Positions 1 to 64,000 of a DNA stretch of 64,000 nt are shown piece by piece. The position numbers and the translations under genes are program-made. Numbering within the stretch: position 1 is the first letter of the stretch; each line of letters begins with the position of its first letter. The stretch is taken from assembly GCA_030710605.1 (NCBI GenBank), contig CP092880.1, positions 10,444,208 to 10,508,207 of the forward strand. Direction: 5' to 3'. Below the pieces are notes generated by a model. It ran no database searches. It was not told the DNA's origin and saw nothing but the letters and a program-made list of their open reading frames with translations. Source of the stretch: Cordylochernes scorpioides. Its lineage: Eukaryota; Arthropoda; Arachnida; Pseudoscorpiones; Chernetidae.

Positions 1-351
1 ATCTGCCACCAATCTTGCCCCTACCCAATAATGAAAAACTTGTGAAAAAAAGGAATATATTTAAGAACTATATGAAGCATAACTTTAAATAGAAGAGGAG
101 GCCTGCAAAATTAAAACTCCCAATTTAATTTAATGCATATTTGCTGAAGAACTCCGAAACATGGCCCTTCCTAGCAAATGGTTGCTCTGGTCTTCATCCG
201 CTGTTAATCAACGTCATCCCCAAAATTTTCATCTATTCATTTCCACAGGACTAATGCTCTTCTACGCAATCATATTCAATAAGAAAATACAATAAAATAA
301 ATTCTAACTGCAAAAAAAAGTACTTATTCCAAGAGAAAATATTGGAATTAC

Positions 352-436
352 CTTAGGTGAGACAGACAGGAGCCACTGGAGTCTGCAGTGGTTGTCAGCA
401 GGGTCCAGGACAAAAAGGCAATGGTTGATTTGTCCT
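352..436 (-). CDS. STARD3: STARD3 exon 11: C-terminal START domain
   Basis: The exon has 1 + 84 nt. It follows the acceptor ...atattccag and ends before the donor gtaatt. Its first base completes the split Arg codon from exon 10 (AG + A), and it then encodes 28 residues starting GQINHCLFVLDPADN and ending LLSVSPK. These align with the beta-strands and loop before the C-terminal helix of START in STARD3. Only one copy exists in the window, outside the duplicated block. It ends in phase 0, and the final exon with the C-terminal helix must lie before position 1. Confidence 0.82.
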
Positions 437-824
437 CTGGAATATTTCAAATACCAAGTTACAACATAAAAATTTTTTGGAACTGAGGCGGTACATACAC
501 AGGTATATGTAAATATTCCACAAGTGTAGACATTGCTTGATACAAGTATAAATAAATGTTGCTACAGTTCACAAACCCATAGTTTCATACCCTGAACAGA
601 ATTATTCTAAAGTGTCTGGTATATAAGAACCAATATAAGATTAGCTCTTTCTGGTCTGTGCATGCACATTTGTTTACATAAGCGTAGAAGTTGCCATCTA
701 CTGAGCCCATAATATGATCTGTTGGTACATCTCCCTTAAAATCCCATATTATATCAAATATAATTAAAAACATTATGTTTTACAGATGGAAATATACTTA
801 TTGATACATAAAATAATTAAAAAG
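437..824. other. Intron 10, unassigned
   Basis: AT-rich intronic sequence between START exon 11 and the piggyBac relic. I see no exon, RNA gene or repeat that I can name here. Confidence 0.4.
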
Positions 825-2340
825 CATAGAAAAAAATCAATATATTTATATTTCAATAAAGTATGGTATTTCCGGAAACAATCCCCTAAATGCAGAGCTG
901 GTTTGTTACTACAGGTTTCACAATAAAACCCTGTTTGTTTTCTTCTACCAGGTGTGGATTGGGAAGAACAGACCTTGAAGGCAGTATTGATGTTGCATTG
1001 TAGAACTCTTTTCATGCTTGTTGAAGTTTTCATATGTTTTGGACATTCATTCTGCCATGGTTCCACAAGTTCTTTCACTAAATGTTTGCGATGATTTTCA
1101 TGGCTGCTTGGTGTGAGCCCATTATTTTCATGTTCTGGGTGTATATAATGTATGAGTTGAGAGTAACCATTACAAGGACCCATTAAAATAATTTTCTCCA
1201 CAATTTTAGCTTTTCTGAGAAAGTTGTAGGTTGCACAATAGTGGTCAGCAACATTCCCACTTCCCATATTCCAAGTGTATAATGGCAATTGGCTTTTGAA
1301 TTTCTACTGAGCCCCATCTAGCTGTGTTAAAGCTGTGTGAAATGGAGATTCAAGATGGACCCACACCCTTATCCTTCCAATAGAGTAAAAGTAAGTTTTT
1401 CTTTCTGAAAGCAAAAGTTTTCTACAATGAAAGTTGTGTTTTTTTTTCAGTTTCTGTGGAATTCCTCATCAGTTTGGCATATTGGTTAAGTTAGATATGG
1501 GCCTATAATGAAATTTGTGTAGAATCTATCCATGAAAATATGAAAACCGATTTTTTTATTGGATGGGGATTTTACTGGAGCATAGTGAGGAGATGAATCA
1601 CAGACCTTGAAGTTAATAGCAGATCTATTAGAGATGAAGTAGCCTAGATATGGCACAAAAGAATAGGTGTAACCTATTTGGCAGCAGCTAATACATATAC
1701 ACAAATCTCATTTAGCAGGCTTTGCGGGTTATAGATATTACACCTGATTCTTCCCTTGAAACCTACTGTTAGTTCATTAAATGCAAGACTTTGAACCACT
1801 GAAAATAATTCTGAACATTTTTGATTCAAAAGTCCATAAAATGTTTTATTTTTTGAGCTCTTGTTGAAATCGGCCTAGGATTAGCGGTATTGATATGGAG
1901 CATAAAAGAAATTTGTTTGAAATGATTTTTTTGTGAAAATTACTGAGAAAAATGACATTTTTATAAAATCTTTGAGACCAGTAGTGTCATCTATTGAAGA
2001 GAGAGGTATAATTTTCATATTGAGAATGCAACCATGGAATGCTAGAAATTCATTCACAACGGCGTCAGTCTAATCACTGAAAAAAAAAAAAAAAAAGATT
2101 TTTTAAATTGCAATTTTAGTGGTATTTTTTCTCTTTTGCATATCTATTAGTCTCCTGGTAATTAATTTCAATGAATTAGCTGTATATATAAAATAGCCTG
2201 AAATTTTAAATTGTCTACCATAATATAAGTTGGCCTAACTGCAGGCAGCAAATCTGCTGATCATTTTGGGAAATATCAGAAAAAAATGTCTGGCTCTTCA
2301 AGTTGTTCCCTTGATTCTTCAAATTTTTAAATTTCAGTAG
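825..2340 (-). pseudogene. piggyBac-like transposase relic (copy 1)
   Basis: Decayed piggyBac-family transposase on the minus strand. The C-terminal piece (about 825-1275) reads ...CSSQSTPGRRKQTGFYCETC...LHLGDCFRKYHT, the Cys-rich zinc finger at the end of piggyBac transposases, preceded by the NVADHYCATYNFLRKAK region. A second piece at about 1490-1700 carries GYTYSFVPYLG and FHIFMDRFYTN, which match the core around the second catalytic Asp. Frames are broken between pieces, so it is inactive. The part from 1459 on recurs at 18999. The part below 1459 does not, so the block boundary falls inside this element. Confidence 0.7.
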
Positions 2341-2482
2341 CTTGGGAACTAATATCTTTTATCAGAGAATCAGAAAGAACACTTTCAATTGATGAAGAAT
2401 CAAAGAGGATATTTAGAGTGTGACAAAGTAAAGGCTATGTTGGGAAAAAAAAAAAAGAGATAAAATGCAAGTAAAATAAGTA

Positions 2483-4962
2483 CACCTATCCCCCGATTTA
2501 CATGGCTCTTGTTTTACACGTTTTCGCTTTTACACGGTTTTCCAAATATATATATTTTTTTGTTTTTATCGCACTATACTAAATGCTACTGTGATTGAAC
2601 ACATGCGCTGTGTACACATCTCACGAGGAATCCCGAGCTTATGTGCTGACTACACTTTTGGCCATAGATATGGCCCAGCCACTTTGCCAGCAAAACACCT
2701 CTTTGGCAGATTGTCAAGATTCCATTAGATCCCGTGTGGATCTCATGGAATAAAGTCCGCCCTGGACTGACGAGGGCCATCAGCCCGAAACCATGGTCTT
2801 CAGGTGGACGCTTTTCAGTTTGCCAAAGCTGGTGTTGTGGCTTTGTCACCGACCCGAGGCCGCTAGTTGCGGCGACGGTCAATAGATGGCGTCTGTTTTA
2901 GACGTCTATTTTGACGGGAGAGGCGACCCTTGTCTCTTTAGATCATTTTCCTCCCGGCAAAATTTCCATCTATATTTTGGCCATAGATATGGCCCAGCCA
3001 CTTTGCCAGCAAAACACCTCTTTGGCAGATTGTCAAGATTCCATTAGATCCCGTGTGGATCTCATGGAATAAAGTCCGCCCTGGACTGACGAGGGCCATC
3101 AGCCCGAAACCATGGTCTTCAGGTGGACGCTTTTCAGTTTGCCAAAGCTGGTGTTGTGGCTTTGTCACCGACCCGAGGCCGCTAGTTGCGGCGACGGTCA
3201 ATAGATGGCGTCTGTTTTAGACGTCTATTTTGACGGGAGAGGCGACCCTTGTCTCTTTAGATCATTTTCCTCCCGGCAAAATTTCCATCTATATTTTGGC
3301 CATAGATATGGCCCAGCCACTTTGCCAGCAAAACACCTCTTTGGCAGATTGTCAAGATTCCATTAGATCCCGTGTGGATCTCATGGAATAAAGTCCGCCC
3401 TGGACTGACGAGGGCCATCAGCCCGAAACCATGGTCTTCAGGTGGACGCTTTTCAGTTTGCCAAAGCTGGTGTTGTGGCTTTGTCACCGACCCGAGGCCG
3501 CTAGTTGCGGCGACGGTCAATAGATGGCGTCTGTTTTAGACGTCTATTTTGACGGGAGAGGCGACCCTTGTCTCTTTAGATCATTTTCCTCCCGGCAAAA
3601 TTTCCATCTATATTTTGGCCATAGATATGGCCCAGCCACTTTGCCAGCAAAACACCTCTTTGGCAGATTGTCAAGATTCCATTAGATCCCGTGTGGATCT
3701 CATGGAATAAAGTCCGCCCTGGACTGACGAGGGCCATCAGCCCGAAACCATGATCTTCAGGTGGACGCTTTTCAGTTTGCCAAAGCTGGTGTTGTGGCTT
3801 TGTCACCGACCCGAGGCCGCTAGTTGCGGCGACGGTCAATAGATGGCGTCTGTTTTAGACGTCTATTTTGACGGGAGAGGCGACCCTTGTCTCTTTAGAT
3901 CATTTTCCTCCCGGCAAAATTTCCATCTATATTTTGGCCATAGATATGGCCCAGCCACTTTGCCAGCAAAACACCTCTTTGGCAGATTGTCAAGATTCCA
4001 TTAGATCCCGTGTGGATCTCATGGAATAAAGTCCGCCCTGGACTGACGAGGGCCATCAGCCCGAAACCATGGTCTTCAGGTGGACGCTTTTCAGTTTGCC
4101 AAAGCTGGTGTTGTGGCTTTGTCACCGACCCGAGGCCGCTAGTTGCGGCGACGGTCAATAGATGGCGTCTGTTTTAGACGTCTATTTTGACGGGAGAGGC
4201 GACCCTTGTCTCTTTAGATCATTTTCCTCCCGGCAAAATTTCCATCTATATTTTGGCCATAGATATGGCCCAGCCACTTTGCCAGCAAAACACCTCTTTG
4301 GCAGATTGTCAAGATTCCATTAGATCCCGTGTGGATCTCATGGAATAAAGTCCGCCCTGGACTGACGAGGGCCATCAGCCCGAAACCATGGTCTTCAGGT
4401 GGACGCTTTTCAGTTTGCCAAAGCTGGTGTTGTGGCTTTGTCACCGACCCGAGGCCGCTAGTTGCGGCGACGGTCAATAGATGGCGTCTGTTTTAGACGT
4501 CTATTTTGACGGGAGAGGCGACCCTTGTCTCTTTAGATCATTTTCCTCCCGGCAAAATTTCCATCTATATTTTGGCCATAGATATGGCCCAGCCACTTTG
4601 CCAGCAAAACACCTCTTTGGCAGATTGTCAAGATTCCATTAGATCCCGTGTGGATCTCATGGAATAAAGTCCGCCCTGGACTGACGAGGGCCATCAGCCC
4701 GAAACCATGGTCTTCAGGTGGACGCTTTTCAGTTTGCCAAAGCTGGTGTTGTGGCTTTGTCACCGACCCGAGGCCGCTAGTTGCGGCGACGGTCAATAGA
4801 TGGCGTCTGTTTTAGACGTCTATTTTGACGGGAGAGGCGACCCTTGTCTCTTTAGATAATTTACCCTGTCAATGCATTTTATTTTTATTTCTGTGTACAT
4901 CTATCCCCCGATTTACATGTTTTCTCAGGAACGTATCTACCGTGTAAATCGGGGGATAGGTG
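2483..4962. mobile_element. pogo/Tigger-like MITE containing satellite (copy 1)
   Basis: Both ends carry the inverted repeat CACCTATCCCCCGATTTACA, flanked by TA dinucleotides that fit a TA target duplication. A third, internal copy of the terminal motif lies near 4900. Without the 2.2-kb satellite inserted inside it, this is the same ~275-bp element as at 20335-20608. No transposase is encoded. Assignment to the pogo/Tigger side of Tc1/mariner rests on the TA duplication and the C-rich end. Confidence 0.6.
2655..4856 (-). repeat. 319-bp satellite array, about 6.9 units
   Basis: Seven near-identical units at an exact 319-bp period; open frames recur at 2938, 3257, 3576, 3895, 4214 and 4533. 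Copy 2 lacks the array entirely and reads straight from tgactaca to taattta, so the insertion sits between A and T with no target duplication. Read on the minus strand it starts TCTAAAG and ends just after the hairpin GGCCATAtcTATGGCC plus AAAAG, which recalls a Helitron-type non-autonomous element with an internal satellite. The 87-codon frame repeats only because the units are nearly identical. Confidence 0.8.
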
Positions 4963-5308
4963 TAACATATTGAGGTGAGAGGGAATAGGGATTGATTCAA
5001 CAAGATTCTCACGTGATTTCCAGAAAACGTGACACTGGCGCTGGACTCCCCTACCCCTTGTTTTTGTTTACATATACATCTGGCTAGGCATCCGAACACA
5101 AGCCACTGACAGTGGCTTGCTGACTGATAAGGGTTAAGGCAGTATGGTTGAATAAACTGGTAAAACATCTAAGAGAGTTTACTACCAATGAGACAGGACC
5201 TTCCCAATTTTGTCCATTGCAGTAAGGACAGTAGAAAGTGATTTTATTTTGAAAATAAAAATTCATGCTGTGCATATAGCTCTATATTTATTGTATGTAA
5301 GTGGCTAC
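4963..5308. other. Intron 10, unassigned
   Basis: Unique intronic sequence between the satellite-bearing MITE and exon 10 (copy 1). It is also present in copy 2 at 20609-20953 with few changes. No gene or named repeat is visible. Confidence 0.45.
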
Positions 5309-5490
5309 CTGATAAAAGTCTGGCCAGGACTGAAGTCCGAGGCCACAGACTTGGCAGCCATGAGCAGTCTCTGGTCCTGCTGCCGCTGACCCCGTACACA
5401 GATGAAGTCCCGAGCTGACACCAGAGCCTGGGTCTGTGCCGGACAGGCCAGGTGGATCACGTTGGTGTGCTCATCTATGGTGTTCAGTAC
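5309..5490 (-). CDS. STARD3: STARD3 exon 10 (copy 1): START core
   Basis: The exon has 182 nt, with acceptor tgtgtgcag before VLNTIDEHTN and donor gtagcc after TFIR. It encodes 60 residues plus two bases, including ALVSARDFICVRGQR. That aligns with the conserved S-x-RDF-V-x-VR stretch of STARD3/StAR START domains. It starts in phase 0 and ends two bases into a codon that exon 11 completes. Copy 2 at 20954-21135 is the same length and differs by rare, apparently silent changes. Confidence 0.85.
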
Positions 5491-5787
5491 CTGCACACAT
5501 TCCTTCAGTCCTAGCTGATCCTCTCTAACACAATCAGGTCATCTCTCATCATCCTTCCACTCTGCATGTGTAATAACCTCTTTATAAGAACAGTGTTTAT
5601 AAAAGCAACTTTGTAATATAATTCTAAAGTCCTAAATTTTAAGTTCCAAGTCTTTTAATGGTGATTATACCAACATTTGGTCCCAAGTGGCTTTTACTGA
5701 ACAACTGGGTGAATGAACAAATTAATTTACCCCTAGGACTATATATTCCGACTTTAGACAACCCTCTACCCTTGATCCATTCATGTA

Positions 5788-6421
5788 TCTTCTTCTTTCT
5801 TATCTCCACTCAATCATATTAGAGAATCAAATTGTGAACTTGATGGTGTCTGTTTGACAACCATCATGACTGGGTGAAGTAGAATGCATCTGCCTTTGTC
5901 ATTAAGACTGGGAGCACTACTCAGTGGCAGGCCGACTTAGCTCCTAAAGAAATGGCCACCTCTGACATGTGGAACAGACGCCATGCGCAGCCGCTCCTAA
6001 CATGAAGTACAAACGCTGCTCATCCTGTATCCCTGGATTAGGAGCCCTTACAGGGTACTATCAGCCGGGCCAGCTGAGCCCAGGTTTTTTAGTGAGCTTG
6101 TTACTGCTCCCCCTCCTCCTTTTTCATCCGGGCTTGGGACCGGCAAGGGCGGAGTTTGCCTTTGTTATTAAGACTGGGAGCATTACTCAATGGCAGGCCG
6201 ACTTAGCTCCAAAAGAAATGGCCGCCTCTGACATGAGGAACAGACGCCATGCGCAGCCGCTCCTAACATGAAGTACAAACGCTGCTCATCCTGTATCCCT
6301 GGATTAGGAGCCCTTACAGGGTACTATCAGCCAGGCCAGCTGAGCCCAGGTTTTTTAGTGAGCTTGTTGCTGCTCCCCCTCCTCCTTTTTCATCCGGGCT
6401 TGGGACTGGTAAAGGCGGAGT
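5788..6421 (-). mobile_element. SINE-C tandem dimer (copy 1 only)
   Basis: Two consecutive SINE-C bodies, one 3'-truncated, share a single 12-bp target duplication TCCATTCATGTA at 5776-5787 and 6422-6433. Copy 2 has the empty site near 21860. The transcript strand is minus, because the GATAAGAAAGAAG tail lies at the low-coordinate end. SINE-C is defined by its repeated body (multiple copies in this window) and by a 3' end shared with LINE-2 at 60425. Confidence 0.8.
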
Positions 6422-6639
6422 TCCATTCATGTATAAAACTGTATAACAACCTTATAATTATATATATTTCTGTCTTCAATTCTAGCCAAGCCGTCTTGTT
6501 CAACAACTTTTATCATTGCAGTCTGTAGAGATATTATTTGATGATATATATGAAAAGAAACACATTGCCAAAAGTTATTGTTACAAATCTTATCCATAAA
6601 TGGCAATTAAATTTATTTCAAGAACAAATTGGATTGTAA

Positions 6640-6762
6640 CAGTGAAAAACTTCTCAGTTGCCACAGCTGGTATTGTGATTTTGTCACTGACCCTAGTTTG
6701 CAGAGATGGTCAATAAGAAATGCTTAGTTTTTGGCATCCATTTTGACGAGAGAGGCGACATT
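6640..6762 (-). repeat. Diverged satellite monomer relic (copy 1)
   Basis: Resembles the 319-bp unit over its best-conserved part: cagttgccacagctggta, tttgtcactgaccc, gatggtcaata, ttttgacgagagaggcga. It is single copy and highly diverged, and occurs in both blocks (also 22491-22615). It shows that the satellite monomer existed as a dispersed repeat long before the tandem array formed. Confidence 0.6.
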
Positions 6763-6914
6763 TATTTTTATAAATACATTTTAATAACACATGGTTATGA
6801 CCACAAGAGTCCCAAGTGATGTTTTGATAATGAGGTTTGAATGTAATAAGACTTTGATAAAACTAAATAAGAAAGATTGAATTATAGATTTTTTTTGCAG
6901 GTTGTAATTATAAA

Positions 6915-7238
6915 TATTAATATATACAGTTATCAGCATCATAATCAATTCTTTCTTAATCAATTCTGTCACCGTTTGCTTTGTGAATGGAATAAATACC
7001 CAAATATGGCCATTTCTCATAACCATCGGTGGTTCAGTGGTAGAATGCTCGCCTGCCACGCGGGCGGCCCGGGTTCGATTCCTGGCCGATGCATTTTTTT
7101 TTTTTACAATTTTTAAATTTCATTTATATATTATACAAGAATGACATCCACGGCTCCAATTTATAATTGTAACGAATAGTATTTGAATAAAAGCATTTAA
7201 TCGGGTAAAACCTGGGCGTTGCCCGGGTCATTCGGCTA
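6915..7238 (-). mobile_element. RTE/tRNA-Gly chimeric SINE (family G, copy 1)
   Basis: On the minus strand it begins ACTAGCCGAATGACCCGGGC and GC-rich CGGGCAACGCCC, continues through an antisense tRNA-Gly module, and ends near ...CTGTATAT. The same ends occur at 40342, 51524, 39476 and 24068. The terminal sequences look like RTE-clade retroelement ends. Present in both block copies. Confidence 0.6.
7023..7093 (+). tRNA. tRNA-Gly(GCC)-like sequence, probably SINE head/pseudogene
   Basis: A cloverleaf fits with anticodon GCC, A box tggttcagtgg and B box GGTTCGATTCC, and a T run follows. The first acceptor pair is C-C instead of G-C, and the T stem has a G-T pair. It lies inside a repeated chimeric SINE, and related versions occur at 22880 and 24205. 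A functional gene is possible but less likely. Confidence 0.55.
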
Positions 7239-7269
7239 GTATAGATAGATAGGAGAGAGATGAACTCAC

Positions 7270-7368
7270 AGTGAGAGAGGAGATGAGGGACTTGAGAGGC
7301 TGGAGATTGGAGGGTCCCACAAACTGGAACACCTGCATCACTTGCTCCAGGCTGGCTTCAATGGTCCC
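7270..7368 (-). CDS. STARD3: STARD3 exon 9 (copy 1): START, divergent helix/strand
   Basis: The exon has 99 nt in phase 0-0, between acceptor gagtggtgcag and donor gtgagt. It encodes 33 residues: GTIEASLEQVMQVFQ, then FVGPSNLQPLKSLISSLT. Length and position match the STARD3 segment between the first START strands and the VLN/ILQ strand, but sequence similarity is weak. The identification rests mainly on frame, splice sites and conservation in both copies. Copy 2 has Arg where this copy has Met (residue 11 of the exon). Confidence 0.7.
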
Positions 7369-7371
7369 CTG

Positions 7372-7433
7372 CACCACTCAACTCCATGGAATTTGTGTAA
7401 TACCTACACAAGTGAATAAGAAACAACAACAGT
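7372..7433 (+). mobile_element. LINE-1/SINE-B 3' tail fragment (copy 1)
   Basis: Short stretch ccatggaatttgtgtaat through gaataagaaacaacaac, the common 3' end of SINE-B and LINE-1 with no body. It lies just upstream of exon 9 (minus sense). The same fragment is at 24530-24587 in copy 2. Confidence 0.6.
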
Positions 7434-7482
7434 TCAACTCCATTTCTATCCATTCCATTTCTGAACCATAAACCCCCCAAGA

Positions 7483-7938
7483 TTACCTGTTGAAGCCGCT
7501 GATGTGCTAGCAAAAAAAGGCACAAAAGAACCCTTGCCACAGAAAAATAAACTTACTTTTAAAGAAATAGAAACAATAGCCAAAACAAAAATAAACAACA
7601 ACTGGAGGATCCCACCTAAGCACAGTTGGTACAGTGGAGTGAACCCAGGAGGAGCTCTGAACATCAGAAATAGACAGCATCAAACAACACTAACAAGATT
7701 TAGAACAGGCCATCTCAAGCCATTGAAGATAGAAAATAATAACAAAATCTACCCCACTTGCCCAAAATGTAGCTTGGCACCTGCAGCTCCAGAACACATT
7801 TTGGCTTGCATTAGATGCACTAAACACGACCTTTGGGAGAGGCCGCTGCTCATCATAAAACAGCTCAAGGAGCATGAACTCATGGAATTCGTGTAATCTT
7901 TACACAAGGGGATAAGAAATAACAAACAACAACAACAA
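7483..7938 (+). mobile_element. LINE-1 3' fragment: RNase H end and zinc knuckle (copy 1)
   Basis: 5'-truncated non-LTR retrotransposon. The open frame starts in the RNase H tail (EAADVLAKKGTKEPLP), continues RFRTGHLKPLKIENN, and carries the knuckle CPKC...PEHILAC before ending ...HELMEFV. The 3' end GGGGATAAGAAA plus CAA repeats is shared with SINE-B. The short duplication ACCTGTTG may be its target site. Both block copies carry it, so the insertion predates their split. Confidence 0.8.
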
Positions 7939-8178
7939 CCTGTTGTTTTGATAAAGGTGGATGGTAGCTCTCTGTGAGGATGGAATAGTGACACTCACAA
8001 TGTTACAGTAGGGAGATAGTACTGAATGGCACTAGTCACCTAGCACATACTGCTTTTTATTTCCTAAAAATATGGTCGTCAAAATAAATGTGAGTTTATT
8101 TTAGAATCAAGGAGGAATAATCCCTCTTTCATTAACATGACTGGATGGAAATCATTATACCTATAGCAGAAAGAATTG

Positions 8179-10158
8179 GATCCTACCTCATTTTCTATGG
8201 AAGTGAATAAAGGAGAAGGATCTACCCCTTCTCTTAATGTAAGCAAATGGGAATCATGGTACCTAAAAGAAATAATTGGGAAATTACCCCGTTTTCTATG
8301 GAAGTGAATGAAGGAGGATGACCTACCCCATTTTCTATGGAAGTGAATGAAGGAGGATGACCTACCCCGTTTCTATGGAAGTGAATGAAGGAGGATGACC
8401 TACCCCGTTTTCTATGGAAGTGAATGAAGGAGGATGACCTACCCCATTTTCTATGGAAGTGAATGAAGGAGGATGACCTACCCCGTTTCTATGGAAGTGA
8501 ATGAAGGAGGATGACCTACCCCGTTTTCTATGGAAGTGAATGAAGGAGGATGACCTACCCCATTTTCTATGGAAGTGAATGAAGGAGGATGACCTACCCC
8601 GTTTCTATGGAAGTGAATGAAGGAGGATGACCTACCCCGTTTTCTATGGAAGTGAATGAAGGAGGATGACCTACCCCATTTTCTATGGAAGTGAATGAAG
8701 GAGGATGACCTACCCCGTTTCTATGGAAGTGAATGAAGGAGGATGACCTACCCCGTTTTCTATGGAAGTGAATGAAGGAGGATGACCTACCCCATTTTCT
8801 ATGGAAGTGAATGAGGGAGGATGACCTACCCCGTTTTCTATGGAAGTGAATGAAGGAGGATGACCTACCCCATTTTCTATGGAAGTGAATGAGGGAGGAT
8901 GACCTACCCCATTTTCTATGGAAGTGAATGAAGGAGGATGACCTACCCCGTTTTCTATGGAAGTGAATGAAGGAGGATGACCTACCCCGTTTTCTATGGA
9001 AGTGAATGAGGGAGGATGACCTACCCCATTTTCTATGGAAGTGAATGAAGGAGGATGACCTACCCCATTTTCTATGGAAGTGAATGAGGGAGGATGACCT
9101 ACCCCCGTTTTCTATGGAAGTGAATGAAGGAGGATGACCTACCCCGTTTTCTATGGAAGTGAATGAAGGAGGATGACCTACTCCATTTTCTATGGAAGTG
9201 AATGAAGGAGGATGACCTACCCCCGTTTTCTATGGAAGTGAATGAGGGAGGATGACCTACCCCGTTTTCTATGGAAGTGAATGAAGGAGGATGACCTACC
9301 CCGTTTTCTATGGAAGTGAATGAAGGAGGATGACCTACCCCATTTTCTATGGAAGTGAATGAGGGAGGATGACCTACCCCGTTTTCTATGGAAGTGAATG
9401 AAGGAGGATGACCTACCCCATTTTCTATGGAAGTGAATGAGGGAGGATGACCTACCCCGTTTTCTATGGAAGTGAATGAAGGAGGATGACCTACCCCATT
9501 TTCTATGGAAGTGAATGAGGGAGGATGACCTACCCCGTTTTCTATGGAAGTGAATGAGGGAGGATGACCTACCCCATTTTCTATGGAAGTGAATGAAGGA
9601 GGATGACCTACCCCATTTTCTATGGAAGTGAATGAGGGAGGATGACCTACCCCCGTTTCTATGGAAGTGAATGAAGGAGGATGACCTACCCCATTTTCTA
9701 TGGAAGTGAATGAGGGAAGATGACCTACCCCGTTTTCTATGGAAGTGAATGAAGGAGGAGGACCTACCCCGTTTTCTATGGAAGTGAATGAGGGAGGATG
9801 ACCTACCCCATTTTCTATGGAAGTGAATGAGGGAGGATGACCTACCCCGTTTTCTATGGAAGTGAATGAGGGAGGATGACCTATCCCGTTTTCTATGGAA
9901 GTGAATGAAGGAGGAGGACCTACCCCATTTTCTATGGAAGTGAATGAGGGAAGATGACCTACCCCGTTTCTATGAAAGTGAATGAGGGAGGATGACCTAT
10001 CCCGTTTTCTATGGAAGTGAATGAGGGAGGATGACCTACCCCGTTTTCTATGGAAGTGAATCAAGAAAGAGAAAAACCACCTCTTCATATAAGTAAATGG
10101 GAATCATGGTAGAGAGCAGAAAGGACCTATCCCAGTAAGTGAATCAAGGAGGACCTAC
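8179..10158. repeat. 39-bp minisatellite (copy 1), about 45 units
   Basis: Tandem units of 39 bp (cctaccccgttttctatgga...) run up to the donor of exon 8. Minus-strand units begin GTAGGTCATCC, nearly the exon 8 donor GTAGGTCCTCC. Because 39 is a multiple of 3, a 13-residue repeat frame stays open for 329 codons at 9099-10088; this is incidental. Units of 38 bp recur at 8361, 8477, 8593 and 8709, giving a 116-bp higher-order repeat. Degenerate longer units flank both ends. Confidence 0.9.
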
Positions 10159-10308
10159 CACAAACTTGAAGGACTTCTCCATCCTGGAGAGCCTCATGCT
10201 CTGGATGATGAGTCCCTTGTGGATCCTCTCAGTCTTCCAGTTCTCAGAGACCAGGAGCTCCAGTCCCAAGTGTATGTTCTGCTCCAGTACCTGCTGGAGT
10301 GCCTGATC
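10159..10308 (-). CDS. STARD3: STARD3 exon 8 (copy 1): start of START domain
   Basis: The exon has 150 nt in phase 0-0, with acceptor tgtatgcag and donor gtaggt. It encodes 50 residues, DQALQQVLEQNIHLG... then SENWKTERIHKGL... to KSFKFV. It aligns with the STARD3 helix VVDQILAQEENWKFEK and the next two START strands. The following intron (minus sense) opens directly into the minisatellite made of this donor sequence. The copy 2 equivalent is 27549-27698. Confidence 0.88.
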
Positions 10309-10344
10309 CTGCATACACTTCATTGTTTTCAGAGGTACATTATA

Positions 10345-10450
10345 ACATCTTCACTTAGGGAGAGGCCGATGCTTATCATAAAAACTCTCGAGGAGCATGA
10401 ACTAATGGAATTCGTGTAATCTTTACATCAAGGGGATAAGAAACAACAAC
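10345..10450 (+). mobile_element. LINE-1 3' end fragment (copy 1)
   Basis: Begins ttagggagaggccgatgc (the ERPMLIIKTLEEHELMEFV end of LINE-1) and finishes ggggataagaaacaacaac. A severely 5'-truncated insertion in the intron just upstream of exon 8, present in both copies (27743-27840). Confidence 0.75.
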
Positions 10451-10667
10451 CTCTTCAATTTAATCACATATCCCTTGTTGAATACAGTGGTTCCATTGTA
10501 ATTGGGTATTTGGATCAAGACTTTTTTTTTAAATTACCAATTGTTTATTGAAACTAATGCTTGCTTTCACAGGAATTCCCAGGATCTCTGTTCTCAAGCT
10601 AGGGTAATTTATAACTATGTAGATATTACAACATTTACTAGACCTTAAACCATCAAGAGAAATCTGA

Positions 10668-10860
10668 AATAGAGTAGAACCCCTCTTTCTGAAGAACAAC
10701 ACCTTATTTCAGAGCCATAGAATCCTTTAGAGAGAGATATCCTCATACTGGAGAGCAGCTAATTTGTAAAAATGAACATTTTGGCTCTGAAAACTGTCTC
10801 TTGTTTAGAGGTGTCTAGTAGTAGCAATGTCTGCTAATGGAGGTTCTTCTGTAATGGACA
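10668..10860. mobile_element. pogo-like MITE remnant (copy 1)
   Basis: Starts agagtagaacccctctttct and continues with diverged gtcctttag-type motifs, a family seen many times here with terminal CAGTAGAACCTC. Diverged, with one end unclear. It directly abuts exon 7. Confidence 0.45.
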
Positions 10861-10909
10861 TCAGATTTACAAGACAGCTTTTACAGTACTGTAGTATGGT
10901 TGAACATAC

Positions 10910-10989
10910 CTGTGGGGAAAGTGTGCTGATCACATTGACTTGTACAGTTGGGCAAAGATCTTCATTATTGAGGCTTTCAGTGTCGCTGG
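10910..10989 (-). CDS. STARD3: STARD3 exon 7 (copy 1): acidic linker
   Basis: The exon has 2 + 78 nt, with acceptor atgttgcag and donor gtatgt. Its first two bases complete the split Ala codon (G+CC) of the FFAT-like core. It then reads SDTESLNNEDLCPTVQ... to STLSPQ. The acidic SDTES matches SDNESDEE after SPPE in vertebrate STARD3, and LSPQ matches FSAQ. It is small and found only through phase matching between exons 6 and 8. The copy 2 equivalent is 28315-28394. Confidence 0.8.
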
Positions 10990-11872
10990 CTGCAACATAT
11001 ATCATGGTGGATGTCAATGGAATGGTGGAGATGGAAATACAAATGTAGCCACACCAATATGGTATTTAGATTACAGGTTTGCTTACATAAGATCTGAGTG
11101 TCAAACTAGAGTTGAAGTCACTGGGAAGGTTCACACAATTGATAAGCCAGAACCTCCCAATTCTTTTACAGTTCATCAATTGTACAGAGAGAGAAATTCA
11201 TCCATTATTTAAAAAATGAATGAATAAATTAACACTGAATGTTTCTATCCTCAACATACTTTAGTCTGATGTTGGTAGCACAATAATGGTTCAACCCCTT
11301 TAATAAGCTTTTCTGTTATAATGCTGAGCATACAAACTATTTTTTTTCCCTTCATTTTAAGTTGAATAGACCAGGCACAATCTACAATTCTTCTAATCTT
11401 GGTTTTAATGGTATCAGGAAAGTGTAGAGCACAATTCAGTAATACCAAAGATGATGTTGATGACTTTTGATGGTCTTTGACAGATGATGGCATCAGAACA
11501 GGCTTGTCAAAGAATTTGAGGTGTTTTAAAATTACAAAATATTTTGTAATTTTAAAAGTTTTTCACAATTCCAACATGAATAGATTATAGGATATAGAGA
11601 AGTATAAACGACTGTTTTACAAGAAGTCCCTGAAGTAAGCCCGATGGAGAAATAATTTGAATAAAAATAAACTCATTGTGAGAAAATATTTTGTAATTTT
11701 AAAAGTTTTTCACAATTCCATCATGAATTTGAGGTTTCCAAGAACTGGTGTGAGTACTTCTGTATAACAGACATTAATTGACGATATCAGTTGGGGTTCC
11801 ATTGTGCAGAAATTGTAGGTTTAGAGAGTGTAGTGAATGAAGAGTTTCTAGCAGCATCTATTTCAGTTCTTA
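10990..11872. other. Intron 6, unassigned (copy 1)
   Basis: AT-rich intron, collinear with copy 2 at 28395-29270. A local duplication is visible: tattttgtaattttaaaagt occurs near 11540 and again near 11690. No exon with acceptable splice sites was found here. Confidence 0.45.
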
Positions 11873-12058
11873 GATAAGGCATAATTTGGATTATAGATTA
11901 TAAACACAAGGTAATAAGACCAAATCCAAATAAATAAATAGTGTGTGACGTTTCGGTAACAGCGTTGTTACCATCTTCAGACAAAAGTACTGAATGTACG
12001 AAAAAGACGAAACGTCACACACTATTTATTTATTTGGATTTGGTCTTATTATCTTGTG
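11873..12058. mobile_element. Foldback element F1, PLE-like (copy 1 only)
   Basis: Inverted-repeat element with arms containing ccaaataaataaatagtgtg and gtgacgtttcggtaac. Flanked by an 11-bp duplication TTCAGTTCTTA (11862-11872 and 12059-12069); copy 2 has the uninterrupted site near 29270. The arm carries CTTCAGAC and its complement GTCTGAAGATGG. Target length differs from other copies, which argues against a standard DNA MITE. Confidence 0.75.
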
Positions 12059-12414
12059 TTCAGTTCTTACTTCTGTGCTTACAGAGTACACTACTGGGTT
12101 AAAAAATAATCCAAATCAGAAAGTGCGGCGGGAGCAAGACAATGACATCATGAATAAGGTAGAGTCAAGATAGGGTAAGGGAGACAAATATCCCTGGTCT
12201 ACTGCGATACAGCCAACATGAGCTATGATAATATATATATCAGGGAAAAATAACCTAGGGTAAGATATTGTGATGTTGGACCACAACTATCTGATGTCAA
12301 AATATCAACTCTCAGACACATGAAAAGGTTAATCCTTTGTCATAACCTATAATCCTCTAGAATCGTGAGGTGAGATAGAAGATATATAAGTAAGAGCAAC
12401 ACTAAGAGACCTAC

Positions 12415-12516
12415 CAGGAGGGGAATAGAAATCATCATCTTCACTCATGATGGAAGGAGCTCCCAGGATCTGAAGAGCAGGAGATCTCCCTGGTACATTT
12501 TGGTTGATGTACTGGG
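12415..12516 (-). CDS. STARD3: STARD3 exon 6 (copy 1): linker with FFAT-like core
   Basis: The exon has 2 + 99 + 1 nt, with acceptor ggtgtttcag and donor gtaggt. The split Ala codon is followed by QYINQNVPGRSPALQILGAP and SIMSEDDDFYSPP. The core DFYSPP(A), preceded by acidic residues, corresponds to QFYSPPE of vertebrate STARD3, a phospho-regulated FFAT motif that binds VAP proteins. Copy 2 differs at two residues of the linker (A-P-Q-M against A-L-Q-I). Confidence 0.85.
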
Positions 12517-12631
12517 CTGAAACACCTCCAACTTAACCAAGAGGGGGAGACAGGTTACTAGAGGAAGATACACATACAAAGCAATAACACACCATCCATA
12601 TATAGCAAATGAACGCGAATGTTACTTTCAT

Positions 12632-13073
12632 TGTTGTTGTTGTTTCTTATCCCCTTGTGTAAAGATTACACGAATTCCATGAGTTCATGATCTCATGAAT
12701 GGGGTGTAGGGGTGCAGCTTTAATTGATCATGGCACCATGATCCAGGCACACTTTGGTGAAAGTCTGACTTTGCCTGTAGTTTGAGGCCATTCCTAACAT
12801 GAAAGCAGACGCCTTTGCTACCGACTCTAACATGAGTACAGACGCAGCTCCTCCGTATCCCTGGAGTGGGACCCTTGCTGAGGTCCATCAACTGGGTCAG
12901 TTGAAGTCAGGATTTTTAAAGAGGTCTACTCCTCTTCTAACAATACTGCTGTTGGTCCGCGACTGCTTATTTGTCAGTTATTCTGCTTGTTTCGCAGCTG
13001 GCCTTCATATCTGAAGGTCGTTCCCCTATCCGCCACCTGGGGACGCGCCCTTAGCAGTCAGCTCTGCCAAGGG
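12632..13073 (-). mobile_element. SINE-B (copy 1)
   Basis: Minus-strand SINE with the tail GGGGATAAGAAACAAC at the low end, flanked by the 13-bp duplication ATGTTACTTTCAT (12619-12631 and 13074-13086). The body includes agtctgactttgcctgta and ccaggcacactttggtg. The 3' ~50 bp (catggaattcgtgtaatc and onward) is the same as in LINE-1. Shared with copy 2 at 31188-31639. Confidence 0.85.
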
Positions 13074-13388
13074 ATGTTACTTTCATACAAAAATCAAATT
13101 TCTACTGTCCTTACTGCAATGAAAAAATATGAGTCAAGCCCTCCCAACATTTTCTCATTGTAGCAAGGACAGTAGATAATGTGTAATAGAAACATTGGTG
13201 TCTTAATGTTGTCATTTGCTAGATACACATATAATCACATCCTTCTACATAACCTCTGTACGGAATGACTTTCTCCACACTTTGATATAAAACCTTTTTG
13301 AAATCCTTAAAAAAATATTTATTTTTCTTAAGAGTCCATGTTTACCTTGTTCTTAAGTAGGTTTTTATAAGGGATAATTGTCACATTT

Positions 13389-13600
13389 TGTAGTGCTATC
13401 TCAAATATGGAAACCATGGTCTCCATGTGGGTGTTCTGAATTTGTCAAAGCTGGTGTTGTGGCCAAATCTGCAGTTTGCAGAGACCATTAATACACTCAT
13501 GTACAAAACTTAAGGAAGTGGAAAGTCTTTTATATCGATGGTCGTCTGTTTTTTGAAGGAGAGACAGGCAATTTTGTTCACACTTGGTTATCTTGTGTGT
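13389..13600. repeat. Diverged satellite-monomer relic (copy 1)
   Basis: Contains aaaccatggtctccatgtgg and tcaaagctggtgttgtggc, matching the central part of the 319-bp unit, with later pieces resembling its gagagg end. Old, dispersed copy; also at 31949-32140. Confidence 0.5.
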
Positions 13601-13899
13601 CTTCAATGAAGGTCACTGTAATATCTTTCAGTTATTGCCTGAATCCTGATAAGCTAAAGAGGTAAAACTTCCTTAAGTTTTGTCCATGAGCATATAGTTT
13701 GATGTCCTTTTGCCAAGAGGGATGACTAAGTTTTATGTTGAGAGGCCACCTACTTGAGACACCGGATGTAGTCATCAGTGATGTGTGTCTGATTCCTAAG
13801 AAGAGAAAGACTTCTAACAAGGTTGATGGTGGAATGGTACAAACCATTGACTGTCAACGACTCCAGATCAAATCTTGTATTGAGTACTTTTTTCTGATT

Positions 13900-14075
13900 C
13901 AATGGCCCTGATTATTGTAAAAGTCAGTGAGTGCATGTAACAAAACAGGGCTCTGGCATCTTGTAAATGAAAAGTCAAACTGTTTTCTACATATGTATAC
14001 AAATATTGTTGTATTTACAGGAAAAGACAATGATTTACAATCCACCATAATGGCCTGTAGCATGTGTGTGTACTT
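13900..14075 (+). mobile_element. Diverged SINE-A body (copy 1)
   Basis: Decayed SINE-A without its head: tgattattgtaaaagtcagt, aacagggctctggca, then caccataatggcctgtagc. Same at about 32475-32655 in copy 2. Confidence 0.55.
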
Positions 14076-14085
14076 GTAATAAATA

Positions 14086-14548
14086 CTTATTGGCATTGAA
14101 GACAATGAAGCTGCTGATGTGCTAGCGAAAAAAGGCACAAAAGAACCCTTGCCACAGAAAAATAAACTTACTTTTAAAGAAATAGAAACAGTAGCCAAAA
14201 CAAAAATAAACAAGAACCGGAGGATCCCACCTAAGCACAGTTGGTACAGTGGAGTGAAGCCAGGAGGAGCTCTGAACATCAGAAATAGACAGCATCAAAC
14301 AACACTAACAAGATTTAGAACAGGCCATCTCAAGCCATTGAAGATAGAAAATAATAACAAAATCTACCCCACTTGCCCAAAATGTAGCTTGTCACCTGCA
14401 GCTCCAGAACACATTTTGGCTTGCATTAGATGTACTAAACAGGACCTTTGGGAGAGGCCACTGCCCATCATAAAACAGCTCGAGGAGCATGAACTCATGG
14501 AATTTGTGTAATCTTTACACAAGGGGATAAGAAACAACAACAACAACA
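14086..14548 (+). mobile_element. LINE-1 3' fragment (copy 1 only)
   Basis: Second LINE-1 fragment, slightly longer at the 5' side: HWHxNEAADVLAKKG-type RNase H end (read GIEDNEAADVLA), then the knuckle CPKC...PEHILAC and the tail ggggataagaaacaacaac. Copy 2 lacks it, and about 25 bp of target present in copy 2 (tagagagagtgataactcac...) is missing here, so insertion came with a small target deletion. Confidence 0.8.
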
Positions 14549-14671
14549 TAATAAAAAGAAAGGAAAATACATGTAGGATGATATTTAAAGTGTGCAAATA
14601 ACTAAAATAACAACTTTATGAAAATAAAGGTTACCTCTCCTGTCAAAACTACATACCATCTATTCACCATC

Positions 14672-15010
14672 ACTCTTCTTATCTCCACTCAATCATATTA
14701 GGGTATCAAGCTTTGATAACCATCATGACTGGGTGAAGTAGAATGCTTTGTCATTAAGACTGGGAGCACTACTCAGTGGCAGGCCAACTTAGCTTCGAAA
14801 GAAATGGCCGCCTCTGACATGAGGAACAGACGCCATGTGCAGCCGCTCCTAACATGGAGTACAAACGCTGCTCATCCTGTATCCCTGGATTAGGAGCCCT
14901 TACAGGGTACTATCAGCCGGGCCAGCTGAGCCCAGGTTTTTTAGTGAGCTTATTACTGCTCCCCCTCCTCCTTTTTTATCCGGGCTTGGGACTGGCTAAG
15001 GCGGAGTTCC
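14672..15010 (-). mobile_element. SINE-C (copy 1)
   Basis: Tail (ctcttcttatctccactc) at the low end and ggcggagttc at the high end, with a short duplication ccatcact on each side. Shared with copy 2 (32823-33168). Confidence 0.75.
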
Positions 15011-15273
15011 ATCACTAGCAGCCTCTAGTCAGTCTGACAAATAAATCATCAATATCCCTCAGGTAAAATTTCTATCTATAAAGTTACATATTATTACATA
15101 TAAGATTCATAAAATGTTTACCTCCAAGGTAGTTAAAAGATGAAAACTGAAATTTTAGGTCATTCCAAAAATTGAGTCTCAACTCCTAACAACTCTTGCA
15201 AAAGCCATGCGATGATGATTGGATATTTTAATTAAACTACTTTAAATCAACCAATTATAATTCAAGACTTCCT

Positions 15274-15488
15274 CAAGGTAATAAGACCAAATCCAAATAA
15301 ATAAATAGTGTGTGACGTTTCGGTAACAGCGTTGTTACCATCTTCAGACAAAAGTACTGAAAAGTCCCATTCAGTACTTTTGTCTGAAGATGGAAACAAT
15401 GCTGTTACTGAAACGTCACACACTATTTGTTTATTTGGATTTGGTCTTATTACCTTGTGTTTATAATCTATAATACAAATTGTGCCTT
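15274..15488 (+). mobile_element. Foldback element F1 (copy 1)
   Basis: Left arm truncated at caaggtaataag; right arm complete to ccaaattgtgccttat-like end. Flanked by a long duplication attcaagactt(c/t)ct. Contains GTCTGAAGATGG-hairpin-GAAACGTC on the plus strand near 15380-15410. Shared with copy 2 (33923-34140). Confidence 0.7.
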
Positions 15489-15751
15489 ATAATTCAAGAC
15501 TTTCTATGATTCTACTGTTTTCAAATCTTCCAACCAAGTTACCCTACTTTAATTTACTCATCTATAATTCCACAATTACTTTAATTCAACCAGAAGCACC
15601 TTCCCTTTGGGGTGTTTCCTTTTGAATTAGAGTTAGTGTTGATATATATCCAGTTAAATATTGAGATAGTTAATTTGGCTAGATGTAAAAAAAAAAAAGT
15701 TTTGAATTAAGGGAAGTGTTGTATCATAGCCGGTTGTATTTAAGAAGTATT

Positions 15752-15918
15752 ATACAGTAGAACCTCTCTGAAAAGGACACCAAGTAGCATAGTCAAAGTG
15801 TCCTTTAGAGAGAGGTATCCTTTTTAACAAGAGTTATTATTTAGTGAAAAAGATAATTTTGGCAATGAAAACTGTTCTTTTTTAGAGAGATGTCCTCTAG
15901 CCAGAGGACATCTTCTCT
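15752..15918. mobile_element. pogo-like MITE (copy 1)
   Basis: Starts tacagtagaacctctctgaa; internal gtgtcctttagagagaggt and gatgtcctctagcc. Belongs to the CAGTAGAACCTC family. Copy 2 equivalent at 34398-34560. Confidence 0.6.
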
Positions 15919-16208
15919 GCCGACCATGAGGCAAGATCAATGTCTTGCCCAACTGCCAGAGCTAGAGCTCCCGCTTTCTCCCTGCCTCCTGACCTCCACG
16001 AACCCAATCCGGCCTAACCTGCCTCTTCCCTAACAGAGATCCTGTCCCAAGCCTCTCTAGCCTGGTCATAGTGGTTTTATATGTTCCAATTTACGCAGCC
16101 ATTGGGGCTCAAAAATCATTTATTTTGGTTAGCAGCCCCATAAATAAAGATATTTCCTCTAGTCAGAGTGGAGGTTCAAGTGTGAAAGTTGTTTAATAAG
16201 AAGGTTAC

Positions 16209-16335
16209 CCAGGAGCTTGGCGGCCCGGCGTTCACTGGGCAGCACCTTGATGTCGAGGAACCAAGCCTCAGCCCAGGCCAGGACAAAGGAGAGAATGAGC
16301 AGGATCACTGGGATGAGCACTGCACTGGATGACCA
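16209..16335 (-). CDS. STARD3: STARD3 exon 5 (copy 1): MENTAL helix 4
   Basis: The exon has 127 nt, phase 0 to phase 1, with acceptor ggtgttgcag and donor gtaacc. It encodes WSSSAVLIPVILLILSF..., VLAWAEAWFLDIKVLP, SERRAAKLLG. The VLAW-E-WFLD-KVLP signature is the fourth membrane helix and following loop of the MENTAL domain. If the block were truly in tandem, exon 10 of copy 2 (phase 2 end) would splice into this phase-0 exon and shift the frame. Confidence 0.9.
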
Positions 16336-16580
16336 CTGCAACACCCACCAGCAGTGTAGATGACGGTATTACCCTGGGTTGCCTAGTTATGACTAGACCC
16401 ATCACATGGAGTTTACTTATTTGGGTGACTTTGAAAACTCTATCAACAAAAAAAATAGGTCTATTTAGTAAGAAAAACATGCAATGTTTGAAAAATCAAC
16501 ATCAGAATACACTGATAATAAAAAAAAATAAAATAAGAAGAGGATTTGTAAGGTACCTGAGAAAAGCAAAATATATATAT

Positions 16581-16887
16581 ATATTTTTTTGCTTATCCTT
16601 AGTACACGTGGTACAAGCCATGATAATCATGGTGGGTAGAAAAAGGAGACTGCATTTACTGTAAGTGCACCACATGTCTACACATATGAAAAGCAGTTCG
16701 ACTTTGCACTTACAAATATGTCAGAGCCCCATTTGGTAACTTGCACTCACTGGTGAGGTTGGACTTTTGCAATAATCTGAGGCCATTGGAGCATTTTTTT
16801 TAAATCAGAAAAAAAGAGCCTAATGTGGGAATTGAACTCAGGTCGTAGCAGTTGAAAACCAACAGTTTAGTCCACCGACCCCCAGCA
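16581..16887 (-). mobile_element. SINE-A (copy 1)
   Basis: tRNA-derived SINE on the minus strand: head with B-box-like gggaattgaactcagg at the high end, body through agcagttcgactttgcac, tail ...cttatcctt with T run at the low end (GGATAAGCAAAA on its own strand). Shared with copy 2 (35229-35542). Confidence 0.8.
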
Positions 16888-16977
16888 AAATAAATAAAAT
16901 CTTTTAACTAGCGTGTGTAAATAACCAAACAGGGCTCAGACATCACCTCGTAAGAGTAAAGTTGTTACGTATGTAGA

Positions 16978-18898
16978 TACAGTAAAACACCTCACTATGG
17001 CAAACCTTAGATGGAACTGAACTTTTGGTTTCTTAAGTCATGGTTCACTATATATGGTATGTCTTTGGTATCTTCTTAGCAATTCCTCCTATTGTAAAGA
17101 GGAGGTCTGTTATATCCCAGGTCCATTTTAGCATGGTTTTACCTCATATGGTGTACTTGAATAAAAACAGTCACACCGCCCTAACTACATTGATGGCTAT
17201 GTACCAGGTTTCTTAAGTCATGGTTCACTATATATGGTATGTCTTTGGTATCTTCTTAGCAATTCCTCCTATTGTAAAGAGGAGGTCTGTTATATCCCAG
17301 GTCCATTTTAGCATGGTTTTACCTCATGTGGTGTACTTGGATTAGAAACAGTCACATCGCCCTAACTACATTGATGGCTATGTACCAGGTTTCTTAAGTC
17401 ATGGTTCACTATATATGGTATGTCTTTGGTATCTTCTTAGCAATTCCTCCTATTGTAAAGAGGAGGTCTGTTATATCCCAGGTTCATTTTAGCATGGTTT
17501 TACCTCATGTGGTGTACTTGGATTGAAAACAGTCACACCGCCCTAACTACATTGATGGCTATGTACCAGGTTTCTTAAGTCATGGTTCACTATATATGGT
17601 ATGTCTTTGGTATCTTCTTAGCAATTCCTCCTATTGTAAAGAGGAGGTCTGTTATATCCCAGGTCCATTTTAGCATGGTTTTACCTCATGTGGTGTACTT
17701 GGATTAGAAACAGTCACATCGCCCTAACTACATTGATGGCTATGTACCAGGTTTCTTAAGTCATGGTTCACTATATATGGTATGTCTTTGGTATCTTCTT
17801 AGCAATTCCTCCTATTGTAAAGAGGAGGTCTGTTATATCCCAGGTTCATTTTAGCATGGTTTTACCTCATGTGGTGTACTTGGATTAAAAACAGTCACAC
17901 CACCCTAACTACATTGATGGTTATGTACCAGGTTTCTTAAGTCATGGTTCACTATATATGGTATGTCTTTGGTATCTTCTTAGCAATTCCTCCTATTGTA
18001 AAGAGGAGGTCTGTTATATCCCAGGTCCATTTTAGCATGGTTTTACCTCATGTGGTGTACTTGGATTAAAAACAGTCACACCGCCCTAACTACATTGATG
18101 GCTATGTACCAGGTTTCTTAAGTCATGGTTCACTATATATGGTATGTCTTTGGTATCTTCTTAGCAATTCCTCCTATTGTAAAGAGGAGGTCTGTTATAT
18201 CCCAGGTCCATTTTAGCATGGTTTTACCTCATGTGGTGTACTTGGATTAAAAACAGTCACACCACCCTAACTACATTGATGGCTATGTACCAGGTTTCTT
18301 AAGTCATGGTTCACTATATATGGTATCTTTAATGTCTTTGGTATCTTCTTAGCAATTCCTCCTATTGTAAAGAGGAGGTCTGTTATACCCCAAGTCCATT
18401 TTAGCATGGTTTTACCTCATGTGGTGTACTTGGATTAAAAACAGTCACACCGCCCTAACTACATTGATGGCTATGTACCAGGTTTCTTAAGTCATGGTTC
18501 ACTATATATGGTATCTTTAATGTCTTTGGTATCTTCTTAGCAATTCCTCCTATTGTAAAGAGGAGGTCTGTTATACCCCAAGTCCATTTTAGCATGGTTT
18601 TACCTCATATGGTGTACTTGAATAAAAAAAGTCACACCGCCCTAACTACATTGATGGCTATGTACCAGGTTTCTTAAGTCATGGTTCACTATATATGGTA
18701 TCTTTAATGTCTTTGGTATCTTCTTAGCAATTCCTCCTATTGTAAAGAGGAGGTCTGTTATACCCCAAGTCCATTTTAGCATGGTTTTACCTCATATGGT
18801 GTACTTGAATAAAAAAAGTCACACCGCCCTAACTACATTGATGGCTATGTACCAGGTTTCTTAAGTCATGGTTCACTATATATGGTATGTCTTTGGTA
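16978..18898. repeat. 181-bp tandem array (copy 1), about 10 units, cut by gap
   Basis: tcttaagtcatggttcacta recurs at 17031, 17211, 17392, 17573, 17754, 17935 and on to the gap, a period of 180-181 bp. The later units gain tatctttaatg and reach about 189 bp. The array begins inside a MITE-like start, tacagtaaaacacctcacta. It ends abruptly at the N run, consistent with a contig end inside a repeat. Confidence 0.9.
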
Positions 18899-18998
18899 NN
18901 NNNNNNNNNNNNNNNNNNNNNNNNNNNNNNNNNNNNNNNNNNNNNNNNNNNNNNNNNNNNNNNNNNNNNNNNNNNNNNNNNNNNNNNNNNNNNNNNNN
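18899..18998. other. Assembly gap (100 N)
   Basis: Exactly 100 unknown bases, the usual placeholder for a gap of unknown size. It joins the truncated 181-bp array of copy 1 to the first base of copy 2. Confidence 0.98.
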
Positions 18999-20230
18999 GA
19001 ATTCCTCATCAGTTTGGCATATTGGTTAAGTTAGATAATTGCATACTAGAAAGCTCTAATGAAATGTTTGTAGAATCTATCCGTGAAAATATGAAAACCG
19101 ATTTTTTATTGGATGGGGATTTTACTGGAGCATAGTAAGGAGATGAATCACAACCCTTGAAGTTAATGGCAGATCTATTAGAGATGAAGTAGCCTAGATA
19201 TGGCACAAAAGAATAGGTGTAACCTATTTAGCAGTAGCTAATACATTACACAAATCTCATTTAGCAGGCTTTGGGGGTTATAGATTTTGAACCTGATTCT
19301 TCTCTTGAAACCTACTGTTGGCTCATCAAATGCAAGACTTTGAACCACTGAAAATAATCCTAAACATTTTTGATTCAAAAGTCCATAAAATGTTTTATTT
19401 TTTGAGCTCTTGTTGAAATCGACCTAGGATTAGCGGTATTGATATGGATCATAAAAGAAATTTGCTTGAAATGATTTTTTTGTTAAAATTTCTAAGAAAA
19501 ATGACATTTTTAGAATTTTTTTTTGCTTATAGTACATGTGGTACAGGCCATGATAATCATGGTGGGTAGAAGACTGCTTTTACTGTAAGTGCACCATATG
19601 TCTGCACATAGGAAAAGCAGTTCGACTTTGCACTTAAAAATGTGCCAGAGACCCGTTTGGGTACTTGCACTCGCTGGTGGGATTGGACTTTTGCAAGAAC
19701 CAAAGGCCATTGGAACATTTTTTTTTTTTTTAATCAGAAAATAGTGCCCAATGCAGGAACCGAACCCGGGTCTCGTAGCAGTCGAAAACCAATTTTTAGA
19801 CCATCCTTCCACTGACCCCCTTTAGAAAATCTTTGAGACCAGTAGTCATCTATTAAGGACAAAGGTATAATTCCCGCATTAAGAATGCAACTATGGAGTG
19901 CTAGAAATTCATTCACAGTGGCGTCAGTCTAATCACTGAAAAAAACAAAACAAAAGATTTTATTCCAATTTTAGTGGTATTTTTTCTCTTTTGCATATCT
20001 ATTAGTCTCCTGGTAATTAATTTCAATGAATTAGCTGTATAAAATATAGCCTGAAATTTTAAATTGTCTATCATAATATAAGTTGGCCTAACTGCAGGCA
20101 GCAAGTCTGCTGATCATTTTGGGAAATATCAGAAAAAAATGTCTGGCTCTTCAGGTTGTTCCTTTGATTCTTCAAATTTGTAAATTTCAGTAGCTTGGGA
20201 ACTAATATCTTTTATCAGAGAATCAGAAAG
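18999..20230 (-). pseudogene. piggyBac-like relic (copy 2)
   Basis: Same decayed transposase core as 1459-2340 (SAINFKGCDSSPYYAPVKSP), interrupted by a SINE-A at 19516-19820. The Cys-rich C-terminal part seen at 825-1275 is absent because the contig starts here. Confidence 0.6.
19516..19820 (-). mobile_element. SINE-A (copy 2 only)
   Basis: Complete SINE-A inserted into the piggyBac relic with the short duplication TTTAGAA (19509-19515 and 19821-19827). Copy 1 has the empty site near 1968. Head ...aaccgaacccgggtc, tail ttttgcttatag. Confidence 0.8.
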
Positions 20231-20334
20231 AACACTTTCAATTGATGAAGAATCAAAGAGGATATTTAGAGTGTGACAAAGTAAAGGCTATGTTGGGGGA
20301 AAAAAAAAGAGATAAAATGCAAGTAAAATAAGTA

Positions 20335-20608
20335 CACCTATCCCCCGATTTACATGGTACTTGTTTTACACGTTTTCGCTTTTACACGGTTTTCCAAATA
20401 AGTTTTTTTTTTTTTGACGCACTATACTAAATGCTACTGTGATTGAACACATGCGCTGTGTACACATCTCAGGAGGAATCCCGAGCTTATGTGCTGACTA
20501 CATAATTTAACCTGTCAATGCATTTCATTTTTATTTCTGTGTACACCTATCCCCCGATTTACATGTTTTCTCAGGAACGTATCTACCGTGTAAATTGGGG
20601 GATAGGTG
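20335..20608. mobile_element. pogo/Tigger-like MITE (copy 2)
   Basis: 274 bp with inverted ends CACCTATCCCCCGATTTACA, an internal third copy of the end motif, and flanking TA. This is the satellite-free form of the element at 2483-4962 and defines the empty site of the satellite. Confidence 0.65.
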
Positions 20609-20953
20609 TAACATATTGAGGTGAGAGGGAATAGGGGATGATTCAACAAGATTCTCACGTAATTTCCAGAAAACGTGACACTGGCACTGGACTCCCCTAC
20701 CCCTTATTTTGTTTACATATACATCTGGCTAGGCATCCCAACACAAGCCACTGACAGTGGCTTGCTGACTGATAAGGGTTAAAGCAGTATGGTTGAATAA
20801 ACTGGTAAAACATCTAAGAGAGTTTACTACCAATGAGACAGGACCTTCCCAATTTTGTCCATTGCAGTAAGGACAGTAGAAAGTGATTTTATTTTGAAAA
20901 TAAAAATTCATGCTGTGCATATAGCTCTATATTTATTGTATGTAGGTGGCTAC

Positions 20954-21135
20954 CTGATAAAAGTCTGGCCAGGACTGAAGTCCGAGGCCACAGACTTGGC
21001 AGCCATGAGCAGTCTCTGGTCCTGCTGCCGCTGACCCCGTACACAGATGAAGTCCCGGGCTGACACCAGAGCCTGGGTCTGTGCCGGACAGGCCAGGTGG
21101 ATCACGTTGGTGTGCTCATCTATGGTGTTCAGTAC
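20954..21135 (-). CDS. STARD3: STARD3 exon 10 (copy 2): START core
   Basis: Same 182-nt exon as at 5309-5490, including ALVSARDFICVRGQR, with identical splice dinucleotides and phases. In the single-gene reading this copy is followed by exon 11 at 352-436, which completes its last codon. Confidence 0.85.
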
Positions 21136-21277
21136 CTGCACACATTCCTTCAGTCCTAGCTGATCCTCTCTATCACTCTGCATGTTTACAGTAGAACCTC
21201 TTTATAAGAACAGTGTTTATAAAAGCAACTTTGTATTATAATCATAATTCTAAAGTCCTCAATTTTAAGTTCCAAGT

Positions 21278-21716
21278 CCCTTGGCAGAGCTGACTGCTAT
21301 AGGGCGCGTCCCCAGGTGGCAGATAGGGGAATGACCTTCAGATATGAAGGCCAGCTGCGAAACAAGCAGAATAACTCTGACGAATAAGCAGTCGCGGACC
21401 AACAGCAGCATTGTTAGAAAGAGGAGTAGACCTCTTTAAAAATCCTGAGTTCAACTGACCCGGTTGATAGACCTCAGCAAGGGTCCCACTCCAGCGATAC
21501 GGAGGAGCTGCGCTCTGTACTCATGTTAGAGTCAACAGCAAAGGCGTCTGCTTCCATGTTAGGAACAGCCTCAAACTACAGGCAAAGTCAGACTTTCACC
21601 AAAGTGTGCCTGGATCATGGTGCCATGATCAACGAAAGCTGCACCCCTACACCCCATTCCATGAGATCATGGAATTTGTGTAATCTTTACAAAAGGGGAT
21701 AAGAAACAACAACAAC
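21278..21716 (+). mobile_element. SINE-B (copy 2 only)
   Basis: Full-length plus-strand SINE-B from cccttggcagagctgactgc to ggggataagaaacaacaac. Flanked by the 11-bp duplication AAGTTCCAAGT (21267-21277 and 21717-21727). Copy 1 has the unbroken target near 5645. Confidence 0.88.
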
Positions 21717-21977
21717 AAGTTCCAAGTATTTTAATGGTGGTTAGAACAACAGGATTATACCAACATTTGGTCCCAAGTGGCTTTTACTGAACAAACTGGG
21801 TGTTGAATGAACTAATTAAATAAGACTATATATTCTGACTTTAGACAACCCTCTACCCTTGATCCATTCATGTATAAAACTGTATAACAACCTTATATTT
21901 ATGTATATTTCTGTCTTCAATTATATAGCCAAGCCGTCTTGTTCAACAACTTTTATCATTGCAGTCTGTAGAGATAT

Positions 21978-22377
21978 GTTGTTGTTTCTTATCCCCTTGT
22001 GTAAAGATTACACGAATCCCATGAGTTCATGATCTCATGGAATGGGGTATAGGGGTGCAGCTTTCGTTGATCATAGCACCATGATCCAGGCACACTTTGG
22101 TGAAAGTCTGACTTTGCCTGTAATTTGAGGCTGTTCCTAACATGGAAGCCTTTGCTGCACTCTAACATGAGTACGGACACAGCTCCTCCGTATTCCTGGA
22201 GTGGGACCCTTGTTGAGGACCATCAACGGGGTCAGTTGAACTCAGGATTTTTAAAGGGGGAGTGTCCCTCCTGGTTACAGCATCAAGTCTACTAGAACAA
22301 GACTTGATACGATCGTGTAGAGGGTTTACTGTACCTCCCAACAATGTCCACTGCACCAAAGGCCAGGTACAGAGGGG
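21978..22377 (-). mobile_element. SINE-B variant (copy 2 only)
   Basis: Minus-strand SINE-B with a different 5' part (agacttgatacgatcgtgta, aaggccaggtacagagggg). Flanked by the 12-bp duplication CTGTAGAGATAT (21966-21977 and 22378-22389). Empty site in copy 1 near 6526. The same alternative head occurs at 54233. Confidence 0.85.
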
Positions 22378-22490
22378 CTGTAGAGATATTATTTGATGAT
22401 ATATATGAAAAGAAACACATTGCCAAAAGTTATTGTTACAAATCTTATCCATAAATGGCAATTAAATTTATTTCAAGAACAAATTGGATT

Positions 22491-22615
22491 GTAACAGTGA
22501 AAAACTTCTCAGTTGCCACAGCTGGTATTGTGATTTTGTCACCGACCCTAGTTTGCAGAGATGGTCAATAAGAAATGCTTAGTTTTTGGCATCTATTTTG
22601 ACGAGAGAGGCGACA
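22491..22615 (-). repeat. Diverged satellite monomer relic (copy 2)
   Basis: Counterpart of 6640-6762: tttgtcaccgaccctagttt and ttttgacgagagaggcga match the 319-bp unit. Confidence 0.6.
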
Positions 22616-22774
22616 TTTATTTTTATAAATACATTTTAATAACACATGGTTATGACCACAAGAGTCCCAAGTGATGTTTTGATAATGAGGTTTGACTGTA
22701 ATAAGACTTTGATAAAACTAAATAAGAAAGATTGAATTATAGAATTTTTTTTGCAGGTTGTAATTATAAATATT

Positions 22775-23102
22775 AATATATACAGTTATCAGCGTCATAA
22801 TCAATTCTTTCTTAATCAATTCTGTCACCGTTTGCTTTTGTGAATGGAATAAATACCCAAATATGGCCATTTCTCATAACCATTGGTGGTTCAGTGGTAG
22901 AATGCTCGCTTGCCACGCGGGCAGCCCGGGTTCGATTCCCGGCCGATGCATTTTTTTTTTTTTTTTTACAATTTTTAAAACTCATTTATATATTATACAA
23001 GAATGACATCCACGGCGCCAATTTATAATTGTAACAAATAGTATTTGAATAAAAGCATTTAATCGGGTAAAACACGGGCATTGCCCGGGTCATTCGGCTA
23101 GT
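22775..23102 (-). mobile_element. RTE/tRNA-Gly chimeric SINE (copy 2, first)
   Basis: Counterpart of 6915-7238, with the GC-rich end gggcattgcccgggtcattc and a T-rich stretch after the tRNA module. Confidence 0.6.
22880..22950 (+). tRNA. tRNA-Gly(GCC)-like sequence, probably SINE head/pseudogene
   Basis: Anticodon GCC in loop ttgccac, B box GGTTCGATTCC with a perfect T stem (CCGGG/CCCGG), long T run downstream. The first acceptor pair is C-C. Embedded in the chimeric SINE. Confidence 0.55.
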
Positions 23103-23224
23103 GATTTATATATAATACGACATACTGCACATTCTACACCTGTATAAACATCTTCATAAAGCAACAAAGATAACCATTGTAAGATTTTCATTATTACTGG
23201 ATTGCAGATTTAAAAAAAAAAAAT

Positions 23225-23960
23225 AATCATAATATGCCGCAACTCTTTTTATTTACTTGATTAAACGAAGCTTTCGGGCAAGCCTTTCTTCAGCTAACTG
23301 AAACATATAACTTACTAGAAGAATGACCCGGCTTCGCCCAAGAATTCCCCCGAGTGCAATTTCCTTCATACTGAAAGTACATCAATAATAAATAGTAGCA
23401 GTGCCACCCTTGAAATTGTCTGAGTTGAGTGAGTGACTGCGATGTCCATCTTCTAAGTTGGAATAAGAAAAAAATTAATCCAAAATACTGACATGTAAAT
23501 ATTTTTCTGTAAAAAATAAAAGAGCATATGGAAATTAGGCAAACATATGTGTTTGCTAATGACTGCGACGGCATTTTAAACGATTTTTTTTGAAGAGATA
23601 AGAAGATAAGATAAGAAATGAAAAGATATTTTTTTAAAAAAGTACGCAAGCAACTTGAAAAGAAATGCAGAACGCTCATTGGTCGCTTAATTGGCCTCAT
23701 GTTGTTACTTCGCCTCGTATTTACTCCGCGTAAAAAATAAGTTCTTCAAATGAAAAAAATATTAATCAAAATGTAGCCGAAAATTTTCCTCAGGTTTATA
23801 AAAAGCGACATGCAAAATTTGGTACCAATTGGTTCAGTAGTTTTTGAGTTTATCGCGAAACAGACAGACATTGACTTTTATATATATAGAGATAGGAAGG
23901 GCTTGCCTGAAAGTTTCCTTTAATCAAGTGTGTTTAAAAGAGTGTTTCATATTTTTTTGA
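23225..23960. mobile_element. Foldback F2 relic with nested RTE-like insert (copy 2 only)
   Basis: Flanking parts resemble the F2 foldback at 44506: left gccgcaactctttttatt... and agctttcgggcaagcc, right ggaagggcttgcctgaaag. Between them, about 23317-23892, sits an element starting actagaagaatgacccggct and ending near cgaaacagacagacattg, the 3' signature of RTE-clade retrotransposons. Copy 1 lacks the whole stretch. Confidence 0.55.
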
Positions 23961-24067
23961 AATTTTAAGATTTGTTTTCCTTGAAAAGGGTGACAGCAAG
24001 GTCACTTAAACTTATTGAATAAATAATTTGTAAATAGAAGTAGTAGCATTTATCTAAACACATTCTA

Positions 24068-24390
24068 TATACAGTTACGAGCGTCATGGCCTCTGTCACG
24101 GTTTGCCGGCGCCCTCCTATTGGTCGGCTACGATCACGCCACCTTTGCCCCCCCCCATCATTTGGTGCCGCCAATGCGCGAGACACTTCTGTCACCATTT
24201 GCCTTTGGTTCAGTGGTAGAATGCTCGCCTGCCATGCGGGCGCCCCGGGTTTGATTCCCGGCCGATGGTTTGGGGCGGGACGTTTCACAAGAGTGACATC
24301 TACGGCTCCAATTTATAATTGTAACGAATAGTATTTGAATAAAAACATTCAATCGGGTAAAACACGGGCGTTGCCCGGGTCATTTGGCTA
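24068..24390 (-). mobile_element. RTE/tRNA-Gly chimeric SINE (copy 2, second)
   Basis: From tatacagttacgagcgtcat to gggtcatttggctatt, with a degenerate tRNA-Gly module near 24205-24270 (tggttcagtggtagaatgct). Direct repeat of the element at 22775. Copy 1 has only one element at this place. Confidence 0.6.
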
Positions 24391-24421
24391 TTATAGATAG
24401 ATAGGAGAGAGATGAACTCAC

Positions 24422-24520
24422 AGTGAGAGAGGAGATGAGGGACTTGAGAGGCTGGAGATTGGAGGGTCCCACAAACTGGAACACCTGTCTCACTTGCTCC
24501 AGGCTGGCTTCAATGGTCCC
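24422..24520 (-). CDS. STARD3: STARD3 exon 9 (copy 2)
   Basis: Same 99-nt, phase 0-0 exon as 7270-7368, GTIEASLEQVRQVFQ..., with Arg in place of Met. Splice sites gtgcag and gtgagt are preserved. Weak similarity to known START sequences at this position makes it the least certain exon by homology. Confidence 0.7.
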
Positions 24521-24529
24521 CTGCACCAC

Positions 24530-24590
24530 TCAACTCCATGGAATTCGTGTAATACCTACACAAGTGAATAAGAAACAACAACAACAGCTC
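24530..24590 (+). mobile_element. LINE-1/SINE-B 3' tail fragment (copy 2)
   Basis: Counterpart of 7372-7433; ends aagaaacaacaacaac. Confidence 0.55.
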
Positions 24591-24637
24591 AACTCCATTT
24601 CTATCCATTCCATTTCTGAACCATACACCCCCAAAGA

Positions 24638-25094
24638 TTACCTGTTGAAGCCGCTGATGTGCTAGCAAAAAAAGGCACAAAAGAACCCTTGCCACAGAAA
24701 AATAAACTTACTTTTAAAGAAATAGAAACAATAGCCAAAACAAAAATAAACAAGAACTGGAGGATCCCACCTAAGCACAGTTGGTACAGTGGAGTGAACC
24801 CAGGAGGAGCTCTGAACATCAGAAATAGACAGCATCAAACAACACTAACAAGATTTAGAACAGGCCATCTCAAGCCATTGAAGATAGAAAATAATAACAA
24901 AATCTACCCCACTTGCCCAAAATGTAGCTTGGCACCTGCAGCTCCAGAACACATTTTGGCTTGCATTAGATGCACTAAACAGGACCTTTGGGAGAGGCCG
25001 CTGCTCATCATAAAACAGCTCAAGGAGCATGAACTCATGGAATTCGTGTAATCTTTACACAAGGGGATAAGAAATAACAAACAACAACAACAAC
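24638..25094 (+). mobile_element. LINE-1 3' fragment (copy 2)
   Basis: Counterpart of 7483-7938 with an intact 130-codon frame (LAKKGTKEPLP ... CPKC ... PEHILAC ... HELMEFV). Only a few substitutions separate the copies. Confidence 0.8.
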
Positions 25095-25333
25095 CTGTTG
25101 TTTTGATAAAGGTGGATGGTATCTCTCTGTGAGGATGGAATAGTGACACTCACAATGTTACAGTAGGGAGATAGTACTGAATGGCACTAGTCACCTAGCA
25201 CATACTGCTTTTTATTTCCTAAAAATATGGTCGTCAAAATAAATGTGAGTTTATTTTAGAATCAAGGAGGAATAATCCCTCTTTCATTAACATGACTGGA
25301 TGGAAATCATTATACCTATAGCAGAAAGAATTG

Positions 25334-27548
25334 GAACCTACCTCATTTTCTATGGAAGTGAATAAAGGAGAAGGACCTACCCCTTCTCTTAATGTAAGCA
25401 AATGGGAATCATGGTACCTAAAAGAAATAATTGGGAAATTACCCCGTTTTCTATGGAAGTGAATGAAGGAGGATGACCTACCCCATTTTCTATGGAAGTG
25501 AATGAAGGAGGATGACCTACCCCATTTTCTATGGAAGTGAATGAAGGAGGATGACCTACCCCATTTTCTATGGAAGTGAATGAAGGAGGATGACCTACCC
25601 CGTTTTCTATGGAAGTGAATGAAGGAGGATGACCTACCCCATTTTCTATGGAAGTGAATGAAGGAGGATGACCTACCCCGTTTTCTATGGAAGTGAATGA
25701 AGGAGGATGACCTACTCCATTTTCTATGGAAGTGAATGAAGGAGGATGACCTACCCCGTTTTCTATGGAAGTGAATGAGGGAGGATGACCTACCCCGTTT
25801 TCTATGGAAGTGAATGAGGGAGGATGACCTACCCCGTTTTCTATGGAAGTGAATGAAGGAGGATGACCTACCCCATTTTCTATGGAAGTGAATGAAGGAG
25901 GATGACCTACCCCATTTTCTATGGAAGTGAATGAGGGAGGATGACCTACCCCATTTTCTATGGAAGTGAATGAGGGAGGATGACCTACCCCATTTTCTAT
26001 GGAAGTGAATGAAGGAGGATGACCTACCCCGTTTTCTATGGAAGTGAATGAGGGAGGATGACCTACCCCGTTTTCTATGGAAGTGAATGAAGGAGGATGA
26101 CCTACCCCGTTTTCTATGGAAGTGAATGAAGGAGGATGACCTACCCCGTTTTCTATGGAAGTGAATGAAGGAGGATGACCTACCCCATTTTCTATGGAAG
26201 TGAATGAAGGAGGATGACCTACCCCGTTTTCTATGGAAGTGAATGAGGGAGGATGACCTACCCCGTTTTCTATGGAAGTGAATGAAGGAGGATGACCTAC
26301 CCCGTTTTCTATGGAAGTGAATGAAGGAGGATGACCTACCCCGTTTTCTATGGAAGTGAATGAAGGAGGATGACCTACCCCGTTTTCTATGGAAGTGAAT
26401 GAAGGAGGATGACCTACCCCGTTTTCTATGGAAGTGAATGAAGGAGGATGACCTACCCCATTTTCTATGGAAGTGAATGAAGGAGGATGACCTACCCCCA
26501 TTTTCTATGGAAGTGAATGAAGGAGGATGACCTACCCCATTTTCTATGGAAGTGAATGAGGGAGGATGACCTACCCCGTTTTCTATGGAAGTGAATAAAG
26601 GAGGATGACCTACCCCGTTTTCTATGGAAGTGAATGAAGGAGGATGACCTACCCCGTTTTCTATGGAAGTGAATGAGGGAGGATGACCTACCCCATTTTC
26701 TATGGAAGTGAATGAAGGAGGATGACCTACCCCGTTTTCTATGGAAGTGAATGAAGGAGGATGACCTACCCCGTTTTCTATGGAAGTGAATGAAGGAGGA
26801 TGACCTACTCCATTTTCTATGGAAGTGAATGAAGGAGGATGACCTACCCCGTTTTCTATGGAAGTGAATGAGGGAGGATGACCTACCCCGTTTTCTATGG
26901 AAGTGAATGAAGGAGGATGACCTACCCCGTTTTCTATGGAAGTGAATGAAGGAGGATGACCTACCCCATTTTCTATGGAAGTGAATGAGGGAGGATGACC
27001 TACCCCGTTTTCTATGGAAGTGAATGAAGGAGGATGACCTACCCCATTTTCTATGGAAGTGAATGAGGGAGGATGACCTACCCCGTTTTCTATGGAAGTG
27101 AATGAAGGAGGATGACCTACCCCATTTTCTATGGAAGTGAATGAGGGAGGATGACCTACCCCGTTTTCTATGGAAGTGAATGAAGGAGGATGACCTACCC
27201 CATTTTCTATGGAAGTGAATGAGGGAGGATGACCTACCCCGTTTCTATGGAAGTGAATGAAGGAGGATGACCTACCCCATTTTCTATGGAAGTGAATGAG
27301 GGAGGATGACCTACCCCATTTTCTATGGAAGTGAATGAAGGAGGATGACCTACCCCATTTTCTATGGAAGTGAATGAAGGAGGATGACCTACCCCGTTTC
27401 TATGGAAGGGAATGAGGGAGGATGACCTACCCCATTTTCTATGGAAGTGAATCAAGTAAAAGAACCCACCTCTTCATATAAGTAAATGGGAATCATGGTA
27501 GAGAGCAGAAAGGACCTATCCCAGTAAAGTGAATCAAGGAGGACCTAC
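25334..27548. repeat. 39-bp minisatellite (copy 2), about 50 units
   Basis: Same unit as in copy 1 but a different array length and variant order; mostly 39-bp units, fewer 38-bp ones. An incidental frame of 370 codons is open at 25389-26501. On the minus strand each unit includes GTAGGTCATCC, like the exon 8 donor at its right edge. Confidence 0.9.
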
Positions 27549-27698
27549 CACAAACTTGAAGGACTTCTCCATCCTGGAGAGCCTCATGCTCTGGATGATG
27601 AGTCCCTTGTGGATCCTCTCAGTCTTCCAGTTCTCAGAGACCAGGAGCTCCAGTCCCAAGTGTATGTTCTGCTCCAGTACCTGCTGGAGTGCCTGATC
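27549..27698 (-). CDS. STARD3: STARD3 exon 8 (copy 2)
   Basis: 150 nt, phase 0-0, identical in frame and boundaries to 10159-10308; encodes the first START helix and strands (SENWKTERIHKGL). Confidence 0.88.
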
Positions 27699-27742
27699 CT
27701 GCATACACTTCATTGTTTTCAGAGGTACATTATAACATCTTC

Positions 27743-27840
27743 ACTTAGGGAGAGGCCGATGCTTATCATAAAAACTCTCGAGGAGCATGAACTAATGGAA
27801 TTCGTGTAATCTTTACATCAAGGGGATAAGAAACAACAAC
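27743..27840 (+). mobile_element. LINE-1 3' end fragment (copy 2)
   Basis: Counterpart of 10345-10450. Confidence 0.75.
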
Positions 27841-28061
27841 CTCTTCAATTTAATCACATATCCCTTGTTGAATACAGTGGTTCCATTGTAATTGGGTATT
27901 TGGATCAAGACTTTTTTTTTAAATTACCAATTGTTTATTGAAACTAATGCTTGCTTTCACAGGAATTCCCAGGATCTCTGTTCTCAAGCTAGGGTAATTT
28001 ATAACTATGTAGATATTACAACATTTACTAGACCTTAAACCATCAAGAGAAATCTGAAATA

Positions 28062-28225
28062 GAGTAGAACCCCTCTTTCTGAAGAACAACACCTTATTTC
28101 AGAGCCATAGAATCCTTTAGAGAGATATATCCTCATACTGGAGAACAGCTAATTTGTAAAAATGAACATTTTGGCTCTGAAAACTGTCCCTTGTATAGAG
28201 GTGTATAGTAGTAGCAATGTCTGCT
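28062..28225. mobile_element. pogo-like MITE remnant (copy 2)
   Basis: Counterpart of 10668-10860, starting agagtagaacccctctttct. Confidence 0.45.
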
Positions 28226-28314
28226 AATGGAGGTTCTTCTGTAATGGACATCAGATTTACAAGACAGCTTTTACAGTACTGTAGTTTGGTTAAATGTAAG
28301 ATGGTTGAACATAC

Positions 28315-28394
28315 CTGTGGGGAAAGTGTGCTGATCACATTGACTTGTACAGTTGGGCAAAGATCTTCATTATTGAGGCTTTCAGTGTCGCTGG
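28315..28394 (-). CDS. STARD3: STARD3 exon 7 (copy 2): acidic linker
   Basis: 80 nt, acceptor ttatgtttcag, donor gtatgt. Completes the split Ala codon and reads SDTESLNNED... to LSPQ, bridging exons 6 and 8 in frame. Confidence 0.8.
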
Positions 28395-29453
28395 CTGAAA
28401 CATAACACCATGGTGGATGTCAATGGAATGGTGGAAATGGAAATACAAATGTAGCCACACCAATATGGTATTTAGATTACAGCTTTACTTACATAAGATC
28501 TGAATGTCAAACTAGAGTTGAAGTCACTGGGAAGGTTCACACAATTGATAAGCCAGAACCTCCCAATTCTTTTACAGTTCATCAATTGTACATAGAGAGA
28601 AATTTATCCATTATTTTAAAAATGAATGAATAAATTAACACTGAATGTTTCTATCCTCAACATACTTTAGTCTGATGTTGGTAGCACAATAATGGTTCAA
28701 CCCCTTTAATAAGCTTGTCTACTATAATGCTGAGCATACAAACTATTTTTTTCCCTTCATTTTAAGTTGAATAGACCAGGTACAATCAACAATTCTTCTA
28801 ATCTTGGTTTTAATGGTATCAGGAAAGTGTAGAGCACAATTCAGTAATACCAAAGATGATGTTGATGACTTTTGATGGTCTTTAACAGATGATGGCATCA
28901 GAACAGGTTTGTCAACGAATTTGAGGTGTTTTAAAATTACAAAATATTTTGTAATTTTAAAAGTTTTTAACAATTTCATCATGAATAGATTATAGGATAT
29001 AGAGAAGTATAAACGACTATTTTACATGAAGTCCCTGCAGTTATCCCGATGGAGAAATAATTTGAATAAAAAGAAACTCATTGTGAGAAAATATTTTGTA
29101 ATTTTAAAAGTTTCTCACAATTTGATCATGAATTTGAGGTGTCCAAGAACTGGTGTGAGTACTTCTGTATAACAGACATTAATTGGGGATATCAGTTGGG
29201 GTTCCATTGTGCAGAAATTGTAGGTTTAGAGAGTGTAGTGAATGGAGAGGTTCTGGCAGTATCTATTTCAGTTCTTACTTCTGTGCTTACAGAGTACACT
29301 ACTGGGTTAAAAAATAATACAAATCAGAAAGTGCAGCGGAAGCAAGACAATGACACCATGATTAAGGTAGAGTCAAGGTAAGGTGAATGGTAAGGGAGAC
29401 AAATATCCCTGGTCTACTGCAATGTAATCAACAGCCAACATGAGCTATGATAA
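28395..29453. other. Intron 6, unassigned (copy 2)
   Basis: Collinear with 10990-11872 plus the sequence after the copy 1 foldback. No gene visible; uninterrupted target of the F1 insertion lies near 29270. Confidence 0.45.
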
Positions 29454-29455
29454 TA

Positions 29456-30778
29456 CAAGGTGCGTTCATTAATTTCCAGGACTGGTTAAAAAATAAAATA
29501 AATAAAAAAGCTAAAGAAAAAAAATTTTATACAGAGTTAGATATTGGACATTCGACCACACCTGACTGAAAGCACGAGTCTCGTGGCGCACGCGCCGATC
29601 TAAAAATAGAACAAAACAACTTCCTTGTAAGGTTCGCATTTCTAATTTTAAAATGGCCATTTTCGAAGAGCAGAGAATCTGCATTAAGTTTTGTTTTAAT
29701 TTGAAAAAAGTGCTACTGAGATGTATGAATTGATTAAAGAAACTTTTGGCGATGCAGCTTTATCCCATTCAAGAACTTTTGAATGGTTTTTACGCTTCCA
29801 AAAAGGTCGGGAAAAGGTAAACGATGATCAGCATACTGGGCGTCCAAGATCATTATGTTGCGAGGAAAACAAGCTCAAAATAAAGGAATTAATTAAATCT
29901 AACAGAAGAATTTCTATTAAAGACTTATCTTCAGAGACTGGACTATCTGTAGGACTGTGTCATCAAATAGTAACAAAAGATTTGGACATGATCCGGACAT
30001 CTTCAAAATTTGTTCCCCGGATTCTAACAGAGGAACAAAAGGAGGTTAGAATGGATGTCTGCAAAAACATGGTTGAAATGACTCAGACCGATCCAGAATG
30101 GATGCAAAAAATCATTACCGGGGATAAGACATGAGTATATCAGTATGACCCGGAAACCAAACGTCAATCCAGCCAATGGATTGAAAGAGGGGAACCGAAA
30201 CCCAAAAAGGCAAGATTTACAAAATCCAAAGTCAAGACAATGCTTGCTACATTTTTTGATATTAATGGTTTGGTTCACCATGAATTTATTCCTTTCGGAC
30301 GTACAATTAATCAAGAGGTTTATTTGGGGATAATGAGGCGCTTAAGGGAGGCAGTGCGCCTTAAAAGACCTGAAAGATTGCAAAACAATGACTGGATACT
30401 TCACGTCGATAATGCGCGGCCGCACACAGCCCATGTTGTTTTGCAGTTCTTGGCCAAGCATTCAACCATACAGATCCCTCTCATCCACCCTATTCCCCCG
30501 ACTTAGCCCCCAATGACTTTTTCCTCTATCCTAAATTGAAAATGAAGTTAAAAAGAAGGAAATTTGACAACGTTGATATGATACAAGCTGAATCGAAGGC
30601 AACCTTGAGGAACCTCTCAAAAAGTGATTTTATCTCCTGCTTCGACAATTGGAAAAAAAGATGGAACAGGTGTATCGAGGCAGGAGGGGCATATTTTGAA
30701 AAATATTAAATTAGTTTTTTTATTTGTTTTATTTTTCAAAGATACAGAGCAGTCCTGGAAATTAATGAACGCACCTTG
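29456..30778 (+). mobile_element. mariner element, 1323 bp (copy 2 only)
   Basis: Terminal inverted repeats CAAGGTGCGTTCATTAATTT, flanked by TA at 29454-29455 and 30779-30780. Copy 1 has an uninterrupted TATATA site near 12233. The transposase gene inside is broken. Size and ends fit the mariner family. Confidence 0.92.
29653..30709 (+). pseudogene. mariner transposase, inactivated
   Basis: Mariner-family transposase (DD34D type), usually about 340 residues. The N-terminal helix-turn-helix region includes FGDAALSHSRTFEWF and HTGRPRS; the catalytic region has GDKT (first Asp), HVDNARPHTA (second Asp) and a later DLAPND-type motif (third). I see at least three lesions: a frame break in the A run at about 29704-29709, an in-frame TGA at 30132-30134 where a Trp codon is usual, and a frame shift near 30465-30480. 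The end reads ...GGAYFEKY. It cannot make a working transposase. Confidence 0.88.
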
Positions 30779-30962
30779 TATATATATATGGGAAAAATAA
30801 CCTTGAACTAAAAGTAAGATATGTTGGACCACAACTATCTGATGTCAAAATATCATCTCTCAGACACATGAAAAGGTTAATCCTTTGTCATAACCTATAA
30901 TCCTCTAGAATCGTGAGGTGATATAGAAGATATATAAGTAAGAGCAACATTAAGAGACCTAC

Positions 30963-31064
30963 CAGGAGGGGAATAGAAATCATCATCTTCACTCATGATG
31001 GAAGGAGCTCCCAGCATCTGAGGAGCAGGAGATCTCCCCGGTACATTTTGGTTGATGTACTGGG
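30963..31064 (-). CDS. STARD3: STARD3 exon 6 (copy 2): linker with FFAT-like core
   Basis: 102 nt with the same boundaries as 12415-12516. Reads QYINQNVPGRSPAPQMLGAP, then SIMSEDDDFYSPP. The two residue changes from copy 1 lie in the low-complexity linker; the SEDDDFYSPP core is identical. Confidence 0.85.
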
Positions 31065-31187
31065 CTGAAACACCTCCAACTTAACCAAGAGGGGAAGACA
31101 GGTTACTAGAGAGAGATACACATAGAAAGCAATAATGCACCATTCATATATAGCAAATGAAACATTAGACGCGAATGTTACTTTCAT

Positions 31188-31639
31188 TGTTGTTGTTGTT
31201 GTTGTTTCTTATCCCCTTGTGTAAAGATTACACGAATTCCATGAGTTCATGATCTCATGGAATGGGATGTAGGGGTGCAGCTTTAATTGATCATGGCACC
31301 ATGATCCAGGCACACTTTGGTGAAAGTCTGACTTTGCCTGTAGTTTGAGGCCATTCCTAACATGAAAGCAGACGCCTTTGCTACCGACTCTAACATGAGT
31401 ACAGACGCAGCTCCTCCGTATCCCTGGAGTGGGACCCTTGCTGAGGTCCATCAACTGGGTCAGTTGAAGTCAGGATTTTTAAAGAGGTCTACTCCTCTTC
31501 TAACAATGCTGCTGTTGGTCTGCGATTGCTTATTTGTCAGAGTTATTCTGCTTGTTTCGCAGCTAGCCTTCATATCTGAAGATCGTTCCCCTATCCGCCA
31601 CTTGGGGACGCGCCCTATAGCAGTCAGCTCTGCCAAGGG
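31188..31639 (-). mobile_element. SINE-B (copy 2)
   Basis: Counterpart of 12632-13073 with the same ATGTTACTTTCAT duplication (31175-31187, 31640-31652). Confidence 0.85.
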
Positions 31640-31948
31640 ATGTTACTTTCATACAAAAATCAAATTTCTACCATCCTTACTGCAATGAAAAAATATGAGC
31701 CAAGCCCTCCCAACATTTTCTCATTGTAGCAAGGACAGTAGATTATGTGTAAAAGAAACATTGGTGTCTTAATGTTGTCATTTGCTAGATACACATATAA
31801 TCACATCCTTCTACATAACCTCTGTACGGAATGACTTTCTTCACACTTTTGATATAAAACCTTTTTGAAATCCTTAAAAAAATATTTATTTTTCTTAAAG
31901 AGTCCATGTTTACCTTGTTCTTAAGTAGGTTTTTATAAGCGATAATTG

Positions 31949-32140
31949 TCACATTTTGTAGTGCTATCTCAAATACAGAAACCATGGTCTCCATGTGGGT
32001 GTTCTGAATTTGTCAAAGCTGGTGTTGTGGCCAAATCTGCAGTTTGCAGAGTCCATTAATACACTCATGTACAAAACTTAAGGAAGTGGAAAGTCTTTTA
32101 TATCGATGGTCGTCTGTTTTTTGAAGGAGAGACAGGCAAT
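31949..32140. repeat. Diverged satellite-monomer relic (copy 2)
   Basis: Counterpart of 13389-13600. Confidence 0.5.
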
Positions 32141-32474
32141 TTTGTTCACACTTGGTTATCTTGTTTGTCTTCAATGAAGGTCACTGTGTATCAAATATCT
32201 TTCAGTTATTGCCTGAATCCTGATAGGCTAAAGAGGTACAACTTCCTTAAATTTTGTCCATGAGCATATAGTTTGATGTCCTTTTGCCAAGAGGGATGAC
32301 TAAGTTTTATGATGAGAGGCCACCTACTTGAGACACCGGATGTAGTCATCAGTGATGTGTATCTGATTCCTAAGAAGAGAAATACTTCTAACAAGGTTGA
32401 TGGAGGAATGGTGTAAACCATTGGCTGTCAACCACTCCAGATCAAATCTTGTATCGAGTACTTTTTTTCTGATT

Positions 32475-32655
32475 CAATGGCCCTGATTATTGTAAAAGTC
32501 AGTGAGTGCATGTAACAAAACAGGGCTCTGGCATCTTGTAAGTGAAAAGTCGAACTGTTCACTACATATGTAGACAAATATTGTTGTATTTACAGGAAAA
32601 GACAATGATTTACAACCCACCATAATGGCCTGTAGCATGTGTGTGTACTTGTAAA
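32475..32655 (+). mobile_element. Diverged SINE-A body (copy 2)
   Basis: Counterpart of 13900-14075. The LINE-1 fragment that follows in copy 1 is absent. Confidence 0.55.
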
Positions 32656-32822
32656 AAATACTTATTGTAGAGAGAGTGATAACTCACAATATTATAATAA
32701 AAAGAAAGGAAAATACATGTATGATGATATTTAAAGTGTGCATATAACTAAAATAACAACTTTATGAAAATAAAGGTTGCCTCTCCTGTCAAAACTACAT
32801 ACCATCTATTGACCATCACTCT

Positions 32823-33168
32823 TCTTCTTTCTTATCTCCACTCAATCATATTAGGGTATCAAGCTTTGACAACCATCATGACTGGGTGAAGTAGAATGCT
32901 TTGTCATTAAGACTGGGAGCACTACTCAGTGGCAGGCCAATTTAGCTTCGAAAGAAATGGCCGCCTCTGACATGAGGAACAGACGCCATGTGCAGCCGCT
33001 CCTAACATGGAGTACAAACGCTGCTCATCCTGTATCCCTGGGTTAGGAGCCCTTACAGGGTACTATCAGCTGGGTCAGCTGAGCCTAGGTTTTTTAGTGA
33101 GCTTATTACTGCTCCCCCTCCTCCTTTTTCATCCTGGCTTGGGACCGGCAAAGGCGGAGTTCCATCAC
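32823..33168 (-). mobile_element. SINE-C (copy 2)
   Basis: Counterpart of 14672-15010; tail side cttcttctttcttatctcca. Confidence 0.75.
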
Positions 33169-33404
33169 TAGCAGCCTCTAGTCAGTCTGACAAATAAATC
33201 ATCAATATCCTTCAGGTAAAATTTCTATCTATAAAGTTACATATTATTACATATAAGATTCATAAAATGTTTACCTCCAAGGTAGTTAAAAGATGAAAAC
33301 TGAAATTTTAGGTCATTCCAAAAATTGAGTCTCAACTCCTAACAACTCTTGCAAAAGCCTTGCGATGATGATTGGATATTTTAATTAAACTACTTTAAAT
33401 CAAC

Positions 33405-33885
33405 AACAACAACAAAAAAAAACTTTATTAAGACACTATTGTCTTACAAGGGGGATTCCCCCTAAAAGGTTATATATGTACATGAGTGAGGAGGAAAAGC
33501 AATTTAGAGGGGGAGCAATCAGCCGTTGTCTGTGGAGTTGAGCACTTCTTCTCTCATTTTATCAATCGCCTTGAAAAATTTTAAATATTTATAAACAAAT
33601 GTTTTATCCAGCAGGAGAGCAGTAAAGATTTTATATACATGTTGTTCATTGTAGTGAGTTGGCACCGAAATTTTGCGAATTTCCAGTCTCTTTTCATGTA
33701 GGAATGGGCAATGGAATAGATAGTGGACCAAATTGTCTTGGATGTCAACATTGCAGAAGTAGCAATTTAAAGGGTCGCTGTTCCAAAATCCCGTGATATC
33801 CTCGCGGAAAAGTAGCCATAGAATCCTTTGAAGGGCTATAAATCGTTTAATTTTCAAAGGGAGGTTTGATAGTAAGTAGTCTTCC
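33405..33885 (-). mobile_element. LINE-4 3' fragment (copy 2 only)
   Basis: 5'-truncated LINE on the minus strand. Its frame reads MEDYLLSNLPLKIKRF..., then a C-terminal knuckle CYFCNVDIQDN...HYLFHCPF, ending ...NSTDNG with an A/CAA-rich tail. Flanked by the 17-bp duplication AACTACTTTAAATCAAC (33388-33404 and 33886-33902). Copy 1 shows the empty site near 15237. A second copy lies at 47180-47590. Confidence 0.85.
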
Positions 33886-33922
33886 AACTACTTTAAATCA
33901 ACCAATTATAATTCAAGACTTC

Positions 33923-34140
33923 TCCAAGGTAATAAGACCAAATCCAAATAAATAAATAGTGTGTGACGTTTCAGTAACAGCGTTGTTACCATCTTCAGAC
34001 AAAAGTACTGAAAAGTACCATTCAGTACTTTTGTCTGAAGATGGTAACAATGCTGTTACTGAAACGTCACACACTATTTATTTTTTTGGATTTGGTCTTA
34101 TTACCTTGTGTTTATAATCTATAATCCAAATTGTGCCTTA
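33923..34140 (+). mobile_element. Foldback element F1 (copy 2)
   Basis: Counterpart of 15274-15488. Plus-strand core GTCTGAAGATGGTAACAATG, hairpin partner, then GAAACGTCAC near 34035-34070. Confidence 0.7.
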
Positions 34141-34397
34141 TAATTCAAGACTTCCTATGATTCTACTGTTTTCAAATCTCCCAACCAAGTTACCCTACTT
34201 TAATTTACTCAGCTATAATTCCATAATTACTTTAATTCAACCAGAAGCACCTTCCCTTTGGGGTGTTTCCTTTTGAATTAGAGTCAGCATTGATATATAA
34301 CCAGTTAAATATTGAGGTAGTTAATTTGGCTAGATGTAAAAAAGGTTTGAATTAAGGGAAGTGTTGTATCATAGCCGGTTGTATTTAAGAGGTATTA

Positions 34398-34560
34398 TAC
34401 AGTAGAACCTCTCTGAAAGGACACCTAGTAGCATAGTCAAAGTGTCCTTTAGAGAGAGGTATCCTTTTTAACAGATTTGTTAATTAGAAAAAAGATAATT
34501 TTGGCAATGAAAACTGTTCTTTTTTAGAGAGATGTCCTCTAGTCAGAGGACATCTCTGCC
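34398..34560. mobile_element. pogo-like MITE (copy 2)
   Basis: Counterpart of 15752-15918. Confidence 0.6.
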
Positions 34561-34864
34561 GACTATGAGGCAAGATCAATGTCTTTCCCAAATGCCAGAG
34601 CTAGAGCTGCAAAGTTCTAGTCCTCCCGCTTTCTCCCTGCCTCCTGACCTCCGCGAACCCAATCCGGCCTAACCTGCCTCTTCCCTAACAGAGATCCTGT
34701 TCCAAGCCTCTCTAGCCTGGTCATAGTGGTTTTATATGTTCCAATTTACGCAGCCATTGGGGGCTCAAAAATCATTTATTTTGGTTAGCAGCCCCATAAA
34801 TAAAGATATTTCCTCTAGTCAGAGTGGGGGTTCAAGTGTGAAAGTTGTTTAATAAGAAGGTTAC

Positions 34865-34991
34865 CCAGGAGCTTGGCTGCTCGGCGTTCACTGGGCAGCA
34901 CCTTGATGTCGAGGAACCAAGCCTCAGCCCAGGCCAGGACAAAGGAGAGAATGAGCAGGATCACTGGGATGAGCACTGCACTGGATGACCA
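34865..34991 (-). CDS. STARD3: STARD3 exon 5 (copy 2): MENTAL helix 4
   Basis: 127 nt with the same boundaries and coding as 16209-16335. Acceptor ggtgtggcag, donor gtaacc. It follows exon 4 (39242) directly in frame, so in the single-gene reading this is the physically linked exon 5. Confidence 0.9.
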
Positions 34992-35228
34992 CTGCCACAC
35001 CCACCAGCAGTGTAGATGACGGTATTACACTGGGTTGCCTAGTTACGACTAGACCCATCACATGGAGTTTACTTATTTGACTGACTTTGAAAACTCTATC
35101 AACAAAAAAAATAGGTCTATGTAGTAAGAAAAACATGCAATGTTTGAAAAATCAACATCAGAATACATTGATAATAAAAAAATAAAATAAGAAGAGGATT
35201 TGTAAGGTACCTGAGAAAAGTAAAATAA

Positions 35229-35542
35229 TTTTTTTTTTTTTTGCTTATCCTTAGTACACGTGGTGCAAGCCATGATAATCATGGTGGGTAGAAAAAGGAA
35301 ACTGCTTTTACTGTAAGTGCACCACATGTCTACACATGTGAAAAGCAGTTCGACTTTGCACTTACAAATGTGTCAGAGCCCCGTTTGGTAACTTGCACTC
35401 GCTGGTGAGGTTGGACTTTTGCAAGAATCAGGGGCCATTGGAGCATTTCTTTTTTAAATCAGAAAAAAAGAACCTAATGCGGGAATTGAACTCAGGTCGT
35501 AGCAGTTGAAAACCAACAGTTTAGTCCACCGACCCCCCAGCA
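35229..35542 (-). mobile_element. SINE-A (copy 2)
   Basis: Counterpart of 16581-16887. Confidence 0.8.
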
Positions 35543-35631
35543 AAATAAATAAAATCTTTCAACTAGTGTGTACAAATAACCAAACAGGGCTCAGACACCA
35601 CCTTGTAAATGTTGAGTTGCTACATGTGTAG

Positions 35632-37060
35632 ATACAGTAAAACACCTCACTATAGCAATCCTTAGATGGAACTGAACTTTTGGTTTCTTAAGTCATGGTT
35701 CACTATATATGGTATGTCTTTGGTATCTTCTTAGCATCTTGATATCTGGCAATTGCTCCTATTGTAAAGAGGAGGTCTTCTATATCCCAGGTCCATTTTA
35801 GCATGGTTTTACCTCATGTGGTATACTTGGATTAAAAACAGTCACACCACCCTAACTACATTGATGGCTATGTACCAGGTTTCTTAAGTCATGGTTCACT
35901 ATATATGGTATCTTTAATGTCTTTGGTATCTTCTTAGCAAAGATATCTGGCAATTGCTCCTATTGTAAAGAGGAGGTCTTCTATATCCCAGGTCCATTTT
36001 AGCATGGTTTTACCTCATGTGGTATACTTGGATTAAAAACAGTCACACCACCCTAACTACATTGATGGCTATGTACCAGGTTTCTTAAGTCATGGTTCAC
36101 TATATATGGTATGTCTTTGGTATCTTCTTAGCATCTTGATATCTGGCAATTGCTCCTATTGTAAAGAGGAGGTCTTCTATATCCCAGGTCCATTTTAGCA
36201 TGGTTTTACCTCATGTGGTATACTTGGATTAAAAACAGTCACACCACCCTAACTACATTGATGGCTATGTACCAGGTTTCTTAAGTCATGGTTCACTATA
36301 TATGGTATCTTTAATGTCTTTGGTATCTTCTTAGCAAAGATATCTGGCAATTGCTCCTTTTGTAAAGAGGAGGTCTTCTATATCCCAGGTCCATTTTAGC
36401 ATGGTTTTACCTCATGTGGTATACTTGGATTAAAAACAGTCACACCACCCTAACTACATTGATGGCTATGTACCAGGTTTCTTAAGTCATGGTTCACTAT
36501 ATATGGTATCTTTAATGTCTTTGGTATCTTCTTAGCAAAGATATCTGGCAATTGCTCCTATTGTAAAGAGGAGGTCTTCTATATCCCAGGTCCATTTTAG
36601 CATGGTTTTACCTCATGTGGTATACTTGGATTAAAAACAGTCACACCACCCTAACTACATTGATGGCTATGTACCAGGTTTCTTAAGTCATGGTTCACTA
36701 TATATGGTATCTTTAATGTCTTTGGTATCTTCTTAGCAAAGATATCTGGCAATTGCTCCTATTGTAAAGAGGAGGTCTTCTATATCCCAGGTCCATTTTA
36801 GCATGGTTTTACCTCATGTGGTATACTTGGATTAAAAACAGTCACACCACCCTAACTACATTGATGGCTATGTACCAGGTTTCTTAAGTCATGGTTCACT
36901 ATATATGGTATGTCTTTGGTATCTTCTTAGCAATTCCTCCTATTGTAAAGAGGAGGTCTGTTATATCCCAGGTCCATTTTAGCATGGTTTTACCTCATGT
37001 GGTGTACTTGGATTAAAAACAGTCACACCACCCTAACTACATTGATGGCTATGTACCAGG
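35632..37060. repeat. About 200-bp tandem array (copy 2), 7 units
   Basis: Same basic unit as the copy 1 array (tcttaagtcatggttcacta at about 35683, 35882, 36084, 36288, 36480, 36682, 36884). Most units carry an extra catcttgatatctgg or aaagatatctgg segment, so the period is about 200 bp. Only the last unit has the 181-bp form that dominates copy 1. Confidence 0.9.
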
Positions 37061-37104
37061 TAAACTATGGATAATGAAAATTCAACAAATTAATCCCCTA
37101 TATA

Positions 37105-38371
37105 CAGTAAAACCCCTCTATAGTGAACCCCAATGGGACAGAGCTTTTGGTTCACTATAGCCACGGTTTGGCTATTTTTTTTTTTACTTTTAAAAATTTT
37201 TAGACCGTATAATTAAAGGACGGCCATACACACAAGAAGAGACTGCCTCTTAATAGTGGTTACTTTGTATTAATTCCCATAATTGACCTATTTCCTTACA
37301 TTAATACTGAATAATAATAGAAATCATTAGATGATAAATTCTTCTTATCATTAACATACATGTACCTCTATGTCTAATTTAAAAATAATGACAAATCCTA
37401 GGCAAAGTTTTAATAAATATATATTCAAAGATATAAAATGATTTTAAAACATCATTATCACATTATATAATACATTGTTTACTTGAAAAAATGGCTCTAA
37501 CACCTTGTTGCTTCAAAGCATTCTTCAAGCATTGCACCATTCAAATAAAGTTAGTGTTTTTCTTCCATTTCATGTTTCCACATATTCTTCAAGGTCTAGA
37601 TTTCGTTTTTTAACCTGTCATGCAAAACATTTCTGACTTTAAAAATCACCATAGTTAATGGCATAAAAATAATGTTTGTTTCATCACGGGACCGTTTATT
37701 TGAACTTTTATTTTTTTAGCCCTAAAACGTAGGATCGCGGCAAAAGTTGGGGTGGATTCCTCTTTGTAACAATTTTTAATAGCTTTATATTTTATCTTTT
37801 ATAATAGAAAGGTTATATTCTCTTATTTTAATATTCTTAACATTTTGCCTGTGTTGTTTCACTTTGAAAAGTTCTGAAAATGGCCTTTTTTTTTTAAAGA
37901 AATAACACTTTTGTTTTTAAAATGCCTTTGTTTTCTTCATCTTGGAAGCCATTTGCATTTTTTATATTTCGAATTTAATGGATGCAAAGATATTATATTT
38001 AATAAAAAGTATAATGTGTAAAAATTTATACAACATACAGCAAAAATAAAGTGCAAAAATCAAAACAAACAATGCCGCTAAATTTATTGTTTTGAAATCG
38101 CGATCCGCGAGCTGAAACATGCTCAAAATTTTGTTGTTTTAATTTTTTTTTTAATTACAATTCTAAGTTCGTTATAAGCATAGTATTTTTAATAGATTTT
38201 ATCATTTTGGGACCGAAAATAGGTTCGTTATAAGGGTAGTTCGTTATTCTAAAAATCGCAAAGTTTGTTATAACGATGGTATTTTCAATGGAATGGAATT
38301 GGGAATCGGCGTGGGTTCGTTATAAGGGAAGGTTCGTTATATCCAGGGTTCGTATTAGCGGGGTTTTACTG
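37105..38371. mobile_element. Non-autonomous pogo-like element, 1267 bp
   Basis: Ends CAGTAAAACCCC... and ...GGGGTTTTACTG are inverted and flanked by TA on both sides. Subterminal repeats of ttcgttataa near the right end are typical of pogo/Tigger-like termini. The interior is AT-rich and shows no transposase. Confidence 0.7.
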
Positions 38372-38592
38372 TATAATTAAAAGAAAAAAAAAAAAAACTC
38401 ATACTTAGACAGCTTTTGTTTTCACAAGAATTTAAATATTATTTAAGAAAAAGGCACCTGCTATGATAGTTCAAATGAAAGATGATGGTAATTTGTACCT
38501 TTTCTGTTGGAATAAATAGCATGGTGCATGCATCAACTGTCAGTTGAATCATAAGTAGATGCCTTAATAACTGATCCCAATACAATTTCACT

Positions 38593-38730
38593 GGGGGGTC
38601 GGTGGAAGGATGGTCTAAACTGTTGGTTTTCGACCGCTACAACCCGGGTTCGATTCCCGCATTGGGCACTTTTTTCTGATAAAAAAAAAAAAAAAATGCT
38701 CCAATGGCCCCTGATTCTTGCAAAAGTCCA
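38593..38730 (+). mobile_element. SINE-A, 3'-truncated
   Basis: Plus-strand head: gggggtcggtggaaggatgg, B box gggttcgattcccgc, then the start of the body, stopping at aagtccaaccccac. Confidence 0.75.
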
Positions 38731-38842
38731 ACCCCACAAATATCAATTGAATTCTCTCTATATGTTATGGGGAATCTAAATCAGTAAGGAAATTGGTATT
38801 ATTGGTAGTATTGAAGACAGGAATTATGTACTTTGAGAAAGG

Positions 38843-39149
38843 TGGGTTCGGTGGAAGGATGGTCTAAACCATTGGTTTTCGACCGCTACGACCCGGGATC
38901 GATTCCCGAATTTGGCACTTTTTTCTAATTGAAAAATACTCCATGACCCCCGATTCTTGTAAAAGTCCAACCCCACCAGCGAGTGCAAGTAATCAAACGG
39001 GGCTCTGGCACATTTGTAATTGCAAAGTCGAACTGCTTTTCACATGTGTAGACATGTGGTGCACTTACAGTAAAAGCAGTCGCCAACTTCTACCCACCAT
39101 GATTATCATGGCCTGTACCATGTATACTAGGAAAAGCAAAAAAAAATAA
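38843..39149 (+). mobile_element. SINE-A
   Basis: Complete plus-strand copy ending aggaaaagcaaaaaaaa. The head resembles tRNA-Glu(UUC) weakly (ggttttcgacc in the anticodon region); that assignment is tentative. Confidence 0.8.
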
Positions 39150-39241
39150 CAATTTCACTTTTTTAACTATTATTTCATTAAATATTAATATCCTCTGTTT
39201 CCACCCGGGAAATTCACTTTGCTACCTCAAGATGGACTCAC

Positions 39242-39295
39242 CTCGTAGAGAAACACCTTGGCAATGAGGAAGGCCACACTTATGGCAGTGGTCAG
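39242..39295 (-). CDS. STARD3: STARD3 exon 4: MENTAL helix 3
   Basis: 54 nt, phase 0-0, acceptor gtgtgttccag, donor gtgagt. It encodes the 18 residues LTTAISVAFLIAKVFLYE, aligning with VTTLVSSAFLIVKVILSE of vertebrate STARD3. Single copy, upstream (in gene sense) of the duplicated block. Confidence 0.87.
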
Positions 39296-39475
39296 CTGGA
39301 ACACACCTCAGTCGTGAGTTACTTTTTACATATAGCCATGTAACAAAATACAGTAGCATCATTTAAGCACCCTCCATTGCTGAAAATTGAGGCAAATTTT
39401 TAACACACACTTAATAGTTGTCATGTCCATCAAGTCAAGTTTGACACTGATAACTATATGGACAAATGTTCTCCA

Positions 39476-39897
39476 ATATACAGTTACGAGCGTCATTCTT
39501 CATCTCCTAATCATTTATCAACTCTGTCACCGTTTGCTTTTTTTTTTTTGGAATGGCGCCCTCCTATTGGTTGGCTACGATCACGCCACCTCTGCCCCCC
39601 CCCCCCCCCCCCCCCCCACTCGCTTCTTCGTTTTTGTAACTATTGTGTTGGAGCGGGTCGCTCCTTAAATAAATGCATATATTAGTTAATAACTAAATGG
39701 AATCCTCTCTTTCTTTTTCCCAGTAAGAGACGTCTACGGAAGCCAACAGTACATAGACAGATAAAGCACATAGGCTATAGTTATTAACTAACATATGCAT
39801 TTATTTAAGGTGCCAATTTATAATTGTAACAAATAGTATTTGAATAAAAACATTCAATCAGGTAAAACACGGGCGTTGCCCGGGTCATTCGGCTAGT
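39476..39897 (-). mobile_element. RTE/tRNA chimeric SINE with nested MITE
   Basis: Family G ends (tatacagttacgagcgtcat and cgggcgttgcccgggtcatt) around a C-tract of about 25. The tRNA module is missing. A small foldback MITE at about 39663-39810 interrupts it, with inverted ends ccttaaataaatgcatat and a ttagttaataacta continuation. Confidence 0.6.
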
Positions 39898-40086
39898 TTT
39901 ATCTATTGGTAACCAACTCTCACAGCTCATTTAGTGACCTTCCAGTAGCTTCCATGATCCCTTTCAGGATGCTCATTGGAGATTGTCCTCTACTTTTTCT
40001 TCCTTAATTTTTTACAAAAAGCAACATCTTTTCTACGCCATTTGCTCTCATTATGTGTCGGAAGTAGATCAGTCTTTACAAACATA

Positions 40087-40182
40087 AGGTAATAAGACCA
40101 TATTCAAATAAATAGTGTGTTATTTATATTTGGTCATATTACCTTGTTTCTAACCTATAATCTAAATTGTACCTTATCATAG
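40087..40182. mobile_element. Foldback F1, deleted centre
   Basis: Arms ataaggtaataagaccat and tggtcatattacctt facing each other with the hairpin core lost. Confidence 0.55.
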
Positions 40183-40341
40183 GTCAGTGTTAAGATGATG
40201 ATAACCTCCCTATTTACTATAGAAGGAAACCCAAGTCTGGAAGAAGAGCTTTTTTATGAAGACAATCATACAAGCTTTAAGGCAAGACACCCTTCTACGG
40301 GTAAAATATGACACAATTGGCAATGGTTTATAAATACACTA

Positions 40342-40835
40342 GCCGAATGACCCGGGCAACGCCCGGGTTTTACCCGATTAAATGTTTTTATTCAAATACT
40401 ATTCGTTACAATTATAATTGGCACCGTGGATGTCACTCTTGTGAAACGTCCCGCTCCAAATTTTGTGTCTGAGAAGCGATATTTTTATAGAAAGATGATC
40501 TGGCTTTTGTTTTCTGCTCGAATGAATGTTTTTCTGTTAGAATTTTGTTCCTGCGTACAAAATAATGAACTGGTTTCACCCGTGGTCTCTGCTTTTTGGA
40601 ATTTTTCCCGATATAATTTTGTATCTGATAATCAAACATGATACAGCAATATCGTCATCATCATTTTCTGACTAAAAATATATAGTTTTAATAATTGATT
40701 TATATATTTTTTAAAATAGCCTATCGTCTTCCCCGTATTTTTTACCTATGTATGGAAATTTTGGTTTGAATTAGTGAACTACTGCCAATTTGTATACCGG
40801 ACATACAAACATTCATTTTTGTATATATAGATATA
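40342..40835 (+). mobile_element. RTE-like short retroelement
   Basis: Begins actagccgaatgacccgggc and ends ggacatacaaacattcattt followed by tatatatagata, a typical RTE-clade 3' end. About 490 bp, no coding capacity. It shares its 5' ~90 bp with family G chimeric SINEs, which makes it their likely parent. Confidence 0.6.
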
Positions 40836-41199
40836 TGTTATAAATAAAGATGAGATTCCTGTTGCTTTGAGATTAATTGAGGATTATGCTATGGTAATGC
40901 AGTCGTGGTTAAAATCTTGAAAGAATAATAATAAAAATAGTTTGATCAGAATTTTTTTTTAATTGGGCTAAAGGAATATATAAAAAAACATGGTTTGATT
41001 AAAGTACTGCCTGGCTTAAGGCGAGTAGAATAAGGAAAACAAAAGATTATTTACATAATGTACAAAAGTTTTGAGCTGGCCAGCGGGATAAAACAACAAC
41101 GAGTTTTTATAGGGGAAGAGTGACCTCTGGTGGTCGATTTAAACAGAGTATTTGAATCTAATAATATAATTTTAAAATAAAATAATATCTTTATATAAC

Positions 41200-41340
41200 A
41201 TATATACACTTTCATGGTAATTCTTTTACATAATTTAATTTTCATGAAAGTGTATAGATATATAAACCAATTCCACTCAGTCATTTTGTACCCGTAGAAG
41301 GGCATTTTGCCCAAAAGCTTGTACAATTATCCTCTTATAT
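41200..41340. repeat. Inverted repeat with GAAGGGC hairpin
   Basis: acactttcatggtaattc faces ttcatgaaagtgtat. Downstream is gaagggcattttgcccaaaa, reminiscent of the F2 hairpin. A relic of a foldback element. Confidence 0.4.
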
Positions 41341-41593
41341 AGAAGAAGCTCTTCTCCCTGTCTTGTGTTTGTATGAATGTTCTAGGGGGATCTACCAGGA
41401 TAAATTTCATTTAAGATTGAAATATTTGTCCTTTTATATCTGTCCATGGTACTCTGATTAGCTTTCTCCATGGTCACATTTCATAAGCTTCAACTTTTTT
41501 TTCCCCATCTTTTCTGAGAGCCCAGCACTAACATCCATGACCACAGGAAATATTAATGCCTCTCTTCTTTGCCTTGAGAGAACACATGCTACT

Positions 41594-41670
41594 TATATCT
41601 TCTTCTTCTTTCTTATCTCCACTCAATCATATTAGTGTGTCAAGCTTGTAAAGCTTGAGATCATGATTGG
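41594..41670 (-). mobile_element. LINE-2/SINE-C 3' tail fragment
   Basis: tcttcttctttcttatctcc through aagcttgtaaagcttgaga: the common 3' end, with the LINE-2 version of the coding terminus. Confidence 0.65.
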
Positions 41671-41698
41671 GCTGCTACTTATATAATAATACTTAATA

Positions 41699-42075
41699 CA
41701 GTAGAACCTCCCTTAACAGACACCTTTAAACAACAGGCAGTTTAAAACCTGCTCTTCCATTGAAAATAATTTTTTTTTTTTCCTTTATAAATCCTGTTTC
41801 TCTTATTCACTTTCAAATTGAAATCTTTAATGCATCTCTTGTCAGGATGTGAAAAAAGTTAGTTTAATTTGCAAGGTTATATTGAAAAAATTAAATAGAA
41901 CCTCTATATAAAGGAAACCTAGTTACAGAACTAAAGTATCCTTTGAAATGAAGTGTCTTCTTACCGGAGAGTTTATAAATAGCAAAAAAGGTTATTTTGG
42001 TGATGAAAACAACAGTCCTTTGTAGAGAGGTGTCCTCTAGCGAGAGTATCTGCTCATGGAGATTCTAATCTCATG
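41699..42075. mobile_element. Two diverged pogo-like MITE pieces
   Basis: tacagtagaacctcccttaa at 41699 and agaacctctatataaagg at 41903, followed by gtcctttgtagagaggtgtc. Confidence 0.5.
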
Positions 42076-42139
42076 GAGATTCTAAGCTAACCAAAAGATG
42101 TTTTTCTTGGAAATCCTCACCCTAGAGGAATAAGGTTGA

Positions 42140-42437
42140 CAGGAATTGTTGTTGTTTTTTTTATCTCCTTTTGTCTAAGGATTACATAAATTCCATATGT
42201 TCATGCTCCTTGAGCTGTTTGATGATAAGCAGCAGACTCTCCCAAAGGTCCTGTTTAGTGCATCTAATGCAAGACAAAATGTGTTCTGGAGCTGAAGATA
42301 CCAAGCTACATTTTGGGCAAGCAGGGTAGATTTTGTTGTTATTTTCTATCTTTAATTGCTTAAGATGGCCTGTTCTATATCTAGTTAGTGTTGTTTGGTG
42401 TTGTCTGAGGTTCAGAGCTCCTCCTGGGTTCACCTCA
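42140..42437 (-). mobile_element. LINE-1 3' fragment
   Basis: Minus-strand LINE-1 end: NPGGALNLRQHQ..., knuckle CPKC...PEHILSC, ...HEHMEFM. Diverged from the block copies, with the tail degraded to ...atctccttttgtc. Confidence 0.8.
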
Positions 42438-42569
42438 CCCTACATGCAATGAGTGGTTAGTAATATACTGTGTTATCTCCATGTGTGAGATGAAGACATG
42501 GCAGAAACACTAAAGAGGTGAAGACGGCTGGCCAACAAGAGGCTGAACCACAAGAAAGACAATACTCAC

Positions 42570-42647
42570 CGAGACCATCCACCAATGGGAGAGAATCAAC
42601 ACGCAGTAGGCTACGATGATGAGAACCAGCCGAAACAATGACAAAAC
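42570..42647 (-). CDS. STARD3: STARD3 exon 3: MENTAL helix 2
   Basis: 78 nt, phase 0-0, acceptor ggttgtgcag, donor gtgagt. It encodes VLSLFRLVLIIVAYCVLILS then HWWMVS; the HWW motif matches LRHWWVIAV of vertebrate STARD3. A hydrophobic run forms the second membrane helix. Confidence 0.88.
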
Positions 42648-42701
42648 CTGCACAACCACCAATAATTACATCATTGTTTGGAATGTCATCACAAGTTTTT
42701 T

Positions 42702-43005
42702 TTTTTTTTGCTTATCCCTAGGCCATGATAATCATGGTGGGTAGAAGTAGGCGACTGCTTTTACTGTAAGTGCACCACATGTCTACACATGTGAAAAGCA
42801 GGTTCGACTTTGCACATACAAATGTGCCAGAGCCCCGTTTGGTTACTTGCACTCGCTGGTGGGGTTGGACTTTTGCAAGAATCGAGGGCCATTGAAGCAT
42901 TTTTTTTTTTTTTAAACATTAAAAAAGTGGCCAATGCAAGAATCGAACCCGGGTCGTAGCGGTCGAAAACCAATGGTTTAGATCATCCTTCCACCGACCC
43001 CCTGA
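42702..43005 (-). mobile_element. SINE-A
   Basis: Complete minus-strand copy: tail ttttttgcttatccctag low, head ccttccaccgacccc high. Confidence 0.8.
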
Positions 43006-43073
43006 TCACAAGTCTTTTATGTGAGCCACACACACATTTGTCTAAAGTTCAATAGATCAAGATCGCCTATACA

Positions 43074-43215
43074 GTAAAACTTCTTTATAAAGGACACCAA
43101 GGGGCAGAGCTAAAGTGTCCTTAGGGCAGGGTATATTCTTACCAGAGAGCTGCTAAATAGTAAAAAATATTATTTTGACAATGAAACTGTCTTTTGTAGA
43201 GAGTTGACTTGATGG
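43074..43215. mobile_element. pogo-like MITE fragment
   Basis: tacagtaaaacttctttata and aaagtgtccttagg, same family as 56847. Confidence 0.5.
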
Positions 43216-43499
43216 ACACTAACAAACATGCTCTTGTGATGTCCAACCTAAAAAAGCTAGGTCACACAAAAAGAGTATCTTAATCATTAAACCTACAATC
43301 AACTTGTACTAAAACTGTGTAAATTTTAATAAGTAGTAGAAAGTAGGTAGACAAGATATATACTAGAAGTATTGGAGAACCATCACTCTCCACACCAGTT
43401 TATTCTACCTGACCCCTCGACTATTTGTGTAATTGGCTGTTTAATTTCTGCTCCAGCTCTTAGGTTATTGTCATAGCTTTACAAGTCAATGTTCATGTG

Positions 43500-43560
43500 A
43501 ATGATAAGGCACAATTTACACACTATTTATTTGGATTTGGTCTTATTACCTTGAGTTTAT
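43500..43560. mobile_element. Foldback F1 arm fragment
   Basis: gataaggcacaatttaca then tatttggatttggtctta. Confidence 0.5.
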
Positions 43561-43824
43561 GTGAAGTTTATACCAATAGATGAGACAAACAAACAGAATG
43601 TTTTTTTTTTCTCTTAATTCTATACAACCTCTTCCTTTTATTTTATTTCTCTTATACTTTGTATCAAGTCTGAAAAGAGAAAGGTCACCTCCCTTATCTT
43701 TTTATAGTCACTTCCCCTTATTTCAAACCTAGAAAATATTCTTAATAGAAGGCTTTGTGTTTAATTTTCTATGGATATAGAATATACTTATTTAGATAGG
43801 GTCTTGTCAACTTATGGATCTTAA

Positions 43825-44010
43825 CCCGACCAGCGAGTGCAAGTAACCAAACGGGGCTCTGGCACATTTGTAAGTGCAAAGTCGAACTGCTTTCACATGT
43901 GTAGACATGTGGTGCGCTTACAGTAAAAAAGCAGTCGCTAACTACCCACCATGATTATCATGGCCTGTACCACGTGTACTAGGGATAAGCAAAAAAAAAA
44001 AAAAAAAAAT
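43825..44010 (+). mobile_element. SINE-A, 5'-truncated
   Basis: Body from ccagcgagtgcaagtaacc to the tail tagggataagcaaaaaaa. Confidence 0.75.
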
Positions 44011-44096
44011 AGAAATCATTTTTGTACCTTATAAAATGAAGAACACCTCTCATGTATGTGCTGTTTAGTGACCATCTATGAAAACGTGAAAACTCA

Positions 44097-44350
44097 GGTT
44101 GATTTCAAAGTCACACAGCACCAGCTTTGGCAGATTCACAATGTCCACCAGAAAAAAATAAACCAAAACTATGGCCTCCTGGTGGACATGAAGTTGCCTT
44201 AAGCTGTGGCTTTGTCACCAATCTGAGTCTGCTGGTTTGCAGAGATAGTCAATAGATAGTGCATAGTTTTATGTTTATTTTGACAGGGGAGAGTTATCTT
44301 TTCTTATAATAAATCCCTCTCCTGATGAAATTCCCATCTACATTCTGTAC
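44097..44350 (-). repeat. Diverged satellite monomer relic
   Basis: Full-length but diverged version of the 319-bp unit: caccagctttggcagattca, tggctttgtcaccaatctg, gatagtcaatagatag, ttttgacaggggagag. Single copy outside the duplicated block. Confidence 0.6.
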
Positions 44351-44505
44351 TTCATTCAATGCCAGTTTGATCCTGGTGGCTGCTAGTAATTGTTATCAAC
44401 TCTAGACACCAATCATGGAGAGAATTGAGAATTTCAGGAGCACAAGAGGAATATATATATGAGAGGAAGACTGAGTAACCAGCTGCGACCTACAGAAGAG
44501 ACATA

Positions 44506-44883
44506 TTAGAAAGAAGGAATCATATATCGCCGCAACTCTTTTTATTATTATAGCGGTTAAGGAAGCTTTCGGGCAAGCCCTTCTTCAGCTAATTATATTG
44601 TACAAACAAAGAGAGATTAAATATCGTTTTTAATATAAATCAAAATAAACGAAAAGAAATTTACCAAGCCCCTATCGCCCTCGTTTCAATATTCAAAATT
44701 TCTTTTCGTTTATTTTGATTTATATTAAAAACGATATATAATCTCTCTTTGTTTGTACAATATAATTAGCTGAAGAAGGGCTTGCCCGAAAGCTTCCTTA
44801 ACCGCTATAATAATAAAAAGAGTTGCGGCGATATATGATTCCTTCTTTCTAATTTGTCGAAATCCGCAAACCGTTTACCATGA
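44506..44883. mobile_element. Foldback element F2, PLE-like
   Basis: Arms of about 150 bp (gccgcaactctttttatt ... and its complement), short spacer. Each arm carries CTGAAGAAGGGC-TT-GCCCGAAAGC. Flanked by the 12-bp duplication AGAAGAGACATA (44494-44505 and 44884-44895). The second duplication overlaps the last base of the exon 2 donor, so a long hairpin starts about 17 nt into intron 2. Confidence 0.75.
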
Positions 44884-44900
44884 AGAAGAGACATACTTAC

Positions 44901-44987
44901 CACAATATCAAAAAGGGATTGTGTGATGGAATACTTGAGGACTTCTTGACTGAAGGCATCTGCGTAGGACTGATCTGCATAATGGAT
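44901..44987 (-). CDS. STARD3: STARD3 exon 2: MENTAL loop and helix 2 start
   Basis: 87 nt, phase 0-0, acceptor gatgttgcag, donor gtaagt. It encodes IHYADQSYADAFSQEVLKYS then ITQSLFDIV, matching the luminal loop LEQEIIQYNFKTSFFDIF of vertebrate STARD3. Confidence 0.87.
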
Positions 44988-45061
44988 CTGCAACATCCAA
45001 AAAGTCTTAGATGGTTTCAGGCAAGTCTGTCTGCATATTCAAATACACCAAATAAACATTA

Positions 45062-45415
45062 ATGATTGTAGAACGAAATTTGACAATTATACCGCAAATG
45101 TTTCTTTTAAACGAAAAATCAATATTTATTTTAAGGAGAAATAACGATTATTTCTAACCTTAGGGATAAGTATGATAGGATGAATTGTGAAGAGTTATGA
45201 TAAACGGAAAAATAAAGTGTCCAGGGGTGGGAATCGAACCCACAGTGTTCCGTTTACTGGGCAGATGCCATGTCCACTTTATCATAACTCTTCACAATTT
45301 ATCCTATCATATTTTATCCCTAAGGTTAGAAATAATTGTTATTTCTCCTTAAAATAAATTTAGATATTTCGTTTAAAAGAAACATTTGAGGTATAATTGT
45401 CCGTTCTACAATCAT
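45062..45415. mobile_element. Foldback element with tRNA-like centre
   Basis: Outer inverted ends ATGATTGTAGAACG; arms about 150 bp (ccttagggataagtatgata facing tatcatattttatccctaag). The non-paired centre (45215-45265) is a tRNA-like fragment. No coding sequence. Confidence 0.7.
45212..45275 (-). tRNA. Degenerate tRNA-Thr(AGT)-like fragment
   Basis: On the minus strand: perfect T arm GTGGGTTCGATTCCCAC and an anticodon region tgcccAGTaaacgg like tRNA-Thr(AGU). The base before the anticodon is C instead of U, and the D arm and acceptor stem do not pair. A pseudogene or SINE head, not a working tRNA. Confidence 0.45.
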
Positions 45416-45816
45416 AAGCTGCATCATATTGTATTATAAATTAATGATGTTCCCTTATCGGTTGTACTGCCTAGTTGTAAAATTTCCAATGGTGTTACGT
45501 AAAATATTACAGTTTCTCTTTAATGAAGACTTGCCAGGAAAAATCTAAAAAATTCCCAAATATGAGTAGTTCCAATTATCAGTCATCCAGTTATCATTAG
45601 TCCCAATTATTTCCATCCCCATAATTATCGGTAGTCCCAAATAACACACACACATGCACAGTATTCTCAATTCTCTCAATTATTGAGAAATTGAAATCAG
45701 GGTTGTAAAAGTGAGAGAACTTGGGGACAGAAAAGATGTACTTAATGCAGGATTCGATCCTGGGTCGTGATTGTTAAAAACCAACAGTACTCCTCCAGCA
45801 GCTCCCCAATTATAGT

Positions 45817-46186
45817 GTCTTCTTCTTTCTTATCTCCACTCAATCATATTAGGGTATCAAGTTGTGACCCTTGATGGTGTCTGTTTGACAACCATCATGA
45901 CTGGGTGAAGTAGAATGCATCTGCCTTTGTCATTAAGACTGGGAGCACTACTTAGTGGTAGGCTGACTTAGCTCCAAAAGAAATGGCCGCCTCTGACATG
46001 AGGAACAGATGCCATGTGCAGCCGCTCCTAACATGGAGTACAAACACTGCTCATCCTGTATCCCTGGATTAGGAGCCCTTACAGGGTACTATCAGCCGGG
46101 CCAACTGAGCCCAGGTTTTTTAGTGAGCTTGTTACTGCTCCCCCTCCTCCTTTTTCATCCGGATTTGGGACAGGCAAAGGCGGAGT
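45817..46186 (-). mobile_element. SINE-C
   Basis: Near full length, tail cttcttctttcttatctcca at the low end, aaaggcggag at the high end. Confidence 0.8.
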
Positions 46187-46406
46187 TTATTAATATAAAT
46201 TAAATAGTAATCATAGTGCAAGGTAACAAAACCAAATTTTAATAAAAAATCAACTCCTAATTGCTTATGGCTTGCCTTATTTGTCCAGAACAAATATCAA
46301 CTAACTCTTCTGAAAGATGGAGCAAACCATCAAGTTTTAGCTGCATGATCTGGAGCTACTTCTTTTTTCTTTATTTATCCACTGATCCCACTTACACTAT
46401 TTTTCA

Positions 46407-46763
46407 ACTCCTCCTTTGCCGGTCCCAAGCCCGGATGAAAAAGGAGGAGGGGGAGCAGTAACAAGCTCACTAAAAAACCTGGGTTCAGCTGGCCTGGCTG
46501 ATAGTACCCTGTAAGGGCTCCTAATCCAGGGATACAGGATGAGCAGCGTTTGCACTCCATGTTAGGAGCAGCTGCACGTGGTGTCTGTTCCTCATGTCAG
46601 AGGCGGCCATTTCTTTTGGAGCTAAGTCGGCCTGCCACTGAGTTGTGCTCCCAGTCTTAATGACAAAGGTAGACGCATGCTACTCCACCCAATCATGATG
46701 GTTGTCAACTTTACAAGCTTGATACTGTAATATGATTGAGTGGAGATAAGAAAGAAGAAGAAG
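46407..46763 (+). mobile_element. SINE-C
   Basis: Plus-strand copy ending gataagaaagaagaagaag, with the 13-bp duplication ACACTATTTTTCA (46394-46406 and 46764-46776). Confidence 0.85.
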
Positions 46764-46847
46764 ACACTATTTTTCATGAAATTAAGTTAGTAATTATTAT
46801 GTGATGTTATGATAAAACTATAATTGTAACATCAAATATCAACACAA

Positions 46848-47009
46848 GGTAATAAGTCCAAATCCAAATAAATAAATAAGGTGTGACGTATCGGTAACAG
46901 CGTTGTTACCATCATCAGACAAAGCGGTAACAACGCTGAAACGTCACACACTATTTATTTATTTAGTCTTATTACCTTTGTTTATAATCTATAATCCAAA
47001 TTGTGCCTT
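46848..47009. mobile_element. Foldback element F1
   Basis: Flanked by a 13-bp duplication catcaaatatcaa. The core reads catcatcagac, i.e. CTGATGATGG on the complement. Left arm truncated at cacaaggtaataag. Confidence 0.7.
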
Positions 47010-47179
47010 AGCATCAAATATCAAGTATTTACTTTTTTTGTTTTTACACCTAATGAACTTTCTAGAGGGCAAAATATTGCTATTTAGAGAATGGTAGGAA
47101 GAATAATGAGATGGCTGGATGGAAGAGAGAAAAACTGAAGATTACTGTATGTATGCGTGCATGTATACATATATACGAA

Positions 47180-47590
47180 CAAACAAACAAAAACCTTTAT
47201 TAAGACACTATTGTCTTACAAAGGGATTCCCCTAAAGGTTATATATGTACATGAGTGAGGAGGAAAAGCAATTTAGAGGGGAGGGGGAGCAATCAGCCAT
47301 TGTCTGTGGAGTTGAGCACTTCTCTCATTTTATCAATCGCCTTGAAAAATTTAAATATTTATAAACAAATGTTTTATCCAGCAGGAGGAGAGCATTAAAG
47401 ATTTTATATACATGTTGTTCATTGTAGTGAGCTAGCTCCGAAATTTCGCGAATTTCCAGTTCATGTAGGAATGGGCAATGGAATAGATAGTGGACCAAAT
47501 TGTCTTGGATGCCAACATTGCAGAAGTAGCAATTTAAAGGGTCGCCTGTTCCAAAATCCCGTGATATCCTCGCGGAAAAGTAGCCATGTA
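47180..47590 (-). mobile_element. LINE-4 3' fragment
   Basis: Diverged copy of the 33405 element with CYFCNVGIQDN...HYLFHCPF; frame broken near the end. The tail side is acaaacaaaaacctttatta. Confidence 0.8.
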
Positions 47591-47879
47591 TATATATATA
47601 GAGAGAAAAATCTATGCACAAAAAATCTCAAGAGTGCCATGTGGACAGATAAAAGAAGAAATGTTTTAATCTTAAATGAAATTAAACCGTCTCCCTAGGA
47701 AATCAAGAAAACTACCAGAAGGTCACTAGGTGTGCTGCAAGTTATGTTCACTATCAGATCACATTGGAGATTATTTGTCCATAAAGTCATCAAAGTGAAC
47801 TCAACTTGATGGACACTAACAAAAACAACAGAGAAAATAAATGGACAAAGATATTTTTAAAACATCTTCTAATCTAAAA

Positions 47880-48053
47880 GAAAATAAGACCTAATCCAAA
47901 TAATTTATTAGTGTGTGACGTTTCGGCAACAACATTGTCACCATCATCAGACAAATGGTGACAATGTTGTTGCCGAAACGTCACACACTAATAAATTATT
48001 TGGATTAGGTCTTATTTTCTTTTATTATAATCTATTATCCAAATTGTGCTTTA
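47880..48053. mobile_element. Foldback element F1
   Basis: Nearly perfect palindrome with GTCTGATGATGG-hairpin-GAAACGTC. Flanked by catcttctaatct on both sides, a 13-bp target duplication. Confidence 0.75.
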
Positions 48054-48067
48054 TCATCTTCTAATCT

Positions 48068-48217
48068 TAAGAAAAAGGCATCTCCTTATCGTGCAACTGA
48101 AAGTTTCTGATGGCGCAAGCCATCAGCAACTTTCAGTTGCACTATAAGGAGATGCCTTTTTCTTAATTTATGCACCTTATCCTAGTACAAAATATCACAT
48201 TTGTACTATTTTTCACA
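48068..48217. repeat. Short palindromic insertion
   Basis: Arms of about 45 bp (aaaaaggcatctccttat ... ataaggagatgccttttt) around tctgatggcgcaagccatca. It sits between the second and third copies of catcttctaatct, so it may be a separate insertion into the same target. Confidence 0.65.
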
Positions 48218-48704
48218 TCTTCTAATCTTGCTAATGATTTATGTCCCATCTATATATATCAGAATAATAATTATTTTTATAAATTAATTATAAGACAAAA
48301 ATTTGCATAATTAGATTTCAAGGTAACAAATCCAAATTGTGACATTTTAGCATAATAGCAATTGGTCTTGTTACTTTGTAAGCAAATATCGAATCAATTG
48401 AATTCAAGAATATTGATATAAAAGATACCTCTTTTTTTCTTGACAAGTCAATTATATTTATTCTGATGAATGGTGCAAAGCCATTAGCACGATATTCAGT
48501 TCACGGTTGACAGATTTTTTCTGGATAATTTCAGTAACCTAATACTTCACATTATTTGTCTATTTTTGACAAGATAGTCAAACCCTCTGATTATGTAAAT
48601 TGATGATGATACAGTAAATAGGTGAGGCAGAAAAAGAAAAAAAATTGACCTGGAGGCTTAATGAATAATGCTTCATGGTTTATAAGTCTAAAACATATAT
48701 AACA

Positions 48705-48955
48705 ATGATAAGGCACAATTTGGATTATAGATTATAAACACATGGTAATAAGACCAAATACAAATAAATAATTAGTGTGTGACATTTCAGTAACAGTGTT
48801 GTTACCATCTTCAGACAAAAGTACTGAATGAGAAATTTTACCACAGCATATTTTAAATATAAACCATTCTAAATATAGACCAAATCCAAATAAATATTTG
48901 TTACCGAAACGTCAACCACTAATTATTTCTTTGGATTTGGTCTTATTACCTTGCG
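48705..48955. mobile_element. Foldback element F1, longest copy
   Basis: Both arms present with an extra central segment; flanked by atatataacaatg on both sides (13 bp). Confidence 0.75.
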
Positions 48956-49139
48956 TATATATAACAATGTATTTTTGTGTGAAAACAAGCTAAGTATGTT
49001 CTTAGAACTTTTCCTGCTAAATTTTAGGTACGAGAAGAGTGCCATCATGTCAAATAAAATTGACAATTTTTTTTCTAAAAAAAAAAAAAAACAAGTTGCA
49101 CATAAAACATCCACACACATTGAATGGTGCATGTGACAA

Positions 49140-49783
49140 TTTCCAAACATACCAATCAGCTTATCATGCCTGTAATCAGCTATTGTATCAATCTTACAAA
49201 ATAAAGTAAGGGATTTATCAATGTCACTCACTAGTTGTTTAGTCATTCTTGAGGCAATAAACCTTCATATTATATTCTAGCCTGAAAACTGACCCCTGCC
49301 ACTTCACCAGCACTTTTTTGGCAAATTTAACTGATTTCATGACTTCCCTCGCAGGATGTTATGAAATCGAATCCTCCCATATACTGATGAGGGCTCAAAT
49401 TGATGGTATACACTTTAGATTTTTGTCTGAATGTGCCAAAATTCCATATCACCCCATTAAACCTGATAGGTCTCCCTAGGAAATCAAGAAAACTACCAGA
49501 AGGTCACTAGATGTGCTGCAAATTATGTTCACTACCAGGTTAAAATTGGAGAATATTATCCATAGAGTCACCAAAGTGAACTCAACTTGATGGACACTAA
49601 CAACAACAACAGAGAAAATAAATGGACACAATTATTTTTAAAACATTTAGAAAGAAGTTTTTACTGGGGTAAATGGTTTACTAGGGTGGTAAATATACTG
49701 CATCGTTCTAATGTCTAAAAAAAGGGAGAGAGGGTTTAATATCAGTACATATTATGTCCATAGTTATAGCCATAATTAAAATT
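49140..49783. other. Intron 1, unassigned
   Basis: No coding exon or named element. A segment near 49465-49625 (gtctccctaggaaatcaag ... tcaacttgatggacacta) recurs at about 47690-47850, so an unclassified dispersed repeat is present. Confidence 0.45.
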
Positions 49784-49793
49784 AATGAGACTT

Positions 49794-50169
49794 CTTCTTC
49801 TATCTTATCTCCACTCAATCATATTAGGATATAAAGTTGTGACCCTTGATGATGTCTGTTTGACAACCACCCTGACTGGGTGAAGTAGAATGTGTCTGCC
49901 TTTGTCATTAAGACTGGGAGCACTACTCAGTGGCAGGCCCGACTTAGCTCTAAAAGAAATGGCCGCCTCTGACATGAGAAACAGATGCCATATGCAGCCG
50001 CTCCTAACATGGAGTACAAACGCTGCTCATCCTGTATCCCTGGATTAGGAAGGAGTCCTTACAGGGTACTATCAGCTGGGCCAGCTGAACCCAGGTTTTT
50101 TAGTGAGCTTGTTACTGCTCCCCTTCCTCCTTTTTCATCCGGGCTTGGGACTGGCTAAGGCGGAGTTTA
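49794..50169 (-). mobile_element. SINE-C
   Basis: Near full length with the 10-bp duplication AATGAGACTT (49784-49793 and 50170-50179). Confidence 0.82.
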
Positions 50170-50256
50170 AATGAGACTTGAAAATTAGAATTAAAATCCC
50201 ATAACCACATTGCTGTTATAAAAGAAGCTGTTATGAGGAGATCCCACTGTTATATC

Positions 50257-50405
50257 ATGCAACTTAATAAATTAATAGAGTGTGACGTATCTGCTATTTG
50301 GTTTACACACTTGATAATAGTACTATGTAAGAACATGCTGTGATATTTTTCCTCATTTATTCTTTTGTCTGTTGATGGTAACAACGCTGTTACTGAAACG
50401 TCACA
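50257..50405. mobile_element. Foldback F1 fragment
   Basis: aatagagtgtgacgtatctg and ctgttgatggtaacaacgct...gaaacgtcacac; right arm cut by the SINE-C that follows. Confidence 0.55.
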
Positions 50406-50727
50406 CAAGCACGGATGAAAAAGGAGGAAGGGGAGCAGTAACAAGCTCACTAAAAAACCTGGGCTCAGCTGGCCCTGTAAGGGCTCCTAATCCAGGGATA
50501 TAGGATGAGCAGTGTTTGTACTCCATGTTAGGAGCGGCTGCACATGGTGTCTGTTCCTTATGTCAGAGGTGGCTATTTTTTTTGGAGCTAAGTCGGCCTG
50601 CCACTGAGTAGTGCTCCCAGTCTTAATGACAAAGGCAGGTACATTCTACTTCACCCAGTCATGGTGGTTGTCAAAGCTTGATACCCTAATATGATTGAGT
50701 AGAGATAAGAAAGAAGAAGAAGAAGCT
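50406..50727 (+). mobile_element. SINE-C, 5'-truncated
   Basis: From aagcacggatgaaaaagga to gataagaaagaagaagaag, joined directly to a foldback F1 arm. Confidence 0.78.
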
Positions 50728-50849
50728 AGAGATTAAAAAGAGTTTGAAAAGGTACTTTTCCCTGGAGGCCTGGTATATTTTTATTCTATATTTTGATACA
50801 AGGGATTATTTTATTTAGGTAAGAGGACACCTCTCTCTGTACAAAGAGG

Positions 50850-51290
50850 TTTGTGTTTCTTGTCCCCTTGTGTAAAGATTAAGTGAATTCCATGAGTTCA
50901 TGCTCCTCAAGCTGATCTCATGGAATGGGATGTAGGGGTGCAGCTTTTGTTGATCATGGCACCATGATCCAGGGACACTTTGGTGAAAGTCTGACTTTAC
51001 CTGTAGTTTGAGGTCATTCTTAACATGGAAGCTACGCCTTTGCTGCTGACTCTAACATAAGTACAGACGCAGCTCCTCCGTATCCCTGGAGTGGGACCCT
51101 TGCTGAGGAACAAGGTCAGTTGAACTCAGGTCTACTCCTCTTCTAACAATTCTGCTGTTGGTCCGCGACTGCTTATTTGTCAAAGTTATTCTGCTGGTTT
51201 CGCAGCTGGCCTTCATATTTGAAGGCCGTTCCCCTATCGAGCACCTGGGGATGTGCCCTGTAGCAGTCAGCTCTGCCGAGGGACCTTGTA
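50850..51290 (-). mobile_element. SINE-B
   Basis: Minus-strand copy, tail tgtttcttgtccccttgtgt, head ...agtcagctctgccgaggga. Confidence 0.8.
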
Positions 51291-51523
51291 GCATGGTTAT
51301 TATTATATTTAATGGGCAGTTCTGTGTTCTCTGTAACTTGAAATTTTACAATTAAAGATTGTATCTAGATGTAGTCAGTCACGAGGTTTGTCTATGTAGT
51401 GAATATCCTTTACTTGAAATGATCCTTATAAATAACCTTTTATTTCAATTTAAATGTCCCCCTAGGAACACTTTCGCTGCCATATATATATGTTTCTACT
51501 GTTGTCTATACATATTTACAACT

Positions 51524-51697
51524 AGCCGAATGACCCGGGCAACGCCCGTGTTTTACCCGACTGTAGATGTTACAACGGTGATCCTTAGGTCGCTGGTTCA
51601 AATCCGGCTCGAGGGAGCTGGCGAGCACGTGACCTCCCTGTGCGCGCGCATCCGTGACAGAGGCCGATGAGGAAAAACGGTCGTGACTATATATATA
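51524..51697 (+). mobile_element. RTE end fused to 3' part of tRNA-Tyr
   Basis: actagccgaatgacccgggc ... ttttacccgac joins at tgtagatgttacaac, that is at the anticodon and intron of tRNA-Tyr, continuing through its 3' exon (ctggttcaaatccggctcg) into a GC-rich tail gagcacgtgacctccctgtg and cggtcgtgactatata. Confidence 0.7.
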
Positions 51698-51786
51698 TAA
51701 TATAATATAATATATGTATGAGTACATTTTGTGTAGAAATAGGATTAGTTGACTTTATAAGGTAAACTTATTCATACAGTTTGTAT

Positions 51787-51873
51787 CCCTCGATAGCTCA
51801 GTTGGCAGAGCGGAGGACTGTAGATGTTACAACGGTGATCCTTAGGTCGCTGGTTCAAATCCGGCTCGAGGGA
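51787..51873 (+). tRNA. tRNA-Tyr(GUA) with 14-nt intron
   Basis: All arms pair: acceptor CCCTCGA/TCGAGGG, D arm GCTC/GAGC, anticodon stem GAGGA/TCCTT with one G-T pair, T stem GCTGG/CCGGC. Anticodon GTA is at 51820-51822. The canonical intron after position 37 is 51824-51837 (atgttacaacggtg). Discriminator A at 51873, then a T run that can end Pol III transcription. Could be an active gene or the head of a tRNA-Tyr SINE, because the downstream ~100 bp recurs at 51608. Confidence 0.85.
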
Positions 51874-52122
51874 GTTTTTTTATTTTTTATTTTTATTGGC
51901 TGCCGGCGAGCACGTGACCTCCCTGTGCGCGCGCGCATCTGTGACAGAGGCCAATGAGGAAAGACGGTCGTGACTATATTTACAATAATTTTAGGCTGTA
52001 AAGAATAGTCATAAGATTCAATAATAACCTTTGAAATATTATATATATGTTAAGAAAGAATTTAGACCCATAATAGTAGACCAATAAATAAACATACTGT
52101 TATTGCACTTTTGAATCTTTTT

Positions 52123-52285
52123 ACAGTAGAACAACCTCCATGAGAGGACACTCTCACTAGAAGGCACCTGTCTATAAAGGATAGTTTTAATCTTAAAATG
52201 ACAATTTTTACTAATTAGAAACTCTTGTATAAAAGAAAACCTGTCTCTGTAACTAGGTGTTGTCCTTTAAAGAGAGGGGTTCGAC
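52123..52285. mobile_element. pogo-like MITE fragment
   Basis: tacagtagaacaacctccat at the left and gtcctttaaagagaggggtt at the right. Confidence 0.5.
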
Positions 52286-52628
52286 AATCATTTTATATTA
52301 GAACCAGCCATTTTGGGATGATATAATATTGGTCATTTGTGCTTCTTGACTCAGATGAAATGCTACATTATTAGGTAAAAAAAAAAAAACATGTAAAATT
52401 GTTCCTCCACTTCAACATGGATAGCCCCAGCAACAAGGCCATCCTCTCAAGGAGATTCTAATAATGAGGCAAGGCCACTGCTAAACCAGAATTACAGCTC
52501 CAATTGTATGGATCTACACCCATGTCCAGACCTCTAATGTGGGAAGTGAGTAAATTTAAATCATGTATACATGAGACATAATGATTAAACTCTGCAATAC
52601 ATTTCTTTCTTTATTTTAAACACAAGGT

Positions 52629-52925
52629 TTACCTGTCCCAAGCCCGGATGAAAAAGGAGGAGTGGGAGCAGTAACAAGCTCGCTAAAAAACCTGGGTTCA
52701 ACTGGCCCAGCTGATAGTACCCTGTAAGGGCTCCTAATCCAGGATTACAGGATGAGTCTGTACTCCATGTTAGGATCGGCTGCACATGACGTCTGTTTCT
52801 CATGTCAGAGGCGGCCATTTCATATTGGAGCTAAGTTGGCCTGCCACTGAGTAGTGCTCCCAGACTTAATGACAAAGGCAGACACATTCTACTTCACCCA
52901 GTGTGGAGATAAGAAAGAAGAAGAA
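52629..52925 (+). mobile_element. SINE-C with internal deletion
   Basis: From cctgtcccaagcccggatg to gagataagaaagaagaaga; loses part of the region between the Cys-like body and the tail. Confidence 0.75.
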
Positions 52926-52926
52926 A

Positions 52927-53080
52927 CACAAGGTAATAAGACCAAATCCAAATATATAAATAGTGTGTGACGCTTCGGTAACAGAGTGGTTACTGAAATG
53001 CCATATACTATTTATTTATTTGGATTTGGTCTTAATACCTTGTGTTTATAATCTATAATTCAAATTGTGTCTTATCATTT
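52927..53080. mobile_element. Foldback element F1
   Basis: acacaaggtaataagaccaa to ttcaaattgtgtcttat; short centre. Abuts the SINE-C tail. Confidence 0.65.
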
Positions 53081-53425
53081 CTTTATTTTTAAAATTGATG
53101 ATCTTTCAAAAACCTCTTCTTTGGACCTAATTAAAAACAAAAATAAAACTATAAATATTGACTAGAAATATTTTAAAGTATCGCATTTCTATCAAGTTCT
53201 TTCTTTTAAGTTTTTATATTTAGAGTTGTACTTATTTTTATTTAGATTTTTTTTTCAAAGAAGAATAATGAGGCTTGAAAGCTCACCAGTTTTTAAAATA
53301 AAGAAAGAAATGTGTTGCAGAGGTTCAATCATTATGTCTCAATTCAATCTATGCTTGTATCTATTGTATGGGATGGACTTTTTGAGTCTTTCAATGTGGG
53401 TCCCATGGAATCCCTAGGAAGCTAC

Positions 53426-53656
53426 CTTGACATAGATGATCCAGATGAGGAACATGAAGAGAACGTCGAAGGCAGCCAGGAGACAGAAGAACCTCCGGAC
53501 TGTGGAGATCCGGCGGTAGAGAGAGGTCCCAATGACTAGAGCCTCAAATTCATTCTCTGGGTCCGGAGGAGAGGCTGGCTGGAGAGGCTGGATGCTGGAG
53601 TAGGACGTGGCAGGTTGGAGCTCCGTCTTGAACTTGGGGCCCACGTTTCCCATATC
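53426..53656 (-). CDS. STARD3: STARD3 exon 1 (first coding): N-terminus and MENTAL helix 1
   Basis: The acceptor gtgtccccag is followed by GAT and then ATG at 53653-53651, giving 76 codons (228 nt) that end in phase 0 before the donor gtagct. It starts MGNVGPKFKTELQP, has a Pro/Ser-rich tail, then RRISTVRRFFCLLAAFDVLF and the helix ending LIWIIYVK. This matches ISDVRRTFCLFVTFDLLF of vertebrate STARD3. The acceptor just before the ATG implies an untranslated exon further upstream, not identified. An in-frame Met six codons earlier lies in the intron side. Confidence 0.87.
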
Positions 53657-53703
53657 CTGGGGACACAACAATCCTGCTTACTGAAGTCCTTAGTTTCACA
53701 CAA

Positions 53704-53815
53704 CTGCCCCATGTGTAGACATGTGGTGCACTTACAGTAAAAGCAGTCATCAACTTCTACCCACCATGATTATCATGGGCTGTACCACGTGTACTAAGGA
53801 TAAGCAAAAAAAAAA
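53704..53815 (+). mobile_element. SINE-A 3' end
   Basis: 5'-truncated; from catgtgtagacatgtggtgc to aaggataagcaaaaaaa, only ~50 bp from the exon 1 acceptor. Confidence 0.72.
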
Positions 53816-53849
53816 AACTGTCTCATCTATATCCATAAAGATGGCATCC

Positions 53850-53990
53850 TCTGGATTGGATTATAGATTATAAACACAAGATGATAAGACCAAATCCAAA
53901 TATATAAATAGTGTGAGAGGTTTCGGTAACTACACTGTTACCGAAACGTCCCACACTATTTATTTATTTGGATTTGGTCTTATTACTTTG
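53850..53990. mobile_element. Foldback element F1, short
   Basis: gattatagattataaacaca and tttggatttggtcttatt arms around tttcggtaactacactgtta. Confidence 0.65.
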
Positions 53991-54230
53991 GGAAGTTTTA
54001 TCGTTTCGGGCAAGAAAGGAAAGGTTAGAAAAGCTGCATATGCTACGGTAGTTTTCCATGAGAGATCATTTCATAAGCATGGCTAAAATTCAGTTTTTCC
54101 TGGAGGTAGTCTTTCATTAGAGACTGTTTTGGCTGAAAGACTTTTCATGTCTTAGCTTGACCAGAGTTTCTAATAAGAGACTACCTCCTTGAAACACCAG
54201 GTTTAATCATGATTTGGGGGACGTGGGAGG

Positions 54231-54575
54231 TACAGTAAACCCTCTACATGATCAAGTCTTGTTCTGGTAGACTTGATGTTATAACCAGGAGGGATACTGA
54301 GTTCAACTGACCCGGTTAATGGACCTCAGCAATGGTCCCACTCCAGGGATACGGAGGAGCTGTGTCTGTACTCATGTTAGAGTCAGCAGCAAAGGCTTCC
54401 ATGTTAGGAACTGCCTCAAACTACAGGCAAAGTCAGACTTCCACCAAAGTGTGCCTGGATCATAGTGCCATGATCAATGAAAGCTGCACCCCTATACCCC
54501 ATTCCATGAGATCATGAACTCTTGGAATTCGTGTAATTTTTACACAAGGGGATAAGAAACAACAACAACAACTTT
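54231..54575 (+). mobile_element. SINE-B variant
   Basis: Head acagtaaaccctctacatga ... ttataaccaggagggatac (shared with 21978), body, tail ggggataagaaacaacaac. Confidence 0.8.
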
Positions 54576-54668
54576 GATGCTATACCTTTCCAGTTACACA
54601 TCTACATTTAAATGTTCACCTAAACTTTTTAAATACATTTGATATAGAAACTCCACATGAGAGAATGC

Positions 54669-54870
54669 ACAATGCAGTAGCAAGTTTGCTGGGTTGAGCT
54701 GGCCTGGCTGCTAGCACCTGATCCAGAAACACAGGATGATCTATCTACACTCCCCAGTTGGGAGTAGCAGCTGGCATCTCTATTCATCTTGTCACAGAAA
54801 TGGCTAGCTTGTATTGAAGTCAGCCTGCTACTGAGAAGTTAATGCTCCCAGTCTTACTGACAGACAACAT
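54669..54870 (+). mobile_element. Old, diverged SINE-C
   Basis: agcaagtttgctgggttgag, gatccagaaacacaggatga and cagcctgctactgagaagtt match SINE-C with many changes. Confidence 0.55.
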
Positions 54871-54876
54871 GCTTAG

Positions 54877-55196
54877 GGGGTCGGTGGAAGGATGGTCTAA
54901 ATCGTTGGTTTTCGACCGCTACGACCCGGGTTTGATTCCCTCATTGGGCACTTTTTTCTAATTTGTAAAAAAAAAATGCTCCAATGGCCCCCAATTCTTG
55001 CAAAAGTTTAACCCCACCAGCGAGTGCAAGTAACCAAACGGGGCTCTGGCACATTTGTAAGTGCAAAGTCGAACTGCTTTTCACATTTGTAGACGTGTGG
55101 TGCACTTACAGTAAAAGCAGTCGCTTACTTCAACCCACCATGATTATCATGGCCTGTACCACGTGTACTAGGGATAAGCAAAAAAAAAAAAAAACA
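54877..55196 (+). mobile_element. SINE-A
   Basis: Complete, from gggggtcggtggaaggatgg to tagggataagcaaaaaaa. Confidence 0.82.
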
Positions 55197-55312
55197 TGAA
55201 GCTTAGGCTACACAGACATCTTTAAATGATTGTGTGGAGATAAGTAAGATGAAGACATTGGCACATTGCTCTGTCTTGATCATTTATATTATGTAGTTTA
55301 CTTTATATGTGG

Positions 55313-55633
55313 GGGTCGGTGGAAGGCTGGTTAAACCGTTTGGTTTTCGACCACTACGACCCGGGTTCGATTCCCGCATTGGACACTTTTTTCTGTTTAA
55401 AAAAAATATATATTAAAAAATTCTCCAATGGCCCCCCGATTCTTGCAAAAGTCCAACCCCACCAGCTAGTGCAAGTAACCAAATGGGGCTCTAGCACATT
55501 TGTAAGTGCAAAGTTGAACTGCTTTCACATGTATAGACATGTGGTGCGCTTACAGTAAAAAAGCAGTCGCTAACTACCCGCCCATGATTATCAGGGCCTG
55601 TACCATGTGTACTAGGGATAAGCAAAAAAAAAG
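55313..55633 (+). mobile_element. SINE-A
   Basis: Complete, B box gggttcgattcccgc, tail tagggataagcaaaaaaa. Confidence 0.82.
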
Positions 55634-55679
55634 TTTACTTTATGCACCTGCTAATCCATTTTCCTCTACTTATCTCTAA

Positions 55680-55830
55680 ATGATAAGGTACAAATATTGG
55701 ATTATAGATTAGAAACACAAGGTAATAAGACCAAATCCAAATCAATAAATATAGTGAAAGACTTTTCTGTAACAAAATTAACTGCACACACTATTTATTT
55801 GAATTTGGTTGTATTACCTTGTGTTTCTTT
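55680..55830. mobile_element. Foldback F1, diverged
   Basis: aaggtaataagaccaaatcc and ttggttgtattaccttgtg arms. Confidence 0.6.
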
Positions 55831-56008
55831 TATCTCTCTTTACATTTATTGTAATCTACATGTACAATAGAACCTCCATGAGGACTACAACTAGATGTTG
55901 TCCTTTAAGAAAGATGTTCTACAGGTATAAGCAAGTTTTGTAGTTGAATACAATTGAATTTCTACCTCGCATATATTTGTCTGATATATCTCTAAGGTGA
56001 ATATCCTT

Positions 56009-56325
56009 TTTTTTTTTTGCTTATCCCTAGTACACGTGGTACAGGCCATGATAATCATGGTGGGTAGTTAGCGACTGCTTTTTACTGTAAGCGCACCACA
56101 TGTCTACACATGTGAAAGCAGCTTGACTTTGCACTTACAAATGTGCTAGAGCCCCGTTTGGTTACTTGCACTCGCTGGTGGGGTTGGACTTTTGCAAGAA
56201 TCGGGGGGGGGGGGGGCCATTGGAGCATTTTTTTTTTTTAACAGAAAAAGTGTCCAATGCGGGAATCGAACCCGGGTCGTAGTGGTCGAAAACCAAACGG
56301 TTTAACCAGCCTTCCACCGACCCCC
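56009..56325 (-). mobile_element. SINE-A
   Basis: Complete minus-strand copy with a G tract of about 13 at 56204 in the body. Confidence 0.82.
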
Positions 56326-56484
56326 CAAGATGTCAAGCCCAAATACCTTCTGACATTTCAGTATCAGCAGAGTACATGTACTGTAATCTGATGAAGACAA
56401 AACAAGCTCTTACTGAAATGTCACATAGAGAGAATTTATTTGGTAAAAGAAAGGAAACTATTTAACATATACAATTTTCTCTTT

Positions 56485-56612
56485 TTACAAGAAAATAAAA
56501 CCTAATCCAAATAAATTAATAGTGTGTGATGTTTCAGTAACAACGCTGTTAATTTATTTTGATTAGTTCTTATTTTCTTGTAGCTATAATCTATAATCCA
56601 AATTGTGCTTTT
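56485..56612. mobile_element. Foldback F1 fragment
   Basis: aaataaaacctaatccaaat, agtaacaacgctgttaa, gattagttcttattttc and ccaaattgtgc. Confidence 0.6.
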
Positions 56613-56846
56613 CCATTTTCTCTTTTAATTTTTTTAATAAGCAAATTTCTTACTGTCCTCACTGCTATGAAAAAATGTATATTGGGAAGGCTTAGCTCAT
56701 CAGAAGTAAACCCTCCCAGTGGTTCCGCCAATTTGATCCACCACACCACTCAAATATTGTATTGGTCTGTGTTTATATAAATCTGACTAGAGAGAATTTG
56801 TGGTTGAGGTATTTAAGGAAACTGTGGACAGGAGAAATACAAATAC

Positions 56847-57016
56847 AGTAGAACTACCTCCCTGTAAAGGACAACACCTAATTGCAGAACCAAAGTGTCC
56901 TTTAAGGGAGAGGTGTCTTCTTACCGGAGACTTGCTAATTGGTAAAAATGGTAATTTTGTAAATGAAAGCTGTCCTTTATAGAGAGGTGGCCTCTAATAT
57001 GGAGTTTCTACTGTAC
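56847..57016. mobile_element. pogo-like MITE, complete
   Basis: Inverted ends CAGTAGAA/TTCTACTG with flanking TA; about 168 bp. Internal gtgtcctttaagggagaggt. The best-preserved member of the family here. Confidence 0.7.
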
Positions 57017-57112
57017 AAGCAAAAAGTAAGACAGGTTGGTTCCTAAGACAGGGTTGAATAAATTTTGCTAAAATAAACCTAAAAACTATTCTATCCCATG
57101 CAAATTTAATGA

Positions 57113-57155
57113 TCTACAGTCCACTGCTCTGCCAACTGAGCTATCGAGAGGAAAT
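57113..57155 (-). tRNA. tRNA-Tyr 5'-half fragment
   Basis: On the minus strand ctcgatagctcagttggcag ... actgtagatc matches the 5' exon of tRNA-Tyr through the anticodon; no 3' half follows. A pseudogene fragment. Confidence 0.65.
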
Positions 57156-57465
57156 TTAATGATGCTCTTATACTATAGGATATATACATTTACCTTTGGG
57201 GGCATAACAAATTTAGAAGTGAATGAGTTGACAGGGTCAGAGGCCTAAGAAAACTAAATTAAAGGAAAAACAAAATGGCTACCACTAAAAATTAACTCAT
57301 AAGACAGGAAAGAAAGCTGGATATGGTTTGGAATGGTTCCAGATCTGCACATGTTGACATCAAACAGATGGCCCATTAATTTTTGCATCTCTTTTAAATG
57401 GAAGAGAGGAAGTTTGTTTAATATGTCCCCCATCAAACATGTATCTCATGACATCATCTGTCAAA

Positions 57466-57815
57466 CTCCGCCTTTGCCGGTCCCAAGCACGGATGAAAAA
57501 GGAGGAGGGGGAGCAGCAACAAGCTTGCTAAAAACCTGGGCTCAGCTGGCCCGGCTGATAGTATCCTGTAAGGGCTCCTGATCCAGGGATACAGGATGAG
57601 CAGTGTTTGTACTCCATGTTAGGAGTGGCTGCACATGGCGTCGGTTCCTCATGTCAGAGGCGGCCATTTCTTTTGAAGCTAAGTTGGCCTGCCACTGAGT
57701 ATTGCTCTCAATCTTAATGACAAAAGCAGACACTTTTTACTTCAACTAGTCATGAAGTCTCAAGCATAACAAACTTGTTACCCTAATATGATTGAGTGGA
57801 GATAAGAAAGAAGAT
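57466..57815 (+). mobile_element. SINE-C
   Basis: From ctccgcctttgccggtccc to ggagataagaaagaagat. Confidence 0.8.
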
Positions 57816-57852
57816 CTAATTGTCAAAAATGTTACTATGACACAAGATATAT

Positions 57853-58030
57853 ATTTTTTACTTATCCTATATATACATGGTACAGGCCATGATAATCATA
57901 GTGGTGTGTTGCTGATTGCCTTTTTACTGTAAGTGTACAACATGTATACACATACAGTTTGACTTTGGCAGTTACAAGGTGCTATAGTCCTGTTTGATTA
58001 CTTGTCTACACTGGTGGGGTTGACTTTTAC
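57853..58030 (-). mobile_element. Diverged SINE-A body
   Basis: tttttacttatcctatatat, caggccatgataatcatag and actggtggggttgact, with the head missing. Confidence 0.55.
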
Positions 58031-58351
58031 AAGAAGGGAGTGGACTGTGAATCAACTGTTGCATAGATGAAGAGGTGATGGTGAGATCTAGTGTTTGCGG
58101 AGTTCCGCAGGAGTGAGATTCTATTTAAAAGATGAGAACTTACAACAGGTGCTTATTTAAAGATAACCCCTGCAACCATTATTTTTAGGCTCATGGGTGG
58201 TTCTACGGTACTGGAGAGACACAGGTGTTAGAACTGGTGTTGACAATCTAATAATGAAAGAGGAAATTGGCAAAAGGAAGTGAGTGAGAAACACTTCCTT
58301 GATTAAATGACGTCTTCCAAAATTTTGTATGGGAAAATATGTTTTCAATTA

Positions 58352-58469
58352 CAGTCAAAACCCCATTATAACAACATCCCTTGGGGGCTAAGAATTTAAT
58401 ATTTAAAACTTGATGATGTTATAACAATGTTTCTGTAATGAAATAGTCTATTATAACGAGATTCCACTG
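58352..58469. mobile_element. Short pogo-like MITE
   Basis: cagtcaaaaccccattataa and ttataacgagattccactg are inverted and flanked by TA. Confidence 0.55.
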
Positions 58470-58484
58470 TAATATTCCTAAATA

Positions 58485-59788
58485 CAAGGTATGTCCCATA
58501 AGTTCCCGGACTGGGTCCATAAAAAAAAAAGGTAAGATTTTTTTAAAAAATTTTTATTAAAACTTTTCAAAGTAATCCCCCCTTGCTTCAACGCACCAGC
58601 CCCATCGTTTCTTCCAATTGTCGAAACAGTTTTTATAAGCCTCTTTTGGAATGCTCTTCAATGCTAACGGCGATTTTTCTATTATGTCATCCCTGGTGTC
58701 AAAATGTCTTCCTTTTAGAACTGCTTTAAGTTTGGGGAACAGGAAAAAGTCATTTGGTGCGATGTCTGGGAAATAGGGTGGTTGAAGTAGAATTTGTGTC
58801 CCGTTTTTCGCCAAAAAGCTAGTCATCAAGTGCGCTGTGTGAGGGCGAGCATTGTCATGGTGTAGGATCCAGCCACCATTAGTCCATTTTTCTGGCCTTT
58901 TTTTTCGAATCGCTTCCCTTAGACGGCGAAGAATCCCCAAATACATATCCTTGATAACTGTTTGGCCTGCAGGAAGATATTCGTGATGAAAAATGCCCTT
59001 TTTATCCAAAAAAGCGACCAGCAACACCTTGTTTCTGGATTTCAATAATCTGGATTTTTTGGGTCTAAGCTCACCCTGACATCTCCACTCGGCAGATTGA
59101 TGCTTGGTTTCAGGATCATAGCCATAGACCCATGTCTCGTAGCCTGTGATGATCTTGTCTTTCCATTCCGGATCCGTTCTTGTCATTTCCAACATGTCCT
59201 CACAGGTTGCAAGCCGACACAGTTTTTGCTCATTAGTGAGGAATCTTGGGATGAATTTTGCAGGAGTCTTTTTGATTTGGTTACGATCCTTCCAATCGTT
59301 GTTTTAGAGATGCCTGTGTCTTGCTCTAGCTCCAGCAAAGTGGTTCGAGGATTTTATTTTATCAAATCGGTGATTTTTTGCACATTTTCATCAGTCCTTT
59401 GAAATTTTTGGGCGTCCTTGACGAAGATCATCTTCAATGGAAATTCTGCCAGCTTTAAATCTAGAATGCCATTCAAAAACAATTGTTCTCTTTGGGGAAT
59501 GCTTTATTAAGCATTTCAAAAGTTTCGGTTGCTGATATTTGAAGTTTCACACAAAATTCTATGCAAATCCTCTGCTTCAATTTTCGTTCCATCGTAAAAT
59601 CGCCGCAGCGCTATGTGTAACCTTTAAATAAATTAGAATAACTTTGGGGCGCGTGCACGTACCGCCTCGATATTGGTACCACCGTGTAGCCAGATATTTT
59701 TTCTATAATAAACAGTCAAATTCATTTACATTTTTCATTTATTTATTTTTTTATGGACCTAGTCCGGGAACTTATGGGACATACCTTG
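58485..59788 (-). mobile_element. mariner element, 1304 bp
   Basis: Terminal inverted repeats CAAGGTATGTCCCATAAGTT, TA at 58483-58484 and 59789-59790. Carries a transposase gene on the minus strand. A different mariner lineage from the 29456 element, judged by its ends. Confidence 0.92.
58557..59590 (-). pseudogene. mariner transposase, inactivated
   Basis: An open frame of 212 codons (58557-59195) covers the catalytic half: GYETWVYGYDPETK, HHDNARPHTA, PYFPDIAPNDFFLFP, ending ...GDYFEKF. In the mariner family the first motif is GDETW; here the catalytic Asp is Tyr (codon tac near 59145). The DNA-binding half upstream (to about 59590) is recognisable but out of frame in places. Inactive by both criteria. 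Confidence 0.88.
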
Positions 59789-59790
59789 TA

Positions 59791-60210
59791 CATTCATTAA
59801 AAAAAACACCAATTTAATTACATTCTCAATTTAAAAGTTTGCTCATGAAAGTATCAAATTGAATTACTGAATGCATCAATGGTACCTGTTGTATATGATA
59901 ATCTTATTAAAGTTATGGGGGGAAATATGTTTTATTTAAGAAAAGTTAATAAATTGAATGTATGTAAAGTTAATTATTGTAAGAAAAAGTTTTGCATACT
60001 TTATGTGTATATAGTGTTTTTAGTTAGTTGAGTGTAATCGTGGGATAGAGACATGATGGTGTAGGCATGTTTTGTGTTAAATCTTAATCTTGGACAAAAT
60101 CAAAAATGATGTGATAGAATTCAACCCCTCCAAAAAGAGATCACCTCATCAAGATATGGTAAATATCAGTGGCTTTAGACAGTCTTTCATGGAAGGTTTA
60201 TAGGAAATTT
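59791..60210. other. 5' intron/flank, unassigned
   Basis: AT-rich sequence after the mariner; no gene or known repeat seen. Confidence 0.4.
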
Positions 60211-60362
60211 ACTGCATAGATGAACCCTGTTATAACAAAGATGAACACCGTTATAACAACAACATTTGGGACCAAGCTTTTATGTCATTGTGGCTGCAGT
60301 TAAAACAATGTTATAGCCAAGTTATAAAAGAGAGGCTGTTAAAATGAGAGATTCCATTGTAT
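60211..60362. mobile_element. Diverged pogo-like MITE
   Basis: ccctgttataacaaagatga and gagagattccattgtat resemble the 58352 element. Confidence 0.45.
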
Positions 60363-60422
60363 TTTACTACTCGATGTTGAAACAAACAATTTGATCAAGA
60401 TACTAATCAACCATGAATAGAA

Positions 60423-60760
60423 TCTCTTCTTCTTTCTTATCTCTACTCAATCACACTAAGGTATCAAGCTTGTAAAGCTTGAGACTTTTGATGGTGTCTG
60501 CCGGGGAAGAGTAGAGCTCATCAATGGATGAGTCAATACAGTCAATAATGTGTCTTGGGGTTGCAGGCTGAGAATTGCACTTAGTACATAGTGGGAAAAC
60601 CTTGCAACCATTCTGGAAAGTCATTGTCCGTAGATGACCAGACTTAAGTCTGGAAATCAAATACTGTTGTTCTCTTGGGAGGATGAATAGAATTAAATGT
60701 TATAATAGCTAGCTACCTAGATATATCCCAGGTTCCTGAAGTGTTGAATGCCAGCTATAC
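60423..60760 (-). mobile_element. LINE-2 3' fragment
   Basis: 5'-truncated LINE, minus strand. The frame ISRLKSGHLRTMTFQNG, knuckle CTKC...PRHIIDC, ends SLKLYKLDTLV, then tgattgagtagagataag and GAA repeats. This 3' end, including part of the coding terminus, is the 3' end of SINE-C. A 5' piece near 60709 (tcccaggttcctgaag) recurs at 63842. Confidence 0.8.
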
Positions 60761-60924
60761 CGGATCAAACCTTGATTAGCTGTCAACCCAGTGCTGGTTT
60801 CTGTATCTTTGCCCATCATCAGTACACTGTATAGGTTTATTTGACAGAGAATCCTTACTAGACCAAATTAATTTAGCTTGGAAACAAAATGTCAATAAAA
60901 AGTATAATTATGAGAAGCAATAAG

Positions 60925-61008
60925 TTGTTTAAGCATAATTTGAATTATAGATTATAAACACAAAGTAATAATATTTACACACTATTTATTTGGATTTGAT
61001 CTCATTAC
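60925..61008. mobile_element. Foldback F1 fragment
   Basis: gaattatagattataaacac, then ttacacactatttatttgga; core deleted, SINE-C follows. Confidence 0.5.
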
Positions 61009-61019
61009 TTTGAGCAATA

Positions 61020-61393
61020 TTAACTCCGCCTTTGCCGGCCCCAAGCCCGGATGAAAAAGGAGGAGGGGGAGCAGTAACAAGCTCGCTAAAAAACATGGGT
61101 TCAGCTGGCCCGGCTGATAATACCCTGTAAGGGCTCCTAATCCAGGGATACAGGATGAGCAGTGTTTGTACTCCATGTTAGGAGCGGCTGCACATGGCAT
61201 ATGTTCCTCATGTCAGAGGCGGCCATTTCTTTTGGAGCTAAGTCAGCCTGCCACTGAGTACTGCTCCCAGTCTTAATGACAAAGGCAGATGCATTCTACT
61301 TCACCCAGTCATGATGGTTGTCAAACAGACACCATCAAGGGTCACAACTTGATACCCTAATATGATTGGGTGGAGATAAGAAAGAAGAAGACC
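61020..61393 (+). mobile_element. SINE-C
   Basis: Full length with the 10-bp duplication TTGAGCAATA (61010-61019 and 61394-61403). Ends ggagataagaaagaagaag. Confidence 0.86.
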
Positions 61394-61403
61394 TTGAGCA
61401 ATA

Positions 61404-61739
61404 AGTTCCTTTTAATTTGCCATAAAACAAGGAGAGCATTCAAGTGAAGGTATCTTCAACCAACCTAACAATAAATGAGAGAGGTCCTTTATTGTTAGGT
61501 TGTTTAAAGAACCTTTTGTTGAAAGTTTTATTACTAAATAAAATAAACGTATTGCTTATCTTCATTGTTGGATCTGTTATTTATAGATTTCTAAATTCAA
61601 TCTTTATTTATACTAAATAATCCATGTCAGTAATTTATGCTGATGCTTTGGCAAAATACAAGATAATTCAAGATAAGGAAAGATCAAATATGAGAAATAA
61701 ACTCTCTCTCTCTCTGAGAGAATAATTACAAAAACAATA
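61404..61739. other. 5' intron/flank, unassigned
   Basis: AT-rich; includes a short (TC)n run at about 61703-61715 and caacctaacaataaa facing ttattgttaggttg. No gene seen. Confidence 0.4.
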
Positions 61740-61973
61740 ACAAGGCTCTGAATGAAACACTATAAAAGAATGTCAATACATCCAGATGGCACAAGAACCT
61801 ATAGGACATGCAACAATTGTTCTGGTGTGGAACTAACACCTACCCACATATTCTTATGTCCAACAATGGCTGCAGCCTTGCAGAAAATTGACATGGACCC
61901 AGAGCAGCAGCTTTACACACCCAAGATAGTGGACATTGCGACTGCTGTGATAGAGATGTATGGAGACATCTGA
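61740..61973 (+). mobile_element. LINE-3 C-terminal fragment
   Basis: Frame MKHYKRMSIHPDGTRTYRT, knuckle CNNC...PTHIFLC, then KIDMDPEQQLYTPK and VIEMYGDI before a stop. Same C-terminal plan as LINE-1 and LINE-2 but a distinct family. It opens the tandem array that follows. Confidence 0.75.
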
Positions 61974-63806
61974 GGTTCTTCATTGGACACGACAACAACA
62001 ACAGAAAATTGACATAGACCCAGAACAGCAGCTTTACACACCCAAGATAGTGGACATTGCGACTGCTGTGATAGAGATGTATGGAGACATCTGAGGCTCT
62101 ACATTGGACACGACAACAACAACAGAAAATTGACATGGACCCAGAGCAGCAGCCTTACACACCCAAGATAGTGGACATTGCGACTGCTGTGATAGAGATG
62201 TATGGAGATATCTGAGGTTCTTCATTGGACACGACAACAACAACAACAGAAAATTGACATGGACCCAGAGCAGCAGCTTTACACACCCAAGATAGTGGAC
62301 ATTGCGACTGCTGTGATAGAGATGTATGGAGACATCTGAGGCTCTTCATTGGACACGACAACAACAGAAAATTGACATGGACCCAGAGCAGCAGCTTTAC
62401 ACACCCAAGATAGTGGACATTGCGACTGCTGTGATAGAAATGTATGGAGACATCAAGGTTCTTCATTGGACACAACAACAACAGAAAATTGACATGGACC
62501 CAGAGCAGCAGCTTTACACACCCAAGATAGTGGACATTGCGACTGCTGTGATAGAGATGTATGGAAACATCTGAGGCTCTTCATTGGACACGACAACAAC
62601 AACAGAAAATTGACATGAGCCCAGAGCAGCAGCTTTACACACCCAAGATAGTGGACATTGCGACTGCTGTGATAGAGATGTATGGAAACATCTGAGGCTC
62701 TTCATTGGACACGACAACAACAACAGAAAATTGACATGGACCCAGAGCAGCAGCTTTACACACCCAAGATAGTGGACATTGCGACTGCTGTGATAGAGAT
62801 GTACGGGGACATCTGAGGTTCTTCATTGGACACGACAACAACAGAAAATTGACATGGACCCAGAGCAGCAGCTTTACACACCCAAGATAGTGGACATTGC
62901 GACTGCTGTGATAGAGATGTATGGGGACATCTGAGGTTCTTCATTGGACACGACAACAACAACAACAGAAAATTGACATAGACCCAGAACAGCAGCTTTA
63001 CACACCCAAGATAGCGGACATTGCGACTGCTGTGATAGAGATGTATGGAGACATCTGAGGTTCTTCATTGGACACGACAACAACAGAAAATTGACATGGA
63101 CCCAGAGCAGCAGCTTTACACACCCAAGATAGTGGACATTGCGACTGCTGTGATAGAGATGTATGGAGACATCTGAGGTTCTTTATTGGACATGACAACA
63201 ACAACAGAAAATGGACATGGACCCAGAGCAGCAGCATTACACACCCAAGATAGTGGACATTGCGACTGCTGTGATAGAGATGTATGGAGACATCTGAAGC
63301 TCTTCATTGGATACGACAACTACAACAGAAAATTGACATGGACCCAGAGCAGCAGCTTTACACACCCAAGATAGTGGACATTGGGACTGCTGTGATAGAG
63401 ATGTATGGAGACATCTGAAGTTCTTCATTGGACACGACAACAACAACAGAAAATTGACATGGACCCAGAGCAGCAGCTTTACACACCCAAGATAGTGGAC
63501 ATTGCGACTGCTGTGATAGAGATGTATGGGGACATCTGAAGTTCTTCATTGGACACGACAATAACAACAGAAAATTGACATGGACCCAGAGCAGCAGCTT
63601 TACACACCCAAGATAGTGGACATTGGGACTGCTGTGATAGAGATGTATGGAGACATCTGAGGCTCTTCATTGGACACGACAATAACAACAGAAAATTGAC
63701 ATGGACCCAGAGCAGCAGCTTTACACACCCAAGATAGTGGACATTGGGACTGCTGTGATAGAGATGTATGGAGACATCTGAGGTTCTTCATTGGACACGA
63801 CAACAA
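61882..63806 (+). repeat. Tandem array of LINE-3 3' ends, about 16 units of ~121 bp
   Basis: Each unit repeats gaaaattgacatggaccc ... gatagtggacattgcgac ... atctgaggttcttcattgga and a (CAA)n linker of variable length, so spacing varies from 118 to 126 bp. The first unit is continuous with LINE-3 coding sequence. Later units keep KIDMDPEQQLYTPK-type coding plus stop. Minus-strand 69-codon frames are by-products of repetition. Confidence 0.9.
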
Positions 63807-64000
63807 CTAAATAATCCTAAATCTCTCTAGGGATATAACCCAGGTTCCTGGAGCGCAGAATGCCAACTACCTGGGGAAATCTCTCTAAATTCAATTATTG
63901 TATTATATAAAATATTTTAATGCATAAATTCAATATTTCTATGAAAATAATTCTATTCCAGAATCTGTTATTTTACTACATTGTGCTAATTCAAGTCAAT
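63807..64000. other. Right edge, partial LINE-like motif
   Basis: Contains taacccaggttcctggagcg, shared with 60730, then AT-rich sequence. Nothing else recognised. Confidence 0.4.

Follow-up and report, generated by a model that had tools for sequence, protein, structure and literature searches.

Two interleaved alleles as the best explanation for a doubled block of exons in a STARD3-type gene of Cordylochernes scorpioides

Known false duplications and the doubled block

Heterotype false duplication is an already known kind of assembly artefact. In the passages of Rhie et al. (2021; PMC8081667) drawn on here, it denotes divergent haplotype contigs wrongly placed in the primary assembly, which can be mistaken for duplicated exons, genes, or segments, as in their GABRG2 example involving four of ten exons. 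The highest heterozygosity given there for their set is 1.6%. The part of Ko et al. (2022; PMC9516828) used here lists the marks of such duplications as gaps between the pairs, half depth, discordant linked reads, and one-copy k-mers.

The locus described here resembles the cases of Rhie et al. in that divergent haplotypes appear to have been retained as separate contigs and misplaced. It differs by a substitution divergence of 3.1%, above their 1.6% maximum, and by four interleaved pieces with base-exact cuts, which we have not seen described in those passages. As in the false exon and gene gains of Ko et al., some exons of a gene are doubled. According to the same part of that paper, their cases were recognized by half depth, linked reads, k-mers, and gaps, whereas ours was recognized by gaps and contig-end complementarity; of their marks, the gap and the variation were found here. 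As far as these excerpts go, what sets this locus apart is that both haplotypes are cleanly cut and interleaved, and we do not claim that this pattern is absent from the literature.

The window, that is, the whole stretch of 64,000 bp that was analysed (C18:10444208-10508207), belongs to an assembly of 2.62 Gb in 24 sequences. It contains a single run of N, 100 bases long. Two copies of one block lie on either side:

18899-18998: scaffold gap of 100 N between contigs M and R
1459-18898: copy 1, taken as the haplotype B allele (self-BLASTN, chain)
18999-37061: copy 2, taken as the haplotype A allele of copy 1 (self-BLASTN, chain)

Self-BLASTN yields a direct collinear chain running from 1459, paired with 18999, through 18295, paired with 37061. 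Identity is 93.9%, gaps counted, across 12.75 kb in 11 chained blocks. The match is well above chance because single matches are as long as 3.6 kb at 96% identity. The first-pass annotation had described two collinear blocks meeting at the gap, the first stopping within a tandem array and the second starting directly after the N run. Self-BLASTN and the array positions bear out this description: the alignment of copy 2 begins at the first base after the gap, and copy 1 extends past the chain to 18898 within its own 181-bp array, which is cut at the gap, the array of copy 2 ending at 37061. The doubling is wider than these two copies, as exons 1-4 recur in the right contig and exons 11 and 12 in the left one.

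The copies differ by arrays and inserts of the following kinds:

17027-18898: 181-bp tandem array of 10.2 units in copy 1, cut mid-unit at the contig end; contig S takes it up in phase from its first base (C18:10525399)
35682-37061: the same array in copy 2, 7.0 units of about 201 bp, complete on its right side
29456-30778: transposon-like insert of 1,323 bp in copy 2, whose inverted ends adjoin TA; copy 1 is without the insert at about 12232
2656-4862: 319-bp tandem array of 6.9 units in copy 1, missing at the corresponding place of copy 2

A 39-bp array is found at 8285-10065 and at 25440-27456; the two alleles have 45.7 and 51.7 units of it. Near the right end of the window (61881-63807), a 121-bp unit is repeated 16 times with 94% matches, and the units are traversed by open frames. 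Directly ahead of this array, another open frame (61752-61970) has the same peptide; this frame may be the end of a retrotransposon protein. Upstream of the window, an array spaced at about 70 bp occupies 11.6 kb at C18:10361175-10372795.

Contig order and the joins at the two cuts

The window by itself leaves the case undecided, because a gap at a real tandem junction also leaves contigs ending inside the copies. We therefore read the window together with 200 kb around it, 264 kb in all. Six gaps of 100 N are present in this region, and these runs presumably mark joins between contigs. Four of the contigs so delimited carry the doubled sequence:

C18:10419372-10435113: contig L
C18:10435214-10463105: contig M, window part 1-18898, assigned to haplotype B; its left part matches L and its right part matches R
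C18:10463206-10525298: contig R, window part 18999-64000, assigned to haplotype A, delimited by the gap positions
C18:10525399 onward: contig S, examined to 10568207
1458-1459: cut point of the other haplotype in the window; the last base of L corresponds to 1458 and the first base of R to 1459

Gaps of 100 N also separate L from M and R from S. The left part of M pairs with L and its right part with the left part of R; what remains of R pairs with S, as far as S was examined.

The contig ends are complementary to the base. On M, the end of L falls at C18:10445665 and the start of R at C18:10445666, which are adjacent bases. When the ends of L and R are joined, they align to M without a gap at the cut; small indels occur elsewhere in the 300 bases compared. 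Similarly, the end of M joined to the start of S aligns within an array unit of R, gapless at the cut. This second cut sits in a tandem array, where an accidental in-phase join has a chance of about 1 in 181. Because both joins are gapless and base-exact, L and R can be read as one haplotype and M and S as the other.

The block is almost certainly a heterotype false duplication, that is, an assembly error in which two alleles of one locus were cut and interleaved. The sample would have held two haplotypes of the locus, about 3.1% of substitutions and many transposon-sized insertions apart, both of which the assembler would have retained as separate contigs. Haplotype A (L and R) and haplotype B (M and S) would each have been cut with no base lost, and the four pieces placed as L, M, R, S with 100-N gaps, probably by scaffolding with contact or linkage data. 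The reference would then appear to carry exons 5-10 twice since the allele pieces follow one another. An assembly gap does lie between the members of each pair on one scaffold, which is a mark of false heterotype duplications.

One alternative is that exons 5-10 were truly duplicated in tandem within the gene and that the junction coincides with the gap by chance. Both blocks are collinear, direct, and intact in the examined exons, and contigs ending inside the duplicated unit would give the same picture at the gap. However, a tandem duplication is expected to read p q p q with one new junction, and the scaffold reads A B A B, that is, p p' q' q, and L and R complement each other on M to the base. 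Doubling also affects exons 1-4 and 11-12, which lie on other contigs. Given the contig order and the base-exact complementarity we reject a real tandem duplication, whose probability we consider very low. The order p p' q' q would also result from a complex rearrangement, such as replication template switching, that reinserted a copy of the region into its own middle. Such an event would require an insertion precisely in the middle of the source sequence, the coincidence of each of the three joins with a 100-N gap, and a second event of equal age for S; we regard it as having next to no probability.

The interleaved-allele reading also bears on the far end of R. We searched the genome with a unique stretch of 1,288 bp from R (C18:10520704-10521991). 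It gave 13 matches, and besides R itself only one is long: C18:10572730-10573986, at 95% on the same strand, the other 11 being short. The start extrapolated from the chain of R and S, computed after the hit, is 10572461 against about 10572699 observed, 0.24-0.27 kb off. A query made of the last 1 kb of R matched, apart from R itself, only dispersed repeats. Queries seeking alleles of the two contigs to the left of L, namely contig K (C18:10400634-10419271) and the contig preceding it (C18:10350824-10400533), likewise matched dispersed repeats.

Counting only direct matches of at least 500 bp, three of the six gaps in the 264 kb are flanked by direct pairs and the other three are without such pairs. 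The leftmost gap has 1,708 bp common to both sides and the next two have none. The leftmost contigs also show inverted and dispersed matches, which we took as repeats by assumption.

The first-pass annotation had preferred a false duplication of two diverged alleles to a real one, and this preference is sustained by the complementarity of the contig ends, the join of M and S, the distal match of R, and the equal divergence described below. Its own two arguments, that the copies meet at the gap and that the reading frame would break between them, are both true but neither is decisive, because a gap at a true tandem junction looks alike and hidden exons could restore the frame.

Divergence of the haplotypes and the STARD3-type gene

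Substitution divergence is nearly the same in the three contig pairs. It amounts to 3.06% between L and M (9,256 bp, all six chained blocks), 3.23% between M and R (8,996 bp in nine of 11 blocks, with tandem arrays trimmed and two blocks of 148 and 113 bp excluded), and 3.13% between R and S (22,704 bp in 15 of 25 blocks, the ten excluded blocks measuring 78 to 371 bp with BLAST identities of 77.8 to 98.1%). Single blocks range from 1.3 to 6.1%. In addition, ten length differences of at least 150 bp, read from the chain, separate M from R in about 17 kb. The copies thus vary by 3.06-3.23% in three pairs, a variation of haplotype level as in false heterotype duplications, and this value probably reflects the heterozygosity of the sample. 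The equality of the three pairs is a further argument against a tandem duplication.

Both haplotypes probably come from one diploid individual. They might instead belong to separate individuals in a pooled sample, or represent the subgenomes of a hybrid or polyploid. A level of 3.1% of substitutions together with ten length differences of at least 150 bp in about 17 kb is high for a single animal. Against a hybrid or polyploid, the unique 1,288-bp stretch occurs at exactly two long places in the genome, with no sign of four copies. We hold such an origin to be unlikely; it overlaps with the interleaving of alleles proposed here, as the duplication is false either way. The same level of divergence, over proteins that are nearly unchanged, raises the question of whether the two haplotypes are unusually old at this locus, for example introgressed or selectively kept, rather than typical of the genome average. 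We consider this quite improbable.

The gene carried by the block, a lipid-transfer gene, lies on the minus strand, and the following exons were placed:

53435-53608, minus: exon 1 (part), MENTAL domain; allele at C18:10550298-10550125
44901-44987, minus: exon 2; allele at C18:10537054-10536968
42570-42647, minus: exon 3; allele at C18:10533317-10533240
39242-39295, minus: exon 4, ending in phase 0; allele at C18:10526939-10526886
34865-34991, minus: exon 5 of copy 2, starting in phase 0
16209-16335, minus: exon 5 of copy 1
30964-31062, minus: exon 6 of copy 2 (whole codons), containing DDDFYSPP
12415-12516, minus: exon 6 of copy 1
27549-27698, minus: exon 8 of copy 2 (number provisional)
10159-10308, minus: exon 8 of copy 1 (number provisional)
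20956-21135, minus: exon 10 of copy 2 (whole codons), START domain, followed by 2 further bases before the donor
5309-5490, minus: exon 10 of copy 1, ending 2 bases into a codon
352-436, minus: exon 11 in M; allele (whole codons) in L at C18:10430587-10430504

R and S thus share exons 1-4, M and R share exons 5, 6, 8, and 10, and M and L share exons 11 and 12. The initial proposal that exons 5-10 appear twice holds for exons 5, 6, 8, and 10, which are present in both blocks; exons 7 and 9 were not found, either by comparison or on inspection by eye. Each haplotype has one copy of every identified exon, and only in that sense is the gene doubled. The frame relations proposed at first agree with the DNA and its translations. 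Exon 10 carries 2 bases over and exon 5 begins in phase 0; reading from exon 10 into a second exon 5 breaks the frame, which speaks against a tandem duplication, in which the duplicated exons should be readable in frame. Exon 11 completes the codon begun by exon 10.

The gene shares the MENTAL and START domains with STARD3 (MLN64). It differs from STARD3 in that the gene model is incomplete, with a partial exon 1 and with exons 7 and 9 not found, and no functional change is suggested. Exons 1-6 of haplotype A, once spliced, match the Pfam MENTAL family (PF10457) with 190.5 bits over 174 of 176 positions (cut-off 22), and each of the four stretches matched by the MENTAL profile was found at two places in the region. 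The later exons match START (PF01852) with 26.1 bits (cut-off 22), in a gene model that is missing one or more exons. In the exon-by-exon genome search, the matches listed include no START match at this locus. The three best of five matches in a PDB search are STARD3/MLN64 chains. The peptide used in the Pfam and PDB searches includes some probably intronic codons from the open frame of exon 12. The exon 6 peptide SEDDDFYSPP (12415-12516 and 30964-31062, minus strand) has a sequence that we take to resemble the phospho-FFAT motif of STARD3.

Both haplotypes have intact reading frames. Over the ten exon pieces compared (397 codons), there is no stop and no frameshift between haplotypes. We counted 8.5 synonymous changes and no more than 5.5 nonsynonymous ones (pS 3.1%, pN 0.60%), of which the 2.5 nonsynonymous changes in exon 12 are an upper bound, its open frame probably beginning a few codons inside the intron.

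Similar doubling elsewhere and its consequences

Of six multi-exon CCT/Cpn60 loci in the assembly, two have a second set of the same five matched stretches at a distance of 100-165 kb; eight groups among the 45 matches were single or sparse and do not enter this count. The pair on C6 is direct and about 163 kb apart, and that on C2 is inverted and just over 100 kb apart. Conserved genes in such local pairs suggest that the STARD3-type locus is not the only one affected. Dispersed repeats lend weak support: for four queries, the best 40 places each (of 1,783 to 8,282 candidates) contain 6, 2, 6, and 1 local pairs less than 200 kb apart, against 0.12 local pairs per 40 places expected from random placing. 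The support is weak because only the best 40 were scored and repeats cluster for other reasons, and the first set of 6 includes the pair of L and M itself.

Other local pairs were seen along the way. Many kinesin stretches lie in local pairs, which may include real paralogues; in the first 0.9 Mb of C1, the same kinesin motor-domain stretches are found at six places. At C13:56764698-56799340, a START-domain exon occurs twice, 31 kb apart, with flanks 90-97% identical and a run of 8,445 N between. A second START gene may therefore show this artefact as well.

If the reference is not corrected, it could lead to an erroneous gene model in which exons are doubled, to spurious paralogues, and to an overestimated genome size. 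Checking whether the two contigs next to a given contig abut on it with no base between them is a test that does not require reads and is usable on any assembly.
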